NCBI RefSeq assembly: GCF_006335015.1 | Contig: NZ_VDGT01000003.1 | Span: 124,001 to 188,000, forward strand | DNA from: Streptomyces sedi | GTDB lineage: Bacteria; Actinomycetota; Actinomycetes; Streptomycetales; Streptomycetaceae | DNA length: 64,000 bases | Direction: 5' to 3' | Shown: piece by piece, positions 1-64,000 of the stretch | Layout: each line of letters begins with the position of its first letter | Position numbering within the stretch: the stretch's first letter is position 1 | Program-made: the position numbers and the translations under genes | The notes under the pieces: model-generated | Told to the model about the DNA's origin: nothing | The model's input: only the letters and a program-made list of their open reading frames with translations | Database searches by the model: none

Positions 1-230
1 CCCGAGACCCCGAGCACCTGGGCGTCGCGCTCGGCGAACTCGCCGTTCAGCCGGCCGAAGGCGGCGATCTCGGTCGGGCAGACGAACGTGAAGTCCTTCG
101 GCCAGAAGAACACCACGGACCAGCTGCCCTGCCGGTCCTTGTTGGTGAAGGTCTCGAACCGCAGCTCCTCGGACGGGCCGACGACGCCGGTCAGTTCGTA
201 GGTGGGGAACTTGTCACCGATGGTAAGCAA
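1..230 (-). CDS. ahpC: Peroxiredoxin, AhpC type (5' part only)
   Basis: This is the N-terminal 76 residues of a 2-Cys peroxiredoxin, which reduces hydrogen peroxide and organic peroxides in the cytoplasm; the gene runs off the left edge of the window. The peroxidatic cysteine is visible near residue 51 in FTFVCPTEIAAF, the family hallmark, and the upstream VVFFWPKDF strand is also typical. The start is a TTG preceded by AGGAG at an 8-nt spacing; the nearby ATG is in another frame. In other streptomycetes ahpC is often followed by ahpD and lies beside oxyR, but neither can be seen here. The symbol is inferred from the motif only. Confidence 0.9.
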   Translation of the reverse strand, partial: MLTIGDKFPTYELTGVVGPSEELRFETFTNKDRQGSWSVVFFWPKDFTFVCPTEIAAFGRLNGEFAERDAQVLGVS

Positions 231-457
231 GGTGGCTGCTCCTGATCATGGTCAGATCGCGGGATGAGGGTCGGTGGTAACGGTGACATACACGGTGCTT
301 CTCCCCATGCCAGCCGTTCACGGAAATACCCACTTCGAGTGGTTTTCCTGCGAGTTGAGGGTGTCTCGGTTTACGTCGGGCCGGCGGTCCGCGACGGCGC
401 GGCGCGATCGCGCGCGGGCTCTGGTCGCGATGTATCGCGACTCGGTACGCTGAAGGG

Positions 458-1219
458 GTGAACGCAGAGAAGCCGCCCTCCGTGTCCCTGGAGAAGTCCG
501 CCGAGCCCGACCCCCTCGTGCCCGCGCCGGCCGCGGGGGCCCCGTCCCCCGCCCCGGTCACGGCCCACGGTCCGGGCGCGGTGCGCGCCTCGGACGCCGA
601 CCGGGACCGGATCGCCGATATCCTGCGGGAGGCGTTGGCGGAGGGGCGGCTGGAGCCGGAGGAGCACGCGGAGCGGTTGGACGCGCTCTACCGCTCCAAG
701 ACGCTCGGCGAGTTGGAGCCCCTGATCGGCGACCTGCCGGCGGGGCAGCGCTCCCAGCCGCCGGGCCCGGTGGCGCCCGGCCCCGGTGCCGGCCCGGGCC
801 GGGGCCGTGACATGAGCTTCGGCGGCCACAAGCACGGCGGCATCCGCGTGGCCGGCGCGAAGAACGTGGTGGCCGTCTTCAGCAGCGCCAACCGCGCCGG
901 CACCTGGCGGGTCGGCTCCAAGGTCAACGCGGTGGCCGTCTTCGGCTACGTCGAACTGGACCTCACCGAGGCGCTCTTCGAGCAGCAGCATGTGACGATC
1001 AACGCCACCTCCGTCTTCGGCGGCGTGGAGATCCGCGTCCCGGAGAACGTGACCCTTCGCAGCAACGGCTCGGGTGTGATGGGCGGTTTCGAGGTGCGGG
1101 AGCGTGAGGCGACCGACCTGCGGGCGCCGGTGATCACGGTCCAGGGCGCGGCGGTCGTGGGAAGCGTCGAGGTCAAGGCGGTGGACGGCAAGCGGCTGCG
1201 CGACCTCGGCAACGGCTGA
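458..1219 (+). CDS. DUF1707 and LiaF-like C-terminal domain protein
   Basis: A 253-residue protein. After a Pro/Ala-rich N-terminal tail, residues 43-94 match the DUF1707 module (VRASDADRDRIADIL, then EGRLEPEEHAERLDALYRSKTLGELEPLI), a short helical domain common in actinobacterial membrane-associated proteins. Residues about 125-235 form repeated short beta strands (VAVFSSANRAG, VNAVAVFGYVELDL, TSVFGGVEIRVPENV) like the cell-wall-active antibiotic response domain of LiaF/VraT proteins. No convincing transmembrane segment is visible. The start is GTG after GAAGGG. The domain pair suggests a role in envelope-stress sensing, but no partner kinase is nearby, so this is inference. It is transcribed divergently from the peroxiredoxin gene. 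Confidence 0.85.
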   Translation: MNAEKPPSVSLEKSAEPDPLVPAPAAGAPSPAPVTAHGPGAVRASDADRDRIADILREALAEGRLEPEEHAERLDALYRSKTLGELEPLIGDLPAGQRSQPPGPVAPGPGAGPGRGRDMSFGGHKHGGIRVAGAKNVVAVFSSANRAGTWRVGSKVNAVAVFGYVELDLTEALFEQQHVTINATSVFGGVEIRVPENVTLRSNGSGVMGGFEVREREATDLRAPVITVQGAAVVGSVEVKAVDGKRLRDLGNG

Positions 1220-1422
1220 GAGCCGGACGTCCACCCGCCCCCCGGAGGTCAACTCGCGGGCGGTGCGTGGTCGCGTTGTGCATAAGCGTGCGCACAGCGG
1301 GTAGGGCTCGGGGGACCGTCACTCGTATGGCCGAGCAGGTGGGAAGTGGACGTGGGTGCTCCCACGACGGGTGAGGGTCGAGCCAGGAGCGACCCCCCGG
1401 TAGCCGTCGTCAGGAGTTGACC

Positions 1423-1788
1423 GTGCTGCAACCGTCACCGCCACACGAGTCCCCGTGGTCCCCAGCCGGCTCCGCCCAGCCCCGTCCCAGAGACCTGGCG
1501 GGCCCGTGGCACTCGGAGGCCGCCTGCCGCCGCGACGAGGCGGGGCTGTTCTTCGCCCCGTCCCAGGAGCCGACGGCGGCGCGACTCTCCCGCGAGCAGG
1601 CCGCCAAGTCGGTGTGCGCCCGCTGTCCGGTGCTGATCGAGTGCCGTGAGCACGCCCTGCTGCAACCCGAGCCCTACGGCGTCTGGGGCGGGTTGACCGC
1701 CGCCGAGCGCCGCGTGGTGCTCAGCCGTCGGCGCCGCCGTGAGGCCACCTCCGGCGGGCGCCAGGCGGACATCACCCGCATCGCCTGA
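1423..1788 (+). CDS. WhiB-like Fe-S transcription regulator
   Basis: A WhiB-like (Wbl) protein of 121 residues. The four cluster-binding cysteines are present (C35, C65, C68 and C74 from this start, in the order C-Xn-CxxC-x5-C), followed by the Wbl turn GVWGG and a basic C-terminal RRRRRREA tail that probably contacts DNA. Wbl proteins carry a 4Fe-4S cluster, usually bind the principal sigma factor and control development or redox responses. I chose the GTG at 1423 because AGGAG lies 6 nt upstream; the in-frame TTG at 1417 would abut the ribosome site. It lies upstream of, and converges with, glpX, a linkage also known in S. coelicolor. I do not assign a specific Wbl letter. Confidence 0.92.
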   Translation: MLQPSPPHESPWSPAGSAQPRPRDLAGPWHSEAACRRDEAGLFFAPSQEPTAARLSREQAAKSVCARCPVLIECREHALLQPEPYGVWGGLTAAERRVVLSRRRRREATSGGRQADITRIA

Positions 1789-1907
1789 GCACCCCCCTCC
1801 GCGCCGGCGGCCTCCCACCCCGACCGGCGCGCGCCACCATCCGCTCCCGGTCGTTCCCGGTCACCGGGGCGGCGGCCCCCCACCGGCCGCGCCGCCGCCC
1901 CGCCGAG

Positions 1908-1959
1908 AGCTGCTTTCGGGAGCCGCTTTCGGGAGCCGCTTTCGGGAGCCGCTTTCGGG
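1908..1959. repeat. 13-bp tandem repeat, four copies
   Basis: Four head-to-tail copies of AGCCGCTTTCGGG lie in the convergent gap between the WhiB-like gene and glpX. The first copy has one T for C change and the next three are identical. Degenerate copies (GAGAGCCGCTCTCGGGAG) follow to about 2002. The unit could fold weakly with its neighbours, so transcription termination is possible but not shown. Confidence 0.85.
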
Positions 1960-2055
1960 AGCCGCCGCACAGAGCCGCCGTCGAGAGCCGCTCTCGGGAG
2001 ACCGCGCGGGCCGACCAGGGCCCGCCGCGGTGCGGGGGCCGTTCTTCAGGGCCGT

Positions 2056-3084
2056 TCAGGGCCGCTCGAAGTCGACCTGGCTGTAGGCCCGCAGCTTCGC
2101 CAGCCGGTGCGTGGAGTCGATCTGCCGGATCGTGCCCGAACGCGAACGGACCACCAGCGACTGGGTGGTGGCGGTCGCGGCGCTGTAGCGCACCCCGCGC
2201 AGCAGCTCCCCGTCGGTCACCCCGGTCGCGACGAAGAACGCGTTCTCACCGTGGACCAGGTCCTCGGTGTGCAGCACCCGGTCCAGGTCGTGGCCGGCGT
2301 CGAGGGCGGCCCGCCGTTCCTCCTCGTCCTTGGGCCAGAGCTTGCCCTGGATCGTGCCGCCCAGGCACTTGATGGCGCAGGCGGCGATGACCCCCTCCGG
2401 GGTGCCGCCGACGCCGAGCAGCAGGTCGGCGCCCGTGCCCTCGCGGACGCTCATGATGGCGCCGGCCACGTCGCCGTCCTGGATGAACTTGATGCGGGCA
2501 CCGCTGTCCCGCACCCGCCGCACCAGGTCCGTGTGGCGCGGACGGTCCAGGATCACCACGGTCACGTCGGCCGGTGAGCCGCCCTTCGCCTTGGCGACCC
2601 GGCGCACGTTGACCTCGGGGGGCGCGTCGATGTCCACGAACTCCGCCGCCTCCGGGCCCGTGGCCAGCTTGTTCATGTAGAAGACGGCGCTCGGGTCGAA
2701 CATCGCGCCCCGCTCCGCCACCGCGAGCACCGAGACCGCGTTGCCCATGCCCTTCGCCGTGAGGGTGGTGCCGTCCACCGGGTCGACCGCCACGTCGCAC
2801 TCGGGGCCGGTGCCGTCTCCCACGCGCTCGCCGTTGTAGAGCATCGGGGCGTCGTCCTTCTCGCCCTCGCCGATGACCACCACGCCGTTCATCGAGACGG
2901 TGGAGATCAGCGCGCGCATCGCGTGGACCGCCGCCGCGTCGGCGCCGTTCTTGTCGCCCCTGCCGACCCAGCGGCCCGAGGCCATGGCCCCCGCCTCGGT
3001 GACGCGGACCAGTTCGAGCGCCAGGTTGCGGTCGGGGGCCTGGGGCGCCACGTCCAGGCCGGAGGGGAGGTGGTGTTCGGTCAT
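2056..3084 (-). CDS. glpX: Class II fructose-1,6-bisphosphatase GlpX
   Basis: A 342-residue GlpX-type phosphatase that hydrolyses fructose-1,6-bisphosphate to fructose-6-phosphate in gluconeogenesis. The metal and substrate motifs are intact: [21 protein letters not shown] (about residues 71-82), [13 protein letters not shown] (about 100-112) and the phosphate-binding GVGGTPEGV. The length is normal for the family. The start is the ATG at 3084 (MTEHHLPSG), with GGAAAGGTG upstream; an in-frame upstream ATG would add an unconserved 11-residue tail. It converges with the WhiB-like gene and is divergent from the DUF4245 gene. Confidence 0.97.
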
Positions 3085-3240
3085 CGGGACGCACCTTTCC
3101 GAGCGCGCCGGGCGCACTCGTGCCGGGTTGAGGGTGCTTCGACTCTAGCCCGCTCATCCTCAGATGAGCAGACCGCCTATCTGATGAGCGAACGAGGGGG
3201 TGGCTGCGGCGCCGTGAAACCGGTGCGGGACCATGGCGGG

Positions 3241-3903
3241 GTGGCGAAAGAAGAGGTAACGGAGGCCGCCCCCGCGGCGGAGGCGGACCCGTCCGAGCCC
3301 CGGCCCGAGGACCAGCGTCCCGCGGCGGCCGACGGAGACGACGCCAGGGCGCGGCGGCTGAAGCGGCTCCGCCTCCAGAGCGTGCAGAACATGGTGATCT
3401 CCACCGCGCTGATCACCCTCGGCACCCTCGCCGTCTACTTCCTCACGCCCAACGGCGAGACGGAACAGCAGGTGCGGAGCGTGGAGTACGAGGTCGCCTC
3501 CGCCACCGCCGCCCGCGCCGCGCCGTACCCGCTGGTGGTGCCCGAGGGGCTCGCCGGCGACTGGCGCGCCACCTCCGTGCGCTACGAGCCGCAGGGGGAG
3601 TACGGCGCGACCTGGCGTCTCGGCTTCCTCGACCCGGACGAGCGCTACGCCGCGCTGGCCCAGTCCGACGGCGAACCGGCGGACTTCGTCCCCTCCGTCA
3701 CCCAGAACGCCGCCGAGACCGACAGGACCGAACGCGTCGGCGACCAGGAGTGGACGGTCTGGGAGGGCCCCAAGTACGACGCCCTGGTCCTGACCGAGCC
3801 CGAGGTGACCACCGTCGTCATGGGCACCGCCCCGCTCGGCCAACTCGCCAAACTCGCCGGCACGCTTGAGGTCAGGGAGACCGAGCCGACGACCGAGGGC
3901 TGA
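3241..3903 (+). CDS. DUF4245 single-pass membrane protein
   Basis: A 220-residue protein with an acidic, Pro/Ala-rich cytoplasmic N-terminus, a basic patch (RARRLKRLRL), one membrane helix (about residues 50-68, MVISTALITLGTLAVYFL) and an extracytoplasmic DUF4245 domain to the end. DUF4245 proteins are widespread in actinobacteria, their function is unknown, and they are commonly found between glpX and the exonuclease VII genes, as here. GTG at 3241 is preferred because it begins shortly before the usual conserved region; ATG at 3184 in the same frame is possible but has no clear ribosome site. Confidence 0.85.
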   Translation: MAKEEVTEAAPAAEADPSEPRPEDQRPAAADGDDARARRLKRLRLQSVQNMVISTALITLGTLAVYFLTPNGETEQQVRSVEYEVASATAARAAPYPLVVPEGLAGDWRATSVRYEPQGEYGATWRLGFLDPDERYAALAQSDGEPADFVPSVTQNAAETDRTERVGDQEWTVWEGPKYDALVLTEPEVTTVVMGTAPLGQLAKLAGTLEVRETEPTTEG

Positions 3904-3925
3904 CCCGCCGCCCGGGCGCGCCGGC

Positions 3926-4174
3926 TCACTCCTCCTCCGCCTCGCCCGCCTCGCCCTCCGACTCCCGCTCCAACGCCGCGTCCAGCCTGGCCCGCGCGCC
4001 GTCCAGCCAACGGCCGCAGATCCGCGCCAACTCCTCGCCGCGCTCCCAGAGCGCCAGCGACTCCTCCAACGTCACCCCGCCGGCCTCCAGCCGCCGGACC
4101 ACGTCGACCAACTCGTCCCGCGCCTGCTCGTAGCCGAGCGTCGCGCCCGCGTCCGGTTCCGTCATGGCCGTCAC
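3926..4174 (-). CDS. xseB: Exonuclease VII small subunit XseB
   Basis: An 82-residue protein with the XseB helical hairpin: [41 protein letters not shown], followed by an acidic tail. XseB binds the C-terminal helices of XseA to form exonuclease VII, which degrades single-stranded DNA to acid-soluble fragments. The GTG start overlaps the XseA stop codon as GTGA, which implies translational coupling; an ATG 9 nt downstream (MTEPD) is an equally usable start. Confidence 0.95.
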
Positions 4175-5439
4175 CCTATGCTTCCCTCGGCAGCCGCCGA
4201 CTCCGCCTCCGTGCCGGGCTCCACCGGCCCGCGCGCCACCGTCACCCCGAACTCGCCCTCCGCCACCCGCGCGCGCAGCGCCTCACCCGGCGCGACGTCG
4301 TCCGGGGCGCGCACCGCCCCGCCGTCCGCCCGCTGAAGCACCGCGTACCCCCGGCGCAGCGTCGCCGCCGGCGACAGCGCCACCACCCGCGCCCTGGTGT
4401 GCGCGAGGTCCGCGCGCGCCGCGTCCAGCCGATGCCCCAGCGTGCGCCGGGAGCGCTCGACCAGCGTCGCCAGCTCCGCCGCGCGCTCGTCCACCATCCG
4501 GTGCGGCTCCGCCAGCACCGGCCGCGACCTGACCCCGGCCAGCCCGTTCTCCTCCCTGGCCAGCAGCGTCTCGACCCCGCGCCGCGCCCGGTCCCGCAGC
4601 TCCCGCACGCGGGACGCCTCCTCGCCCACGTCCGGCACGACGCGCTTGGCCGCGTCCGTCGGCGTGGAGGCACGCACGTCCGCCACCAGGTCCAGCAGCG
4701 GCGAGTCCGGCTCGTGCCCGATGGCCGACACCACGGGGGTGCGGCAGTCCGCCACCGCCCGCACCAGGCGCTCGTCGGAGAACGGCAGCAGGTCCTCCAC
4801 GCTGCCCCCGCCCCGCGCCACGACGATGACGTCGACCTCCTCGTCCTCGTCCAACTCCCGCACGGCGTCGACCACCTGCGCCACCGCCTGGGCCCCCTGG
4901 ACCGCCACGTTCCGCACCGCGAAGCGGACCGCCGGCCAGCGGAGCCTCGCGTTCTCCAGGACGTCGCGCTCGGCCGCGGAGGCCCGGCCCGTGACCAGGC
5001 CCACCCGCCCCGGGAGGAACGGCAGCGGACGCTTGCGCCCCGCGGCGAACAGCCCCTCCTCGGTGAGGGCGCGCTTCAGCCGCTCCAGGCGCAGCAGCAG
5101 CTCGCCGACCCCCACCGCACGGATCTCCGAAGCGCGCAGCGACAACTCCCCGCGCGGGGCGTACCACTCGGGCTTGCCCAGCACCACCACCCGGGCGCCC
5201 TCGACTATCACGTCGGCCACCCGGTCGAACACCGCCCGGAAGCACGTCACCCGCAGGGAGACGTCCCGCGCCGGGTCGCGCAGGGTGAGGAAGACCACCC
5301 CGAAGCCGGGCCGGCGGGAGAGTTGGGTGATCTGCCCCTCCACCCACACCGCCCCGAGCCGGTCGATCCAGCCGCCGATCAGCCGGGAGACCTCCCCGAC
5401 CGGGATCGGCGTCTCCGCCGAAGTCTGCGTCGCTGCCAT
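4171..5439 (-). CDS. xseA: Exonuclease VII large subunit XseA
   Basis: A 422-residue large subunit of exonuclease VII. The N-terminal OB fold (about residues 10-110) contains [25 protein letters not shown]. The catalytic domain contains [20 protein letters not shown] and the conserved [25 protein letters not shown] block, and is followed by long Arg/Ala-rich helices. Length and motif order are standard. It is co-transcribed with xseB (4-nt overlap) and divergent from ispH across a 71-bp gap. Confidence 0.97.
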
Positions 5440-5510
5440 GGAGTCACGCTAACCCCGACCACTGACAGTGCCGTTCCCGCGCCCCTCCGCACCGCCTCTA
5501 CGATGGGGAC

Positions 5511-6494
5511 ATGGCTGAAGACACCGACCGCCGCCGCGTCCTGCTGGCCGCCCCCCGGGGCTACTGCGCGGGGGTGGACCGTGCCGTCATAGCCGTGGAG
5601 CAGGCGCTGGAGCAGTACGGCCCGCCGATCTACGTCCGGCACGAGATCGTGCACAACAAGTACGTCGTCCGCACGCTGGAGAAGAAGGGCGCCGTCTTCG
5701 TCGAGGAGACCGGCGAGGTCCCCGAGGGCGAGATCGTCATCTTCTCCGCCCACGGGGTCGCCCCCGAGGTCCACCGGGAGGCCGAGCGCGGCAGGCTCGC
5801 CACCGTCGACGCCACCTGCCCGCTGGTCACCAAGGTGCACAAGGAGGCCGTCCGCTTCGCCAAGGACGACTACGACATCCTTCTGATCGGCCACGAGGGC
5901 CACGAGGAGGTCATCGGCACTAGCGGCGAGGCCCCCGACCACATCACCCTGGTCGACGGCCCGGACGACGTGGCGAACGTCGACGTCAGGGACCCGGAGA
6001 AGGTCGTCTGGCTCTCCCAGACCACGCTGTCCGTCGACGAGACGATGGAGACCGTCGGCGCCCTCAAGGAGCGCTTTCCGCAGCTGATCAGCCCGCCGAG
6101 CGACGACATCTGCTACGCCACGCAGAACCGTCAGACCGCCATCAAGCAGGTCGCTGCCGACGCGGACCTGGTGCTGGTCGTCGGCTCGAAGAACTCGTCG
6201 AACTCGGCGCGCATGGTCGAGGTGGCGCTGGGCGCCGGCGCGCGCGCCTCCTACCTGGTGGACAGCGCCTCGGAGATCGAGGAGTCCTGGCTGGAGGGCG
6301 TGCGCACGGTGGGGCTCTCCTCGGGGGCCTCCGTGCCGGAGGTGCTGGTCGACGGCGCGCTGGAGTGGCTGGCCGAGCGGGGCTTCGACGACGTGGAGGT
6401 CGTCCAGCCGATCAGTGAGCACATCCAGTTCTCGCTGCCCAAGGAGCTGCGCCGCGACCTGCGCGCCGAGGCCGCGGCCAAGCTGGAGGGCTGA
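5511..6494 (+). CDS. ispH: 4-hydroxy-3-methylbut-2-enyl diphosphate reductase IspH
   Basis: A 327-residue IspH (LytB), the last enzyme of the MEP pathway, which reduces HMBPP to IPP and DMAPP. The three Fe-S ligands are present: C19 in [12 protein letters not shown]103 in [10 protein letters not shown] and C201 in [10 protein letters not shown]. The substrate-binding SAHGVAPEV and TTLSVDET motifs and the C-terminal [11 protein letters not shown] block are intact. The start is an ATG following a short divergent region shared with xseA. Confidence 0.98.
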
Positions 6495-6586
6495 GCGTCC
6501 GCCCGCCGGGACACGTTCACCCCGTTCAACGGTTCAGCCGGTTCACCCGGTGCGACGGGCCCGAACACCTCGGGCTCGAAACGGCC

Positions 6587-7099
6587 TCAGCGGCTCCGGC
6601 GCAGCCGGCGGCGGAGCAGCTGAAGGCCCTTGCGGACCAGGGCGATCCACAGTGCGACCCCGGTGCCGGCGAAGAGCCAGGGCGCGCGGAGGGCGAGTTC
6701 GGTGACGGTGGCCATCGGCCCGCTCGTCGCCAGCAGCCCGAGGGCGAACGCGATGGGCGCCGCGATCGGCCCGCAGATCACCTCGGCCGGGCGGACCCAG
6801 CCGGCGGCGACGAGCGAGGTCAGGACGAACAGCACCCCGTAGAGCGTGGGCGCGCCGCCGACCAGCTCGCAGAACCAGGCGGCGAGCACCATCGCGCCCG
6901 TCGCCAGCACCCCGCAGCCGAGGCCGGTCAGCCGTGGCTTGGGCAGCCGGCCGAGCGCGACCAGGACCGGTGCGCGCCCCGTCCCGCCCGCCCTGGCCCG
7001 CGCCGAGGCCGGCGCTGCGCCGGCGGGCCGGGGCACCCTCCGGTGCATCTCGGCCGAACGTTGCCGAGGGTGCCGAGTTGTGTGCGTACTGTGTTCCAC
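6587..7099 (-). CDS. DUF6542-type four-helix membrane protein
   Basis: A 170-residue protein with a basic, Pro/Ala-rich N-terminal tail, then about four membrane helices (LTGLGCGVLATGAMVLAAWF, TLYGVLFVLTSLVAAGWV, a Pro/Ala-rich segment ending ALGLLA, and LFAGTGVALWIALV) and a C-terminal Arg cluster. The pattern matches the DUF6542 proteins usually found between ispH and ychF in Streptomyces; the function is unknown. The start is uncertain: GTG at 7099 gives the longest form, and ATG at 7048 is an alternative. It is divergent from ychF. Confidence 0.8.
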   Translation of the reverse strand: MEHSTHTTRHPRQRSAEMHRRVPRPAGAAPASARARAGGTGRAPVLVALGRLPKPRLTGLGCGVLATGAMVLAAWFCELVGGAPTLYGVLFVLTSLVAAGWVRPAEVICGPIAAPIAFALGLLATSGPMATVTELALRAPWLFAGTGVALWIALVRKGLQLLRRRLRRSR

Positions 7100-7262
7100 C
7101 GATCCAACGTAAGCCGCTGCCCTGGCCCTGCCGGGAGGGACACGCTTAACGGTCGATATGACCGCGCCCGGAGGTCGGCACCCGGGTCGCCCTTAGACTG
7201 GTGGGCGGCGTTCGGACCTCACTCGTTCGCCGCACCCCATCACTCGTTCCGGGAAGTCTCAC

Positions 7263-8351
7263 GTGTCGCTCACGATCGGTATCGTCGGCCTGCCCAACGT
7301 CGGCAAGTCCACGCTGTTCAACGCCCTGACCAAGAACGACGTGCTCGCGGCCAACTACCCGTTCGCGACCATCGAGCCCAACGTCGGCGTCGTCGGAGTC
7401 CCCGACCCCCGGCTGGGGAAGCTGGCCGAGGTCTTCTCCTCCCAGCGGCAGCTGCCGGCGACGGTCGACTTCGTCGACATCGCGGGCATCGTGCGCGGGG
7501 CGAGCGAGGGCGAGGGCCTGGGGAACAAGTTCCTCCACAACATCCGCGAGTCCGACGCGATCTGCCAGGTCATCCGGTCCTTCAAGGACGAGAACGTCGT
7601 CCACGTCGACGGCCGGGTCTCGCCGAAGAGCGACATCGAGACCATCGACACCGAGCTGATCCTCGCCGACCTCCAGACCGTCGAGAAGGTGCTGCCCCGG
7701 CTCCAGAAGGAGGCCAGGGTCAAGAAGGACAAGCAGCCGACGGTCCGCGCGGTCGAGGAGGCCAAGGCCATCCTGGAGGAGGGGCGCACCCTCTTCTCCG
7801 CCGGCATCGCCCAGGGCGGCGAGCGCGCCGAGCCGCTGCGCGAGCTGCACCTGCTGACGGTCAAGCCGTTCCTCTTCGTCTTCAACGTGGACGAGGACGA
7901 GCTGACCGACGAGGCGTTCCAGGCGGAGCAGCGGGCGCTGGTCGCGCCGGCCGAGGCGATCTTCCTCAACGCGAAGCTGGAGGCCGACCTCGCCGAGCTG
8001 GACGAGGAGGAGGCGCTGGAGCTGCTCGGGACCGTCGGCCAGGACGAGCCCGGCCTGGCCCGCCTCGCCCGCGCGGGCTTCGAGACCCTCGGCCTCCAGA
8101 CCTACCTCACCGCCGGCCCCAAGGAGGCCCGCGCCTGGACCATCCGCCGCGGCGCCACCGCGCCGGAGGCGGCGGGCGTGATCCACACGGACTTCCAGAA
8201 GGGCTTCATCAAGGCCGAGGTCATCTCCTTCGACGACCTGATGGACGCCGGCTCCGTCCAGGAGGCCCGCGCGCGCGGCAAGGCGCGGATGGAGGGCAAG
8301 GACTACGTGATGCGGGACGGGGACGTGGTGGAGTTCCGCTTCAACGTGTGA
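7263..8351 (+). CDS. ychF: Redox-regulated ATPase YchF (Obg family)
   Basis: A 362-residue Obg-family P-loop ATPase associated with ribosomes and oxidative-stress responses. It shows the G1 loop GLPNVGKSTLFNAL near the N-terminus, ANYPFATIEPNVGVV (switch I), VDIAGIVRGASEGEGLGNKFL (G3), the FNVDEDE segment at the altered G4 position, and a C-terminal TGS domain (TYLTAGPKEARAWTIRRGATAPEAAG). The start is GTG in a GTGTCGCTC context. This is the last core gene before the defence block. Confidence 0.98.
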   Translation: MSLTIGIVGLPNVGKSTLFNALTKNDVLAANYPFATIEPNVGVVGVPDPRLGKLAEVFSSQRQLPATVDFVDIAGIVRGASEGEGLGNKFLHNIRESDAICQVIRSFKDENVVHVDGRVSPKSDIETIDTELILADLQTVEKVLPRLQKEARVKKDKQPTVRAVEEAKAILEEGRTLFSAGIAQGGERAEPLRELHLLTVKPFLFVFNVDEDELTDEAFQAEQRALVAPAEAIFLNAKLEADLAELDEEEALELLGTVGQDEPGLARLARAGFETLGLQTYLTAGPKEARAWTIRRGATAPEAAGVIHTDFQKGFIKAEVISFDDLMDAGSVQEARARGKARMEGKDYVMRDGDVVEFRFNV

Positions 8352-8360
8352 GCGTGCCGT

Positions 8361-8388
8361 CCGGTTGAGGCTCGGCCTGACGAACCGG
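8361..8388 (+). terminator. Possible hairpin terminator after ychF
   Basis: CCGGTT and AACCGG arms (6 bp, perfect) flank a 16-nt GC-rich loop just downstream of the ychF stop. There is no U tract, as is common in actinomycetes. The stem is short, so support is modest. Confidence 0.35.
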
Positions 8389-8432
8389 GAGCTGCGAGGA
8401 GTGGCCGATCTGACGTTCGACAGGGGCACGCC

Positions 8433-9917
8433 GTGGTCAACGATCCGCTGAACCTCGATGAGTCCGGCGAGTGGGTAGGGGAGTGGTGGTTGCCGAGTGC
8501 CCCCGCCGATCAGGTCCCCGGTGTCCTCCGTTACGAGCCGGAGCGCGGCCTGGAGCTCTCGCTGATCGGTACGTTCGAGGATCGCGTGATGTCGAGCCCC
8601 TCGTCCTCGGGGGTCGCGGTTCATGGGGGGCAGCGCACGTGGGAGGTGATCCACGGTGCCGCTGAGCGATTCGAGATCACCCTTCTCGACTGCGTTCCGA
8701 CCCACAGTAGGCGCAGCATTGGCGGGCGGGTGAAAGGCCCCGACAAGCAGACGGTGGCGGTAATGACGGCGCTCATCGGGGTCCACGCCAGGGGGGAAGA
8801 CGAACCAGCGTTCTCTGCGGCTGAGGTATCAGTTGAGGACTTTGGGCTCTGGGTGGCTTCGTCGGTTTTCGACGGGTTCGTTGGCGCTCCCGATGGCAAG
8901 CTGGACGGGAGCGGAGGAATCTCCGTGAAGCCGGTGGAGCCCCAGTCGGTCGTGGCCGAGGGAACCGAGTTCCGTGTCACGCACCGGCACACCTTGCCGT
9001 TCTTCGATCGGCGTAAGGGTGAGACCGTTGGGCGGATGCGTGATACCGCGTTCATGAGAGTGGTCCCTCCAGAACCATTCTCGTTGAGCGATGCGCTGGG
9101 ATCTGCCAGTCTGGTGCAGGACCTGATCGCACTTGCGACGCATCGGGCTGCCGGGGTCATTTGGCTGCGACTGGAGTCAGTAAGGAACAGTGCAGCGCCG
9201 CAGAATGGCTGCCTTGCGTCGCGGCGAAACGTTGATGTGCTCTACTCACCCTCTGCGCTCGGCAAGCACGATGCAAAGGCCGTCGATCATCACCGGGTCC
9301 TCTTCACATGCGCCTCGCTCCCGTTCGAGGAGATCATGCCCCGCTGGTGCAAGGCCCATAGACGGTTGCAGGCGGCGACCAACATGATCCTCGGTCTGCG
9401 CTATGCGCCAGCTCGTTATATCGAGAACAATCTCTTGACAGCCGTCGGTGCGGCCGAAGTGCTGCATCGTGGCCTGCGCATCGACGAGCGTCCGTTCCCC
9501 GCCGGCACCTTCAAGGCCATGCGCGACGCGATGCTCGCGCAGGTCCCTGAGGAGTTTCGAGACACGTTCAAGAGATCGCTTCGCAACGATCCGACACTTC
9601 GGGATCGGCTTCACGCGCTCGCGGCGCGGCCCGATCAGGAAGCCATCACTCTGCTCATGCCTGATGTAGGCAGGTGGGCGAACCGTGCCACGCGAGCACG
9701 TAACGACCTCGCGCACGAGGGCAGGACTTCTGATCACTCCATGGATGAGTTGATCGCTGTCGTGGATGTGACCACGGCCGTCGTCATTCTCAACGTTTTG
9801 CACGAGCTCGGGCTACCCGCAGAGCGGCAACGCGAGATCGTGCAGGAGCATCCGCAGCTAAGAGCGACGTCCCAGAGGGCGCACAGGTGGCTGGTGAGTC
9901 CGGAAATCGGCGATTGA
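8433..9917 (+). CDS. ApeA-like HEPN protein, probable abortive-infection RNase
   Basis: A 494-residue protein. The N-terminus (SGEWVGEWWLPSAPADQVPGVL, then YEPERGLELSLIG) has the pattern of the ApeA N-terminal domain: a GxWWLP start followed by a short beta-rich region. The C-terminus holds a HEPN signature, RNDLAH, around residues 423-428 (R-N-x-L-A-H within RARNDLAHEG), expected to form the active site of a metal-independent RNase, followed by a long helix (AVVDVTTAVVILNVLHEL). ApeA is an established single-gene anti-phage factor; that this protein acts the same way is inference from the two ends. The GTG start has GGGGCACGCC upstream. Its visibly lower third-position GC compared with ychF suggests acquisition. 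It stands alone, ahead of a 283-bp gap. Confidence 0.72.
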   Translation: MVNDPLNLDESGEWVGEWWLPSAPADQVPGVLRYEPERGLELSLIGTFEDRVMSSPSSSGVAVHGGQRTWEVIHGAAERFEITLLDCVPTHSRRSIGGRVKGPDKQTVAVMTALIGVHARGEDEPAFSAAEVSVEDFGLWVASSVFDGFVGAPDGKLDGSGGISVKPVEPQSVVAEGTEFRVTHRHTLPFFDRRKGETVGRMRDTAFMRVVPPEPFSLSDALGSASLVQDLIALATHRAAGVIWLRLESVRNSAAPQNGCLASRRNVDVLYSPSALGKHDAKAVDHHRVLFTCASLPFEEIMPRWCKAHRRLQAATNMILGLRYAPARYIENNLLTAVGAAEVLHRGLRIDERPFPAGTFKAMRDAMLAQVPEEFRDTFKRSLRNDPTLRDRLHALAARPDQEAITLLMPDVGRWANRATRARNDLAHEGRTSDHSMDELIAVVDVTTAVVILNVLHELGLPAERQREIVQEHPQLRATSQRAHRWLVSPEIGD

Positions 9918-10200
9918 GGTTCCTTTTGCGGCAAGGGAAGGGAGGTGCTGGCAGCGACAATGGAGATATCCAGACGCCTCGGTGTCACAAGCGGCCATCC
10001 CCAGCTGCCGTTTGGCGTCGCCGTCTCAGGGACTTCGTCCGACTGTGCTCTTGTCGAGGAGTATCTCGACGATCTGCGTCGCGGTGCGCAGGGTGTTAGC
10101 GGACGCCTCGGCCCTCCTGAGCATTGTCCTCCGGAGAGTCGTAAGTCCCGTAGCGCACCGCGTGCTCGTCGTACAGGGAGGTGTGAGGCAGACATGGATG
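9918..10200. other. Intergenic gap between convergent HEPN and kinase genes
   Basis: I see no supported gene here. On the minus strand, directly after the kinase stop codon (TAA at 10201-10203), the same frame stays open for 34 further codons to another TAA at 10096 and has a protein-like acidic composition, but it has no start. Other open frames across the gap are compositionally poor. Confidence 0.5.
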
Positions 10201-11172
10201 TTAGCCCGGTGTGCCCAGCCGCCGCGTCCTTGCCCAGGAGCGCACGGGACGCGCTTCCGGCCCCATCGGGTGTCGGAAGGGGCGCAGCGGATCGACCTCG
10301 GCCCAAGGAGTGAGGGCGGTCGCCGGGTCGCCGCGTGCGGGGAGCCAGGGGGCAAGCCGCCGCCAGATCTCGCCGGCGTGCGGCGGGCGGTCGTCCGGTG
10401 CCTTGGCGAGGAGTTCGAGTACGAGGGTTTCCAAATCCTCAGGGGCGTCGGGGCGCAGGTCACGAAGGGGGATCGGCGGGTGGTCGAGGATCAGGCCGGG
10501 GAGCATGAGCTCTGAGTGGTGCTCGAAAACGGGGTCGCCGGTGAGCATCTTGTGGAGCAGGCAGCCGAGCGCGTACAGGTCGGTGCGCTGGTCGACCGAT
10601 TTACCCAGGATCTGTTCGGGGGCCATGCACTCCAGGCTCCCCGGGCGCTCGCCCGTGGCGGTGAGCCTGGCGGTGCCAGGTTCGAGGAAGGCGGCGACGC
10701 CGAAATCGAGGATCTTGACCACGCCGTCGGTGCGGATGATGACGTTACGCCCCTTGAGGTCTCGGTGGACGACATCGCGGGCGTGCACGGAGCCTAGGAC
10801 GGAAGCGATCTGTACTCCGATCGAGGCTGCCTCCTCGATGCTCAGCTGCGCCTGTTCCTCGATCCGATCCTCAAGGTCGATGCCTGTCACGTACTGCATG
10901 ACCAGGAACCGTGTGGCATTTTCCTCGCCGAGGTCGTAGACGGTGGCGATGCCGGTGTGGTCGAGCCGTGCGGCGGCGCGGGCCTCGCGTCGGAAGCGTT
11001 CGGCGTCCCGCGCGCGTTGATCCTGCGTCAGTCCGGGAGGCGTATTCATTGTCTTGAGCGCGACATCGCGGCCCAGGTGTTCGTCGTGGGCGAGCCAGAC
11101 GACACCCATGCCGCCGGATCCGATTTCCCGTTTGATCCGGTAGCGCTTGGCGATCACAGGTCCGATGTCCAT
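10201..11172 (-). CDS. Soluble Hanks-type Ser/Thr protein kinase
   Basis: A 323-residue kinase without a membrane helix or extracellular sensor. The kinase domain spans about residues 10-265: glycine loop IGSGGMGVVW, VALK lysine, catalytic HRDLKGRN, DFG metal site (KILDFGVAAF), and an activation segment ending MAPEQ. The last ~55 residues are basic and Pro/Arg-rich with no recognised domain. The kinase looks catalytically complete. It is divergent from the large helicase gene, and an inverted repeat (11295-11309) lies in the shared intergenic region. The context suggests it modifies or controls the helicase/methylase operon; no substrate is evident. The ATG start lacks a strong ribosome site. 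Confidence 0.93.
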   Translation of the reverse strand: MDIGPVIAKRYRIKREIGSGGMGVVWLAHDEHLGRDVALKTMNTPPGLTQDQRARDAERFRREARAAARLDHTGIATVYDLGEENATRFLVMQYVTGIDLEDRIEEQAQLSIEEAASIGVQIASVLGSVHARDVVHRDLKGRNVIIRTDGVVKILDFGVAAFLEPGTARLTATGERPGSLECMAPEQILGKSVDQRTDLYALGCLLHKMLTGDPVFEHHSELMLPGLILDHPPIPLRDLRPDAPEDLETLVLELLAKAPDDRPPHAGEIWRRLAPWLPARGDPATALTPWAEVDPLRPFRHPMGPEARPVRSWARTRRLGTPG

Positions 11173-11294
11173 GTGAGGGGCGGCTCCGTCCGGGGGCTGT
11201 CTCAGTGTCCCGCGCGTCCGCAGGTGGGCGCATCGCAGGAGAGTGTGGCATGGGTACCTGGGTTCGTGAACCTTACCCGAGAAGGAATCAGTCT

Positions 11295-11309
11295 GTTGAC
11301 TGAGTTCAC
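11295..11309. promoter_or_regulatory. Inverted-repeat operator candidate, copy A
   Basis: GTTGACT-G-AGTTCAC, an imperfect copy of the GTGAACTnAGTTCAC palindrome, in the divergent region between the kinase and the giant helicase. Five bases after the right arm is a TATGCT that could act as a -10 element; copy B has TATGTC at the identical spacing. The match between the two sites is seen in the sequence; the regulatory role is inferred. Confidence 0.55.
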
Positions 11310-11410
11310 AACCCTATGCTGTGATGTGGAGCCTAAGGGAAAGTGTGGCGTACCGCGGCCGGTGGGTAGCTACCGTGGCTCCGGACCATCTCGGGAACAA
11401 GTGGGGAAAC

Positions 11411-14400
11411 GTGGACGTCTTCAAGGTGCACCAGCGGCTCATCCAGGACTACAGGGAGTACACGTCCGGGTCAGTGGTGATCGACGACCGTCGCATCGAC
11501 GCTCAGGTGTCGAAGTCGCTCGCCGATGGGGACCAGTGGCCCGACCCCTACCTCTCTCTGAACCCGAGCTTCGCGTCCGGCGGTTCGGTTGAGTCCCTCG
11601 CGCGGCCGGGGGGGCTCTTGCACCCGGTGTGCGCGGACATTTTCCGTACGGGCAAGGGCGAGCGAGGTGCCACCGTTCGCCCGGTCCACTTTCACCGGCA
11701 CCAACTGGAGGCGATCAAGGCAGCCGACTCCAGGGACTCCTTCGTCCTGACCACAGGAACCGGCTCCGGCAAGAGCCTCGGCTACATCGTGCCGATCGTC
11801 GACCGTGTGCTGCGGGACAAGGATGCCGGCGCAGCGCCCGGGATCAAGGCGATCATCGTTTACCCCATGAATGCCCTCGCCAACAGCCAAGAACGGGAGT
11901 TGGCGAAGTTCCTCACCGCTGGATTCGGCGAGGGGGGCGAGCCGGTCACCTATGCCCGCTACACCGGTCAGGAGAGGGAAGACGAGAAGGAGGCCATTCG
12001 CGAGTCCAAGCCCGACATCCTGCTCACCAACTACGTGATGCTGGAACTGATGCTCACCCGGCCCAAGGAGCGCGAGAAGCTCATCGGAGCGGCCAAGGGG
12101 CTGCGCTTCCTCGTCCTGGACGAGCTGCACACCTACCGAGGGCGGCAGGGTGCCGATGTCGCCATGCTGGTGCGGCGCGTACGCGAGGCATGCCAGTCGC
12201 CTGACCTTCAGTGTGTGGGTACGTCCGCGACGATGGCCACTGGCGGTACTCCTACCGCGCGTCGTCGCGAGGTGGCCCGGGTCGCCTCCATCCTTTTCGA
12301 CACGGACATCTCCCCGGAGCGGGTGGTCGGCGAGACCCTGGTAAGAGCGACCGGGGATGCCGTGCCCACCCCGTCCGAACTCGCGACGCGAGTGAGGGAG
12401 AACGCCCCGCCGGCGGAGCACGGGCAATTGGCCGCTGATCCGTTGGCCCGCTGGATCGAGACCACCTTCGGCTTGGTCGAGACTGAGGATGATGACGGCA
12501 GCAAGATCCTGGTGCGTGCTGAACCGGTCACCGTGGAGGCCGCCGCTCTGCGCCTGCGCTCCGAAGCGTTCGGCTTCGAGGAGGCCGACCCGGAGAAGCG
12601 CTGGTACGAGGCGTGTGCGGAGGCCATCCGAGCCACCCTCCAGGCCGGGGCGGCCGCTCGCCGCGAGGAGGGCGACCGCCCGCTGTTCGCTTTCAGGCTG
12701 CACCAGTTCCTGTCCAAGGGCGGGTCCGTCTACGTCTCCCTGGAGGGAGAGGCCGACCGCCACATCACCCGCACCTACCAGCAGCGTGTACCGAACGCCC
12801 CTCAGAAGCTGCTGCTGCCACTGTCCTTCTGCCGCGAATGCGGTCAGGAGTACCTGATGGTCGCGCGCGATCAGGATGGCGACGCCGGCATCGCCTTTCG
12901 CACGCGCGAGGACGAGGACGACGAGCAGGGGTACCTGTACATCTCGGCCGCCAACCCGTGGCCGCAGCAGGTCGGTGACGCCATCGAGCAGCGACGTTTT
13001 CCCGACAGTTGGCTTACCTTCGACGAGCGCAGGGGAGCCCCGGTACTCACCGCGAGTCGCAGGAAGCGGGCGCCGCAGCCGGTGTGGGTGCGCCCGGATG
13101 GCACCGCCGGAGGAAGCGCGAACGGTGGAATCTACGCGGCTTATCTGCCGGCCCCGTTTCTCTTCTGTCTGGAGTGCGGTGTCGGGTACGAACAAGTCAA
13201 GGAACGGGATTTTGCCAAGCTGATGACCCTCGACCAGGAGGGTCGCTCGACCGCCACCTCCGTCATCAGCGCCTCGATCGTGCGCCACCTCAAGGGTGTC
13301 CCCGGGGGGGAACTCAACGAGGACGCACGGAAGTTGCTCACCTTCGTCGACAACCGGCAGGACGCGAGTCTGCAGTCGGGGCACTTCAACGACTTCGTCA
13401 TGGTCACACAGCTGCGTGGTGCCCTTTACCGGGCGATGGTCGCGGCGGGTGACAAGGGACTGCGCTGGAAGCGGCTGGGCGAGGAAGTGGTGGCGGCGAT
13501 GGGGCTCTCCCCACACGAATACGCGGCCAAGCCCTCCGAGATCGAGGAACTCGCCGAGAGCACGCAGGAAGCGCTGGCGGCGATCGCCGAGTACCGCCTC
13601 TTCCTCGACCTGGAGCGCGGCTGGCGCGTCACCATGCCCAACCTGGAGCAGACCGGGCTGCTACGCCTGGAGTACGCGGGCCTGGAGGCAATCGCCGGTG
13701 AGGAGGGTCGGTGGCGGCGCACCGCGGGGCCGCTGCGTACGGCCACCCCCGGCGTGCGCCATCGGCTGTCGACGGTTCTCATGGACGAGTTGCGCCGTCA
13801 GCGAGCTGTGGACACGCCCTACTTCACGGAGGCCAAGTTCGCCGAACTCCGGAAGGAATCGGCGCGGCTGAACGACGCTTGGGGGATCGCCGACACGGAA
13901 GCGGCGCCGCCTCCGGCAGGCGTCGCCGTTGCCCGCGCAGGACGCCCGGGCCGTACTGGGCGCGGTCGCAGCGAGTTGAACCTCACCGGCCGTGGAGCGT
14001 TTGGTCGCCACGTCCGTAAGAGCGGCACCTTTCCTGACTGGAGCGGGGGGCTGTCCCTAGACGAGGCTCAGGACGTCATCCGCGATCTTCTTAAGGTTTT
14101 GGCGGACGGTGGAGTCCTCACGGAAGTCTCCCAGGGACGGGGCGAGGAGCCCGGTTACCAGATCAACCACACGATCATCCGCTGGCACGCCCGCGACGAT
14201 GATCACGGTGCCGTGGACCGTCTGCGCCGTACCTACCGCGACGAGCGCGGACCTCGCGTCAACGCCTTCTTCAAGCGGCTCTACCAGGACATTGCCGCCA
14301 CCTTCGCCGGTCTGCACGCCGCCGAGCACACGGCTCAGGTTCCCCCCGACATTCGACAGGAACGCGAGGACCTGTTCGGTGAGGGCACCCGGCTTCCACT

Positions 14401-16684
14401 CCTGTACTGCTCGCCGACGATGGAACTCGGCGTCGACATCAAGAGCCTCAACGCGGTCAATCTGCGTAATGTGCCGCCGACCCCCGCCAACTACGCACAG
14501 CGGTCGGGTCGCGCAGGCCGCAGCGGGCAGCCCGCGCTCGTCACCACGTACTGCGCGACCGGTAACAGCCATGACCAGTACTACTTCTCCCGACGTGCGC
14601 AGATGGTTTCCGGCGCCGTCGCACCGCCCCGGCTCGACCTGGCCAACGAGGACCTGCTCGCCTCTCACGTACATGCGATCTGGCTCGCCGAGACCCGACT
14701 CGACCTCGGTACCAGCATGGCCAGGCTGATCGAGTCCGATGGTGATCAGCCCTCGCTGGAACTGGCATCATCGGTGGCCGGGGCTATCGACGAGCCGGCC
14801 GCCCGACGCCGAGCCCTGGTGCGGACACGCACCGTCCTTGACGGCTCCGGTGATCTGCTACGTGCCACGTCCTGGTGGCACGAGCAATGGTTGGAACAGA
14901 CGGTGGAGGCCGCGCCGGGCAGCTTCCGCAGGGCCTGCGAACGCTGGCGGAACCTTTTCAGGCGGGCCCTCGAAGAGCGCGAGAGCCAGCACCGCAACAT
15001 TCTCAACCGCACCGCCACCGGTCGCTCCAAGGACCAGGCCAAGCGCCGCCGCGCCCAGGCCGAGAGTCAGCTTGCCTTGCTGCGCAACGAGCAAGGTGGC
15101 GAGCGGACCGTGATGTCGGATTTCTTCCCGTACCGCTACTTCGCCTCCGAGGGATTCCTGCCGGGCTACTCCTTCCCCCGACTGCCGCTCGCCGCCTACA
15201 TTCCGGGTACTGGCCGTACCAGCCGCGGTGGTTACGACGGCGACTATCTTCAGCGCTCCAGGTTCATCGCCATTCGAGAGTTCGGACCCGGCGCGTTGAT
15301 CTACCACGAGGGCAGCCGCTACAAGGTGGACCGGGTGCAGCTGCCGCCGGACACAGCGGGCGAGCTGACCACCGAGAGCGCGAAGGTCTGTGGACGCTGC
15401 GGTTATCTGTCCCCGGAGGAACAGCGCGAGGACGTCTGCGGCGGTTGCGGTAGCAGCCTCGGCGACGCGCGAACCGATCTGCTGCACCTACACACCGTCT
15501 TTACGCACCGCCGCGACCGGATCTCCTCCGACGAGGAGGAGCGCCAGCGCACCGGCTACAAGGTGGAGATCTCCTACCGGTTCAAGAAACACGAGGACGG
15601 CCGCGATGGATCACTGCGAGCCATGGCGCAGAACGCCTCCGGCCGTCCCCTCGCCGAGTTGGCCTACGGCGACAGCGCCACCGTCCGGCTCACCAACCTC
15701 GGCTACCGACGCTCCGTCGCCAAAGGGGAGATCGGCTTCTGGATGGACCCGGTGACGGGTGACTGGCTGGCTGGCGGTGCGGCCAAGAAAGGCGGTCGGG
15801 AGGCCCCCCAGGAACAGGAGGGGCTCGCGGACGCCGAGAACGTGAATCGCAAGATGCCGGTGATCCCGTATGTGCAGGACACCCGCAACATCCTCGTCCT
15901 TCGGTTGGCTGAACCGGTCACCTCGGACACCGCCATCACTCTCCAGTACGCCCTGGAACGCGGCATCGAAGCGGAGTTTCAACTGGAGGACGCCGAGCTG
16001 GACACCGAGGAGCTCCCGCCGGACGAGGGTCCGCGCGAGCGGCTGCTGTTCATCGAGAGCGCTGAAGGTGGCGCGGGCGTCCTCCGACGTCTGCAGGCCG
16101 AGCCCGGAGCTCTGGCTCGTGCTGCGCGCAAGGCCCTGGAGATCGCCCACTTCGACCAGTTGGGCCGGGACCGGGGAGAAGAGAAGAGTAACGGCGACCC
16201 GTGTGAGAAGGGCTGCTACGACTGTCTGCTCTCCTTCGGCAACCAGCGACACCACCGCGTTATTGACCGACAGCTGGTACGAGGACTCCTCGAAGCCTTC
16301 GCGGACGGCACGGTCGGTGCCAGTGCCCCGGGGCGCTCGCGCGATGAGCACGCCGACGTACTGCGGCAGGGGGCCGACTCCAGCCTGGAGGAACGCTTCG
16401 TCGAGTACCTGAGGTCACACGGGCATCGGCTGCCGGACCACCAGCAGGTCACAGTGCGCGAGGCCCTGTCCAAGCCGGACTTCGCTTACGACACCGGGTT
16501 TGGCCCGATCGCGATCTTCGTCGACGGCCCGCACCATGACTACGACGACATCGCACTGCGCGATGAGGAGGCGGAGGAAAGGCTCAAGGATTTCGGCTGG
16601 GAAGTGGTCCGTGTCCGCTACGACGACGACTGGGCCAAGAAGGTCGCCGAGTACCCTCAGGTGTTCGGCGAACCCCGCCGCTGA
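11411..16684 (+). CDS. Giant DEAD/DEAH helicase with DUF1998-like region and Vsr-like nuclease end
   Basis: About 1757 residues. It starts VDVFKVHQRLIQDY, the usual beginning of large defence helicases of the DruE/Lhr-like type. Helicase domain 1 has Walker A TGTGSGKS (about 114) and LDELHTY as the DExH motif (about 235). Domain 2 has GVDIKSLNAVNLRNVPPTPANY and QRSGRAGR (about 1030). A zinc ribbon (CGRCGYL and CGGCG, about 1327) and a C-terminal DUF1998-type cysteine block (CEKGCYDCLLSFGN, about 1598) follow. The last ~90 residues (KPDFAY, IAIFVDGPHHDY, FGWEVVRVRYDDDW) resemble the Vsr/DUF559 PD-(D/E)XK nuclease fold. I chose GTG at 11411; upstream in-frame codons to 11321 are not family-like. 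It heads an operon with the SNF2 helicase and adenine methylase. Confidence 0.9.
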   Translation: MDVFKVHQRLIQDYREYTSGSVVIDDRRIDAQVSKSLADGDQWPDPYLSLNPSFASGGSVESLARPGGLLHPVCADIFRTGKGERGATVRPVHFHRHQLEAIKAADSRDSFVLTTGTGSGKSLGYIVPIVDRVLRDKDAGAAPGIKAIIVYPMNALANSQERELAKFLTAGFGEGGEPVTYARYTGQEREDEKEAIRESKPDILLTNYVMLELMLTRPKEREKLIGAAKGLRFLVLDELHTYRGRQGADVAMLVRRVREACQSPDLQCVGTSATMATGGTPTARRREVARVASILFDTDISPERVVGETLVRATGDAVPTPSELATRVRENAPPAEHGQLAADPLARWIETTFGLVETEDDDGSKILVRAEPVTVEAAALRLRSEAFGFEEADPEKRWYEACAEAIRATLQAGAAARREEGDRPLFAFRLHQFLSKGGSVYVSLEGEADRHITRTYQQRVPNAPQKLLLPLSFCRECGQEYLMVARDQDGDAGIAFRTREDEDDEQGYLYISAANPWPQQVGDAIEQRRFPDSWLTFDERRGAPVLTASRRKRAPQPVWVRPDGTAGGSANGGIYAAYLPAPFLFCLECGVGYEQVKERDFAKLMTLDQEGRSTATSVISASIVRHLKGVPGGELNEDARKLLTFVDNRQDASLQSGHFNDFVMVTQLRGALYRAMVAAGDKGLRWKRLGEEVVAAMGLSPHEYAAKPSEIEELAESTQEALAAIAEYRLFLDLERGWRVTMPNLEQTGLLRLEYAGLEAIAGEEGRWRRTAGPLRTATPGVRHRLSTVLMDELRRQRAVDTPYFTEAKFAELRKESARLNDAWGIADTEAAPPPAGVAVARAGRPGRTGRGRSELNLTGRGAFGRHVRKSGTFPDWSGGLSLDEAQDVIRDLLKVLADGGVLTEVSQGRGEEPGYQINHTIIRWHARDDDHGAVDRLRRTYRDERGPRVNAFFKRLYQDIAATFAGLHAAEHTAQVPPDIRQEREDLFGEGTRLPLLYCSPTMELGVDIKSLNAVNLRNVPPTPANYAQRSGRAGRSGQPALVTTYCATGNSHDQYYFSRRAQMVSGAVAPPRLDLANEDLLASHVHAIWLAETRLDLGTSMARLIESDGDQPSLELASSVAGAIDEPAARRRALVRTRTVLDGSGDLLRATSWWHEQWLEQTVEAAPGSFRRACERWRNLFRRALEERESQHRNILNRTATGRSKDQAKRRRAQAESQLALLRNEQGGERTVMSDFFPYRYFASEGFLPGYSFPRLPLAAYIPGTGRTSRGGYDGDYLQRSRFIAIREFGPGALIYHEGSRYKVDRVQLPPDTAGELTTESAKVCGRCGYLSPEEQREDVCGGCGSSLGDARTDLLHLHTVFTHRRDRISSDEEERQRTGYKVEISYRFKKHEDGRDGSLRAMAQNASGRPLAELAYGDSATVRLTNLGYRRSVAKGEIGFWMDPVTGDWLAGGAAKKGGREAPQEQEGLADAENVNRKMPVIPYVQDTRNILVLRLAEPVTSDTAITLQYALERGIEAEFQLEDAELDTEELPPDEGPRERLLFIESAEGGAGVLRRLQAEPGALARAARKALEIAHFDQLGRDRGEEKSNGDPCEKGCYDCLLSFGNQRHHRVIDRQLVRGLLEAFADGTVGASAPGRSRDEHADVLRQGADSSLEERFVEYLRSHGHRLPDHQQVTVREALSKPDFAYDTGFGPIAIFVDGPHHDYDDIALRDEEAEERLKDFGWEVVRVRYDDDWAKKVAEYPQVFGEPRR

Positions 16685-16788
16685 CCTGGTCTCCAGGCAT
16701 ATGGGCCGACAGCTACCACTATTCGTCGGCCATCGCTCCGCTACGTTCGTGCTTCCCGTTCCCGCCCGCACTCATCCGGAAGGCCCGT

Positions 16789-19752
16789 ATGACCACCGCC
16801 GCCGCGCCGGCACCCAAGTACGCCGTCGGTTCCCTCGTCCACGCCCGGGGCCGGGAATGGGTGGTGCTCCCCGACTCGACCGCGGAGCTTCTCGTGCTGC
16901 GCCCCCTGGGCGGCGCCGATGTCGATGTAGCAGGCGTGTTGCCCGGTTTGGAGACGGTGGTGCCTGCCACGTTCGCCCCGCCCACGCCCGGTGATCTCGG
17001 CGACCAGTACACCGCCGGTCTGCTGCGTACCGCCCTGCGGATCGGCTTCAGAGCCGGGGCCGGTCCCTTCCGATCCCTCGCCTCAATCGCCGTGGATCCG
17101 CGCCCGTACCAGCTGGTGCCGTTGATGATGGCGCTGCGCCAGGACACGGTAAGGCTGCTCATCGCCGACGATGTGGGTATCGGCAAGACCGTCGAGGCGG
17201 GTCTCGTCGCGGCCGAACTGCTCGCGCAGGGTGACGCCCGTGGCCTGGTCGTTTTGTGTTCCCCAGCGCTCGCTGAGCAGTGGCGGGCCGAGTTGCAGGG
17301 CAAGTTCGGTGTCGACGCGCGCCTGGTGCTGCCTGCCACGATCGGCAGACTCGAACGCGAGACGCCTTACGGGCAGTCGGTGTTCCGCCCGGATGGTGCC
17401 TACGTCGTATCGACGGACTTCATCAAGTCGCCCCGCCACCGCGAGGACTTCCTGCGTAACTGTCCCGACATGGTGATCGTCGACGAGGCACACACTTGCG
17501 TCGCGGACTCCACTGCGCAGGCATCGGCCCGTACCTCGCAGCAACGTTATCGATTGCTGCGCGCGCTCGCCGACGACCCGGACCGCCACCTCCTCCTGGT
17601 CACCGCAACCCCGCACAGCGGTAAGGAGGAGCCCTTCCGGCGGCTGCTGGGGCTCCTCGACCCCCGTCTCGCCACCGTCAGCTTCGGTTCTCGCGCGGGG
17701 CGTGAGCTACTCGCCCAGTTCTTCGTGCAGCGCCGCCGTGCTGACATCCGTGAGGACTTCCAGGACGGGGCGCACTTCCCGTCCAGCCGGGACAGCGCCG
17801 AGGTTTCCTACACCCTGCACCGCGACTACCGTGCCCTACTCGCCGAGGTTCTCGCGTACGCCCGCGAGACGGTGCGCTCCGCCGATGGAGCGCTCCAGCA
17901 GCGGCAGCGCTGGTGGTCGACGCTGGCACTGCTGCGCACGCTGTCCTCCTCACCCGAGGCCGCTGTCCGGTCCCTGAACACCAGAGCTGGCGTCCAGGAG
18001 GCGGATACTCCCGAGGAAGCCGACCACACCGGGCAGTCGACCGTCTCGGACCCCGCCGACACGGACAGCGCGGACTCCGCCGACGAGGTCCCGGGCAGCC
18101 TGTTGCCCGTCATCACGCCCGCGGTTGAGGAAGACGGCGAGGACGTGCTCGGTGCCGAGGAGAGAACGCGTTTGGTCGCCATGGCCGAGGCTGCCCGCAG
18201 GCTCGCCGGGCCCAGCCGCGACAGCAAGCTGAAGAAGCTCGTGGCGACGGTTACCAACCTTCTCGACTCCGGCTACCGGCCGATCGTCTTCTGTCGCTAT
18301 ATCGCCACGTCCGACTACGTCGCCAAGCATCTGATGAAGGTGCTCAACAAGAAGGGTGCCGAGTATCCCGTGGGCGTCGCCTCGGTCACCGGCGAACTCT
18401 CCCCCGATATGCGCCTGAACCGGATCGCCGAACTCACTGGCACCGAAGAGAACGGTGACCCGGCTCCCGAGCGGCGTGTCCTGGTAGCCACCGACTGCCT
18501 GTCCGAGGGCGTCAACCTCCAGGAGTCCTTCGACGCCGTCATCCACTACGACCTGGCCTGGAACCCGACCCGCCACGAACAGCGAGAAGGCCGCGTTGAC
18601 CGTTTCGGGCAGCGAACCGACTCCGTGAAGGCCCTCACCCTGTACGGCGAGGACAACCCGGTCGACGACATCGTCCTGAAGGTGTTGCTGCGTAAGCACG
18701 ACCAAATCCGCCGCGCCACAGGCATCTCCGTCCCGGTGCCGCAGCAGGCGGAAAGCGCCGTGCAGGCGGTCCTTGAAGGGCTGATCCTGCGGGGCGATAC
18801 TCCCTCCTTCGAACAGGAGGAACTGTTCGAGCGGGAACGGCTGCCCGCCGCCGAGCAGTTGGAGCTGCTCTGGGAGTCTTCCGCCGAGCGCGAGAAGGCA
18901 TCTCGGTCGCTCTATGCCCAGAACCGGATCAAGAAGGAGGACGTGGCCGCCGAGGTCGCCGAGATCCGCGCCGCGCTCGGCACCAGCGAGGAAGTCAGGG
19001 ACTTCACCCGCCGCGCGCTCGGCGCGCTGCGCGGGGCGCCTGTCGACCGCAAGCAGGGCGGGTTCACCTCGCACACCGACGCCCTGCCACTGGCCCTGCG
19101 CGACGCAGTGGCCGCGGCGCTCGGGGCCCGCCATCCGCGCCCGGTCATCTTTCACGACGCCCCGAGCGCGCCGCGCGGCGAGGTGGCTCTCACCCGCACC
19201 GACCCGGTGGTGGCCGCAACTGCCCGCTTCGTCCTGGACACAGCCTTGGACGAGAAGTTTCCCGCCTGGCAGCGCCCGGCCCGCCGCTGTGGGGTGATCC
19301 GTACGAGTGCCGTACGACGGCCCACCACGATGCTTCTCGTACGGCATCGCTTTCAACTGAGCCTGCCCACCCGCGACGGCGGCGTGCGCACTCAACTTGC
19401 CGAGGACGCGCGGGTGGCAGCCTTCCGCGGCAAACCCGAGGCGCCGCAGTGGCTGCCCGAGGAGGAGGCTCTGGCCCTGCTGGAGGCGCGCGCCACCGGC
19501 AACTCCGACCCTGGCTTCGCTGCTGACCACATCGCGTCGATTCTCGATGCCCTCGACACCGGCCTGATGGATGAAGTACGACTGCGATCCAGAACAGCCG
19601 CGAAGGAGCTGGAGGCGTCGCACCACCGGGTCCGCACCGCCGCCCGCGCCCGCCTTGCCGGCCTGAAGGTCGTCCCGCAGGGCGCCCCAGACATCCTCGG
19701 TGTCTTCCACTACCGCCCGGCCGCCACAATCCAGCTGGGAGCCGACGCATGA
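16789..19752 (+). CDS. SNF2-family helicase (DrmD-like)
   Basis: A 987-residue SF2 helicase of the SNF2/HepA type. It has the RPYQLVPLM Q-motif region, Walker A ADDVGIGKTVEAG (about residues 125-137), the VDEAH box (about 230), TATPHSG motif III, and a C-terminal helicase lobe with VLVATDCLSEGVNLQ, HYDLAWNPTRHEQREGRVDRFGQ. The region after residue 650 is helical and unassigned. Architecture and the tight link to an Eco57I-type methylase resemble the DrmD-DrmMI pair of class 1 DISARM, but no DrmC phospholipase is present, so DISARM is not claimed. ATGA overlap with the downstream methylase indicates coupling. It follows the giant helicase after 104 bp with no visible promoter. Confidence 0.92.
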   Translation: MTTAAAPAPKYAVGSLVHARGREWVVLPDSTAELLVLRPLGGADVDVAGVLPGLETVVPATFAPPTPGDLGDQYTAGLLRTALRIGFRAGAGPFRSLASIAVDPRPYQLVPLMMALRQDTVRLLIADDVGIGKTVEAGLVAAELLAQGDARGLVVLCSPALAEQWRAELQGKFGVDARLVLPATIGRLERETPYGQSVFRPDGAYVVSTDFIKSPRHREDFLRNCPDMVIVDEAHTCVADSTAQASARTSQQRYRLLRALADDPDRHLLLVTATPHSGKEEPFRRLLGLLDPRLATVSFGSRAGRELLAQFFVQRRRADIREDFQDGAHFPSSRDSAEVSYTLHRDYRALLAEVLAYARETVRSADGALQQRQRWWSTLALLRTLSSSPEAAVRSLNTRAGVQEADTPEEADHTGQSTVSDPADTDSADSADEVPGSLLPVITPAVEEDGEDVLGAEERTRLVAMAEAARRLAGPSRDSKLKKLVATVTNLLDSGYRPIVFCRYIATSDYVAKHLMKVLNKKGAEYPVGVASVTGELSPDMRLNRIAELTGTEENGDPAPERRVLVATDCLSEGVNLQESFDAVIHYDLAWNPTRHEQREGRVDRFGQRTDSVKALTLYGEDNPVDDIVLKVLLRKHDQIRRATGISVPVPQQAESAVQAVLEGLILRGDTPSFEQEELFERERLPAAEQLELLWESSAEREKASRSLYAQNRIKKEDVAAEVAEIRAALGTSEEVRDFTRRALGALRGAPVDRKQGGFTSHTDALPLALRDAVAAALGARHPRPVIFHDAPSAPRGEVALTRTDPVVAATARFVLDTALDEKFPAWQRPARRCGVIRTSAVRRPTTMLLVRHRFQLSLPTRDGGVRTQLAEDARVAAFRGKPEAPQWLPEEEALALLEARATGNSDPGFAADHIASILDALDTGLMDEVRLRSRTAAKELEASHHRVRTAARARLAGLKVVPQGAPDILGVFHYRPAATIQLGADA

Positions 19753-22700
19753 GCGCCACCAGGACCTTGGTCACCGACACCGTCGCCACTGTCGGTGGGC
19801 TGCTGCCGTACGACCTCCTAGTCCGCATCAAGGAGGACAGAGCGCAGCCCGGCGCGAAGCCCGCTGACTACCGGCTGTTCGCCAAGGGCGAGTCCGTTCG
19901 GGATGCCGCCGAGCGTTCCTGGGCCTATCTACGCGGTGTGTGGGCTGCCTACCAGGACGCGCTCGCCCGTGACGGAGCGGACGGTGATCCCGGCGTGCAC
20001 GCTGTGGGGCTCACCGTCGAACGCTGGCTGCTGCCTCTGTTCGAACAGCTCGGCTTCGGCGCGCTGCCGGCAGTGCCGGGGCCCGGGCTGCCCGCCCGCG
20101 ACCAGGCGAAAGACTTCCCGGTCAGCCACGCGTGGGAGCACGTGCCCGTGCACCTTACCGGCTGGAACGTTCCGCTGGACACCCGCACTCCGCAAGTGGC
20201 CCCGCAGGCACCGCAGTCCATGGTCCAGGAGTACCTCAACCGCTCCGGCGACAAGGCCCTGTGGGGCGTACTGTCCAACGGACGCCAGTTGCGGCTGCTG
20301 CGCGAGTCAGCGTCGCTCACCGGCGCCGCGTTTATCGAGTTCGACCTTCAGGCGATCTTCGAGGGCAAGCGCTCCGACGATTTCGTCCTCCTCTGGCGCC
20401 TGCTCCACCGCACCCGCTTCGAGGGCGCCTCCGTCTCCTCCTGCCCACTGGAGAAGTGGCGCACCGACGCTATCGATTCCGGCACCCGCGCCCTCAAGGA
20501 GCTCCGCAAGGGGGTCGAGACCGCCCTTACCGTGATCGGCTCCGGGCTTGTGGCGCACCCCGACAACGCGGAGCTGCGCGAGGCCCTGCGCACCCGCGAC
20601 CTCACCGTTCGCGGCCTACACCCCGCCCTGCTGCGGCTCGTCTACCGGCTCCTCTTCCTCTTCGTCGCCGAGGACCGGGGACTGCTCCTCCACCCGGACG
20701 CCGACGATGCCGCACGGGATCGGTACGCGAAGTACTTCTCCACGGACCGCCTGCGTCGTCTCGCCCGACGCCCTGGCAGTCCGCACGGTGACCAGTGGGA
20801 AGCCCTCACTCTCGTTGTCAAGGGCCTCGGTGAGCCCGACGGACGTCCCGAACTGGGGCTGCCCGCCCTAGGCGGCCTCTTCGAAACCACGCCCGTGGAC
20901 GAAAGGCTGGACGGCCTTGCCCTCTCCAACGAGTCCCTGTACGAGGCGGTGCGCGCCCTTGCTGTCATCTTCGACGCCAAGCTCGGCCGACCCCGCAAAG
21001 TCGACTACCGGCATTTGGGCGCGGACGAACTCGGATCGGTCTACGAGTCGCTCCTCGAACTGGAACCCCGCCAGGACGACGACGGCGCGTACGTCCTGAT
21101 AAAGCTGGACGGTAACGACCGCAAGACCTCAGGCTCGTACTACACTCCCTCGCCGCTCATCGACTGCCTCCTGGACTCGGCTCTCGATCCCGTCATCGAG
21201 CGGGCCGTCCGCTCGGGCACGACGAAGGAGGAGCGCAAGGCCGCGCTGCTCGCCCTCACGGTCTGCGACCCGGCGTGCGGCAGTGGCCATTTCCTGGTCG
21301 CCGCGGCCCGCCGCATCGCTCGCCGGCTCGCGGAGATCGAGACCGATGACCCCGAGCCGAGCGCCGAGGATGTGAGGGACGCATTGCGCGAGGTCATCTC
21401 TCGATGCGTGTACGGTGTCGATCTCAATCCGATGGCCGTGGAACTCGCCAAGGTGTCCCTGTGGATCGAGGCCATGAAGCCCGGCCGGCCGCTCACCTTC
21501 CTCGACGCGCACATCAAGCACGGCAACGCGCTGCTCGGCACGACTCCTAAGCTCCTCGCGGGTGGTCTGCCCGACGAAGCGTTCAAGGCCCTGGACGGCG
21601 ACGAGCCCAAGGCAGTCAGGAGGCTGAAAGCCCGCAACGCGAGCGAACGGAAACGATGGGTGGCGGCGCTGCGGCACCGCGCCAGTCAGGACGCTCTGTT
21701 CTCCGAGCAGCACGCGCTGGAGATCTCCAACGCGGCGATCAGCAGGCGGACGTCGGACATCACGACCGCACGGTCCGAGAAACTCAAGGACGTCCAGAAC
21801 CAGGCTCACGCATACCGCGAACTCACCACTTCCCCGCGCTATCTGCGGGCGCTGGAACTCGCTGACGCGTGGTGCGCGGCGTTCGTCTGGGAGAAAACCG
21901 AGCGGACGGATGGAACCAGGCGGGCGGACGAGACCAGTCCGCTCGCGCTCACCACCGACTCCCTGCTCGCCCTGCACGCCGACGGGAGCACGAGCCTTCC
22001 AGCAGGCACGGCGGAAAAGGTGGCACGCCTTCGCGAGGAGTACCAGTTCTTCCACTGGCACCTGGAGTTCCCGGAGGTGTTTCGGGTGCCGGCCGATCCA
22101 CAGGCGCCGGGGGTCGATGAACGGTCCGGGTGGAGGGGCGGGTTCAGCTGTGTGCTGGGGAACCCACCATGGGAGCGGGTCAAGCTACAGGAGCAGGAGT
22201 TCTTCGCCACTCGTGACACCTCGGTCGCGAACGCCGCGAACAAGGCGGCCCGTGAGCGGCGGATCGTCGCGTTGGCCGCCAGCGAGGAGGAGGCCGACAG
22301 AGCTTTGCACGCCGAGTTCATCGCGGCTCGCCGTCTCTCCGACGGCGTCAGCCACCTGCTGCGCGACTCGGGCCGCTTCCCTCTGGCCGGGCGTGGCGAC
22401 GTCAACACCTATGCCGTCTTCGCCGAGGCCGCCTCGCTCGGTGTCGCGCCCACGGGGCGCTTTGGCCTCGTCCTCCCGACCGGCATCGCCACCGATGCGA
22501 CGACCGCGCCGTTCTTCTCCGATCTGGTGCGCACCTCGCGGCTCGCCTCCTTTCTGGACTTCGAGAACGAGGCTTTCATTCTCAGTCGGGACGTGCACCA
22601 CTCGGTCCGATTTTCCCTGCTGACCGCCACCGGCCGGGGTGAGCGGGTGGACTCTGCTTCCTTCGCGTTCGGCACCCGGTACATGGAGGACCTTGACGAG

Positions 22701-23906
22701 CGGCGCTTCGCGATGCCGCCCGAGGAGATCCTTCTGGTCAATCCCAACACCGGCACGCTGCCGGTGTTCCGTTCCCGCAGGGACGCGGAGATCACGCTGG
22801 GCATCTACCGGCGGGTCCCGGTCCTCAGACGGGAACCGGACGCGGAGGGGAAGGGCGGCACGAACCCGTGGGGTCTGACCTTCATGACGATGTTCCACAT
22901 GTCGAACGACTCGCACCTGTTCCGTGGCCGGGTAGAGCTGGAGGCCGGGGGCTGGAAGCTGAAGGGCAACATCTTCACGCACCCGTCCGATGAGCAGCGC
23001 TACCTTCCGCTGTACGAGGCGAAGATGCTTCACCATTTCGACCACCGGCTGGGTACGTACCAGGGGCAGACTCAGGCGCAGGCCAATGTAGGGACGCTGC
23101 CAAGGGTTACGGCGGAGCAGCACGACGATCCGGAGTTCGTGCCGATGCCGCGGTACTGGGTGCCGCAGCTCGACGTGGACTCGGGGAAACGGGACAAGAA
23201 GGGCAACCGGATCATGTGGCCGGGGGTGGCTTCGCGGCTGGCTGAACGGGAGTGGGGGAAGGGGTGGTTGATGGGATGGCGGGATATTGCTCGATCCACG
23301 GACACGCGGACGATGATCGGGTCGGCCCTGCCCGAGTACGGGGTGGGAGACAAGTTCCTGCTCGCACTTGCACCGCAGGCGCCGGCCATCCTTCTGGCGA
23401 TCTTCGACTCTTTCGTCTTCGATTACGTGACGCGACAGAAGGCGTCCGGCACGGCGCTCAAGTACTTCACGGTGCGACAGCTTCCAGCGGTCACCACGCA
23501 AGAGCTGCGCAGATTGGATGGGCTTGTGGCTGATGACGCGGCAAGTTGGGTCGTAGCGTGTTCGATGGAGCTTGTGTACACGTCGAAAGACATGTCTGCC
23601 TTTGCCGCGTACCACGGTGACGAGGGCGCACCGTACCGCTGGCAGACGGCCCGCCGCGAGCTACTCCGAGCTGAGTTGGACGCCGCGCTCTTTCACGCCT
23701 ACGGGGTCAGTCGTGACGACGCGGACTATGTCATGGAGACCTTTCCCACCGTGAAGAAGAGGGAGGAGGCCGTCCACGGCACCTTCCGTACCAAGGGGCT
23801 CATTCTCGACGCCTACGACCGGATGGCGGAGGCTCGTGAGAGCGGTGGCGTTTATCAGACGCTACTGGATCCGCCGCCCGGTAAGGGGCCTCGCCACGAG
23901 GGGTGA
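19749..23906 (+). CDS. Eco57I-type N6-adenine DNA methyltransferase
   Basis: A 1385-residue class I SAM-dependent DNA methylase. An N-terminal region of ~430 residues precedes the catalytic core: GSYYTPSPLIDCLL, motif I DPACGSGHFLVAAARR (about 506), GVDLNPMAVELAKVSLW, HIKHGNALLG, and motif IV NPPW (about 803). The C-terminal ~500 residues include a likely target-recognition region (KNGNRIMWPG-type segment, AREWGKG) and the family end LLDPPPG. There is no clear nuclease motif in the N-terminus, unlike type IIG enzymes, so restriction would have to come from partners. It overlaps the SNF2 gene by 4 nt. It probably marks host DNA (N6-methyladenine), with the two helicases acting on unmodified DNA; that division of labour is inference. 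Confidence 0.93.
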   Translation: MSATRTLVTDTVATVGGLLPYDLLVRIKEDRAQPGAKPADYRLFAKGESVRDAAERSWAYLRGVWAAYQDALARDGADGDPGVHAVGLTVERWLLPLFEQLGFGALPAVPGPGLPARDQAKDFPVSHAWEHVPVHLTGWNVPLDTRTPQVAPQAPQSMVQEYLNRSGDKALWGVLSNGRQLRLLRESASLTGAAFIEFDLQAIFEGKRSDDFVLLWRLLHRTRFEGASVSSCPLEKWRTDAIDSGTRALKELRKGVETALTVIGSGLVAHPDNAELREALRTRDLTVRGLHPALLRLVYRLLFLFVAEDRGLLLHPDADDAARDRYAKYFSTDRLRRLARRPGSPHGDQWEALTLVVKGLGEPDGRPELGLPALGGLFETTPVDERLDGLALSNESLYEAVRALAVIFDAKLGRPRKVDYRHLGADELGSVYESLLELEPRQDDDGAYVLIKLDGNDRKTSGSYYTPSPLIDCLLDSALDPVIERAVRSGTTKEERKAALLALTVCDPACGSGHFLVAAARRIARRLAEIETDDPEPSAEDVRDALREVISRCVYGVDLNPMAVELAKVSLWIEAMKPGRPLTFLDAHIKHGNALLGTTPKLLAGGLPDEAFKALDGDEPKAVRRLKARNASERKRWVAALRHRASQDALFSEQHALEISNAAISRRTSDITTARSEKLKDVQNQAHAYRELTTSPRYLRALELADAWCAAFVWEKTERTDGTRRADETSPLALTTDSLLALHADGSTSLPAGTAEKVARLREEYQFFHWHLEFPEVFRVPADPQAPGVDERSGWRGGFSCVLGNPPWERVKLQEQEFFATRDTSVANAANKAARERRIVALAASEEEADRALHAEFIAARRLSDGVSHLLRDSGRFPLAGRGDVNTYAVFAEAASLGVAPTGRFGLVLPTGIATDATTAPFFSDLVRTSRLASFLDFENEAFILSRDVHHSVRFSLLTATGRGERVDSASFAFGTRYMEDLDERRFAMPPEEILLVNPNTGTLPVFRSRRDAEITLGIYRRVPVLRREPDAEGKGGTNPWGLTFMTMFHMSNDSHLFRGRVELEAGGWKLKGNIFTHPSDEQRYLPLYEAKMLHHFDHRLGTYQGQTQAQANVGTLPRVTAEQHDDPEFVPMPRYWVPQLDVDSGKRDKKGNRIMWPGVASRLAEREWGKGWLMGWRDIARSTDTRTMIGSALPEYGVGDKFLLALAPQAPAILLAIFDSFVFDYVTRQKASGTALKYFTVRQLPAVTTQELRRLDGLVADDAASWVVACSMELVYTSKDMSAFAAYHGDEGAPYRWQTARRELLRAELDAALFHAYGVSRDDADYVMETFPTVKKREEAVHGTFRTKGLILDAYDRMAEARESGGVYQTLLDPPPGKGPRHEG

Positions 23907-23925
23907 CCCGGGAGGTTCACCCCCC

Positions 23926-23954
23926 GGCCGCCTCGCCAAAGTGGTCAGGCGGCC
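23926..23954 (+). terminator. Hairpin terminator after the methylase operon
   Basis: Perfect 8-bp arms GGCCGCCT and AGGCGGCC around a 13-nt loop, 20 bp after the methylase stop codon and preceded by a second smaller inverted repeat (GGGTGA/TTCACCC). This would separate the helicase-methylase operon from the UvrD gene. Confidence 0.6.
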
Positions 23955-24000
23955 CTGTCGCGCGGGCGTCGGGGTGCTGGCCGAAGTTGGTGACACGTGT

Positions 24001-24015
24001 GTAAACTGAGTTAAC
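24001..24015. promoter_or_regulatory. Inverted-repeat operator candidate, copy C
   Basis: GTAAACT-G-AGTTAAC, matching the shared GTGAACTnAGTTCAC palindrome at 13 of 15 positions (centre ignored) and with 6 of 7 arm bases self-complementary. It lies 36 bp before the UvrD-fusion start codon, where a promoter is expected. Confidence 0.5.
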
Positions 24016-24051
24016 GTGTGACCGGTTGATGCAACGCAAAGCGGGGTGGCA

Positions 24052-26202
24052 ATGCCGCAAATCGCGATCACCAACACCTTCTGGGAGGGCGTTGACCGGC
24101 TCGACAAACCGTCCCGCGCCCGGGTTCACAAGGCGATGGGCAAGTTCCAACGGTTGACGGTTCATCAATTGCACGTCGACAAGGGGCTGCATCTGGAGTC
24201 CGTGGTCGGTTCCCGCGATCCGCGCATGCGTACCATCCGGGTCGATGACGGACAGCGCATCGTCCTGCTTGCGCCCGACGCCGGCAGCGATGTGTTCGTC
24301 TTCGTCCATGTCGTCTCTCACGACAAGGCGTACTCCTGGGCCAAGCGGCGGCTGTACTCCGTCAACGCGGTCACTCGCTGTCTCGAAGTGCGTGATCTCA
24401 CAGCTATCGAGCAGATCACCCCGCTCTTCGCTCAGGAGGCTGAGGCCGCGCCGAAGCTCCTCTTCGCCAACTGGTCGGACACCGTGCTGCGCCATCTCGG
24501 GGTCGATGACGTCACGTTGCGCGCTGCCCGCGTGATCACTGACAAGGCGCAGTTGGAAGCGTTCGGGTCGTTGATGCCGGAGGACCAGTTCGAGGCGCTG
24601 TGGCTGCTAGCGGAGGGGTTCGACCCCGACGATGTCTACCGTGACCTTGTCGCGGCGCGGAAGGCGGTCGTCGTTGACGCTGCCGTGGAGAGCCGGGGCG
24701 GGCTGGCGGCCGCTGTCAGCCGTACGCGCAGCCGGATCACCCTCGTTGCCGGGCCCCAGGAGCTCGCCGACATTCTCGCCAAGCCCTTCGACGCCTGGCG
24801 GATCTTTCTGCACCCCGCCCAACGACGGGTTGCCTACCGGCCCGCGTACGGCGGCCCCGCCCAAGTCACCGGTGGCCCCGGCACAGGTAAGACTGTCGTC
24901 GCTCTGCATCGTGTCAAGCATCTCCTCGCGAGGGCAGCCGATACGCGCGTCCTGCTCACCACCTACACCAGCGCGCTCGCCCGCTCGTTGCGATCCGGGC
25001 TTGCCCTGCTCCTCGACCACGACCAGACGCTCCTGGAGCGGGTCACCGTCACCACGGTCGATGCCACCGCACACCGCGTTGTGCGCCAACTGCACGGTAA
25101 CCCGGGGGACGTCCTTAACGACAAGGATGAGCGGTGGCGCTGGCAGCGATTGGCTCGCAGGCTCGAACTGCCCTGGAACGATGCCTTTCTGGCCCAGGAA
25201 TACCGGCACGTGCTGCTTGCCCAGGATCTGCGTAGCCGCGAGGAGTACGAGAAGTGTCGTCGGCACGGGCGTGGCAGCAGGTTGGCCGCCAGCCAGCGGC
25301 CGCAGTTGTGGGAGGCGATGACGCTGTTCGAGGAGGAGCTCGCGCGTGACCGCGCCTGTACCTGGCTGCAGCTGTGCGCCAGGGCCGTCCGGCTGCTGCG
25401 GGACAGGCCGGGCGAGGGGCCTGGTTACGACCACGTGGTGGTGGACGAGGCGCAGGACCTTCATCCTGCCCAGTGGCGGCTGCTGCGAGCCCTGGTGCCC
25501 GAGGGGCCAGACGATCTCTTTCTCACGGGTGACCCGCACCAGCGAATCTACGACTCCCGGGTCTCGCTGCGTTCCCTCGGTATCTCCGTCGCGGGGCGTG
25601 GCGCGCGACTGCGGCTCAACTACCGCTCCACGGAGGAGATTCTGCGCTGGTCGCGCGCGCTGCTCGATGGTGAGCGCGTGGCGGACCTGACCGGCGACAC
25701 GCCGGACTCGCTCTCCGGTTACCGGTCGCTGCTGCACGGGGAGCGGCCCGTGTGTGAAGGGCACGAGACGGAGGCGGAGGAGGCGGATGCCGTTGTGCGC
25801 ACGGTGCAGGCATGGGTGGCGGCGGGGGTCGCGCCATCCGAGATCGCGGTCTGTGCCCGGTTTCACACACAGACCGCCCGGATCGCCGACCGGCTCGACC
25901 GGGTCGGGTTGCCGACGGTGCGGGTCAAGGGCGCCGAATCCGACGACGTGGCCGGGATACGAGTGTCGAGCCTGCACAGCCTGAAGGGCCTTGAGTTCCG
26001 CTGCGTGGCCGTGGCAGGGGTTACCGCGTCGGCCTTTCCGTTCCGGCCGGCGGTGACGTCGGCCGAGGTTGATCCGCTGCAGAACGCCACGGACCTCGCG
26101 GCTGAACGGTGCCTGCTGTTCGTGGCGAGTACCCGGGCGAGAGAGGCGCTGTACGTGTCGTACAGCGGACGTCCGAGCGCCTTTCTCGACGGCGTGAGGT
26201 AA
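24052..26202 (+). CDS. RelE-like domain fused to UvrD/Rep SF1 helicase
   Basis: A 716-residue protein. The first ~100 residues (AITNTFWEGVDRL, HQLHVDKG, RTIRVDDGQRIVLLAP, VFVFVHVVSHDKAYSWA) follow the short alpha/beta pattern of RelE/ParE-type toxins. After a helical linker comes an SF1 helicase: Walker A GGPGTGKTVVALHR (about 272), VVVDEAQDLHPAQW (about 462), GDPHQRIY, LNYRSTEEI, then SLHSLKGLEFRCVAV and a final FVASTRAREALYV motif VI. The ATG is chosen for the GGGG 5 nt upstream; the GTG six bases earlier is within the ribosome site. It is monocistronic, bounded by operator-like copies C and D. Probably it loads on foreign or repair-intermediate DNA; whether the RelE-like part is a nuclease is unknown. 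Confidence 0.85.
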   Translation: MPQIAITNTFWEGVDRLDKPSRARVHKAMGKFQRLTVHQLHVDKGLHLESVVGSRDPRMRTIRVDDGQRIVLLAPDAGSDVFVFVHVVSHDKAYSWAKRRLYSVNAVTRCLEVRDLTAIEQITPLFAQEAEAAPKLLFANWSDTVLRHLGVDDVTLRAARVITDKAQLEAFGSLMPEDQFEALWLLAEGFDPDDVYRDLVAARKAVVVDAAVESRGGLAAAVSRTRSRITLVAGPQELADILAKPFDAWRIFLHPAQRRVAYRPAYGGPAQVTGGPGTGKTVVALHRVKHLLARAADTRVLLTTYTSALARSLRSGLALLLDHDQTLLERVTVTTVDATAHRVVRQLHGNPGDVLNDKDERWRWQRLARRLELPWNDAFLAQEYRHVLLAQDLRSREEYEKCRRHGRGSRLAASQRPQLWEAMTLFEEELARDRACTWLQLCARAVRLLRDRPGEGPGYDHVVVDEAQDLHPAQWRLLRALVPEGPDDLFLTGDPHQRIYDSRVSLRSLGISVAGRGARLRLNYRSTEEILRWSRALLDGERVADLTGDTPDSLSGYRSLLHGERPVCEGHETEAEEADAVVRTVQAWVAAGVAPSEIAVCARFHTQTARIADRLDRVGLPTVRVKGAESDDVAGIRVSSLHSLKGLEFRCVAVAGVTASAFPFRPAVTSAEVDPLQNATDLAAERCLLFVASTRAREALYVSYSGRPSAFLDGVR

Positions 26203-26238
26203 GGGAAAGGCCCTGGATGTCGGTCCGCGCCTGGGCCT

Positions 26239-26253
26239 GTGAACTGCGTCAAT
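26239..26253. promoter_or_regulatory. Inverted-repeat operator candidate, copy D (half site)
   Basis: GTGAACT-G-CGTCAAT: the left arm is a perfect match to the shared motif, the right arm is degenerate. It lies 116 bp upstream of the HTH-methylase start, with CATAGT further on as a possible -10. It is the weakest of the four copies. Confidence 0.35.
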
Positions 26254-26368
26254 GCCTGTGTTCGGCATAGTAGTCTTCCCGACGCGTGGGAGGCGAAAAG
26301 TGGCTTGATCACGCGCCTATAGGTGGAGGGAAGTCCGCTTTCACCGAGAAACACCCAGGGAGTTGCAG

Positions 26369-28381
26369 ATGTCCACGCCTCGTGCCGTACCCGTGTCTCT
26401 GGCGGAAATCGCTCGCCTCGCGGGCGTCGGTCGGGCCGCCGTCAGCAACTGGCGACGGCGCCATCCGTCGTTTCCCGCTCGAATCGCCGGAACGGACGTC
26501 AACCCCCAGTTCTCGCTCACCGACATCGAGAGTTGGTTGCGCGACAACAAGAAGCTCAAGAAGTCCGTTGAGCGCGAGTGGCTCTGGCCCCGCTTCGAGG
26601 CGCTCGGGGGGCGTGATGAGACAGGGACGGCGGTCGCGGAGGTGGGCAGGAGGCTCGCCGGGCGGAGTGCGGCACCGGGGCCCGCGTTCCCGGAGGAGGC
26701 ATCGGCGCTCATCGAGCAGGCCGTGGACCTCGGACAACGCGAGGGAGGCTCGGGCACGTTCGCCTTTCTGCTGCGTCGCTGGCTCGACGTGCACGTCCGC
26801 CAGATCACCACGACCCCTGAGCCGCTGGCCGCCATCATGGCGGAGCTCGCCACGGGTATGACGGATGTGGAGGGCGACGTCACGGTGCTGGACCCCGCTT
26901 GCGGCACCGGCCACCTCCTCATGGCTGCGACGCGCGTGGTCGAAGAAGTGGGCGGTGGGCTGCCGAACCTGTTGGGCGACGACCGTGACCCCGTACTCGT
27001 CGCCCTTGCCGAAGCCCGACTCGGCCTCGCCTTGGATGTAGCGGAGGGACCGGCGCGCATCGACGTGCGCGAAGGAGATTCGCTGCGCGAGAACCTGTTT
27101 GCCGAAGCCCTCGCCGACATCGTCCTGTGTAACCCGCCGTTCAACGAACGGGACTGGGGATACGAGGAATTGGCCACTGACGTCCGCTGGAGCCACGGGC
27201 TGCCGCCACGCACCGAACCCGAACTCGCCTGGGTTCAGCACTGTCTGGCCAGGCTGCGGCCCGGTGGTGCGGCTGTGTTGCTGCTGCCCCCGGCCGTGGC
27301 GGCGCGAAAGGCTGGTCGACGTATCCGCAGATCGCTGTTGCGCACCGGCCAGCTGAAGGCCGTTGTCGCGCTGCCGCCGGGGTGTGCCGCGCCGCACAGC
27401 GTCTCCCTGCACCTGTGGGCGCTGCGGGCTCCCCTACCGGGTGAGGAGGCGCCCGCCGGAGGCCATCTGCGGGTAGCCGACGGTGTGTCCCGCTTTCCCC
27501 GAGATCAGGGCCGCGACTGGGCCCCAGACTGGGCGGCGATCGGCGACTTCGTGCGCGAGGCCGTCGGGCGGACGGAGCCGGCCGAGGACTCCCGCCTTGT
27601 GCGACACGTGCCCGTTATCGAGCTCCTCGACGGCGAAGTCGATCTCACCCCGGGCCGTCACGTGTCCCTCGCGGACACCGCACCCCAACTGCGTGAGTCC
27701 TGGAAGGAATTCGAGAACCTCGCCGCCCGGATGACCACGTCGGCTCGACTGCTTGCGGCACTCGAACTGACCTCTGCGGTACAGGACTCGCCGACGGCGA
27801 CCACCATCGCGGAACTGGCGCGAGCAGGGGCGCTCACCTTGCGTGGCGGCCAACAACCTCCGGAGACGGCGGTCCGCACCGGTCCGCCGTCCGCTGACGA
27901 CGTTCCACTTCTGACGGTTCCCGACCTTCTGACAGGCGGCGATCCCAGGGGGAGTCTCGCTGCCGGCGACCCCGCGGTGCGCGAGGCCGTGATTGTTGAA
28001 CCCGGTGACATCGTGATGGTGGGGGTGGCGCGTGCGTTCTCTGCCTGGGTCCACGAAGGACCGCCGACCGCGTTGGGGCCTCAACTGCATGCCTTGCGGG
28101 TGCAGCCCGAACAGCTCGATGCCTGGTTCCTCGCCGGTTCGCTGCGAGCCCCGGCCAACGCTCGGCAGGCTGGGACGCACGCGACGAGCTCCTCCCGCAT
28201 TGATGTGCGGCGACTGCACGTTCGTCAGGTGCCGCTTCGTGAACAGCGCCGCTATGGTGAGGCGTTCCGGGAGCTCGTCGCATTCGAACAGCTGGTGCGC
28301 CGCACGGCTGAGCTGAGTGCGGGCCTCGTCCACGATCTGGGTGACGAACTGGCTGCCGGGCGGTTGGCGGGCGGTGTGTAG
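26369..28381 (+). CDS. HTH-N6-adenine methylase with specificity-like tail
   Basis: A 670-residue protein. Residues ~5-60 form a helix-turn-helix (PVSLAEIARLAGVGRAAVSNWRRR, then TDIESWLRDNKK). The methylase core has motif I LDPACGTGHLLMAA (about 173), GDDRDPVLVALAEARL and motif IV NPPFNERDWGY (about 254), the type I HsdM order. The C-terminal ~220 residues (PDLLTGG, VEPGDIVMVGV, SSSRIDVRRLHVRQVPL) resemble a half-specificity (HsdS-like) domain, so it is an M/S fusion. No HsdR is adjacent. ATG is chosen for AGGGAG 6 nt upstream. The HTH makes it a candidate for binding DNA in a regulatory way as well as methylating it. Confidence 0.88.
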   Translation: MSTPRAVPVSLAEIARLAGVGRAAVSNWRRRHPSFPARIAGTDVNPQFSLTDIESWLRDNKKLKKSVEREWLWPRFEALGGRDETGTAVAEVGRRLAGRSAAPGPAFPEEASALIEQAVDLGQREGGSGTFAFLLRRWLDVHVRQITTTPEPLAAIMAELATGMTDVEGDVTVLDPACGTGHLLMAATRVVEEVGGGLPNLLGDDRDPVLVALAEARLGLALDVAEGPARIDVREGDSLRENLFAEALADIVLCNPPFNERDWGYEELATDVRWSHGLPPRTEPELAWVQHCLARLRPGGAAVLLLPPAVAARKAGRRIRRSLLRTGQLKAVVALPPGCAAPHSVSLHLWALRAPLPGEEAPAGGHLRVADGVSRFPRDQGRDWAPDWAAIGDFVREAVGRTEPAEDSRLVRHVPVIELLDGEVDLTPGRHVSLADTAPQLRESWKEFENLAARMTTSARLLAALELTSAVQDSPTATTIAELARAGALTLRGGQQPPETAVRTGPPSADDVPLLTVPDLLTGGDPRGSLAAGDPAVREAVIVEPGDIVMVGVARAFSAWVHEGPPTALGPQLHALRVQPEQLDAWFLAGSLRAPANARQAGTHATSSSRIDVRRLHVRQVPLREQRRYGEAFRELVAFEQLVRRTAELSAGLVHDLGDELAAGRLAGGV

Positions 28382-28439
28382 AGCGCCCGGGCGGAGGACC
28401 GCTGTGGCGAGGGGAGCTTCTTTTGGCGCTGTCGCGTGA

Positions 28440-29984
28440 TCAGGTTCGCCGCTCGCTTCGGCCGCCCGAGCCCGCGTGCCGGGCCGAGAGCTGGTCATCG
28501 ACCTCGCGGCGCACCAAGTCGACTTGAATGGCGTATTCGCGCGGCAGGCTCGATGCCGTACGTCCTGCGTCGTCTACCGCGTTGAAGGCGGCATCCAGCT
28601 CGCCGAAGGCGAGGCGGCATTCAGCCAGCCGGAGCCGGACTATCGCGCGCTCAGCCCGTTCGGCGGGACCGTCGCCGTGCAGGAGAGCGTCGTCAATGAC
28701 GTGGTAGTGACGGGCCGCGGAGCCGAAGTCCCCGGTCAGTCGGAGTCCGTCCGCTGCTCCCCGCCACACACGACACACCAGTGGGCGGCGCGCTCCCCAC
28801 TCCGCGCGCACGCGTTGCGCCAATTCACGCAGGCGGTTGGCCGCGGCTCCCGGGTCGCCGAGGGCGATCTCCGACTCGGCCTGCGCGCAGAGCTGTTCCG
28901 TTGCGTGAGCGTCCAGCCATTCCTCATCCTCTGACACCGAAGAGGCGACGGACCGGGGGGCGGGAGCGTCACGCGTGCGTGAGACCCGGTCCGTGGGCCG
29001 GCGGAGTGGGGTCGTGGGGTCCGGGTAGGTGCGCGGCCGGGGCTCGGGGGCGCCGGGTTGAGGGCCGAGCGGAGTGAGGACCGCCAGTACCTCGTCGACG
29101 GGCGGACGCTGTCCGGGCTGCTTGGCCAACATGCGAACCACCAGGTTGTCGATCGGCGCGGGAATGCCCGCGGCGTACACGCTCGGCGGTAGGGGCTCCT
29201 CATAGAGGTGCCTTTCGGTCAGTCCGGAGTTCGCACCGAGCGGGAACGGTGGGCGTCCGGTGAGCAGTTCGTAGAAGACGCACCCGAAGCAATACACGTC
29301 CGTACGCGCGGTTGGCTCGCGTTCCAGGAGCTGCTCGGGGGCCAGGTAGCCGCGGGTGCCCAGCGTGGAGCCGTGTGCCGTGTATCGGGTGGCGTCGGCC
29401 CGCAGTGGCTTGGCGATGCCGAAGTCGATGAGAACGACTGCCCCTTCGTCGTCGATCATGATGTTGGGAGGTTTGAGGTCCCGGTGCACGACAGGCAATG
29501 TATGTGCGCAAGCCAGTGCTTCCGCCACCTGCACGGCAACGGCGATCGCCGTTGCCAGCGGCAGCGGCGCGTGCTCGTCCAGGAAGGTACGCAGACTGAC
29601 GCCGGTCACCAGTTGCATGGCGATGTACGGCACACCCCGATGCGATCCGCTGGTGTACAGCTTCGTGATACCAGGGTGATCAAGTGTGCTCAACAGCGTG
29701 GCCTCGCGTCGGAACCGAGCACCCCTTACGGCGAGTTCGGTCGCTCTCTCCTCCGAGTCCAAGGCATACAGAGCTTCGGAGTCGTAGCGTAGGAACTTCA
29801 CCGCGACCTCACGCCCCGTGGGAGCCTCGTGCCTCTCAGGATGCTCGTGGCCCGGGAAGGCTTCATGGGCACGCCAGACGTGGGCCATCCCGCCCTTGCC
29901 GAGCGACTCTGTCAGCTCGTAGCGCCCGGCGACCAGATCACCCGCGCCGGGCTTGTAGATCTCCGCGTATGGATCCGCGTTCAC
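28440..29984 (-). CDS. Ser/Thr protein kinase with TPR-like C-terminal domain
   Basis: A 514-residue soluble kinase. The kinase domain (about residues 20-300) shows LGKGGMAHVW, VAVKFL lysine, HRDLKPPN, VLIDFGIAK, and GTRGYLAPEQL; the segment GHEHPERHEAPTG is an insertion in the N-lobe. A Pro/Arg-rich linker leads to a helical C-terminus with TPR-like pairs (LGDPGAAANRLRELAQRV, FGELDAAFNAVDDAG). There is no transmembrane helix. The GTG start at 29984 is favoured by AAGGAG 9 nt upstream; ATG at 30014 is an alternative. It is divergent from the pPIWI_RE operon with an inverted repeat (copy B) between them, mirroring the arrangement of the first kinase. Confidence 0.92.
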   Translation of the reverse strand: MNADPYAEIYKPGAGDLVAGRYELTESLGKGGMAHVWRAHEAFPGHEHPERHEAPTGREVAVKFLRYDSEALYALDSEERATELAVRGARFRREATLLSTLDHPGITKLYTSGSHRGVPYIAMQLVTGVSLRTFLDEHAPLPLATAIAVAVQVAEALACAHTLPVVHRDLKPPNIMIDDEGAVVLIDFGIAKPLRADATRYTAHGSTLGTRGYLAPEQLLEREPTARTDVYCFGCVFYELLTGRPPFPLGANSGLTERHLYEEPLPPSVYAAGIPAPIDNLVVRMLAKQPGQRPPVDEVLAVLTPLGPQPGAPEPRPRTYPDPTTPLRRPTDRVSRTRDAPAPRSVASSVSEDEEWLDAHATEQLCAQAESEIALGDPGAAANRLRELAQRVRAEWGARRPLVCRVWRGAADGLRLTGDFGSAARHYHVIDDALLHGDGPAERAERAIVRLRLAECRLAFGELDAAFNAVDDAGRTASSLPREYAIQVDLVRREVDDQLSARHAGSGGRSERRT

Positions 29985-30058
29985 GCCACGCCGCTCCTTC
30001 GCCTCCCGCGTCATTCGGCACACAGCGTAGCGTGAATTGGCCAATCCGCGTGACGTTC

Positions 30059-30073
30059 GTGGACTCAGTTCAC
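30059..30073. promoter_or_regulatory. Inverted-repeat operator candidate, copy B
   Basis: GTGGACT-C-AGTTCAC, the best copy: 6 of 7 arm bases pair. Five bases after the right arm lies TATGTC, at the same spacing as TATGCT in copy A. It lies between the second kinase and the pPIWI_RE operon and could control both. Confidence 0.6.
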
Positions 30074-30173
30074 AAAGTTATGTCATGCTGAGGTCGTGTC
30101 CGGGCATCGTGTGCGAGTGTCGTCGACGGTCCTGGACGTCCTCCTGTCCATGCCGCCCTCCACGGAGGTCATC

Positions 30174-31943
30174 ATGCGGAATCCACCGGGCGTTGCCGGA
30201 GACGACTGGCTGATCAGGGCGAGTCCCCGGATGGCTCGCCCCGACGCCGTAGCGTGCCCCACGCACCGCCGCGTGGCGATGCGGCCCCAGCTCATGGCCG
30301 AACCGGCGGTGCCGTTTCTGCCCACGCCGTATGAGGAGTTCACGTTCGGGCCACTGTTCACGGCGTTGGACCTTGTGGAACACCATGGCTGGTCGATCGA
30401 GCGGGTGCGTGCAGAAATACGCCGTACCCGTGGGCCTTTCCGTGGACATGGTGCGTCGGTCCACCCGGTGCACCTCGCGTGGACAGCGCACGCGTTGGAA
30501 CGGTATGTCGCGGCACGTACCCGCGAGCAGGCCGCTGCCGAGGAGTCTGGGCTACCGCCGACCGCGGCGATCAAGCACCCGTGGACGTGGCGCACCCGCC
30601 GTTCGGACTCACCCGACTCCCGTGGCGCCCGGCAGTACGAACACACCCTGTGGGGGCGCGTGTACGCCTCCGACGACGGAACGGTGCGTGACCTGTGGAT
30701 TCCCTCGCTGGGGCGGGCCAAGCCCAGTCGCCCCGACGCCGAGATCGGGGCCGTGGCACAGGTGATGGCGTATGGCGCACCCACCCGCCGGCGCAGAGCG
30801 CGAGACGAGCCCCCCGCCGAGGCGTCTGACACCGTCCGACCGCCTGTCCTGGTCCGCGTCTTCGACGTGGGATGCGCGGATGGTTCGGTGGAACCGCTAC
30901 TAGGCGCGGCACCGCGTTTCGGCGAGGGGCCCGTCGAGGCGAGGAAGCGGTTCGAGGCCGATGCGGTGCCGGCGTTTCTCGCCGCCACGACCGCGACCGG
31001 CACCCAGCCGGGCGAGAGCTGCGTGGACTGCAAAGCAATCGTCGGCTGTGCTGACCTGAGGCGCACTCCGAGCCTGTGGGGAGGGCGACCCCCGTCTGCC
31101 GCACGCAAGCGCCGCTCCGTCTCCGTCTGGGATCTGAGGCTGTATGCCGAATGTCCCGCCCAGTACCACCTGGTGCGGCGCCTGCACCTCAACGATCTCT
31201 CCACCGAGAACCAGGGAGCGCGGCGCGGCAGGGCCGTCGACTCCTGGCTGGACGCGCGGCACGGCGAACAGCCGGTACGCGGCTGCCGGGATCGCGCCGC
31301 TCCCGATCCGGCCGCGCTGCGGTCCAGCACCGACCTGGATGACGCGTCAGCGCGTGAAGCCGTCGAAATGCTGGCCGAGCACAGGCTGCTGTGCCCGCTC
31401 AACGGTCTTGACGCCGACGAACGCGTACTCGTGCAGCACCGGGTGGCGGCCTATGTGCCGGAACTCGATGTCGTCGTCCTCGCTGTACCTGACCTGCTGT
31501 ACACCCATCGCGGTCGATGGATCTGGCGTGAGACGAAGACATCTGCCCGCCCACTGTGGGAGCGGGAGTCGCTGCTCCGCACATACCCGCAACTGGCCCT
31601 CGCGGTTCTGTTGTTCCACGCCGGAGCACTGGGAGATGACCCGCGCCGTTCCTGGGTCGAACTGGAGCATCTGCGCGAGAGCCGCGGAAAGAGCAGGCTC
31701 GAACACCTCGACCCCGGCCGCGCTGAGGTCGTCGACGAAGCTCGGAACGTCATCGCCGGCCTTGCTCAGCCGCTCCTGGATGACACCACATACGAACCGA
31801 GGACTGGGCGCCACTGCCACGGCTGCCGGGCGCGCACCTGGTGTCGACCGGGCACCGCGTATGTCCTCGACCAGCCGCTGGCGCACGTTGACGCGTCCTC
31901 ACGCGCCGACGGTCCGACGGTACATGCGCCACCGCAGCGGTGA
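30174..31943 (+). CDS. Tandem Cas4/RecB-like Fe-S nuclease-type protein
   Basis: About 589 residues with two RecB/Cas4-like halves. The first half has an N-terminal cysteine (CPTHRR, about residue 28) and a later CVDCKAIVGC triad (about 283) but a weak nuclease motif. The second half has AECPAQYH (about 326), PDLLYTHRGRWIWRETKT (about 438-455; D and ExK of the PD-(D/E)XK site) and CHGCRARTWC (about 548). One early plus three late cysteines per half is the Cas4/AddB Fe-S pattern. ATG at 30174 is preferred because GGAGG lies 5 nt upstream; a GTG at 30096 next to copy B would give a longer form. It is the first gene of the pPIWI_RE operon and could trim or load DNA ends for the downstream Argonaute-like protein (inference). 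Confidence 0.8.
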   Translation: MRNPPGVAGDDWLIRASPRMARPDAVACPTHRRVAMRPQLMAEPAVPFLPTPYEEFTFGPLFTALDLVEHHGWSIERVRAEIRRTRGPFRGHGASVHPVHLAWTAHALERYVAARTREQAAAEESGLPPTAAIKHPWTWRTRRSDSPDSRGARQYEHTLWGRVYASDDGTVRDLWIPSLGRAKPSRPDAEIGAVAQVMAYGAPTRRRRARDEPPAEASDTVRPPVLVRVFDVGCADGSVEPLLGAAPRFGEGPVEARKRFEADAVPAFLAATTATGTQPGESCVDCKAIVGCADLRRTPSLWGGRPPSAARKRRSVSVWDLRLYAECPAQYHLVRRLHLNDLSTENQGARRGRAVDSWLDARHGEQPVRGCRDRAAPDPAALRSSTDLDDASAREAVEMLAEHRLLCPLNGLDADERVLVQHRVAAYVPELDVVVLAVPDLLYTHRGRWIWRETKTSARPLWERESLLRTYPQLALAVLLFHAGALGDDPRRSWVELEHLRESRGKSRLEHLDPGRAEVVDEARNVIAGLAQPLLDDTTYEPRTGRHCHGCRARTWCRPGTAYVLDQPLAHVDASSRADGPTVHAPPQR

Positions 31944-31959
31944 GGAGGTACTCCGGATT

Positions 31960-33228
31960 ATGACTGACCGACAGCTCGTACCGGACTGGTTGTCCACTCC
32001 GGACGTCGTTCTGCTCCGTGACGTCGCCACCGCTGTTCTGCATTTGGCAGCCGTCGGCGACCTCGATGCCTTCACCTTGCCCTATCCTCCCAGCGCGCAG
32101 CGTGCCCTGGACGCGCTGGTCCTGCGGTGTTTGCGCAACGGGGCCATGCCTCCGGCCGGCGTACCCGAGATGATGCGTTGGGCACGTGCCCGGCCGCTCA
32201 GCAGTTGGCCCTTCGACCAGCTGCCCCACGACTTGTTCGATGCCGCAGACCGGCTGATCGACGAGGCCTCGGGGGAACCCGCACAGCTGTGTCACGAACT
32301 CGCCGTACGGGGGTTCGGCGACAGCACTGGGCGCCAGTACGACCGCCTGGTCATCCACGAAGCTCTTCGGGCCTGCCGCGCCATGTCAGCACCCGAGTCA
32401 TACACGGCATTCCGTCGCCTTCTGGTCACTCGGCCCGTCCTCACTGAGGAGGAATGGGCGGAGATCAGCTGTGACCTCTTCCTCGACCCGGTCCGGTTCC
32501 TAGTCGAGGAGATCTACGCGCCTGTCCCGGCCGGGTTCCGGCGGGATGGCTCATACCTGTGCTGTCATCGCTGCCGGACCTTGCTTCACCCGGTATCCGA
32601 CACCGAGTGGTGGTGCGAGCGGGACCAGTGCCGGCACCGGGGGCCCGCGCCACATGGCCGGGAGCTCGTTGCGGCGGAGGCCGGAGAGCTGCGTCAACTG
32701 CGTAAACCTTTGCGCTTGTTCGTCACCGGTCCTGGACAGGCGGAGACCGCCCTGGAAGGTGAGCTGCGGGCGCTGGGGCTCACCGTCGAGATGTGGCCCA
32801 ACTTCGATTCGTATGACGTACGCGTCACTTTCCCGGACGGACACGTCTGGGCCATCGACGTCAAGGACTGGGCCCACCCCGCCTTCCTTGGCCGCAGTGC
32901 GACTGAGGTGCGCGCCGAACCGCCTTACGACGAAGCCTGCTGGGTCGTCCCGGAATTCAGGGTCCGCGCACGTCGCGACTACCTAGGCAGCTATGCGAGG
33001 GAACGTGGTCCGCAGGCGGGGGGATTGCGGTTGCTGACAGACAGACAGCTGGTGAGGGCAGCGAAGCTGCGATTGTCCGGCAGCCGGGGGCCGGATGTCT
33101 TCATCGGCCCGTGCCCCACCCGAGCGGGCGGACCATCGGGCCCTGGCCGAGAGGCGTCAGGGAACCGTCCCGCGGACAACGCGAGGCCGACCGAGGAAGC
33201 CAGACAGGACGGAGCCGACGGTGCGTGA
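31960..33228 (+). CDS. pPIWI_RE-associated PD-(D/E)XK restriction endonuclease-like protein
   Basis: A 422-residue protein. The N-terminal ~190 residues are helical and unassigned. A zinc ribbon (CCHRCRTL, then CERDQCRHRG) lies near residues 200-230. A restriction-endonuclease fold follows: ALEGELRALGLTVEMWPNF, YDVRVTFPDG and AIDVKDW (about 284-303) supply the conserved E, D and D-x-K residues. This matches the REase component of the three-gene pPIWI_RE core. The C-terminal ~50 residues are low-complexity. ATG follows GAGGAGG, 17 bp after the preceding stop, and the end overlaps the helicase start by 8 nt. Confidence 0.85.
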   Translation: MTDRQLVPDWLSTPDVVLLRDVATAVLHLAAVGDLDAFTLPYPPSAQRALDALVLRCLRNGAMPPAGVPEMMRWARARPLSSWPFDQLPHDLFDAADRLIDEASGEPAQLCHELAVRGFGDSTGRQYDRLVIHEALRACRAMSAPESYTAFRRLLVTRPVLTEEEWAEISCDLFLDPVRFLVEEIYAPVPAGFRRDGSYLCCHRCRTLLHPVSDTEWWCERDQCRHRGPAPHGRELVAAEAGELRQLRKPLRLFVTGPGQAETALEGELRALGLTVEMWPNFDSYDVRVTFPDGHVWAIDVKDWAHPAFLGRSATEVRAEPPYDEACWVVPEFRVRARRDYLGSYARERGPQAGGLRLLTDRQLVRAAKLRLSGSRGPDVFIGPCPTRAGGPSGPGREASGNRPADNARPTEEARQDGADGA

Positions 33229-36200
33229 CCGTAGCAGCTGGTACCAACCGGTCGTGACGGCGTTGGGGCCCTGGCCCGAAGAACACGCGAGGACCCGACC
33301 CGCCCTGCTCTGCCAGGTAGAGCTCGCGCTTCGGCTCATGGAAACCGTGGCGCCCGGCCACTCCGCCGACGGGGCGTGGACGCTATTGGGCGGCTACGGT
33401 CCCGTCTTCGCGCGCGCCGCGGGGCTGTCCGTAGGTGAGACGGAACAGGTCGCGCTCGTCGCGGCCCGGCACCTGCTCTGGCCAATGCGTCGGGGCAGGA
33501 TGTGGAGACAGTGCCTGGACGCCTACCTGCGACTTCCGGAGCGGTTGCGCGCGTATCGCGTCCCGGACGGGGAACCGGCGTATCGGCTCCCTCTCGTGGT
33601 CGCCGCGGACCGCTTCACCGTGTACGAGGAAGCCCTCGCGCGCCTGCCGGGTTTCACCGTCAAACCGCTGGAGCAGGCGGCGGCGGGCGAGCATCGCTTC
33701 ATGGACCGTCGCCACCGGCGCACCTCCGTCCTCATCCCGGCCGACCTCGTACAAGATTCTCTTCCGGGCCACAGCCTCACCCCTGAACGTCCCACCAGTG
33801 CGGGGCCTCTGGAAGTACCGCTCGCCGAACTCGCCGACGTGGCACGGTGGATGGACAGGGAGGAGCAGCATCGCGGCCGGAAGGCCGGCAACTGGGCGCA
33901 GCGTTTCGACGACCTTGACCTCGATGCTCGTACCGCGGACGGGACTGCCTTCGCGCCGGCGTCCGCGCTGCCGCTCGATCAGCTCACCCACCTCGTCGGC
34001 ATGGTCGGGGCCGGCAAGTCGACCCTGATGACCCTTCTCGCGGTCTGGGCGCACAACAACGGACGGCGCATCACTCTCGTCGTCGGTGATGTGGCTGAAC
34101 AACTGTCCCTGACCGAACTCTTCCGCGGGCTGGGCCTGAACGCCGCCTTGATTCAAGGCAGCACAACGCGGCCTCAGCACACCCAGCGACTACACCGTAG
34201 GCTCGCCGCACGGGGGATGCACTCGCTCCTCGCCCACACCGACGTGGCCTTCAGGCATCTGAGCACAGCCTGCCCGCTGGACGGTCTGCGCGCGCTCGAC
34301 GTATCTGAGCCATTGCGCTACAACGACGCACCGTGCGGGGGACTGCATCCCGTGCGCCAAGAAAGGTCACCCGAACCCGGCGATGCCGCCGCACAGCTGT
34401 CGGCCGAGCATGCCGTGCGGGAGCTCGAACGCGCCCGCGGCGCCGTTGGGCAGCAGTCGCATGAAGACGACAGCGACACAGAGGAGACGTGGGGCGTTCC
34501 GCGTGCCTGCCCGTTGTGGAGCGCCTGCCCTCGCCACTCCGCCGCGCGCGACCTCGTAGACGCACTGATCTGGGTGGCGAACCCTGCCAGCCTTGTCCAG
34601 ACGGCAGTGCCGCGTCAGCTCAACGCCGAACGGTTGCGCTACCTGGAACTCGCCTGCCTGCGCAGCGACATCGTGGTCGTCGACGAGGCCGACCGCGTGC
34701 AAATGCAGCTGGACCAGATGTTCGCGCCGTCGGCCACCCTTGTCACCACCGGTGTCTCCGAATCCTGGCTCGACCAGTTGCAGACCCATGAGATCGCTGA
34801 ACTCGCCCGGCAGGGACGGCTGCAGCTCTCCGACCAAGACGTGGAGCGGTGGTCCGCAGCCCTGGACGTTGTCGGCTCTGCGGCGGACCGGCTGTACGCC
34901 ATGCTCATCGACGATGAAGGGCTGAGGAACTGGGCGCAGATCGACTACTTCAGCGCATGGACCCTGCAGGAGAAGCTGCTGACCGCTTGGTACCCGCTGG
35001 CGCTCGGCCGGTCCGTCGGTGGTTCGGACGGCGTGGAAACTGCGGACGTCGAGGACGAGAGTGCGCTCTACGAGGACGAGGAGGACGAGAGCAGAGGCGA
35101 GGACGAGCCAGGAGGGAGTAGAGGCCCGGGACCGCACGTTCCCTGGGCGCGTCGCCGGAGTGAGATCACCGGGTTTTTCGATGTCTTTCGGGACGATCCG
35201 CTTGGTGGAGGGGGACCCTATCTGTCACCAGCTGACGAGCTCACCGCCCTCACTCACGATGTCCTGCACACCCTCGATGAGAAGCAGACACGCAGGCGCG
35301 TCCGCGCACTCCTCGACTCCTTTCTCGTAGGAGCGCCGGGGCCTCAGCAGCGCCCACAGACCGTTGCCGAACAGGGCAAAGAGCCGGCGCGAGAGGAGGT
35401 TCCCCTCACCGAGGAGTGGCGTGAATTGAACGCGCGGCGCCTGGAGTTCACCCTCGTGCTTGCCGCGCTGCACCAGCGTCTGGATCGGGTGACATTCCTG
35501 TGGCCCCAGGTGGAGGCGGCGCTGCGGCTCGACGCGGCGAGTCACGAACTGACCCGCCGTCCGCCGCTCGACTACGCGCCGCTCCTGCCCGAAGCTCCCA
35601 TGGGCAACGTCCTCGGATTCCAGTACCTGATCGACGAACGTGCCGCCGCCCGAGACCAGGACGGCCGCCGCACGGGAACTCTGCGATTCTTTCGCTGCGC
35701 CGGTGTGGGCCGCGAGCTGCTCCTAGGCCTGCCCCAGCTTGGTGCGGATCCCAGTAGGGGAGAGGTCGGCCCTCACGTTCTGCTGATGTCAGGCACCAGC
35801 TGGGCCGGCACGTCCACCCGCGCCCACGTTCTCGCTCCCGTCCGGGCGGTACTCAAACCGCAGAACAAGGCACTGCGGTCCATCCGTCATACCGTGTTCC
35901 GCACCGAGTTCGTGCACGACGCTGCTGGACAGGCGATCCGTCTCTCCGGGCAGGACCCCGACAAACGCGGGGATGTCCTGCGGATGATGATCGGCCGACT
36001 GGCCCGCCCCCGCAGCGACGGAACCACCTCACCGCTGCAGAGCGAGCTTGCCCAGATCTCCGACCAGCGTCGTAGGCGTGCACTGCTCCTGGTGGGCAGT
36101 TACGCGGAGGCGGGCGTAGCCGCCACGGCCCTGGACGAGATTCCGCGCTGGCGTGGCCGGGTACGTGTCCTTGCCGCCGACGACGCGGAACTGGAAACCG

Positions 36201-36985
36201 CGGTCAATGGCGCGGTGACGAGGGGAAGCCGGACACGGAGTACGGCGGCGGTGCGGCGCGGAGACCTCGCTTCCTTCGCCGAGGACCCGGACGCCGAACT
36301 CCTCGTCGCCCCTCTACTCGCAGTCGAGCGAGGACACAACGTCCTCACCTCTCCTCAACGCGCTGGTGAGGAGAGGGTGGCTGCGTTTGGAACGGTGTTC
36401 TTCCTGGCCCGCCCTCATCCTCGGCCCGATGACCTGTCACTGGCGGTATTCGCCATCAATGACTGGGCTAGTCGATTCGTACGCGGTCAACTGACCAGCT
36501 CCGAAGGAAGGTTCGGCGACCTGGTCGCGAAGGCCGACGGTCTCGACGCGGCGGGCGGCGCCTTCCGGACTCTGGCTCGCCGTGTCTGGCGGCACGTGCT
36601 GTCCCGCCCCTACATCTACTCCTCACTCTCAGACGACGAGAAGGAATCCTTCGTCTGGGACCAGCTCGTCACCATCTGGCAGGTCATCGGTCGACTCGTT
36701 CGTGGTGGTGTACCGGCCCGCGTCGTGTTCGTCGACGCGGCCTTCGCACCGCGCCTGGCGGCGGCGCAGGCGCCTGGCGCCGACCGGAGCGGGCTGTCTC
36801 GTGCCAACGACCCGGGACTGCTGGTGCGCCTTCGAGATGTCCTCGCCCCGCACTTAGCCGGAAGCGCCGTCCGCGACATTGATGCCGACCCGGCGGACAG
36901 CGAACTAGTCAAGCTCCTCTACCGGCCGCTCTACGAGGCCCTGTGCGGCCTGAACGCTCCGCGCGAGCCGCACGGCACCGACTGA
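33221..36985 (+). CDS. DinG/XPD-like Fe-S helicase of the pPIWI_RE module
   Basis: A 1254-residue SF2 helicase. It has Walker A GMVGAGKSTLMTLL (about 261-274), a cysteine set consistent with an XPD/DinG-type 4Fe-4S domain (C in TACPLDG about 350, C in APCGGLHP about 372, then ACPLWSACPRH about 429-437), VVVDEADRVQM Walker B (about 486), an acidic linker near 605-640 (VEDESALYEDEEDESRGEDE), and a C-terminal lobe with LLLVGSYAEAG, LLVAPLLAVERGHNVL and WQVIGRLVRGG. DinG-type helicases are one of the three core partners of pPIWI_RE proteins. The GTG start has GGAG 6 nt upstream and overlaps the REase gene, so the two are translationally coupled. Confidence 0.88.
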   Translation: MRDRSSWYQPVVTALGPWPEEHARTRPALLCQVELALRLMETVAPGHSADGAWTLLGGYGPVFARAAGLSVGETEQVALVAARHLLWPMRRGRMWRQCLDAYLRLPERLRAYRVPDGEPAYRLPLVVAADRFTVYEEALARLPGFTVKPLEQAAAGEHRFMDRRHRRTSVLIPADLVQDSLPGHSLTPERPTSAGPLEVPLAELADVARWMDREEQHRGRKAGNWAQRFDDLDLDARTADGTAFAPASALPLDQLTHLVGMVGAGKSTLMTLLAVWAHNNGRRITLVVGDVAEQLSLTELFRGLGLNAALIQGSTTRPQHTQRLHRRLAARGMHSLLAHTDVAFRHLSTACPLDGLRALDVSEPLRYNDAPCGGLHPVRQERSPEPGDAAAQLSAEHAVRELERARGAVGQQSHEDDSDTEETWGVPRACPLWSACPRHSAARDLVDALIWVANPASLVQTAVPRQLNAERLRYLELACLRSDIVVVDEADRVQMQLDQMFAPSATLVTTGVSESWLDQLQTHEIAELARQGRLQLSDQDVERWSAALDVVGSAADRLYAMLIDDEGLRNWAQIDYFSAWTLQEKLLTAWYPLALGRSVGGSDGVETADVEDESALYEDEEDESRGEDEPGGSRGPGPHVPWARRRSEITGFFDVFRDDPLGGGGPYLSPADELTALTHDVLHTLDEKQTRRRVRALLDSFLVGAPGPQQRPQTVAEQGKEPAREEVPLTEEWRELNARRLEFTLVLAALHQRLDRVTFLWPQVEAALRLDAASHELTRRPPLDYAPLLPEAPMGNVLGFQYLIDERAAARDQDGRRTGTLRFFRCAGVGRELLLGLPQLGADPSRGEVGPHVLLMSGTSWAGTSTRAHVLAPVRAVLKPQNKALRSIRHTVFRTEFVHDAAGQAIRLSGQDPDKRGDVLRMMIGRLARPRSDGTTSPLQSELAQISDQRRRRALLLVGSYAEAGVAATALDEIPRWRGRVRVLAADDAELETAVNGAVTRGSRTRSTAAVRRGDLASFAEDPDAELLVAPLLAVERGHNVLTSPQRAGEERVAAFGTVFFLARPHPRPDDLSLAVFAINDWASRFVRGQLTSSEGRFGDLVAKADGLDAAGGAFRTLARRVWRHVLSRPYIYSSLSDDEKESFVWDQLVTIWQVIGRLVRGGVPARVVFVDAAFAPRLAAAQAPGADRSGLSRANDPGLLVRLRDVLAPHLAGSAVRDIDADPADSELVKLLYRPLYEALCGLNAPREPHGTD

Positions 36986-37065
36986 GCATACCGAGCCCCG
37001 TCATCTCCAGCTGCTGAAAACACGGCACGCGACCGACTATCTACGACACCTCAGGGAGAACGGGC

Positions 37066-40000
37066 ATGTACCAGCACATCCGCCGATCCGCGTACCGCCT
37101 AGCCGAAGGCGGTGAGCCGTGGACCGCGGACTTCCGCGCACTCTCCTTTCCAGAACACTGGCACGCGGACCTCCTTGATCTGCACAACCATGCGCGGGAC
37201 GAGGAGAAACGGCGGTTCACCCTGCCCACACGCCGGCTCGACGGCGTATTGCAGACCCTCGCTCCTGACGTAATCGTTCGCCCCCGTCCCCGTGTCCCTG
37301 TCGAGCCGGGGCCGGAGCAGGGCCACCCAATCGCCGAGGACTACTGGATGTACGTTCCTGCGGAAGTGCCCGACCCCCTCCCGGAACGCTCCATCCAACA
37401 GCTTCTGGATGCCTGGCTCCGTACACTAGGCCCCAAGCACGCCGGGCAGGATCCCGGATTCCGCTCGCTGCTGCTCGCGAGCAGCGCCAGCCTCAAGAGG
37501 AACCTGCCCGAATGGCAGTCGGTCACCGGCGTCGAACTGCTCACCGCTTCCGTCACCACTGGCGGTACCGCCGCCCCCGATCCTCGGCAGTTCCAGCTTG
37601 CCACCGACGCGTTGGCCCGCCGCATCCTGTCCCTCCCTCCGTACTGCTTCGAAGGTGGTGAGCTGCGCTTTCGTGCTGTGCCTCGGGGACCTCGTGACCA
37701 GGGAGCCGAGCTGATGTCGCAGCCTCTGTGCCGGACGGTCAAGCGCAAGGAGTGGTGGTTCTCCGTCGTGCTCAACATTTCCCTTCACACCACGCCGTTC
37801 GATCCGTGGCCGCGCCTTCATCTGCACTGGAGCGTGCGCCGATGGGCAACGCATCCGCGGGCAGCCACCAAACGACTCAACCTGTCCTACCGGGAGGCCA
37901 CCACCGTCTACTTGCAGCCCACCATCCCCTGGCTTCCCGGTGCACCGGTCACCGAGCGCCACGCACTCGCGAGACTCCGCCGGGACCGGGAGGCCGACAC
38001 TTTCGCGTGGTCGGAGAACGACCCCGCTGGCATTCTGCGTGGACTCAGCCTTGCCGGCAACTTCCCCGCCCCTGAAGAACTCCTTACCGAACCGGAATCC
38101 TGGATCGGTGAGGGCCGCGGCGTCCGCGCCGCGGTGGTGCACAGCACGAGGATGGGCAAGCACGAGATCGGAACCGGGTTCATGTCCAACCAGCGAGCCC
38201 AGCTGACCGAATGGGCCGAGCAGGCCCTCCCGGAGATGGTGGTGCGCGTACCCGATCTAGCGCGGGGACGTGGCAGGGGCATCGGCGCACCGGAGAACCG
38301 GCGGCCCAAACCGAGGACCGACGAGGCCAAGAAAGCCGAGCTGCTGCGCGAGACACAGGCACGCAGGGCAAACCTGGCGACCCAGGTGCGGATCGCCGGA
38401 CGTCCCCAGCATTGCGGTGGCCCGCCGCTGGTGGAGGTGCGGTTGCTGTGGCAGTCACCAGAGGTCCGGAAGAAGGCTGTGGCCCAGTTCGCATACGTCC
38501 TTGGTCTGGATGGGGACGGTGGCGCGTCTGAATCAGCGATCACGGACCGCGACTTCGACGAGGCCAGGCCCGGAGAACCGGTCGTCCTCGAATGGCGGAC
38601 GGAAGAGCTCACCGTGCGACTGCGTTGCCTGCCCCTGACCGAGGGACTTGGAGACCGGTTGTCGCCCGATCCAGCCGCCAGGGGGAAGGGCACGGCCATC
38701 GCGACAGCCATCGGTGAACGCCGCAAAGACCTTCGCTCGTGGCTGATCGCGGACGGCGCTGACCCAGATCGCCCTGAACTCGCCCTGGTGGAGATCGCTC
38801 ACCGCAGTACCTTCCGCCCGTCGACGACCGACCCCAAGTTCGCCGTCCGCTTGGGGTGTGCCGACGCGGGTGTACTGACTCAGTTCGTCGTGACCCCGTC
38901 CACCGACCGACAGATTGACAACGCGGACAGCGTTGAACATCGAACCCGCAGCTCCTGGCTCGACGGTCTGCGCCAACTCGGTGTACGTGTACTGCCGCAG
39001 CACACGCTCGGCGACGACCTGCCCGAGCGACTTCAGTATGCCGCGATCTGGATGGTGAAGCGTCGAAAAGACGGTCCGACCCGGCTGCCCAAACATCTGC
39101 CCGTAGCCGTTCTGGTTACCCCGCTGCCGGGCGCGGTGGGTTTGGCGGCCGTCCAGGGCTGGGACGATGCCGCGGGGGAGTGGGTGACGTATCCACGCTT
39201 CCTTCTCGGCCTGGTGAAGCAGGCCGAGATCGAGCCCGAGACATTCACGGAGCCCACTCCGGAAAACACCGCCCCGCATACCGGAAGTCTCCGTGTGACC
39301 GGCAAACAGTGGCGCACCAACCTCGCCCAGCAGCGCAAGGAGACGGCGACATTTCTCCAGCGCGTACTGCACTCGCTGCGTGGTCAGCCAACCGCGCTGA
39401 TCACTCATGCACAAAACAGCAGGCTTCACTGGCCGTGGCTGCAGGACGGGCAGATTGAGCGGGACTTGATTCGGGCTGGCCACGCTCCCGCGGGTCGGCT
39501 CGACGATGAACTCCGCTTGGTGCGGGTCCGCGGTTATGGCGGACGGGAGTCCGCGCAGTGGTGGGGGTTGGCGAATCCCGGTAAGCCGCACGGGCAGCCA
39601 GCAGGTTTCTGGGGCCAGACCGCCGTGACGCAGAGCATGGATTCTGCACGCGACCGAATCTTCTACAGCACCACGGAACGCCCCGGTACTCATGCGGTGT
39701 CACCCGCCCTCGACCGCCTGGCCACGCGAGTCAACGCCGCGGGCAATCTCACCTCACAGGCGGGCACCAGCGCCTGGAACCCGACTCTGGTCGAGATCGC
39801 GGTTCTCGGCTGTCACGCGGACGGCGACCCGGCCGTCCCAGCACTGGGTAAGCCGGACCAGGCCGAGGCTCTAGCCCTCGCCGTACACCAACTGCGTCAA
39901 GCGCCGGACTATGGGGCAGCGTTGTCTCTGCCGCTTCCACTTCACCTTGCGGGGCTTGCGCAGGCATATGTGCTGCCGATGCTCACGGAGACTGACGACG

Positions 40001-40131
40001 GCCCAGGAGGGGAGGCGACGGGGCCGGCTGAGGAACGAGAGCGGTGGAGCACGACGGGGGACGATCTCGACCCGGACCTGATGGACGCCGCCGGGTTGGC
40101 CGTGGAACCCGAGACGGAGGAAGACGAATGA
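37066..40131 (+). CDS. pPIWI_RE Argonaute-like protein
   Basis: A 1021-residue protein of the prokaryotic PIWI-RE family. The N-terminal ~450 residues carry the DUF3962-type region (CRTVKRKEWWFSVVLNISLHT, LHLHWSVRRW, AVVHSTRMGKHEIGTGFMSNQRA). The C-terminal RNase H-like PIWI domain includes DDELRLVRVR (about 813), QSMDSARDRIFYSTTERPG (about 858-876) and AWNPTLVEIAVLGC (about 902-915); the Arg and Glu in the last two blocks fit the family's name-giving residues. These proteins are proposed to use nucleic-acid guides against invaders; guide type and cleavage ability here are not known. ATG follows AGGGAGAACGGGC. It ends the four-gene operon, 80 bp after the helicase. Confidence 0.9.
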   Translation: MYQHIRRSAYRLAEGGEPWTADFRALSFPEHWHADLLDLHNHARDEEKRRFTLPTRRLDGVLQTLAPDVIVRPRPRVPVEPGPEQGHPIAEDYWMYVPAEVPDPLPERSIQQLLDAWLRTLGPKHAGQDPGFRSLLLASSASLKRNLPEWQSVTGVELLTASVTTGGTAAPDPRQFQLATDALARRILSLPPYCFEGGELRFRAVPRGPRDQGAELMSQPLCRTVKRKEWWFSVVLNISLHTTPFDPWPRLHLHWSVRRWATHPRAATKRLNLSYREATTVYLQPTIPWLPGAPVTERHALARLRRDREADTFAWSENDPAGILRGLSLAGNFPAPEELLTEPESWIGEGRGVRAAVVHSTRMGKHEIGTGFMSNQRAQLTEWAEQALPEMVVRVPDLARGRGRGIGAPENRRPKPRTDEAKKAELLRETQARRANLATQVRIAGRPQHCGGPPLVEVRLLWQSPEVRKKAVAQFAYVLGLDGDGGASESAITDRDFDEARPGEPVVLEWRTEELTVRLRCLPLTEGLGDRLSPDPAARGKGTAIATAIGERRKDLRSWLIADGADPDRPELALVEIAHRSTFRPSTTDPKFAVRLGCADAGVLTQFVVTPSTDRQIDNADSVEHRTRSSWLDGLRQLGVRVLPQHTLGDDLPERLQYAAIWMVKRRKDGPTRLPKHLPVAVLVTPLPGAVGLAAVQGWDDAAGEWVTYPRFLLGLVKQAEIEPETFTEPTPENTAPHTGSLRVTGKQWRTNLAQQRKETATFLQRVLHSLRGQPTALITHAQNSRLHWPWLQDGQIERDLIRAGHAPAGRLDDELRLVRVRGYGGRESAQWWGLANPGKPHGQPAGFWGQTAVTQSMDSARDRIFYSTTERPGTHAVSPALDRLATRVNAAGNLTSQAGTSAWNPTLVEIAVLGCHADGDPAVPALGKPDQAEALALAVHQLRQAPDYGAALSLPLPLHLAGLAQAYVLPMLTETDDGPGGEATGPAEERERWSTTGDDLDPDLMDAAGLAVEPETEEDE

Positions 40132-40486
40132 ACCTTCGTTCGAGGACCAACTTGGCCGGAGCCGACCGTCCCGCACGAGGGTCCAGCGGCCCTGGATGGC
40201 CGTTCGGCTCGCCTCCCGTGCGTGGGCTTGCCGCGACGGGTGAGCTGGCAGCTGAGGCGCAGACCCCTCCGGTATTCGATGACGGAGGCTGCCGGGTCGG
40301 GTGCGTGGCGCGCGGCTTGAGTCCTACTCGATGCCGCCTCGGGACAGAACATGGGATGCAAGGAGCCGGCTGGCCAGGTTCGCCGTCGAGGCGGAAGGGG
40401 TATCAGTCGCGGCGGTTACTTTGGATACGTTGAGGTTGATCTGGCCGGGAAGCCGCGTGGGGCGCAGCCCACGGGGAGGGGATGCT
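40132..40486. other. 355-bp gap between pPIWI_RE and mcrB
   Basis: No gene is supported. One open frame (ATG at 40128 overlapping the pPIWI_RE stop as ATGA, ending at 40433, 101 codons) has a Gly/Arg/Pro-rich, coil-like composition, no recognisable domain and no third-position GC bias of a real gene. The gap likely holds the mcrB promoter; it lacks the inverted repeat seen upstream of the pPIWI_RE, UvrD and helicase units. Confidence 0.5.
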
Positions 40487-42769
40487 GTGAGTGCCGCGAC
40501 CGAGTTGAGCGCGCGGGCGGTGCATGCCGCCATGAAGGTTCTGCACCGACTGCCAGCTGGGCAGGGACTCGCCTTCAGCGAAGTGTGGGAGCGAGTGCAG
40601 GAAGTTGATCCCGGTCTGAAGAGGGAGTGGGAGGAGACGTTTCCGGATATAGCCACCACCGCGCGTACCAAGTTGCGATACGACAGCATCAACCTCGGCA
40701 AAGCGGGTTGGCTCTGTAAGGCAGGCCGAAAGTGGCGACTGACCGGCCCAGGACGCCAGGCGTTCACCGCTTACGAGGGGGATAGGGAAGCCCTCCTGTC
40801 ACGTGCTCTGGAACGGTACGGTTATTGGAGTGCCGAGCGCGTGGCCTTCAACCAGGCGGCGGACGTGCTGGACGTGCTGTTTGACTCCCACCAGTGGGTC
40901 GTGACAGCCGAGCTCGCAGAGGCTGTGGGGCTGAAAGAGGAGCCGTTGCGGTCGTGGATCCAGGCCGCACTTGTACGTGGCTGGCATCTCGCCCTGGGGC
41001 AGGACGGAGAGGTGCCCGAGCAGCTTGAACTGGCGGAGGGTGAATACGATGAGTGGCGCGCACTTCTGAAGGAGAGCCGCGTCTATGACGCCGCGGCTTC
41101 CGAAAGTCGAGCGGTGAGGGCGGGGCTTAATCGAAGGCTGCCGAAAGAGCAACTGTTCGAGATGGTGGCCGGGCAGGGCATCACAACCGGGGAATCTGAA
41201 CGGCCCCGTCATGCCTGGTTGATTCGAGGCGTGGACCTCGCCGGAGTGCCCCTCATCCGCTCCGTTTGGCGGGACAAGAGCGTCTGCACACTCTCGGTGG
41301 ATCGTCTCCCTGCTCTCGAATCCGAGACGGATCCGAAGGGGATTCGAGAGGTCATCGACACCTACTGCGCCGATCTGAGTGCATCTCGCCGCAATGAGAT
41401 TGCCGTTTCCATTCACATATTTCTTTCGCGGATGGAGGGGGGCGACGTCATCGTCACAACGGACGGCGACAGTGTCTACCTCGGCGAGTTCGCGGAGGGC
41501 GCGGCTACGTACGTGTCCACCGGCGATGGGACGGTGTTGCAGCGGCCGGTAAAGTGGGTCAATGTCGATACCCCGCTCACAGTCGATGACCTGCCCCGGC
41601 ACCTGACCGGTCCGTTGGGGAACCCGAGCGCTGGTCTGCTGGAACTGTCCGATTCTATTGCGGACCTTGAGGTTCTCCTGGACGAGGACCCCAGTCGGAC
41701 TCCAAGCGGTTCGGTTGCTGACGCCGAACTCCCAGACGCCACTCAAGAGTTGGCTGAAAAATTGACCATGCCGGATCCCGAGTGGCTGCAAGAATGCGTG
41801 GAAGTGCTTCGTGACCGGCCGCAACTGATTCTCTACGGTCCATCCGGCACCGGAAAAACCTACACCGCCCTTGCGCTGGCCCGCCATCTCACCGGAGACC
41901 GCCAGGCAAACATTCGACTGGTACAGTTCCATCCCTCGTACTCCTACGAGGACTTCTTCGAAGGTTTTCGTCCTCGCGCTTTTCCCTCCGCAAAGCAGGA
42001 GGGGGAGAAAGGGATGGCCGGATCCCTTTCCGGGCGCGACCGATCCTCTGGCGGGCCGGTCGATACCCGGCCGGACATCGTTTTCGAACTTGTGTCGGGG
42101 CCGCTCAAGGCGCTCGCTGAAGACGCGGAGAGGAGCAAGGGCGAGACGTTCGTCCTGGTCATCGATGAGATAAACCGCGGTCATCTCGCGAAAGTATTCG
42201 GTGAGTTGTATTTCCTGCTTGAGTACCGTGCGGAGCACGTGCACCTGCTTTACGGTTCCGATGAGGGGCGCCGGTTCCGTCTACCTCCGAATCTGGTCAT
42301 CATCGGGACGATGAACACCAGTGACCGATCCATTTCCTTCATGGATGCTGCGATGCGTCGGCGCTTCTCCTTCATGGAACTTCATCCGGCCCGAAAGCCA
42401 GTGAGATATCTCCTGCGGGATTGGCTGGAGAAGAGGAAGCTCCCGCTCGACGCGGCGATCCTGCTCGATGCCCTCAATACTCGAATCGAGCGTGCCCGGC
42501 TTGACGACCGGGACTTCCGGATCGGCCCCTCATATTTTATGCGACCTGCCGTGCACACCCATTCCAGAGGGTTGGATCGTGTTTGGCGATACCAGATCCT
42601 TCCACTTCTCACGGAGCTTCACTGGGGTGATGACGTGGACGTGGAGGCCGAGTACGGCTTGGACGTGTTGCGCCAGGAGACCAGTCTTGCCGCGGGGACT
42701 GGCCACGGTGCGGTGAGGGCCGATTCACCGGCCGGAGCACCGACGGCAGCACCCGGAGCTACCGAGTGA
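40487..42769 (+). CDS. mcrB: McrB-type AAA+ GTPase of a type IV restriction system
   Basis: A 760-residue McrB-like protein. The N-terminal ~110 residues look like the winged-helix Mrr N-terminal domain (SARAVHAAMKVLHRLP, GKAGWLCKAGRKWRLTGPGRQAF). Residues ~240-400 form a beta-rich domain with GGDVIVTTDGDSVYLGEF and RPVKWVNV, a pattern seen in Mrr/McrB recognition modules. The AAA+ motor has Walker A YGPSGTGKTYTAL (about 450), VIDEINRGHLAKVFGELYF (about 557) and the McrB signature GTMNTSDRS (about 608). McrB binds modified DNA and drives the McrC nuclease with GTP. GTG start with GGGGAGGGG upstream; GTGA overlap with mcrC. Its lower GC at third positions than the flanks suggests separate acquisition. 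Confidence 0.93.
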   Translation: MSAATELSARAVHAAMKVLHRLPAGQGLAFSEVWERVQEVDPGLKREWEETFPDIATTARTKLRYDSINLGKAGWLCKAGRKWRLTGPGRQAFTAYEGDREALLSRALERYGYWSAERVAFNQAADVLDVLFDSHQWVVTAELAEAVGLKEEPLRSWIQAALVRGWHLALGQDGEVPEQLELAEGEYDEWRALLKESRVYDAAASESRAVRAGLNRRLPKEQLFEMVAGQGITTGESERPRHAWLIRGVDLAGVPLIRSVWRDKSVCTLSVDRLPALESETDPKGIREVIDTYCADLSASRRNEIAVSIHIFLSRMEGGDVIVTTDGDSVYLGEFAEGAATYVSTGDGTVLQRPVKWVNVDTPLTVDDLPRHLTGPLGNPSAGLLELSDSIADLEVLLDEDPSRTPSGSVADAELPDATQELAEKLTMPDPEWLQECVEVLRDRPQLILYGPSGTGKTYTALALARHLTGDRQANIRLVQFHPSYSYEDFFEGFRPRAFPSAKQEGEKGMAGSLSGRDRSSGGPVDTRPDIVFELVSGPLKALAEDAERSKGETFVLVIDEINRGHLAKVFGELYFLLEYRAEHVHLLYGSDEGRRFRLPPNLVIIGTMNTSDRSISFMDAAMRRRFSFMELHPARKPVRYLLRDWLEKRKLPLDAAILLDALNTRIERARLDDRDFRIGPSYFMRPAVHTHSRGLDRVWRYQILPLLTELHWGDDVDVEAEYGLDVLRQETSLAAGTGHGAVRADSPAGAPTAAPGATE

Positions 42770-44154
42770 CCGCTTCGGGAGACGCTGTGAAGGTGAATCC
42801 GGTAGGCACGAGGACGGCGGTCTGCGGATCGGACGGTTCACCTACCGCAACGCCTCCGCTGGCTCTCGAAGCTTCGGTCCCACCTGATCCGAGCCAGCCT
42901 GTAGTCCTCAGGGAAGGCGCAGATTGGTGCGCCCAGCCACTGACCCATGCCCAGGTCAATACCCTCAGCACGCAGGAAGCCCGGAAGCTTGTCGAAGTTC
43001 GCCCCGCGGGGGGCCCACTGGGTGGTGCCCTTTGGGAAATGCGGGCGAGAAGGACCGTTGGTGCCGTAAGGCTCGGCCGGGGCAATGGCGCTGTCATGCT
43101 GCGTATCGCCCCAAAGATCGCCATCGACCGGCTGCTTTACCTGCTGTCGCACGCTCAGGGGAGACGGCTGCGTTGGCAGTCTCACTCCATCGACGCATCG
43201 GTGCGCCACGAGCTGTTGCCCGCGATCGCGACGTTTTTCGTGCGTGCTGCCGAACGGGCCCTGCGCACCGGCCCGCTGTTCGGATACACCGGCCGAGAGG
43301 AAACCGCGATGATGCTGCGTGGGCGTTTCCGCGCTGCGGCACAGTTTCGTCGGCGCCCCGGTCTTGCCCTGCCGCTGGAGATCGCCTATGAGGAACACAC
43401 TCCTGACATACCTGAGAACCAGCTCCTGCGCGGAGCTGCCCGTCGGCTCGCTCGCCTGACGGGTATCCAGCCGGGCCCGCGCGCCCAGTTGCGTCGGATC
43501 GACGCCCAACTCGAAGGCGTCGCAGCGCCTCTCCCCGGCGTCGCCGTGCCCTCCTGGGTGCCGAACCGCCTCAACAGGCACTACGTTGACGCACTGCGGC
43601 TCGCGGAGATCATTCTCCGTGGTTCCTCGTTTGAGTACGAGGGACAACGCCATGCCGGTGTGGACGGCCTGTTGTTCAACATGGAGAAAATATTCGAGGA
43701 CTTCATCGCCAGTAGCCTCGGTGCGGCCATCGAACGGCACATCGGCGGAAGCAGTCAGTCTCATCCGCGTACCCACCACCTCGACGATGCCGGCGAGCAC
43801 GTGCTGCTGCCGGACCTGGTCCACCGGCTATCCGCCGCCGACGGGCGGCTTCATCCCGTGATCGTCGTGGACGCGAAGTACCAGCAAGGTGTCAGACGGG
43901 AGAATCTGTACCAGATGCTGGCGTACTGTACCTGCTTCGGCTTGGCGGAAGGGCACCTCGTGTCCGCGTCGGGAGAAGCAGACAGTGATCCTCTACGCGT
44001 CGCTGTCCCGGGGGGAGCGATCATGCTTCATCGGCATGTTCTCGATCTGTCACAGCCGAGTTCGGAACTTTCCGCCAGCGTAGACGGGATCGCCAGGTCG
44101 ATCATTGCAGCCCGGTCGAGTGCTCCGCGCCCCCGAGCGGGGGCGGTGGCGTGA
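42766..44154 (+). CDS. mcrC: McrC nuclease subunit
   Basis: A 462-residue McrC homologue. A long N-terminal tail precedes the McrC N-domain; MLRIAPKIAIDRLLYLLSHA (about residues 110-130) is the family signature. The PD-(D/E)XK site is present: LLPDLVHRL (about 350) and VIVVDAKYQ (about 366), followed by LYQMLAYC. McrC supplies the cut once McrB has bound and translocated on methylated DNA. The GTG start overlaps the mcrB stop by 4 nt, so stoichiometric coupling is likely. Confidence 0.94.
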   Translation: MTASGDAVKVNPVGTRTAVCGSDGSPTATPPLALEASVPPDPSQPVVLREGADWCAQPLTHAQVNTLSTQEARKLVEVRPAGGPLGGALWEMRARRTVGAVRLGRGNGAVMLRIAPKIAIDRLLYLLSHAQGRRLRWQSHSIDASVRHELLPAIATFFVRAAERALRTGPLFGYTGREETAMMLRGRFRAAAQFRRRPGLALPLEIAYEEHTPDIPENQLLRGAARRLARLTGIQPGPRAQLRRIDAQLEGVAAPLPGVAVPSWVPNRLNRHYVDALRLAEIILRGSSFEYEGQRHAGVDGLLFNMEKIFEDFIASSLGAAIERHIGGSSQSHPRTHHLDDAGEHVLLPDLVHRLSAADGRLHPVIVVDAKYQQGVRRENLYQMLAYCTCFGLAEGHLVSASGEADSDPLRVAVPGGAIMLHRHVLDLSQPSSELSASVDGIARSIIAARSSAPRPRAGAVA

Positions 44155-44266
44155 TGGACGCGCGCGCTCGTAGGGGACGCGATCCGGACAGCTCCCCGGC
44201 GAGCGGTGGCGAGATCCGGCCAATGGCGCGCGGTCGCGTCCGGTGTGTGAGGACCATGGACGAGCC

Positions 44267-45871
44267 ATGACGTCCCCTGCAACCGGTCCCGAAGGACGCG
44301 TCGACCGCGTCGACTACGGCCCCTTCGCACACCTCACCGCCCCCAACGTCACGCTCTACCGCGGCGTGATGGGCGTGTTCACGGAGGCCAAGGAGCGCTT
44401 CGCGGTGCATCTTCGGCCGGAGGAGGTGTACGCGGGGCTGGCGGCGGCGCGACGGCCCCCGGATCTCGACGCCCTCACCAAGGCGCTGGACAGCCTGGCC
44501 CACTGGGGCAATCTCCGTGCCGATCCGGACACGGGCCGGGTCACGACCCCGGAGGACTTCTACCGGAAGCGCTTCATCTACCAGCTCACCCAGGCCGGGG
44601 AGGCCGCCGAGGCGGCGCTGGGGACGTATGACACGGCGCTGGGCCGGCGGGGCGAGCTCCAGGCGGTGGCGCTGCGCGACATCGTCGACCAGTTGCATGT
44701 CCTGCTTGTCATCGCCGACGAGGAGGTACCCGACCCGGCGAAGACCCACCTGACCCTGGTGGCGCTCACCGAGCGCTTCAGCGCCCTCGCGGACAACGCG
44801 CGTGCCTTCATGGGCTTCCTGCAACGCACCATCGACCTGCACGGCGTCGAGGTGGAAGCCTTTCTCGCCTACAAGGACCGCCTGATCCAGTACTTGGAGC
44901 GGTTCATCCAGGACCTGATCACGCTGGGTGGGCAGATCGCCTCGCTTATCGGGACCCTCGCCGAGCAGGGCCACGTCGATCCGCTGCTGCGTCTCGCGGC
45001 GGCTCGGGAGGCCGAGGACGCGGCGCCCGGAGAGGCGGAACAGGCCGCGGAGCTGGGCTACCGACGCTGGCAGGTGCGCTGGCGGGGCCTGGCCGAGTGG
45101 TTCGTCTCGGAGGAGGGGCGGGAGTCGCAGGCCGGGCTGCTGCGCAGACGCGCGCTTGGCTCGATTCCGCAGCTCCTGTCCGTGGTGCGCCAGTTGAACG
45201 ACCGGCGGGCCGGCCGGTCGGACCGGTCGGCGGACTTCCGCACGTTGGCCCGCTGGTTCGCCGAAGCCCCCGACGACGAGGCGCGGCACCGCTTGTGGAG
45301 GGTGGCGTTCGGGTTGTACCCGGCGCGGCACCTCACCGTGGACGCCGACACTCTGGAGGCTCGCCGCGTCGCCCCGGTGCCGGCAGCCACTCCGTGGCCG
45401 GATTCCGAACCGGTTCGCATCAGCCCGCAGTTGCGCCGCACCGGCAGCTACGAGCGCCGGGGCCGGCCTCGTCGGGTGGCCGACAGGACGGAGGCCCGTC
45501 GAAAGCTCGCGGAGCTGACCGCGCGACAGGTCCAGCAGACGGCGCGAGCACGCGCGGAGCTGGCGACCGACGGTCCGACGCGGCTGTCCCGGCTCGGAGA
45601 GCTGGATCCGGTCGCCTTCGACCTGTTCCTGCGGTTGCTCGGTGACGCCCTCTCGACATGGCGGCCCGGCATGGCCCGGACGGTGGCCACCAGCGGTGAC
45701 GGCGCGATGGAGATCCGGCTGGCCGTCGTCGACGACGGCACGCGCGCGGAGATCCGCACGCCCGGAGGGGTCTTCCGGGGACCCGACCACCTCGTGGAGA
45801 TCGTCGACCTCACCGAGGGGCGTCCGGCCGGCTCCGCGTCCGGTCGTGCGAGGGAGGAGTCCGATGGCTGA
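44267..45871 (+). CDS. jetA: Wadjet type II JetA (DUF2397/TIGR02677)
   Basis: A 534-residue kleisin-type subunit of an SMC-like plasmid-defence complex. It opens PFAHLTAPNVTLYRGVMGVFTEAKERF and shows the DUF2397 helical core with DFYRKRFIYQLTQAGEAAE and FMGFLQRTIDLHGVEVEAFLAYKDRLIQYLERF. It is the first gene of a four-gene overlapping operon in the order TIGR02677, 02678, 02680, 02679, which is the type II Wadjet set. ATG at 44267 is preferred; an in-frame GTG at 44243 has no better ribosome site. The stop overlaps jetB by 8 nt. Third-position GC is high, closer to the core chromosome than the McrBC genes. Confidence 0.9.
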   Translation: MTSPATGPEGRVDRVDYGPFAHLTAPNVTLYRGVMGVFTEAKERFAVHLRPEEVYAGLAAARRPPDLDALTKALDSLAHWGNLRADPDTGRVTTPEDFYRKRFIYQLTQAGEAAEAALGTYDTALGRRGELQAVALRDIVDQLHVLLVIADEEVPDPAKTHLTLVALTERFSALADNARAFMGFLQRTIDLHGVEVEAFLAYKDRLIQYLERFIQDLITLGGQIASLIGTLAEQGHVDPLLRLAAAREAEDAAPGEAEQAAELGYRRWQVRWRGLAEWFVSEEGRESQAGLLRRRALGSIPQLLSVVRQLNDRRAGRSDRSADFRTLARWFAEAPDDEARHRLWRVAFGLYPARHLTVDADTLEARRVAPVPAATPWPDSEPVRISPQLRRTGSYERRGRPRRVADRTEARRKLAELTARQVQQTARARAELATDGPTRLSRLGELDPVAFDLFLRLLGDALSTWRPGMARTVATSGDGAMEIRLAVVDDGTRAEIRTPGGVFRGPDHLVEIVDLTEGRPAGSASGRAREESDG

Positions 45872-47087
45872 CCCGCTCGGAGAGGTGCTGGAGGGGCAGC
45901 GGGCCGCCGATATCCGGAAGGCGGCGCGCGCTCTGCTCAAGGAGCCGCTGCTGACCGATGGCGGTCCGTACGCGGACGAGTTCCGACTGGTGCGCCGGTA
46001 CGAGGCGGAGCTGCGTGAGTGGTTCGACCGCAATGTCGGCTGGTCGCTCCGCGTCGACGCCGAGGTCGCCCGGTTGCGCAAGAGCCCGGGGTCCCTCGCC
46101 GACGCCAGCCATCCGGCGCGCGAACCGAGTCGCGCGGCGCTTCCGTTCACCCGCCGCCGCTACGTGTTGTTCTGTCTGACCCTGGCCTCGTTGGAGCGGG
46201 GCGAGACACAGGTGGCCCTCGGGCGGCTCGCCGAGCAGGTGCTGGTGGCGGCTGCCGACCCTTGTCTCGTCGAGGCGGGCGTCACGTTCACGCTGGACCG
46301 CAGGGACGAGCGCCTCGACCTGGCGGCCGTGGTACGGCTGCTGCTGCGGCTGGGGGTGTTGCACCGGGTGGCCGGCGACGAGGAGGCGTATGTCAACGGG
46401 GCGGGCGACGTGCTCTACGACGTGCGGCGTCGGGTGCTGGCCGGGCTGCTCACGTCCAGGCGCGGCCCGTCGATGGTGACGGACGCCGGTCTCGAAGACC
46501 GTCTGACGGAGCTGACCGCGGACTCCGCTCTGGACAGCGACGAGCTCCGGTTTCGCGCGATTCGTTGGAAGCTCACCCGTCGCCTGCTCGACGACCCGGT
46601 GCTGTACTACGACGAGCTGGCGGATGACGAGTTGGCCTATCTCACCCGGCAACGCGGGTTCATCACCGCACGGGTCACCGAGTTCACCGGGCTGGTCCCC
46701 GAGGTGCGCGCCGAGGGCATCGCCATGGTCGACCCGCTGGACGACCTGACCGACATCCGCATGCCCGAGCAGGGCACTCGCGGACACATCACCCTGCTGC
46801 TGGCCGGACACCTGGCCGGCCGCCACGGGGTCGTCGGCCCGGAGGAACTGGAGCTGAGGGTCCGCGAGCTGGCGGGCGAGTACGGCGGTTTCTGGACGAA
46901 GGCGGCCAGGGAGCCGGGCGTCGAGTCCGAGTTCGTCGAGTGGGCCGTGGAGAGGCTCGCCGCCCTCGGCCTGGTGGCCAGGACGGCCGAGGGCATCCGT
47001 GCGCGCCCCGCTCTGGCGCGGTACGCGGTCGGCGCCCCGCGGCTCAGGGGGAGCGATGTCGGCGACCGTGAGGGAGGACAGCCGTGA
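45864..47087 (+). CDS. jetB: Wadjet type II JetB (DUF2398/TIGR02678)
   Basis: A 407-residue protein of the DUF2398 family, the kite-like partner that bridges kleisin and SMC. Recognisable blocks are ADIRKAARALLKEPLL, RRRYVLFCLTLASLERGETQVALGRLAEQ and RRLLDDPVLYYDELADDELAYL, with winged-helix character. ATG at 45864 is supported by GGGAGGAG 5-6 nt upstream and by its overlap with jetA; longer in-frame extensions into jetA are not real. The stop overlaps the jetC GTG as GTGA. Confidence 0.9.
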   Translation: MADPLGEVLEGQRAADIRKAARALLKEPLLTDGGPYADEFRLVRRYEAELREWFDRNVGWSLRVDAEVARLRKSPGSLADASHPAREPSRAALPFTRRRYVLFCLTLASLERGETQVALGRLAEQVLVAAADPCLVEAGVTFTLDRRDERLDLAAVVRLLLRLGVLHRVAGDEEAYVNGAGDVLYDVRRRVLAGLLTSRRGPSMVTDAGLEDRLTELTADSALDSDELRFRAIRWKLTRRLLDDPVLYYDELADDELAYLTRQRGFITARVTEFTGLVPEVRAEGIAMVDPLDDLTDIRMPEQGTRGHITLLLAGHLAGRHGVVGPEELELRVRELAGEYGGFWTKAAREPGVESEFVEWAVERLAALGLVARTAEGIRARPALARYAVGAPRLRGSDVGDREGGQP

Positions 47088-50000
47088 GCGAGGGAGACGT
47101 CCATGACTCCTCGTCCGCACGCCCACCGCGTACCCGCACGGCGAGGGGGCCGAAGGTGACCGCACTGCCCGCCCCCGCGCCGGGCCGGTGGCGTCCCCTG
47201 CGCATCGGGCTCGTCGATCTCTTCCACTACGACGTCGAGGAGTTCTGGTTCCACGACGGCAGACTGCTACTCAGAGGCAACAACGGCACCGGCAAGTCGA
47301 AGGTCCTGGCGCTGACTCTCCCGTTCCTCCTCGACGGCGACCTCTCGGCGCGGCGCGTGGAGCCCGACGGCGACCCCGGGAAACGCATGGAGTGGAACCT
47401 GCTGCTCGGCGGGGAGCATCCGCACCAGGAACGGCTCGGATACACCTGGATCGAGTTCGGGAGGCGGGACGGGACAAGCGGGGAGGAACACTTCCGCACC
47501 CTGCTCTGCGGGCTGAAAGCGGTGAGCGGGCGGGGCATCGCCCGCCACTGGTTCGCCGTCACCGACCAGCGGATCGGGACCGGGCCCGGGCTGCTCGGCC
47601 TCCTCGACGCCACCGGGACGGCCCTGTCCAGGGACCGGCTCGCCGAGGCGATCGGTTCACACGGCCTGGTCCACGACACGGCCAAGGCGTACCGCAGGGC
47701 GGTCGACGAGGCTCTCTTCGGGTTGGGCGAGCGCCGCTACGGCGCGCTGGTGGACCTGTTGATCCAGCTCCGCCAGCCGCAGCTGTCCAAGCGGCCCAAC
47801 GAGGCGGCGCTCTCCCGTGCGCTCACCGAGGCCCTCCCGCCCGTCGACCAGGCGGTGATCGCCGACGTGGCCGAGGCGTTCCGTTCCCTCGACGAGGAGA
47901 AGGCGGAGCTGGTGGCGGCGAGTGAGGCGGAGAGGGCGGCCAGCGTCTTCCTCGACCACTACCGACGCTACGCACGCGTCGCCACTCGGAGGCGCGCCAG
48001 GTTGCCACGGAGCGAGCACGCCCGGTACGAGCAACTGCGACGCGACCTCGCTCAGGCCCAGGGCGAACGGGCGCGCGCCGTGGAGGACGGGGCGGCGGCT
48101 GAGGCGAGTGCCTCGGCGCTGGAGGAGCGGGCCGTCCGCCTCTCCGCGCAGGAGGCCGCGCTGCGCGCCGGACCCGAGATGCGCGACGCGCGGGCGCTCG
48201 AACAGGCGGCTGAGGACGCCGCCCGAACCGCGGCCGAACGCACGCGGGCCGATCGGGACTTCGGGCAGGCCGACGCCGCGCACCGCCGCGCCGTGGAACG
48301 GCTGGCCGAGGCCGAGAACCGCGTCGCCGCCGCCGAGCGGGCGGTGAGTGGGCTGCGGATCCGCGTCGGGGAGACGGCGAGCGCCGGCAGGCTCGCCGGC
48401 GAGCTCGTGCCGGACGGCGTTCCCGAGGCCGAACTCCGCCGCACGACCGCTGAGTCGACCGATCGCCGACGTCGCACCGTCGAGCACCTGGAAGAGCTCT
48501 TGGAGCGCGTGAGCCGGGCGGAGGCCGAGCACCGGGCGTCGCTGCGGCGGGTCGACGAGGCCCAGGAGGAGGTCGTGCACAGCGGGGCACGGCTGGCCGA
48601 GGCCGAGGAGAACGTCGCGGGCCTGGGCGCGGCGCTGGTCGACGACGTGCGTGACCACCTCGCGGCGTGCGTCGAGCTCCCCGTCCCCGACCTCCCCGGA
48701 CTGCTGGACGGCCTCCAGGAGTGGGTGGCCACGCTGGAGGGCCCCAATCCCGCCCGCACGACGGTGTCCCGCGCGCACCGCGGGCGCGTGGCCGAGCTCG
48801 CCGACCACGCAGCCGGGCTCAGCGGTCAGGCCGACGCGCTGGCCGAGGGTCGGGCGCGGTGCGAGCGGGAGCTCACGACGTTGGAACGAGGCGGGCAGGC
48901 CGCCCCCGAGGCGCCCAGGACTCGATCGCCCGGTGTGCGGGACGGTCAGGAAGGGGCACCGTTGTGGCGGCTCGTCGAGTTCCGGGACGCCGTCCCCGAC
49001 GGCGAACGCGCGGGCCTGGAGGCGGCGTTGGAGGCGTCCGGCCTGCTGGACGCCTGGGTCAGGCCCGACGGCACGGCGATGGGCCCGGACGGCCACGACA
49101 TCTTCCTGGAACCGGACTCCTCGGCCCTCGGGCAGAGCCTGGGCGATGCGCTGAATCCGTCGGTGGACCAGGCCGACGCGCGGGCGGCTGCCGTGGGTGT
49201 GCCGGTGATCCGGCGGCTGCTGGCCGCGATCGGCCTGGTCCCGACCGGTGGCGCACCACCCGAGTCCCGTGTCGCGGGGACCTGGGTGTCCGGCGACGGC
49301 CGTTTCCGGGTCGGTGCGCTCACCGGCAGTTGGACCAAGACGACCGCCGAGTACGTCGGGGAGGGGGCGAGGGAGGCCGCCCGCCGGGCACGCATGGAGG
49401 CGCTACGCGTCGAACTCGTCTCCCTCGGTGCGCGGACGGACGAGGTGAACCGGCAGCTGCGGGAGACGGAGTCCCTCCGTCGCACCCTGGACGACGAACT
49501 GGCGTCCTTCCCCGACGACGACGCCCTGCGCACCGCTCACGCCTTGGTCACGGCGGCCACGGACGCGACGCATCGGGCCCGCGCGCGCCACGAGAGCAGG
49601 ACCCGGGAGCTCGCGGAGGCGGTCCGTGGCATGGACGCCGCGACGGAGGAGTTGGACACCACGGCCGCGGACGTCGGTCTGCCGGCCGACCGGGACGGCC
49701 TGGCCGTCGTTCGGCGGGCGCTCGCCGAACTCTCCACTCTTCTCGCCGAGTTCTGGCCCGCGTTGCGGGCGCGGGCCGAGGCCCGAAGGTCCGCCGAGAC
49801 GGAGAGTGCGGAGACGGAACGGGCCGCGGCGCGCGGAGCCGAGTTCGCCGAGCGGGCCGGCGAGGCCGCCCAGGCGGCTGAGGCGGCCGACGCGCGGCAC
49901 GCCACCCTGGTCTCCACCGTGGGCGCGGCGGTCGCCGAGCTCCAACGCCGGCTCGCCGAGACGGCCGAGGAGACGCGGACATGCGCCCGGGAGCTGAAGA

Positions 50001-51352
50001 CGGCCCAGGACGCCCGCGCCGAGGCCGACCGGCGCGCCAGTCATGCCGAGGGCCGCGCCGACCAGCTCGCCAAGGGGCTGACCGATGCGACCGCCGCCAG
50101 GGAAAGGGCCATTGCGGCCCTGCGGCGCTTCGCCGCGACCGGACTGCTGCACGTGGCTCTGCCGGGGGCCGCCGTTCCGGACACGGACAACGAGACCTGG
50201 GCGGCCACTCCGGCGATCGCCCTGGCCCGCGCCGTCGAGACGGAGCTCTCCGGCGTCGACGACTCGGACGGCGCCTGGGAGCGCGTACAGAAGCGGCTCA
50301 GCGAGGAGTTCGTCAAACTCCAGGACGCCCTGTCCCGCAACGGGCACAGCGCCTCGGGGTATCCGAGCGAGGACGGGATGCGTGTCGACATCGTCTACCA
50401 GGGGCGTCGACGGGCCATCGAGGAGCTCACCGAGGCGCTCGCCGCCGAGGTCGAGGAGCTGACCCGCATCCTCTCCGCGCACGAACGCGAGGTCCTCGAA
50501 AACCATCTGATCACCGAGGTGGCCGGCACCCTCCGGGAGCTGATCGGGGCCGCGGAGCGTCAGGTCAGCTCCATGAACGCCGAGTTGGACGAACGGCCCA
50601 CCTCGACCGGGATGAGGCTGAGGCTCGTGTGGCGGGGCTCCCGCAAGGCGCCTCCCGGGCTCACCCAGGTCCGTGAGCGGCTGCGGCAGTCCGAGGACGC
50701 CTGGTCTCCCGAGGACCGAGTGGCGGTGGGGGAGTTCCTCCAGACGCAGATCGCCCGCCAGCAGGCCGACGGCAGCTCGGGCAGTTGGCTGGAGGACCTG
50801 ACGGCGGCGCTCGACTACCGGGCCTGGCACGAGTTCGGCGTCGAGCGGCAGCAGCACGGCAAGTGGGTCTCCGCCACGGGCCCTGCCTCGGGCGGGGAAC
50901 GCGTGCTCGCCGCCTCCGTTCCCCTGTTCGCCGCGGCCTCCTCGCACTACGCGAGCGCTCGGGGAGCGTACGCCCCCCGACTGGTGACGCTCGACGAGGC
51001 GTTCGCGGGGGTGGACGACGACTCCCGGGCCAAGTGTCTCGGCCTGCTGCACGCCTTCGACCTCGATGTCGTCATGACCAGCGAACGTGAGTGGGCCTGC
51101 TATCCGCAGGTTCCCGGCATCGCCATCGCGCAGCTCTCGCGCGTCGACGGGATCGCGGCGGTGCTGGTCACCCGGTGGGAATGGGACGGGACCGAGCGGA
51201 CACGCGGCGCCGAGCCCGACTCCCGCGGAGACCCGTGGGACGGAACGCACCCGGGCGCCGGGGAGAGCGACGACGCGGAGGGGCGGGGCCCGGTGACCCC
51301 CGGCGCCGGGGCGGCGGTCGGCCCGCGGGCCCAGGAAGGGCTGTGGGAATGA
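47084..51352 (+). CDS. jetC: Wadjet type II JetC, SMC-like ATPase (TIGR02680)
   Basis: A 1422-residue SMC/MukB-like ATPase. Walker A is RGNNGTGKSK (about residues 64-73). Long Ala/Arg/Glu-rich coiled coils follow (about 280-620 and 770-1050), separated by a hinge-like globular region (APLWRLVEFRDAVPDGERAG). The C-terminal head has the ABC signature GPASGGERVL (about 1265) and Walker B LVTLDEAFAGVDDDSR (about 1300). The complete head suggests an active DNA loop extruder that senses small circular DNA for JetD to cut. It overlaps jetB and jetD by 4 nt each. The last ~60 residues are low-complexity. Confidence 0.95.
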   Translation: MSEGDVHDSSSARPPRTRTARGPKVTALPAPAPGRWRPLRIGLVDLFHYDVEEFWFHDGRLLLRGNNGTGKSKVLALTLPFLLDGDLSARRVEPDGDPGKRMEWNLLLGGEHPHQERLGYTWIEFGRRDGTSGEEHFRTLLCGLKAVSGRGIARHWFAVTDQRIGTGPGLLGLLDATGTALSRDRLAEAIGSHGLVHDTAKAYRRAVDEALFGLGERRYGALVDLLIQLRQPQLSKRPNEAALSRALTEALPPVDQAVIADVAEAFRSLDEEKAELVAASEAERAASVFLDHYRRYARVATRRRARLPRSEHARYEQLRRDLAQAQGERARAVEDGAAAEASASALEERAVRLSAQEAALRAGPEMRDARALEQAAEDAARTAAERTRADRDFGQADAAHRRAVERLAEAENRVAAAERAVSGLRIRVGETASAGRLAGELVPDGVPEAELRRTTAESTDRRRRTVEHLEELLERVSRAEAEHRASLRRVDEAQEEVVHSGARLAEAEENVAGLGAALVDDVRDHLAACVELPVPDLPGLLDGLQEWVATLEGPNPARTTVSRAHRGRVAELADHAAGLSGQADALAEGRARCERELTTLERGGQAAPEAPRTRSPGVRDGQEGAPLWRLVEFRDAVPDGERAGLEAALEASGLLDAWVRPDGTAMGPDGHDIFLEPDSSALGQSLGDALNPSVDQADARAAAVGVPVIRRLLAAIGLVPTGGAPPESRVAGTWVSGDGRFRVGALTGSWTKTTAEYVGEGAREAARRARMEALRVELVSLGARTDEVNRQLRETESLRRTLDDELASFPDDDALRTAHALVTAATDATHRARARHESRTRELAEAVRGMDAATEELDTTAADVGLPADRDGLAVVRRALAELSTLLAEFWPALRARAEARRSAETESAETERAAARGAEFAERAGEAAQAAEAADARHATLVSTVGAAVAELQRRLAETAEETRTCARELKTAQDARAEADRRASHAEGRADQLAKGLTDATAARERAIAALRRFAATGLLHVALPGAAVPDTDNETWAATPAIALARAVETELSGVDDSDGAWERVQKRLSEEFVKLQDALSRNGHSASGYPSEDGMRVDIVYQGRRRAIEELTEALAAEVEELTRILSAHEREVLENHLITEVAGTLRELIGAAERQVSSMNAELDERPTSTGMRLRLVWRGSRKAPPGLTQVRERLRQSEDAWSPEDRVAVGEFLQTQIARQQADGSSGSWLEDLTAALDYRAWHEFGVERQQHGKWVSATGPASGGERVLAASVPLFAAASSHYASARGAYAPRLVTLDEAFAGVDDDSRAKCLGLLHAFDLDVVMTSEREWACYPQVPGIAIAQLSRVDGIAAVLVTRWEWDGTERTRGAEPDSRGDPWDGTHPGAGESDDAEGRGPVTPGAGAAVGPRAQEGLWE

Positions 51353-52692
51353 CCGAACCCACCGGGCGCGGGCCGTCGGAGGAGGGCGGACGGCGCGCGG
51401 CGGACCCTCGCCGGGGCGAGACGGCGGGCCGACCTCGGGCCGGCGAGTCCGCGGGTGTCGACGAGGCCCGTCTGCGTCGGCTCCTGGGGGACCCCGAGCT
51501 GGCCTGGCTCGTGCGCCGTGCCCGTCACCGCATGGCCGGCGGGAAACCGCTCACGGGCACCGTCACCCTCACGGCCCCCACCGACCCTCAGCGGCGCGCC
51601 GTCGAGAGCCTGTTGGGCCGTGGCCCGTCCGTGGGCGGGTCGCTGAGCGTACGGCTGGAGGACGTGGACGCCGTGCTGCGTCGTTCGGGGGTGAGCGCGG
51701 AGGGGCTGGGCGGCGCGGTTGTCGCTCTGACGGGACCGGTGTACCCGCTCGGGGCGCGGAGGGCCGAGGAGGCCCGGGCGTGGGAGGAGGCGCTCTCGCC
51801 GCTGCAACTTCTGGATGCCGGGCTCGCGGAGTGGGCGGCGCGGATGAGGGAGGAGGGCCGCATACGACGCCTCGCCCGCACCCCGCGCGGCGCGCGTTCC
51901 CTCGTGGAGAGCGCGGTCGTGGCCCTTGGCGCGCTGCCCGCCGTTCCCGCCGTCCCGGTGTCGGCCTTCGCCGCACGGGTTCTCGGAGACGCCCACGCGC
52001 TGGACGACGGTCGGCCGTTGGCGACTCTCGTGCTGTCCGGAGCCCGAGCGCTCGCGGGCCTTGAGGAGGAACGGGGGGCGGGCCCGCAGCGAGAGGCGTG
52101 GGCCGCGGTGGGGCTGCTGAAGGATGACGTGTCGTCGACGGTGCTCACGCTCAACCTGCGTGGCACGCCGGCCCTGGACTGGATGGCGGACAGGGGAGAG
52201 CCGGCGGTGTTGACGCTGCGCCAGCTGGCTCGGCATCCGACGGCCCCGGGGGCGGCCGGACGGCCGGCCGGAGAAGCGCGGGTGCATGTCTGCGAGAATC
52301 CGGCGGTTCTCGTGGCAGGCGCGGGGGCGTACGGGGCGGAGTGCCCACCGATGGTGTGTGTCCAGGGCCAGCCGTCCACGGCGGCGCTCACCCTGTTGCG
52401 GCGGATGTGCGACCGGGGGGCGTTCCTCCGGTACCACGGGGACTTCGACTGGGGCGGCCTGCGCATCGCCTCGACACTGCTTCGGAGCGTCCCGTGGGAG
52501 CCCTGGCGCTTCACGGCCAGCCACTACCGTGCCGCCGTCGCGGCGGGCGCCAGCTCGCTGGGACTCACCGGCACGCCGACCGACGCACCGTGGGATCCGC
52601 CTCTCGCGGTGGCGCTCGACGAGCTGGGTGTGCGCGTGGAGGAGGAGGCTGTCCTCGGCGACCTGCTGTCCGATCTGAAGCCGGCGGGATGA
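51349..52692 (+). CDS. jetD: Wadjet type II JetD, Toprim nuclease (TIGR02679)
   Basis: A 447-residue nuclease subunit. The C-terminal Toprim fold is intact: VCENPAVL (about residue 313, catalytic Glu) and YHGDFDWGGLRIA (about 362-374, D-x-D). A DUF3323/DUF2399-type N-terminal region precedes it. JetD cleaves plasmid DNA trapped by the JetABC motor. The ATG overlaps the jetC stop as ATGA; the open frame extends further upstream inside jetC but that part is a shadow. It ends the defence block. Confidence 0.93.
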   Translation: MTEPTGRGPSEEGGRRAADPRRGETAGRPRAGESAGVDEARLRRLLGDPELAWLVRRARHRMAGGKPLTGTVTLTAPTDPQRRAVESLLGRGPSVGGSLSVRLEDVDAVLRRSGVSAEGLGGAVVALTGPVYPLGARRAEEARAWEEALSPLQLLDAGLAEWAARMREEGRIRRLARTPRGARSLVESAVVALGALPAVPAVPVSAFAARVLGDAHALDDGRPLATLVLSGARALAGLEEERGAGPQREAWAAVGLLKDDVSSTVLTLNLRGTPALDWMADRGEPAVLTLRQLARHPTAPGAAGRPAGEARVHVCENPAVLVAGAGAYGAECPPMVCVQGQPSTAALTLLRRMCDRGAFLRYHGDFDWGGLRIASTLLRSVPWEPWRFTASHYRAAVAAGASSLGLTGTPTDAPWDPPLAVALDELGVRVEEEAVLGDLLSDLKPAG

Positions 52693-52763
52693 GGGCGCGG
52701 TCGTGAACGGCACGAGGCCAACGCGCGAGGTGTGCGGGGCCGTTGTCAGTGGGTGGGGCTACG

Positions 52764-52791
52764 GTGAGTTTCCTCACTCGGGGTTTTCCCG
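52764..52791 (+). terminator. Possible tandem small hairpins after jetD
   Basis: GTGAG-TTTC-CTCAC followed at once by CGGG-GTTTT-CCCG. Both stems are short. They lie between the Wadjet operon and the TPR-like gene and could terminate the former or belong to the leader of the latter. Confidence 0.3.
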
Positions 52792-52831
52792 GGGTGGTTT
52801 TACCGTGTGTTGCTCTTTGGAGGGTCCCCCC

Positions 52832-55282
52832 ATGTCCACCGACCTCTTCGGTGTCCGTGTGCTCGATCTGGATCGTGAGCGGCGACGGGTGCGGTTTCGT
52901 GTCTTCGTCGTGTACTACGAGCCCAGCTGGGGGACGGCCGAGCTGCTGCCCGAGGACCCGAGCTTCTTCTTCCGGGTGCTGTGGGAGGCGGCGGAGGATT
53001 TCGGCCAGCACCGGTTCGGGGTGCTGACGGACCTGGTGCCGTTGGACGACTTCCTGGACGGCGCCGATCACCGTTGCTTCGTCGAGCGGTACGAGCGGGT
53101 GGCCAGGCGCAACCATCCGGTGAGTGACGAGGCCTTCGAGCGGCTGGCGACGTTCTACTACGAGCGCGACGGCGGTTGGCAGGACGAGGAGTCGCTCGCC
53201 CAGGGCGACTACGACGTGTATGTCACCGACGCCCGCTGGCTGGAGTCGCTGCGGATCGGCCAGAGTTGGGGCACGACGAGCTACGCGGACCAGACCGACG
53301 GTCACTCGGAGGACGGCGACGATCCGTGGGAGGACTGGCGCGAGTTCTGCGCCATGGGCGCCGAGTCGGAGGCTGAGCCGTGCTTCACGCTCGGGTGGCT
53401 GAACGAGCGGCGGGGCGACGTCGAGGGTGCCGCCGAAGCCTATCTGCGGGTGGCGGAGGGCAAGGACCGTGCGCAGCGTGGCAAGGGGCTGCTGTATCTG
53501 GGGCGGCTGCGGGAGGCCGGGGGCGACGACGAGGCCGCCCGGGCCCTGTACGAGCGGGCCGAACGGAGCAAGGACCACGAGCGGTACGGGGCGCGTTACC
53601 GCTCCCGGGCGGCGCTGCGGCTGGGCGCGCTGCTGCGTCGGCTCGGCGACGAGGAGGGCGCGCGGGAGGCGTTCGGCAGGGCCGTCGCCCGGGGGGAGCA
53701 GCAGATGGACCTCGGCGTCATCGCCGAGGCCCGGCGGCTGACGGGCGCGGAGTCCCCGGCGGAGACCGCCGACCGGCTCCACGGCGACGGCGCGCGGGAC
53801 GCGGCGATGGCGGCGCTCGCCGAGTGGCACGGGCGGGCCGTCGTCGAGCTGGCCGGGCAGCTCTTCGCTGGGGACGTCGAGGGGGCCGAGGCGGCCGTGG
53901 CCGCGTCCGTCGAGAGCGACGCTCCTGCCGAGGTCGACGACATGGCGGCCTTTCTCGTCGATCTCACGATGAACCGTTGGCGCGAGTACAGCAGGGAGGC
54001 GGAGACGAAGCGGCTGCTGGAACTGGCGCTCGCCACCGGCCGCGCGGCGGAGGGCTACGCGCGGGTCGTCGCGCGCGACGGCTTCGTGGCCCCGCCGCGC
54101 GGGGGGTCGGCGGCGGCTGAGCTGTTGAAGGCCCTGTACGACCGGGGCGACGAGGCGGGGAGCGTCGCGTTGGCCAGGGCTGCCGAGCCCGTTCACCCGC
54201 GCGTGGCCGCCGAAGGCTACTTCCGCGTCGGCTCCGCCGCAGGGCAGCGCTCCGACTTCGCGCGGGCCGCGGAGTGGTTCGGGCATGGCGCGGCGGTCGA
54301 GGGCGTCGACGACGACCTGCGCGCGCAGTGCCACTTTCGGCTCGGCTGCGCGCTGCGGGACTCGGGGGAGAACGAACGCGCGGAGGAGGCGTTCGCGCGG
54401 GCGGAGGCGGGGCTGGAGATCTTCGAGAACGCCGCCAAGGCCGCCTCCCAGCGGGCCGCGTTGGCGCACGCGCGGGGGGACGGCGCGGTGGCGCTCGCGG
54501 CATGGGCGCGCTCCGCGCTGCTGACGACGCGGGGGGTGGACTCGGAGCGGTCGGCCGCCGGTTCGGCCCGGCTGCTCGTCGCGCTCCTCACCGAACTGGG
54601 GGCCGAGGAGGCGGCGCGCGCCGTGGACGAGGCGGCCACCGGGGCGAAGGAGGAGTCGTTCCGCAAGCGGTACCGCGGGGCGGAGGTCGGCCCCGCCGTG
54701 GGCAGTCGGCTGCGCGCCGCCTCGTTCTACGGCCATATGCGACTGGAGGCCGGGGACGAGGAGTTGGCGTCGCGGCTGCTGGAGCGGGTGGCCCAGGGGC
54801 AGGGCAAGCACGCGGCGTCCGCGGCCGTCACGATGGGCGCCGAGGCGCACCGGCGCGGCGACAACGCGACGGCGCGGGAGTGGTGGCGGCGAGCCCTGGC
54901 CAAGGGCGACAAGCAGATGTCCCACCGGGCCGTCTACAACCTGGGTCTGGTCGCCAAGGCGGAGCACGACCTGCCCGAGCTGCTGGAGCACTTCCGGCCG
55001 ATAGCCGAGTCCAAGCACAGGCAGGGGCCAGAGTGCGCCGCGCACATAGCCGAGCTGTGCTTCTGGCTGGAGCGGTGGGACGAGGCGCTGGAGTGGTACG
55101 AACGCACCCTGCACCGCACGGATGACCCGGAGTTGGTCGGCGAGGCCGGCTACCGGGTGGGCAGGATCCTGCTCGACCGGGGCGAGCGGGAGGCCGCCCG
55201 CAGCCCCCTGCGGCGGGCGGCGGCCAGCGGCTTCGCGCCGTTCGCCGAGGAGGCGCGGGAGCTGCTGGCCGGGGCGGGGTGA
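52832..55282 (+). CDS. TPR-like repeat protein of unknown function
   Basis: An 816-residue soluble protein. Residues 1-190 form an unassigned N-terminal domain rich in aromatic and acidic residues (FVVYYEPSWGTAELLPEDPSFFFRVLWEAAEDF, shown here only as a composition note). From about 190 on it is built of TPR/Sel1-like helical hairpins: LGWLNERRGDVEGAAEAYLR, GLLYLGRLREAGGDDEAAR, FRLGCALRDSGENERAEEAF, ALEWYERTLH and GRILLDRGEREAARSPL. No catalytic motif, signal peptide or membrane segment is visible. ATG at 52832 has GGAGGG upstream. It ends 7 bp from the convergent CDF gene. It could be a scaffold or a cargo of either the defence block or the chromosome; I cannot say which. Confidence 0.75.
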   Translation: MSTDLFGVRVLDLDRERRRVRFRVFVVYYEPSWGTAELLPEDPSFFFRVLWEAAEDFGQHRFGVLTDLVPLDDFLDGADHRCFVERYERVARRNHPVSDEAFERLATFYYERDGGWQDEESLAQGDYDVYVTDARWLESLRIGQSWGTTSYADQTDGHSEDGDDPWEDWREFCAMGAESEAEPCFTLGWLNERRGDVEGAAEAYLRVAEGKDRAQRGKGLLYLGRLREAGGDDEAARALYERAERSKDHERYGARYRSRAALRLGALLRRLGDEEGAREAFGRAVARGEQQMDLGVIAEARRLTGAESPAETADRLHGDGARDAAMAALAEWHGRAVVELAGQLFAGDVEGAEAAVAASVESDAPAEVDDMAAFLVDLTMNRWREYSREAETKRLLELALATGRAAEGYARVVARDGFVAPPRGGSAAAELLKALYDRGDEAGSVALARAAEPVHPRVAAEGYFRVGSAAGQRSDFARAAEWFGHGAAVEGVDDDLRAQCHFRLGCALRDSGENERAEEAFARAEAGLEIFENAAKAASQRAALAHARGDGAVALAAWARSALLTTRGVDSERSAAGSARLLVALLTELGAEEAARAVDEAATGAKEESFRKRYRGAEVGPAVGSRLRAASFYGHMRLEAGDEELASRLLERVAQGQGKHAASAAVTMGAEAHRRGDNATAREWWRRALAKGDKQMSHRAVYNLGLVAKAEHDLPELLEHFRPIAESKHRQGPECAAHIAELCFWLERWDEALEWYERTLHRTDDPELVGEAGYRVGRILLDRGEREAARSPLRRAAASGFAPFAEEARELLAGAG

Positions 55283-55289
55283 GGGCGGG

Positions 55290-56225
55290 TCAGGCCTCGG
55301 TCGGGGTGGAGGGCCGCTCGCGGTAGATGTCGGGCTCCAGGTAGATCATCCGGGCCAGCGGCTCGGCCTCGCGGACGCGGGTCTCGGCCGCGTTGATCGC
55401 GTGGGCGACGGAGGCGGCGTCGCCCTCGTGGTCGACGGCGATCTTCGCGGCGACCAGGAGCTCGTCGGGGCCGAGGTGGAGCGTCTTCATGTGGATGACG
55501 CGGGTGACGGTCTCGCCGTCGACGATCGCCTCCCTGATGCGGCGCAGCGAGCGCGGTTCGGCGCCTTCGCCGAGCAGCAGCGACTTGGTCTCGACGGCGA
55601 GCACCACCGCGATGACCACGAGCAGGACGCCGATGCACAGCGTGCCGACGCCGTCCCAGACGCCGTCGCCGGTGAGCAGCGCCAGGCCGACGCCGCCGAG
55701 GGCCAGCACCAGGCCGATCAGCGCGCCGAGGTCCTCCAGCAGCACGACGGGCAGCTCGGGGGCCTTGGCGGTGCGGACGAAGCGGGTCCAGGACTGGCCG
55801 CCGCGGATCTCGTCGGCCTCCCTGATCGCGGTCCGGAAGGAGAACGACTCGGCGATGATCGCGAAGACCAGCACGCCCACCGGCCAGTACCAGTGCTCGA
55901 TCTCGTGCGGGTGGCGGATCTTCTCGACGCCCTCGTAGACGGCGAAGAGGCCACCGACGGAGAAGAGCACGATGGCGACGAGGAACGCGTAGATGTAGCG
56001 CTCCCTGCCGTATCCGAAGGGGTGTTCCTCGCTGGCGGCCCGCTTGGCGCGCTTGCCGCCGAGGAGCAGCAGCGCCTGGTTGCCGGCGTCGGCGAGGGAG
56101 TGCACGCCCTCGGCCAGCATGGAGGACGAGCCGCTGAACACGGCGGCGGTGAACTTGCTGACCGCGATGGCGAGGTTGGCGCTGAGCGCCGCGACGATCG
56201 CCTTCGTACCACCTGACGCGCTCAT
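55290..56225 (-). CDS. Cation diffusion facilitator family transporter
   Basis: A 311-residue CDF/ZntB-like metal exporter with about six membrane helices. The first metal site is in TM2, GVHSLADAGNQ (H42, D46), and the second region is IIAESFSFRTAIREADEIRGG. The C-terminal cytoplasmic domain contains EAIVDGETVTRVIHMKTLHLGPDELLVAAKIAVDHE, typical of the CDF regulatory domain. It probably moves Zn2+, Fe2+ or Mn2+ out of the cytoplasm in exchange for protons. ATG at 56225; far longer in-frame extension upstream is antisense to real genes and is rejected. Confidence 0.93.
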   Translation of the reverse strand: MSASGGTKAIVAALSANLAIAVSKFTAAVFSGSSSMLAEGVHSLADAGNQALLLLGGKRAKRAASEEHPFGYGRERYIYAFLVAIVLFSVGGLFAVYEGVEKIRHPHEIEHWYWPVGVLVFAIIAESFSFRTAIREADEIRGGQSWTRFVRTAKAPELPVVLLEDLGALIGLVLALGGVGLALLTGDGVWDGVGTLCIGVLLVVIAVVLAVETKSLLLGEGAEPRSLRRIREAIVDGETVTRVIHMKTLHLGPDELLVAAKIAVDHEGDAASVAHAINAAETRVREAEPLARMIYLEPDIYRERPSTPTEA

Positions 56226-56448
56226 GCTGCCGCGCCCCTTCCCGATCTCCCCGTGGGCCGGGCCGGTTTGGTGGTCGGCGGGGCCGCTCTGAACGTCGGC
56301 ATTCTGCCAGCCGGAGAGCGGCGGTTCGGATCCCGCCGGAGTTCCGCACGAAAGCTTTGCCCATCGGAAGGGAAGCGGAGCACGGGGAGCGGGCCCTGTG
56401 AAGCCACGGTCATCACTTCGAGTGAAACTTTGGCCGTTCCTTGCGGTC

Positions 56449-56465
56449 GACAACTTTCTGTTGTC
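56449..56465. promoter_or_regulatory. Likely GntR operator: GACAAC-N5-GTTGTC
   Basis: A perfect inverted repeat with 6-bp arms and a 5-nt spacer, 52 bp upstream of the gntR start, followed by a further TTTGTCAGC half-site-like run. Position and symmetry fit autoregulation by the adjacent GntR protein; binding is not shown. Confidence 0.5.
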
Positions 56466-56516
56466 AAGCTGTTGCTGTTTGTCAGCATAAATCGTCAGCA
56501 CCTGTGGGAGGGGCTC

Positions 56517-57269
56517 GTGGCATTCGGTGAACAGCCCGCGTATCTGCGAGTCGCGGACGACCTTCGACAGCAGATCGCCGACGGGACCCTGCCGCCGCAC
56601 ACGCGGCTCCCGTCCCAGGCCAGCATCCGCTCCACCTACGGCGTCTCGGACACCGTGGCCCTGGAGGCGCGGAAGGTCCTGATGGCGGAGGGCCTGGTCG
56701 AGGGGCGCTCGGGTTCCGGCACCTATGTGCGCGAGCGGCCGGTGCCGCGCACGATCACCCGTAGTGGGTACCGCACGTTGGGCGACTGCACCCCGTTCCG
56801 GCAGGAGCAGGCCGACGAACGGGTGCGCGGCACCTGGGAGGCGCGCAGCGAGCGCGTGGAGGCGGCGCCCGGCATCGCCGAGCGGCTGGCGATCGACGCG
56901 GGTGAGCCGGTGATGTGCACGCGTTATGTCTTCCGGGTCGGCACCGAGCCGGCGATGTCCTCCACCTCCTGGGAGCCGCTGCGGCTGACGGGGCGCACGC
57001 CCGTGATGCTGCCGGAGCAGGGCCCGTTGGCCGGGCGCGGGGTGGTGGAGCGGATGGCCGCGATCGACGTGATCGTGGACAACGTCGCCGAGGAGGTGGA
57101 GGCCAGGCCGGCGCTGGCGGCCGAGGCCCGGGTGCTCGGCGGGCTGCCCGGCCATCCGGTGCTGGTGGTCAGCCGCACCTACCGGGCGGGCTGCCTGCCG
57201 GTGGAGACGGCCGACGTGGTGGTCCCGGCCGACCGCTTCCGCGTCGCCTACCACCTGCCCGTTCGCTGA
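56517..57269 (+). CDS. GntR-family regulator, HutC subtype (UTRA domain)
   Basis: A 250-residue regulator. The winged-helix DNA-binding domain (about residues 8-72) has YLRVADDLRQQIADGTLPPHTRLPS, STYGVSDTVALEARKVLMAEGLVE and RSGSGTYVRE. The UTRA effector domain fills the rest (about 110-245: ERLAIDAGEPVMCTRYVFRV, MAAIDVIVDNVAEEVEARPA, VLVVSRTYRAG). UTRA domains bind small molecules that release the repressor. GTG start with GGGAGGGG upstream. Divergent from the CDF gene; the inverted repeat at 56449 is the candidate operator. Confidence 0.94.
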   Translation: MAFGEQPAYLRVADDLRQQIADGTLPPHTRLPSQASIRSTYGVSDTVALEARKVLMAEGLVEGRSGSGTYVRERPVPRTITRSGYRTLGDCTPFRQEQADERVRGTWEARSERVEAAPGIAERLAIDAGEPVMCTRYVFRVGTEPAMSSTSWEPLRLTGRTPVMLPEQGPLAGRGVVERMAAIDVIVDNVAEEVEARPALAAEARVLGGLPGHPVLVVSRTYRAGCLPVETADVVVPADRFRVAYHLPVR

Positions 57270-57305
57270 GCCGGAGGCGGGCCCGCGGCGCCTCGCCCCC
57301 CGTCC

Positions 57306-57327
57306 GGGGTGGTGCCAGCGACACCCC
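57306..57327 (+). terminator. Hairpin terminator after gntR
   Basis: GGGGTG and CACCCC arms (perfect 6 bp) around a 10-nt loop, 37 bp after the gntR stop. No U tract. Confidence 0.4.
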
Positions 57328-57449
57328 CGCGCGTCGTCAGGGCCCCCCGTGGTTCGGTGTCTGCGCCCATCGTGACCACCCCCCGCTCTCCGTAGCGTCA
57401 TGGGTGACGGCAGACGCGCCGCCACGGCGACGGAGAAGGGCAGAAAGCG

Positions 57450-58262
57450 ATGTTCCGAGTGACGGACGAGGCGGTGGCGGGCGCGCCTGAGGCGTTGCGG
57501 TTGGTCTCCGTGAGCAAGGTGTACGGGCGGGGCGGCGGCGACGAGACCGCGGTGAAGGCGCTGGACGGGGTGACGCTCTCCCTGCCGACGGGCACCTTCA
57601 CCGCCGTGATGGGTCCCTCGGGCTCCGGCAAGAGCACGCTGCTCCAGTGCGCCGCCGGCCTGGACCAGCCGTCGGCCGGGCTGGTCGTGGTGGCGGGCGC
57701 CCAGCTGGCGGGCAACAGCGAGGCGGAGCTGACCCGGCTGCGCCGGCAGCGGATCGGCTTCATCTTCCAGCAGTTCAACCTGCTGCCGACGCTGACGGTG
57801 CTGCAGAACGTCCTGCTGCCGTCGAAGCTGGCCGGCACCAAGATCAACCGGGCCAAGGCGGTCTCCGTGCTGGAGCGGCTGGGCCTCGGCCAGCGGCTGC
57901 GGCACCTGCCGGCGCAGCTCTCCGGCGGTCAGCAGCAACGGGTCGCCATCGCACGGGCGTTGGTCACCGAGCCCGAGGTGGTCTTCGCCGACGAGCCGAC
58001 CGGCGCGCTGGACACCCGCAGCGCCCGCGAGGTGCTGGGGCTGCTGACCCAGGCGGTGCGGGACTACGGCCGCACCGTGGTGATGGTGACCCACGACCCG
58101 GTCGCCGCCTCCTACGCGGACCAGGTGATCTTCCTGGCCGACGGCCGGCTGGCCGGCGCGCTCCAGCGGCCGACCGCCGAGGAGGTCGCCGAGCGGATGA
58201 CCAGGCTGGGCGCCTGGGACGCCGAGGACAGCCCGGTCGCGGCGCACGGTGTGGGGGTCTGA
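57450..58262 (+). CDS. ABC transporter ATP-binding protein (MacB/LolD type)
   Basis: A 270-residue ATPase: Walker A GPSGSGKSTLLQ (about residues 55-66), Q-loop IGFIFQQFNLLPTLTV, signature LSGGQQQRVAIARAL, Walker B VVFADEPTGALD and H-loop VMVTHDP. The MacB/LolD-like Q-loop and THDP features fit ATPases that pair with FtsX-type permeases in export of peptides or antibiotics, or in signalling. ATG with GGAGAAGGG upstream. The downstream permease begins 1 bp after its stop codon. Confidence 0.96.
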   Translation: MFRVTDEAVAGAPEALRLVSVSKVYGRGGGDETAVKALDGVTLSLPTGTFTAVMGPSGSGKSTLLQCAAGLDQPSAGLVVVAGAQLAGNSEAELTRLRRQRIGFIFQQFNLLPTLTVLQNVLLPSKLAGTKINRAKAVSVLERLGLGQRLRHLPAQLSGGQQQRVAIARALVTEPEVVFADEPTGALDTRSAREVLGLLTQAVRDYGRTVVMVTHDPVAASYADQVIFLADGRLAGALQRPTAEEVAERMTRLGAWDAEDSPVAAHGVGV

Positions 58263-58263
58263 C

Positions 58264-59643
58264 GTGTTCCAGCTGACGACGCGTTCCCTGGTCAAGCGGC
58301 CGGGCAGTTTCGTGGCCGGTTTTCTGGCGGTCTTCTTCGGCGCCGCCATGGTGATGGCCTTCGGGTCGCTGCTGGACACGGCGGGCGAGCCGGGCGTCCC
58401 CGACCAGAGCAAGGAGACGCTGGAGACGATGGCGTTCGTCGTCGGCGGCTGGGGGCTGGCGCTGGTGGTTTTCGCCGTGGTCTCCACGATGTCGCTGACG
58501 GTGCGCCAGCGCGCGAGGGAGATGGCGCTGCTGAAGAGCATCGGCGCCACCCCGGCCCAGGTGCGGCGGCTGGTGGTCGGGGAGACGGTGGCGCTGGCGG
58601 CGCTGGCCGCCGTCGCCGCGATCGTGCCGGCGATGGGGCTCGGGCAGCTGCTGTTCGAGGCGTTGAAGGAGACCGGGCAGGTCGACGAGGGGGTCAGCCA
58701 CGCCTTCGGGCCGGTCGCGATCACCATGGGCATGGTCAACGCGATGGTCGCGGCCGTGGTCGGCGCGCTGATCACGGCCCGCAGGGCGACGGCGATGCGG
58801 GCGGCGGAGGCCATGGCCGACGCCTCGGGCGCCGGGGGAGACGAGCCGCTGATGGGCAGGGCCCGTTGGGTCCTGACGCTGCTGGCGCTGCTGGCCACCG
58901 CCGGCTCCACCACGGCGGTGCTGACCGTCCTGGACGGCGAGGGCACCGACGTGATGACCGGCGCCGGCCCGGCCGTGGTCGCCGCCTCCGTCACGATGGC
59001 GCTGCTGGCGCCGGTGCTGCTGCGCGGGGTGACGCTCGCGCTCGGCTGGGCGCTGCGGCTGCTGGGCGGGGTCAGCGGCGAGCTGGCGGTGCGCAACGTG
59101 CGGCAGCGGACGGGGGAGTTGGCCCGCGCGGTCGCGCCGGTGGCGCTCTTCACCGGGACGGCGGCCGGCACCCTCTCGATGCAGCGGGTGGAGAACCTCC
59201 GGCTGCGGGCCGACGGCCTGGTGGCGGACGAGTCGAGCCAGACCATGGAGACCATGAACTACGTGGTGGTCGGCATCATCGTCGCCTTCTGCTGCATCAT
59301 GCTGGTCAACACCCTGGTCTCGGCCACGTCGTTCCGCCGGCGGGAGTTCGGCCAGCAGCGGCTGGCCGGCGCGACGCCCCGTCAGGTGTTTCTGACCGTG
59401 GGTCTTGAGGCGCTGCTGGTCGCCGGCACGGGCATCGTGGCCGGGCTGGTCGCCGCCGGTGTGGGGCTGCTGCCCTTCGGGCAGGCCAGGGCCGACGCCT
59501 GGGTGCCGGACGACGGCTGGGTCTGGGTGATCCAGGGCGCGGTGGTCGCGGTCGCCTTCCTGGTGACGCTGGCCGCCAGCATCGGCACCGCCCGCCGGGT
59601 GGTGCGCCGCTCCTCCGCCGTCGAGGCGGCGTTGGCCGCCTGA
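58264..59643 (+). CDS. FtsX-like ABC transporter permease
   Basis: A 459-residue permease with roughly eight hydrophobic segments arranged as two FtsX-like halves (LALVVFAVVSTMSLTVRQRAREMALLKSIGATPAQV-type first half around residues 60-110, second half VVVGIIVAFCCIMLVNTLVS, REFGQQRLAGATPRQV about 340-390). The MALLKSIGATPAQ coupling motif that contacts the ATPase is clear in both halves. The GTG start lies next to the ATPase stop, so the two genes are one unit. Substrate unknown; shorter than typical MacB-like permeases because the large periplasmic-type domain is absent. Confidence 0.93.
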   Translation: MFQLTTRSLVKRPGSFVAGFLAVFFGAAMVMAFGSLLDTAGEPGVPDQSKETLETMAFVVGGWGLALVVFAVVSTMSLTVRQRAREMALLKSIGATPAQVRRLVVGETVALAALAAVAAIVPAMGLGQLLFEALKETGQVDEGVSHAFGPVAITMGMVNAMVAAVVGALITARRATAMRAAEAMADASGAGGDEPLMGRARWVLTLLALLATAGSTTAVLTVLDGEGTDVMTGAGPAVVAASVTMALLAPVLLRGVTLALGWALRLLGGVSGELAVRNVRQRTGELARAVAPVALFTGTAAGTLSMQRVENLRLRADGLVADESSQTMETMNYVVVGIIVAFCCIMLVNTLVSATSFRRREFGQQRLAGATPRQVFLTVGLEALLVAGTGIVAGLVAAGVGLLPFGQARADAWVPDDGWVWVIQGAVVAVAFLVTLAASIGTARRVVRRSSAVEAALAA

Positions 59644-59656
59644 GCGGCGGGAGCGC

Positions 59657-62188
59657 TCAGGGGCCGGTGGTGAGTTCGAACCAGACGGTCTTCCCGGCCG
59701 GCCCCCGCCGGGTCCCCCACCGGCGGGACTCCCGGGAGACCAGCGACAGGCCGCGGCCACCCTCGTCCTCGGGGGTGGCCGTTCGCTCGCGTGGCGGGTC
59801 GGCCACGGGGTCGGTGACCTCGACCAGCAGCGAGGAGCCGCGCACCACGCGCACCTCGACCGGGCCGCGCGCGTGCCGGACGGCGTTGGTGACCACCTCG
59901 CTGACCAGCAGCTCCGCCTGTTCGGCCAGGTTGTCCAGGCCCCACTCGCGCAGCGTCGTCACCACGGCGGCGCGCGCCTCGCGGACCATGGCGCGTTCGG
60001 CGGGGAACGTCCAGGACGCCAGCCGGTCGGCCGCCAGCCCGCCGAGGCGGGCGATCAGCAGGGCCACGTCGTCGGAGTCGTGGTCCTGGTTGTGGGGGCG
60101 CAGCGCGCCGATCAGGTGGTCGCAGACCAGGCCGAGCGGCACGTCGGCGCCGGTGACGCGCTCCAGCAGGCCGCACAGCCGGTCCAGGCCGACGCCCAGG
60201 TCCTCGTCCCTGGTCTCGATCAGCCCGTCGGTGTAGAGGACGAGCAGGGTGTCCTCGGGAAGCTCGATGCGGCGTTCCTCGAACGAGGTGCCGCTCACCC
60301 CCAGCGGCAACCCGGCCGGCAGGTCCAGCGGCCGGGCCCGCCAGGTGTCGCCGTCCTCCCTGCCGACCAGCACCGGCGGCAGATGGCCGGCCTTGGCGAT
60401 GGTGCAGATGCGGCTGGCCGGGTCGTAGACGGCGTAGGCGCAGGTGGCCATCATCGGGGCGTCGGGGTGCTGGGCGATGTCCTCGCCGAGGTCGTTGATC
60501 CGCCGCAGCAGCTCGGAGGGGGCCAGGTCGAGGGTGGCCAGGGTGCGCACCGCGGTCCGCAGCTGGCCCATGGTGGCGGCGGCGCGCAGGCCGTGGCCGG
60601 TCACGTCGCCGATGACGAACGCGATGCGACCGCCGGCCAGCGGGATCACGTCGAACCAGTCGCCGCCGATCTCCGCGCCGCTGGCGCTTGGCACGTAGCG
60701 GTGGCTGACCGAGACACCTGGCAGCTCGGGCAGCCACTGGGGGAGCAGGCTGCGTTGCAGCATCAGCGCGCCCTCGCGCTCCCTGGCGTAGAGCCGCGCG
60801 TTGTCGAGCGAGACGGCGGCGCGGGCCGCGACCTCGGTGGCCAGGGCCAGGTCGTCGCGGTCGAACGGGGTGCGTTTCCCGGCGCGGCTGATCAGCAGCA
60901 CGCCGAGCGTGGTGCCGCGGGCCCGCAGCGGCAGGGTGAGCATGGAGTGGATGCCGAGTCCGACGACGGACTCGACCATCGGGGAGTCCTCGGGCAACCC
61001 CTCCACCAGGGCTTCCTGGGACTCGGTCAGGTCGGACTCGCCCCGGGCGAGCGCCCCGGCGAGCAGCGGGGTCGGGGCGAAGGACTCGGACCTGCCGACG
61101 CCGAGCAGCCGGTCGATGGCCTCGGTGTGGCGCTTGGCGGCGACGCTCAGTTGCACCAGCTCGGCCTCGCCGAGCACCTCGACGGGGACGGGGTCGCCGC
61201 CGGTCGCCAGGGGGGCGAGGAGCTGGACGCTGGAGTAGTCGCCGAACCGGGGCACGAGCTGCTTGGCCAGGGACTCCGCGATCCGGCGCACGTCGAGCAG
61301 GTCGCTCATGGCGTTGCCCACGTCGTTGAGGAGCGCCAGCCGCTGGCGGGCCCGTTCGATCTTGTCCAGGGCCTCGCGCCGGTCGCTGATGTCCATCACG
61401 GTGCAACTGACGCCCAGCTGCTGGCCGTCCCTGCCGAGCAGCTGGCCGAGGGAGAGGGACTGGGCGCCCTGGCCGTCGGGGGAGGAGAGGATCAGGTTGG
61501 TGACGGGCTGGCCGGTGACCAGCACCTCGCGCTGCACCCGGTAGAGCTCCTGGGCGGTCGGCTCGGGCAGCACGTCGAGCACGGTCCGGCCGCGCAGCTC
61601 CCGGTCGCCGACGTCCTGCAACCGGCGCAGCGCGTCGTTGGCCCGTACGTAGCGCAGCTCGGTGTCGAAGATGGCGATGCCGAGCGGCGAGGCGGTGAAC
61701 AGGCCCTCAAGGGCGGCCAGGTCCTGCTCCACGTCGAGCATCTCGCCGACTTCGAGGAGATTGGCCAGAACGAGTGGGCCCTCGTCGTCCTCGCCCAGCG
61801 GGTAGGCGCGGCACTCCATGAGCACGCCCGAACCGTTCTCGTGGCGCATCCGCAGCATCCCGCGCCAGCCGCCTTCGGCCAGCACCCCGCGGTGGGTGAG
61901 GGGCGGGCCCCCGCCGTCCCCGCGGCCGTCGCCGTTCCCGTCGTCCCCGCGGCCGTCGTCCCCGCCGCCGTCGTCCCCGTCGTCATCGCCGTCATCCGTG
62001 ACGAGCAGCTCGGCCAGTCGGGTGCCGAGGGTCCGCTGTTGGGACCGTCCCAGGATCTCGCTGAGGGCGGGGCTCCACAGCACGACCCGGTCCGCCTCGT
62101 CCAGCATCAGGAAGCCGAAGCGGAGGATGTCCAGCAGCGAGCGCTGGGCGCCGGACGGGTTGTCCGGGTGGGCCGGTTCTCTGTGCAA
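59657..62188 (-). CDS. PAS-PAS-GAF-SpoIIE phosphatase with HATPase domain
   Basis: An 843-residue soluble sensor. Two PAS domains (about 15-150 and 160-270), a GAF domain (about 290-450), a PP2C-type SpoIIE phosphatase domain (about 470-690; EIGGDWFDVIPL, FVIGDVTGHGLRAAATM, LVLYTDGLIETRDEDLG) and a C-terminal HATPase_c anti-sigma-like kinase domain (about 715-840; LLVSEVVTNAVRHA). Such proteins act on anti-anti-sigma factors of stress sigma circuits in Streptomyces. The first PAS carries an Asp/Gly-rich insertion (residues 65-94). The start is TTG at 62188 with GTGGAG nearby, so it is somewhat uncertain. Convergent with the ABC permease, 13 bp apart. Confidence 0.95.
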   Translation of the reverse strand: MHREPAHPDNPSGAQRSLLDILRFGFLMLDEADRVVLWSPALSEILGRSQQRTLGTRLAELLVTDDGDDDGDDGGGDDGRGDDGNGDGRGDGGGPPLTHRGVLAEGGWRGMLRMRHENGSGVLMECRAYPLGEDDEGPLVLANLLEVGEMLDVEQDLAALEGLFTASPLGIAIFDTELRYVRANDALRRLQDVGDRELRGRTVLDVLPEPTAQELYRVQREVLVTGQPVTNLILSSPDGQGAQSLSLGQLLGRDGQQLGVSCTVMDISDRREALDKIERARQRLALLNDVGNAMSDLLDVRRIAESLAKQLVPRFGDYSSVQLLAPLATGGDPVPVEVLGEAELVQLSVAAKRHTEAIDRLLGVGRSESFAPTPLLAGALARGESDLTESQEALVEGLPEDSPMVESVVGLGIHSMLTLPLRARGTTLGVLLISRAGKRTPFDRDDLALATEVAARAAVSLDNARLYAREREGALMLQRSLLPQWLPELPGVSVSHRYVPSASGAEIGGDWFDVIPLAGGRIAFVIGDVTGHGLRAAATMGQLRTAVRTLATLDLAPSELLRRINDLGEDIAQHPDAPMMATCAYAVYDPASRICTIAKAGHLPPVLVGREDGDTWRARPLDLPAGLPLGVSGTSFEERRIELPEDTLLVLYTDGLIETRDEDLGVGLDRLCGLLERVTGADVPLGLVCDHLIGALRPHNQDHDSDDVALLIARLGGLAADRLASWTFPAERAMVREARAAVVTTLREWGLDNLAEQAELLVSEVVTNAVRHARGPVEVRVVRGSSLLVEVTDPVADPPRERTATPEDEGGRGLSLVSRESRRWGTRRGPAGKTVWFELTTGP

Positions 62189-62273
62189 CGCTCCACGTCC
62201 CCCGTCGGGTGCCTTCGCCGGCAGACCCGACGAAGCAGGGATGAATGTCCCTTATACCCGATTGTGCCTGGGG

Positions 62274-62480
62274 TCAGCGGCGCCCGCGTCCTTGGGCCTC
62301 CACCCGCTCCACGAGGTAGTCGGCGTCCGGATGCGCCGGAGGCGCCTCGGCGCCGCCGGCGCGCAACCGCTCGATGAGGCGCTGAGCCTCGGACCTGGTG
62401 GCGCACCTCCCTATCCGGTAGCGGCTGCCGTTCTTCTCCTGACGGATCACCTGCCACGGGTGCAAAATGCTGCCGTTCAT
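62274..62480 (-). CDS. Small SPOR-like protein
   Basis: A 68-residue protein: GSILHPWQVIRQEKNGSRYRI, then GRCATRSEAQRLIERL, a short SPOR-like fold (beta-helix-beta pattern found in sporulation-related and peptidoglycan-binding proteins; here without a membrane anchor). Small proteins of this type are common and conserved in Streptomyces. ATG at 62480; a separate promoter is possible in the 136-bp gap before the dehydrogenase genes. Confidence 0.75.
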   Translation of the reverse strand: MNGSILHPWQVIRQEKNGSRYRIGRCATRSEAQRLIERLRAGGAEAPPAHPDADYLVERVEAQGRGRR

Positions 62481-62616
62481 CCCTCACCCCACCTCCGCAT
62501 ATGCCCGACCTTACGCCAGCGCCTTACCCAGCGCACACGGTTCAGGCCACAGCGTTGGTGCGATGCGCCGGCGCACGCCTCGTGCTCCCCCCGTGCGCCC
62601 CCACGCCGGACGCGTC

Positions 62617-63483
62617 CTAGTCGTCGCGCCGGCGCCTCCGGATGCGCGAGCCCAGCCAGACCAGGGGGTCGTACTTGCGGTCCACCGCGCGTTCCTTCAG
62701 GGGGATCAGCGCGTTGTCGGTGATCCTGATCGACTCGGGGCAGACCTCGGTGCAGCACTTGGTGATGTTGCAGAAGCCGAGCCCGTGCTCCTCCTGCGCG
62801 CCGCGCGCACGGTCCATCCCCCGCTCACCCGCCGCGTCCAGCGGATGGGTGTCCAGCTCGGCCGCCCGCATCAGGAAGCGCGGTCCCGCGAAGGACTCCT
62901 TGTTCTCCTCGTGGTCACGCACCACATGACAGACGTCCTGGCAGAGAAAGCACTCGATGCACTTGCGGAACTCCTGGGAACGCGCCACGTCCTCCTGGCT
63001 CATCCGGTACTCACCGGGGCCGAGGCCGGGCGGCGGAACGAACGCGGGGATCTCCCGCGCCTTGGCGTAGTTGAAGGCGACGTCCGTGACCAGGTCCCTG
63101 ACCACGGGGAACGTGCGCATCGGGGTCACCGTCAGCACCTCGTCCGGAGCGAACAGGGACATCCGCGTCATGCACAGCAGCCGGGGCCGCCCGTTGACCT
63201 CCGCCGAGCACGAACCGCACTTGCCCGCCTTGCAGTTCCAGCGCACCGCCAGGTCGGGGGCCTGGGTGGCCTGCACCCGGTGGATCAGGTCCAGCACCAC
63301 CTCGCCCTCGTGGGCGTCCACCGTGTAGTCGGTCAGCCGCCCCGAAGGCCCGTCCCCGCGCCAGATCCGCAGTCGCGCCCGACGCGGCGCGCCGGCGTCC
63401 GCGCCCGTCCCCGCGTCCGCGCCCGTCCCCGTTCCGTCGTCGGCCGTCGCCTCGCCCGTGTCCTCGCCCGTGGAATCGCTCAT
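62617..63483 (-). CDS. sdhB: Succinate dehydrogenase/fumarate reductase iron-sulfur subunit
   Basis: A 288-residue iron-sulfur subunit passing electrons from the flavoprotein to the quinone. The [2Fe-2S] ligands are CKAGKCGSCSAEVNGRPRLLC; the C-terminal clusters use CIECFLCQDVC and CNITKCCTEVCPESI. An unusual Asp/Gly/Thr/Ala-rich N-terminal ~35 residues (SDSTGEDTGEATADD) precedes the plant-type ferredoxin domain. ATG at 63483 overlaps the flavoprotein stop codon as ATGA. No membrane anchor gene is seen downstream in the window. The symbol follows the common Streptomyces annotation; it may act as fumarate reductase. Confidence 0.93.
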   Translation of the reverse strand: MSDSTGEDTGEATADDGTGTGADAGTGADAGAPRRARLRIWRGDGPSGRLTDYTVDAHEGEVVLDLIHRVQATQAPDLAVRWNCKAGKCGSCSAEVNGRPRLLCMTRMSLFAPDEVLTVTPMRTFPVVRDLVTDVAFNYAKAREIPAFVPPPGLGPGEYRMSQEDVARSQEFRKCIECFLCQDVCHVVRDHEENKESFAGPRFLMRAAELDTHPLDAAGERGMDRARGAQEEHGLGFCNITKCCTEVCPESIRITDNALIPLKERAVDRKYDPLVWLGSRIRRRRRDD

Positions 63484-64000
63484 GTCAGCTCCTCTTCGGT
63501 CAGGTACCTGGCCAGCTCGTCCCGCTCGAAGAGGGCGAGCAGGTCGGCCCGCATCGCCGGCAGCTCGCGGCGGGTCAGCCGCACCCCGGCCGCCGGTTCG
63601 GGCAGCGCGCACAGCAGGTTCACCCGGCGCCAGGCCGGGTCCATCGCCGGGTGGTCGTCACGGGTGTGGCCGCCGCGCGACTCGGTGCGTTCTCTCGCGG
63701 CCAACGCCACGCACTCGCTGACCAGCAGCATGTTCCGCAGGTCGAGCGCCAGGTGCCAGCCGGGGTTGTACTGCCGGTGGCCCTCGACGGCGACGCGCTC
63801 GGCCCGCGCGCGCAGCGCCGCCAGCCGCTCCAGGGCCTCGGCCATCTCGGCGTCCCGCCGGATGATGCCGACCAGGTCGTTCATCGTGCGCTGCAACGCG
63901 GTGTGGATCGTGTACGGGTTCTCCGGCTCCGCGCCGCCGCCCGCCGGTTCCGCGCCGCCGAACGGCCGCAGCGCCTCGGCCTCGGCCGCCGCCAACTCCG
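63480..64000 (-). CDS. sdhA: Succinate dehydrogenase/fumarate reductase flavoprotein, C-terminal part
   Basis: The last ~173 residues of a flavoprotein subunit; the gene continues past the right edge. The sequence ENPYTIHTALQRTMNDLVGIIRRDAEM, WHLALDLRNMLLVSECVALAARERTESRGGHTRDDHP contains the conserved SRGGHTRDDHP block of the fumarate reductase/SdhA C-terminal domain. The FAD-binding and active-site parts lie outside the window. It overlaps the iron-sulfur subunit start by 4 nt, as in a normal sdhAB operon. Confidence 0.92.
   Translation of the reverse strand, partial: ELAAAEAEALRPFGGAEPAGGGAEPENPYTIHTALQRTMNDLVGIIRRDAEMAEALERLAALRARAERVAVEGHRQYNPGWHLALDLRNMLLVSECVALAARERTESRGGHTRDDHPAMDPAWRRVNLLCALPEPAAGVRLTRRELPAMRADLLALFERDELARYLTEEELT

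What the first reader, a model, noticed from the sequence alone, without database searches (positions are those of the whole stretch)
11295..30073. A shared inverted repeat marks four transcription units of the defence block
Seen: GTTGACTGAGTTCAC (11295-11309), GTAAACTGAGTTAAC (24001-24015), GTGAACTGCGTCAAT (26239-26253) and GTGGACTCAGTTCAC (30059-30073) fit a GTGAACTnAGTTCAC palindrome. In two of them (copies A and B) a TATG hexamer follows the right arm after exactly 5 bases. All four sites lie in promoter positions before the helicase operon, the UvrD fusion, the HTH-methylase and the pPIWI_RE operon; A and B lie between divergent kinase and effector genes. I saw no copy before ApeA, McrBC or Wadjet. 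Inference: one regulator, perhaps the HTH-methylase itself or an outside factor, controls all these units together, making them one regulon.
Basis: partly seen in the sequence, partly recalled or inferred. Interest (0 to 1): 0.85.

Follow-up and report, generated by a model that had tools for sequence, protein, structure and literature searches.

The report
Methylase-linked operator shared by defence operons
Four anti-phage gene units in this soil-bacterium island carry the same short control sequence in their promoters, and comparison with relatives suggests that it is the docking site of the island's own DNA-methylase-like protein, which would make one enzyme-like protein the common switch of several different defence systems.

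Summary
The four sites are real and are the four best matches in the 64-kb window to a matrix trained only on other genomes (24.3, 24.1, 23.7, 16.2; next 9.5). The operator form GTGAACWNAGTCAAY occurs at 45 places in 199 genomes of the genus: in 22 of 24 genomes with an orthologue of the window's HTH-methylase and in 2 of 175 others. Sites recur before the same genes in orthologous islands: kinase|DruE-like helicase, UvrD, HTH-methylase, kinase|pPIWI_RE, and before DISARM drmAB and GmrSD genes in related islands. Unlinked pPIWI_RE homologues (18) and 28 other UvrD homologues lack them. The best regulator candidate is the HTH-methylase: homologues with recognition helix GVGRAAV have the site upstream (43 of 45), six of six with GVTRATV share another element. 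The catalytic Asn is replaced in 25 of 51 homologues while the helix stays. DNA binding and the sign of control are inferred, not shown. HTH-methylase autoregulation is known in type II restriction; a multi-system defence regulon run by an HsdM-like one appears new.

The parts
11295..11309 (.). Site A, GTTGACTGAGTTCAC, between kinase A (minus) and the DruE-like helicase operon (plus)
   Evidence: orthologous sites in G022, S. gardneri L250 and S. zinciresistens L251, G117 and G003
24001..24015 (.). Site C, GTAAACTGAGTTAAC, before the UvrD fusion gene
   Evidence: orthologous sites GTAAACTCAGTCAAC in G022 and L249
26239..26253 (.). Site M, GTGAACTGCGTCAAT, before the HTH-methylase gene; the position best conserved across the family
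30059..30073 (.). Site B, GTGGACTCAGTTCAC, between kinase B (minus) and the pPIWI_RE operon (plus)
26369..28381 (+). HTH-methylase, proposed regulator: N-terminal HTH, HsdM-like N6-adenine methyltransferase with DPACGTG and NPPF motifs, C-terminal half-specificity-like region and long helix
26390..26545 (+). HTH region (about residues 8-59) of the methylase; AGVGRAAVSNWRRR invariant in 20 of 20 aligned orthologues
10201..11172 (-). Kinase A (Ser/Thr protein kinase), divergent from the helicase operon
11321..16684 (+). DruE-like helicase (the mechanical GTG start lies 11 bases from site A; the true start is probably downstream)
16789..19752 (+). SNF2-type helicase, DpdE/DrmD-like
19749..23906 (+). 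DrmMI / type IIG-like DNA methyltransferase
24046..26202 (+). UvrD-helicase fusion (the RelE-like N terminus is a recalled resemblance, no family match obtained)
28440..30044 (-). Kinase B (Ser/Thr protein kinase), divergent from the pPIWI_RE operon
30096..31943 (+). PprPDDEXK nuclease, first gene of the pPIWI_RE operon
31144..33228 (+). pPIWI_RE REase/Y-domain protein (mechanical ORF, true start later)
33095..36985 (+). PprDinG helicase of the pPIWI_RE operon
37066..40131 (+). pPIWI_RE PIWI protein

Best explanation
The 15-bp element is an operator made of two inverted half-sites (GTGAAC / GTtgAC type) around a 3-base centre. The N-terminal helix-turn-helix of the HTH-methylase binds it, probably as a dimer. 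The protein controls its own promoter and the promoters of the neighbouring defence units (kinase A | DruE-like/SNF2/methylase operon, UvrD fusion, kinase B | pPIWI_RE operon), so the block is one regulon. The element lies over or close upstream of the presumed core promoter, so the simplest action is repression by blocking RNA polymerase. Induction would follow when phage DNA, a DNA mimic or loss of S-adenosylmethionine pulls the methyltransferase part off. Shown by sequence: the sites, their conservation, their restriction to methylase-bearing islands, and the co-variation of recognition helix and operator. Inferred: direct binding, dimerisation, repression, and the inducing signal.
For: Window: the four sites are the top four hits of a matrix trained without them, although two training 15-mers from other species equal window sites A (reverse complement) and B. 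Specificity: GTGAACWNAGTCAAY in 22 of 24 genomes with the orthologue and 2 of 175 without, reversed control 2 places (Fisher p 7e-25). Orthologous retention: pPIWI_RE first gene, site with up to 1 mismatch in 8 of 11 methylase-linked against 0 of 18 unlinked; UvrD, 2 of 2 at the window's arrangement against 0 of 28 others fetched; helicase and UvrD sites in G022, L249-L251, G117, G003; nine named loci with the site between a kinase B homologue and a pPIWI_RE first-gene homologue (two of the nine are 99.96% identical). Footprint: mean majority-base fraction 0.91-0.97 at site columns against 0.46-0.65 in the flanks (rows were aligned on the site). Named set: 62 of 79 homologues with the exact site and 67 of 79 with up to 1 mismatch, against 12 and 19 of 800 random stretches of the same loci, which may include true sites. 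Regulator identity: 43 of 45 GVGRAAV homologues have the site (up to 1 mismatch, 320 bp); 6 of 6 GVTRATV homologues lack it and share GAAAGCnyCGTCmAA; the exact second element occurs at 15 places in 199 genomes, 10 of them 119-128 bp before a GVTRATV helix. The helix is invariant in 20 of 20 while the catalytic Asn is not. Domains: HsdM-like fold with an HTH_17-like N terminus.
Against: No binding, footprint or expression data. The HTH is only a sub-threshold Pfam match (HTH_17, E 0.0007, 20.3 bits against a cut-off of 27). 12 of 79 named homologues with the same or a nearly identical helix lack the site upstream; 10 of the 12 are from other genera, 2 from Streptomyces. Two genomes have the exact motif without an island-type orthologue: in G030 it is inside a predicted ORF; in G053 it looks promoter-like but also falls under a predicted ORF. 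Seven of 73 matrix hits fall deep inside predicted ORFs, some of which look like wrong-strand or over-long calls. The matrix was trained partly on the same islands, and some named loci are the same strains as G handles, so those tests are not fully independent. The -10-like sequence is 8-9 bases after the methylase site in 6 of 9 aligned promoters but 17-18 in the window itself and L248, and absent in L250, so the promoter geometry is not settled. The sign of control is untested.
Confidence: 0.78

Rival explanations
1. The element is the operator of an outside regulator (a host factor such as LexA or another global regulator), and the HTH-methylase is just one more target.
For: Operators of global regulators also lie in promoters; GAAC...GTTC resembles the Streptomyces SOS box tCGAAC-N4-GNNCGa (PMC9380542, passages).
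Against: Spacing is 3, not 4, and the outer bases differ. An outside regulator should have sites in methylase-free genomes, yet the exact form occurs in 2 of 175. Homologues of the targets without the methylase lack the site. A change of the methylase's helix goes with a change of the element.
Confidence: 0.1
2. The HTH-methylase binds the sites but activates, for instance MerR-like from within the promoter spacer.
For: The HTH is closest to HTH_17, and a weak PDB match is an AlpA-family phage regulator (E 0.13). The site ends 8-9 bases before a -10-like TAGCCT in 6 of 9 aligned methylase promoters.
Against: Distance to the -10-like element varies between units and species: 8-9 or 17-18 bases in methylase promoters, 9-13 in pPIWI_RE promoters, unlike the fixed geometry expected of MerR-type activators (recalled). 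Published HTH-methylases repress their own genes (PMC3874152, passages).
Confidence: 0.22
3. The elements are merely conserved -35/-10 promoter sequences, not operators.
For: They overlap the presumed -35 region.
Against: Two-fold symmetry is kept with changes on both sides (GTGAAC, GTTGAC, GTAAAC, GTGGAC half-sites). The site is far better conserved than its flanks. Around core paralogues (834 kb) there are 0 further sites by pattern and 1 by matrix.
Confidence: 0.05
4. The palindromes are chance matches.
Confidence: 0.01

Closest known systems
Type II methyltransferases that repress their own gene through an N-terminal HTH (EcoRII, SsoII, Ecl18kI; review PMC3874152, passages only)
   Same: Methyltransferase with an N-terminal HTH and an operator overlapping its own promoter
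   Different: Those named are type II enzymes (cytosine-5 type: recalled); here an HsdM-like adenine-type protein, with sites also before several unrelated defence operons
RptR, repressor of a type I R-M / DarTG2 island in E. coli (PMC12255303, abstract and Discussion)
   Same: Palindromic operators at a defence-island promoter, conserved with the regulator across genomes
   Different: RptR is a 9-kDa single-domain protein, its minimal site is TAGCTA, and it was shown to control the one promoter of its island
BrxR / CapW-type WYL regulators of BREX and CBASS (BrxR: listing and start of abstract of PMC9122589; rest recalled)
   Same: Dedicated regulators of defence operons
   Different: No WYL match in the window proteins scanned
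MADS (mad1 HTH regulator, mad2 methyltransferase; roles recalled, names from PADLOC and NCBIfam)
   Same: HTH + N6-methyltransferase + kinase in a defence locus; PADLOC mad2 1.7e-19, mad1 0.00041
   Different: HTH and methylase are fused here; the NCBIfam MAD2 score is 28 bits against a cut-off of 720
DISARM class 1
   Same: Related islands: DrmD, DrmA and DrmB in G136 and DrmMI in G009, with a site between UvrD and drmA
   Different: The window itself has only DrmMI-like and DpdE/DrmD-like genes

Membership tests
HTH-methyltransferase autoregulators of R-M systems | N-terminal HTH fused to a DNA methyltransferase | tested here: met
   (HTH_17 below Pfam cut-off; helices at residues 11-18 and 22-31 in the model)
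HTH-methyltransferase autoregulators of R-M systems | Operator overlapping the methyltransferase's own promoter | tested here: inconclusive
   A conserved element stands before the gene; transcription start not mapped and distance to the -10-like sequence varies
HTH-methyltransferase autoregulators of R-M systems | Type II (cytosine-5) methyltransferase | tested here: not met
   HsdM-like N6-adenine type, NPPF motif
HTH-methyltransferase autoregulators of R-M systems | Represses its own transcription | not testable with these tools
   Needs a bench assay
RptR-type repressors | Small single-domain protein, TAGCTA site | tested here: not met
   670-aa multi-domain protein, 15-bp site
WYL regulators (BrxR/CapW) | WYL domain | tested here: not met
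   No WYL match among the nine window proteins or the seven
MADS | MAD2-family methyltransferase at the curated score | tested here: not met
   28 bits against 720
LexA SOS box | tCGAAC-N4-GNNCGa | tested here: not met
   Three-base centre, different outer bases; SOS-like matches in the window 7 against 3.14 expected (5 of 100 shuffles reach 7), none at the four sites
pPIWI_RE three-gene island | REase protein, DinG helicase, pPIWI_RE | tested here: met
DISARM class 1 (window) | drmA and drmB present | tested here: not met
   No DrmB match, and DrmA models only as weaker hits of the two helicases, in the lists shown for nine proteins (capped at 25 rows for five of them); none among nine further proteins at 1e-15
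DISARM class 1 (related islands) | DrmD, DrmMI, DrmA, DrmB | tested here: met
   DrmD 1418, DrmA 973, DrmB 236 bits (G136); DrmMI 1739 bits (G009)

The most novel reading that the evidence does not exclude
A family of methyltransferase-derived transcription regulators governs whole multi-system defence islands in actinomycetes. Each lineage has its own recognition helix and matching operator. The HsdM-like body has become the sensor of infection (loss of SAM, DNA mimics, or titration by unmodified phage DNA), so that attack on the methyltransferase, a known phage counter-move, itself switches on DISARM, pPIWI_RE, DruE-type and GmrSD weapons together. In the widespread Streptomyces core paralogue (catalytic NPPF changed to HPPF) the enzyme has become a pure regulator.
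Probability: 0.3. Interest if true: 0.9.

Novelty: new variant of a known kind. Interest (0 to 1): 0.74.

Why it matters
How bacteria co-ordinate many defence systems is largely open. Here one recognisable protein with one recognisable operator appears to tie several unrelated systems (DISARM, pPIWI_RE, a DruE/SNF2/methylase operon, GmrSD, kinases) into one regulon across many Streptomyces and some other actinomycetes. The operator gives a search string that finds further regulon members without prior annotation. Replacement of the catalytic residue in whole branches of the family under a constant recognition helix makes 'methyltransferase turned regulator' directly testable with two proteins and two operators.

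Tried and rejected
With up to 1 mismatch it has 45 places in 36 of 199 genomes, none exact, against 14 places for the reversed control, and many are not near defence genes. GTGAACNNNGTCAAY: too loose, 196 of 199 genomes. GTGNACTNAGTNCAC: 9 of 24 methylase genomes against 14 of 175 others; the 23 hits include an apparently unrelated element (GTGGACTCAGTACAC type) in 11 genomes, and the G009 hit belongs to that element, not to the island. LexA box: rejected on spacing. 'TATG after 5 bases' as part of the motif: not conserved. The idea that all UvrD homologues carry the site: rejected, 0 of the 28 fetched besides the window and G022; one of these 28, L158, sits downstream of its methylase. Literature searches for this regulon; nothing in the listings shown described it. 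The listings are capped and the library holds open-licence papers only, so this is weak evidence of absence. The helicase protein search failed and was not repeated; helicase-site orthologues come instead.
Full report
What is there. The four 15-mers are at the stated places. Site A (11295) lies between kinase A and a helicase operon (DruE-like, SNF2 of DpdE/DrmD type, DrmMI/type IIG-like methyltransferase). Site C (24001) lies before a UvrD fusion gene. Site M (26239) lies before an HTH-methylase. Site B (30059) lies between kinase B and a pPIWI_RE operon. A matrix trained on sites of other genomes only ranks exactly these four first in the window, at 24.3, 24.1, 23.7 and 16.2; the next hit is 9.5 and the best of 60 null windows is 20.0.

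Is it kept elsewhere? A search of 199 genomes of the genus (the own genome included) gave full-length orthologues of the HTH-methylase in 24 (identity at least 45% in the search table, aligned from residue 8 or earlier; the set was written down, before the test). The strict operator form GTGAACWNAGTCAAY was found at 45 places in 24 genomes: 22 of those 24 orthologue genomes and 2 of the 175 others; the reversed control had 2 places (Fisher p 7e-25). Of the 43 places in orthologue genomes, 38 are on a methylase contig within about 50 kb and 5 are on other contigs of draft assemblies. The two orthologue genomes without an exact match, G039 and G087, have weaker sites by matrix, at the kinase|pPIWI_RE promoter in both and before the methylase in G087. 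A looser form, GTGAACNNNGTCAAY, is found in 196 of 199 genomes and is not specific.

Same genes, same place. The first gene of the pPIWI_RE operon was found in 29 of 199 genomes. In 11 it is linked to the HTH-methylase, and 8 of these 11 have the palindrome with at most one mismatch directly upstream; the 18 unlinked cases have none. Of 30 UvrD homologues fetched out of a longer list, the two at the same place as in the window have the site and the other 28 do not. More distant UvrD genes inside DISARM-type islands, which were not among those 30, do have it, for example in G136, G009, G178 and G131. Site A has orthologues in G022, S. gardneri and S. zinciresistens, G117 and G003. Aligned on the site, the mean majority-base fraction is 0.91-0.97 in site columns against 0.46-0.65 in the flanks for the four units.

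A named set. A scan of genome contigs with the methylase alignment kept the best 80 of 419 loci, from Streptomyces, Actinacidiphila, Kitasatospora, Nocardia, Umezawaea, Actinoplanes, Actinomadura, Nonomuraea and others. In 79 the HTH could be placed (one, L256, could not). Of these 79, 62 have an exact site and 67 a site with up to one mismatch within 350 bp upstream, against 12 and 19 of 800 random 350-bp stretches of the same loci. In the 30 island-type loci (494 kb) there are 13 further sites: 12 stand before the same units and one is inside the methylase coding region. Nine of the 12 lie between a kinase B homologue and a pPIWI_RE first-gene homologue, checked by tblastn (two of these nine loci are 99.96% identical). 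In 50 loci of the more distant core paralogue (834 kb) there are none outside its own promoter; reversed controls gave 0 and 0. Some of these strains are also among the G handles (for example L263 and L265), so this set is not fully independent.

How large is the regulon? In fetched stretches around the methylase, or on contigs with linked sites, from 23 other genomes (743 kb) the matrix gives 73 hits of at least 15, one of them counted twice because two stretches overlap. 67 of 73 have an ORF start within 400 bp and 7 lie deep inside predicted ORFs; the core-paralogue neighbourhoods have 1 hit in 834 kb (the matrix was trained partly on these islands). The G136 and G009 islands are class 1 DISARM (DrmD, DrmA, DrmB scanned in G136, DrmMI in G009), with GmrSD, a large helicase with an MTES_1575 nuclease domain, kinases and UvrD. 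Sites stand between UvrD and drmA, before GmrSD, before the large helicase and before the methylase. G085 also has a site before a gene 69% identical to the G136 drmA. In G172 two sites lie between the methylase and a divergent 1923-aa helicase; in G107 two sites lie between it and a divergent 767-aa PolyA_pol/HD protein. Of the window's genes, the methylase is the only one I found in all of these arrangements.

Who binds? Of 52 methylase homologues examined, 45 have the recognition helix GVGRAAVSNW and 43 of these carry GTGAACnnnGTCAAY or the palindrome with up to one mismatch within 320 bp upstream. Six have GVTRATVSNW and none carries it. One has GVGRATVGDW and a one-mismatch site. The six share a different element at a similar position, GAAAGCnyCGTCmAA. 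Searched genome-wide as TGAAAGCNYCGTCAA, this second element occurs at 15 places in 14 of 199 genomes. Ten lie 119-128 bp before a GVTRATVSNW helix; by coordinates three more lie near such a methylase or its UvrD gene, and two are unassigned. Operator and recognition helix thus change together, which points to the methylase itself. In the 20-sequence alignment the block A18-R31 is invariant. The catalytic Asn of motif IV is replaced in 4 of 24 island proteins (HPPF, DPPS, TPPS, YPPT; two more have NPPS), in 21 of 21 core paralogues (HPPF or HPPY) and in 0 of 6 GVTRATV proteins (one of the 52, L212, was too short). Asp can replace Asn in active enzymes (recalled), so the DPPS case is uncertain. 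The regulator part is therefore under stronger constraint than catalysis, mainly because of the core branch.

What the protein looks like. The AlphaFold model (pLDDT 83.9, pTM 0.64) shows an HTH region, a helical domain, an HsdM-like catalytic domain, a half-specificity-like region and a long C-terminal helix (the last two read by me from secondary structure and a weak PADLOC specificity match at residues 510-640). Nearest solved structures are adenine methyltransferases of type I kind (PacII, EcoR124, and a Vibrio enzyme bound to the DNA mimic Ocr). The HTH is a sub-threshold HTH_17 match.

How it probably works. The element lies at or just upstream of the presumed core promoter. A -10-like TAGCCT follows 8-9 bases after it in 6 of 9 aligned methylase promoters, TAGTCT 17-18 bases after it in the window and L248, neither in L250; CATGCT follows 9-13 bases after it in 11 of 14 aligned pPIWI_RE promoters (-10 assignment is mine). 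A dimer bound there would block RNA polymerase, and in the divergent A and B regions could act on kinase and effector at once. The published precedent is repression of type II methyltransferase genes by their own N-terminal HTH (PMC3874152, passages). The inducing signal is speculation; SAM depletion, DNA mimics and titration by unmodified phage DNA are the natural candidates. Activation, MerR-like or other, is the main rival on sign.

Novelty. HTH-methylase autoregulation and dedicated island repressors (RptR, PMC12255303, abstract and Discussion read) are known. A single HsdM-like protein with operators before several unrelated defence systems, with helix/operator co-variation and replacement of the catalytic residue in a whole branch, was not found in the listings of the searches made. 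[quoted passage not shown]

One membership row (operator overlapping own promoter) was lowered to inconclusive.

Noticed in passing
L080-L085, L199-L210, L213-L215; L278-L327: A core paralogue of the HTH-methylase with HPPF/HPPY in place of NPPF (21 of 21 aligned) is common in Streptomyces. Most have an autoregulatory-looking GTGAACCGAGTCAAC, often followed by a third half-site GTTCAC, with almost no other sites nearby (0 by pattern, 1 by matrix in 50 loci).
   Followed up: partly
L195, L196, L211, L216-L218, L332-L346: A second HTH-methylase lineage (helix GVTRATVSNW, motif NPPY) has its own element GAAAGCnyCGTCmAA; where the neighbourhood was read (L195, L196) a second methylase-like gene, a 1060-aa gene, a kinase and a UvrD gene follow. 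It is probably a parallel regulon.
   Followed up: partly
L086-L090, L092-L095, L097, L099: An apparently unrelated element of GTGGACTCAGTACAC type with similar flanks (GCGTTAACAG-AC-TGAACGA) recurs in 11 Streptomyces genomes, mostly between genes of about 300 and 420-450 aa.
   Followed up: no
L161-L163 (G136), L166-L167 (G009): Large class 1 DISARM islands with GmrSD, kinases, a 2000-aa helicase with an MTES_1575 nuclease domain and genes without a Pfam match (for example an 800-aa protein at L162:5154-7556), several of them marked by the operator.
   Followed up: partly
L328:12476 (G053): One exact operator with a promoter-like downstream sequence in a genome without an island-type methylase; none of the genes around it resembles a window protein.
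   Followed up: partly
window 8433-42769: The defence block has a third-codon-position G+C of about 0.70-0.84 against mostly 0.86-0.99 in the neighbouring genes, as expected of acquired DNA.
   Followed up: no
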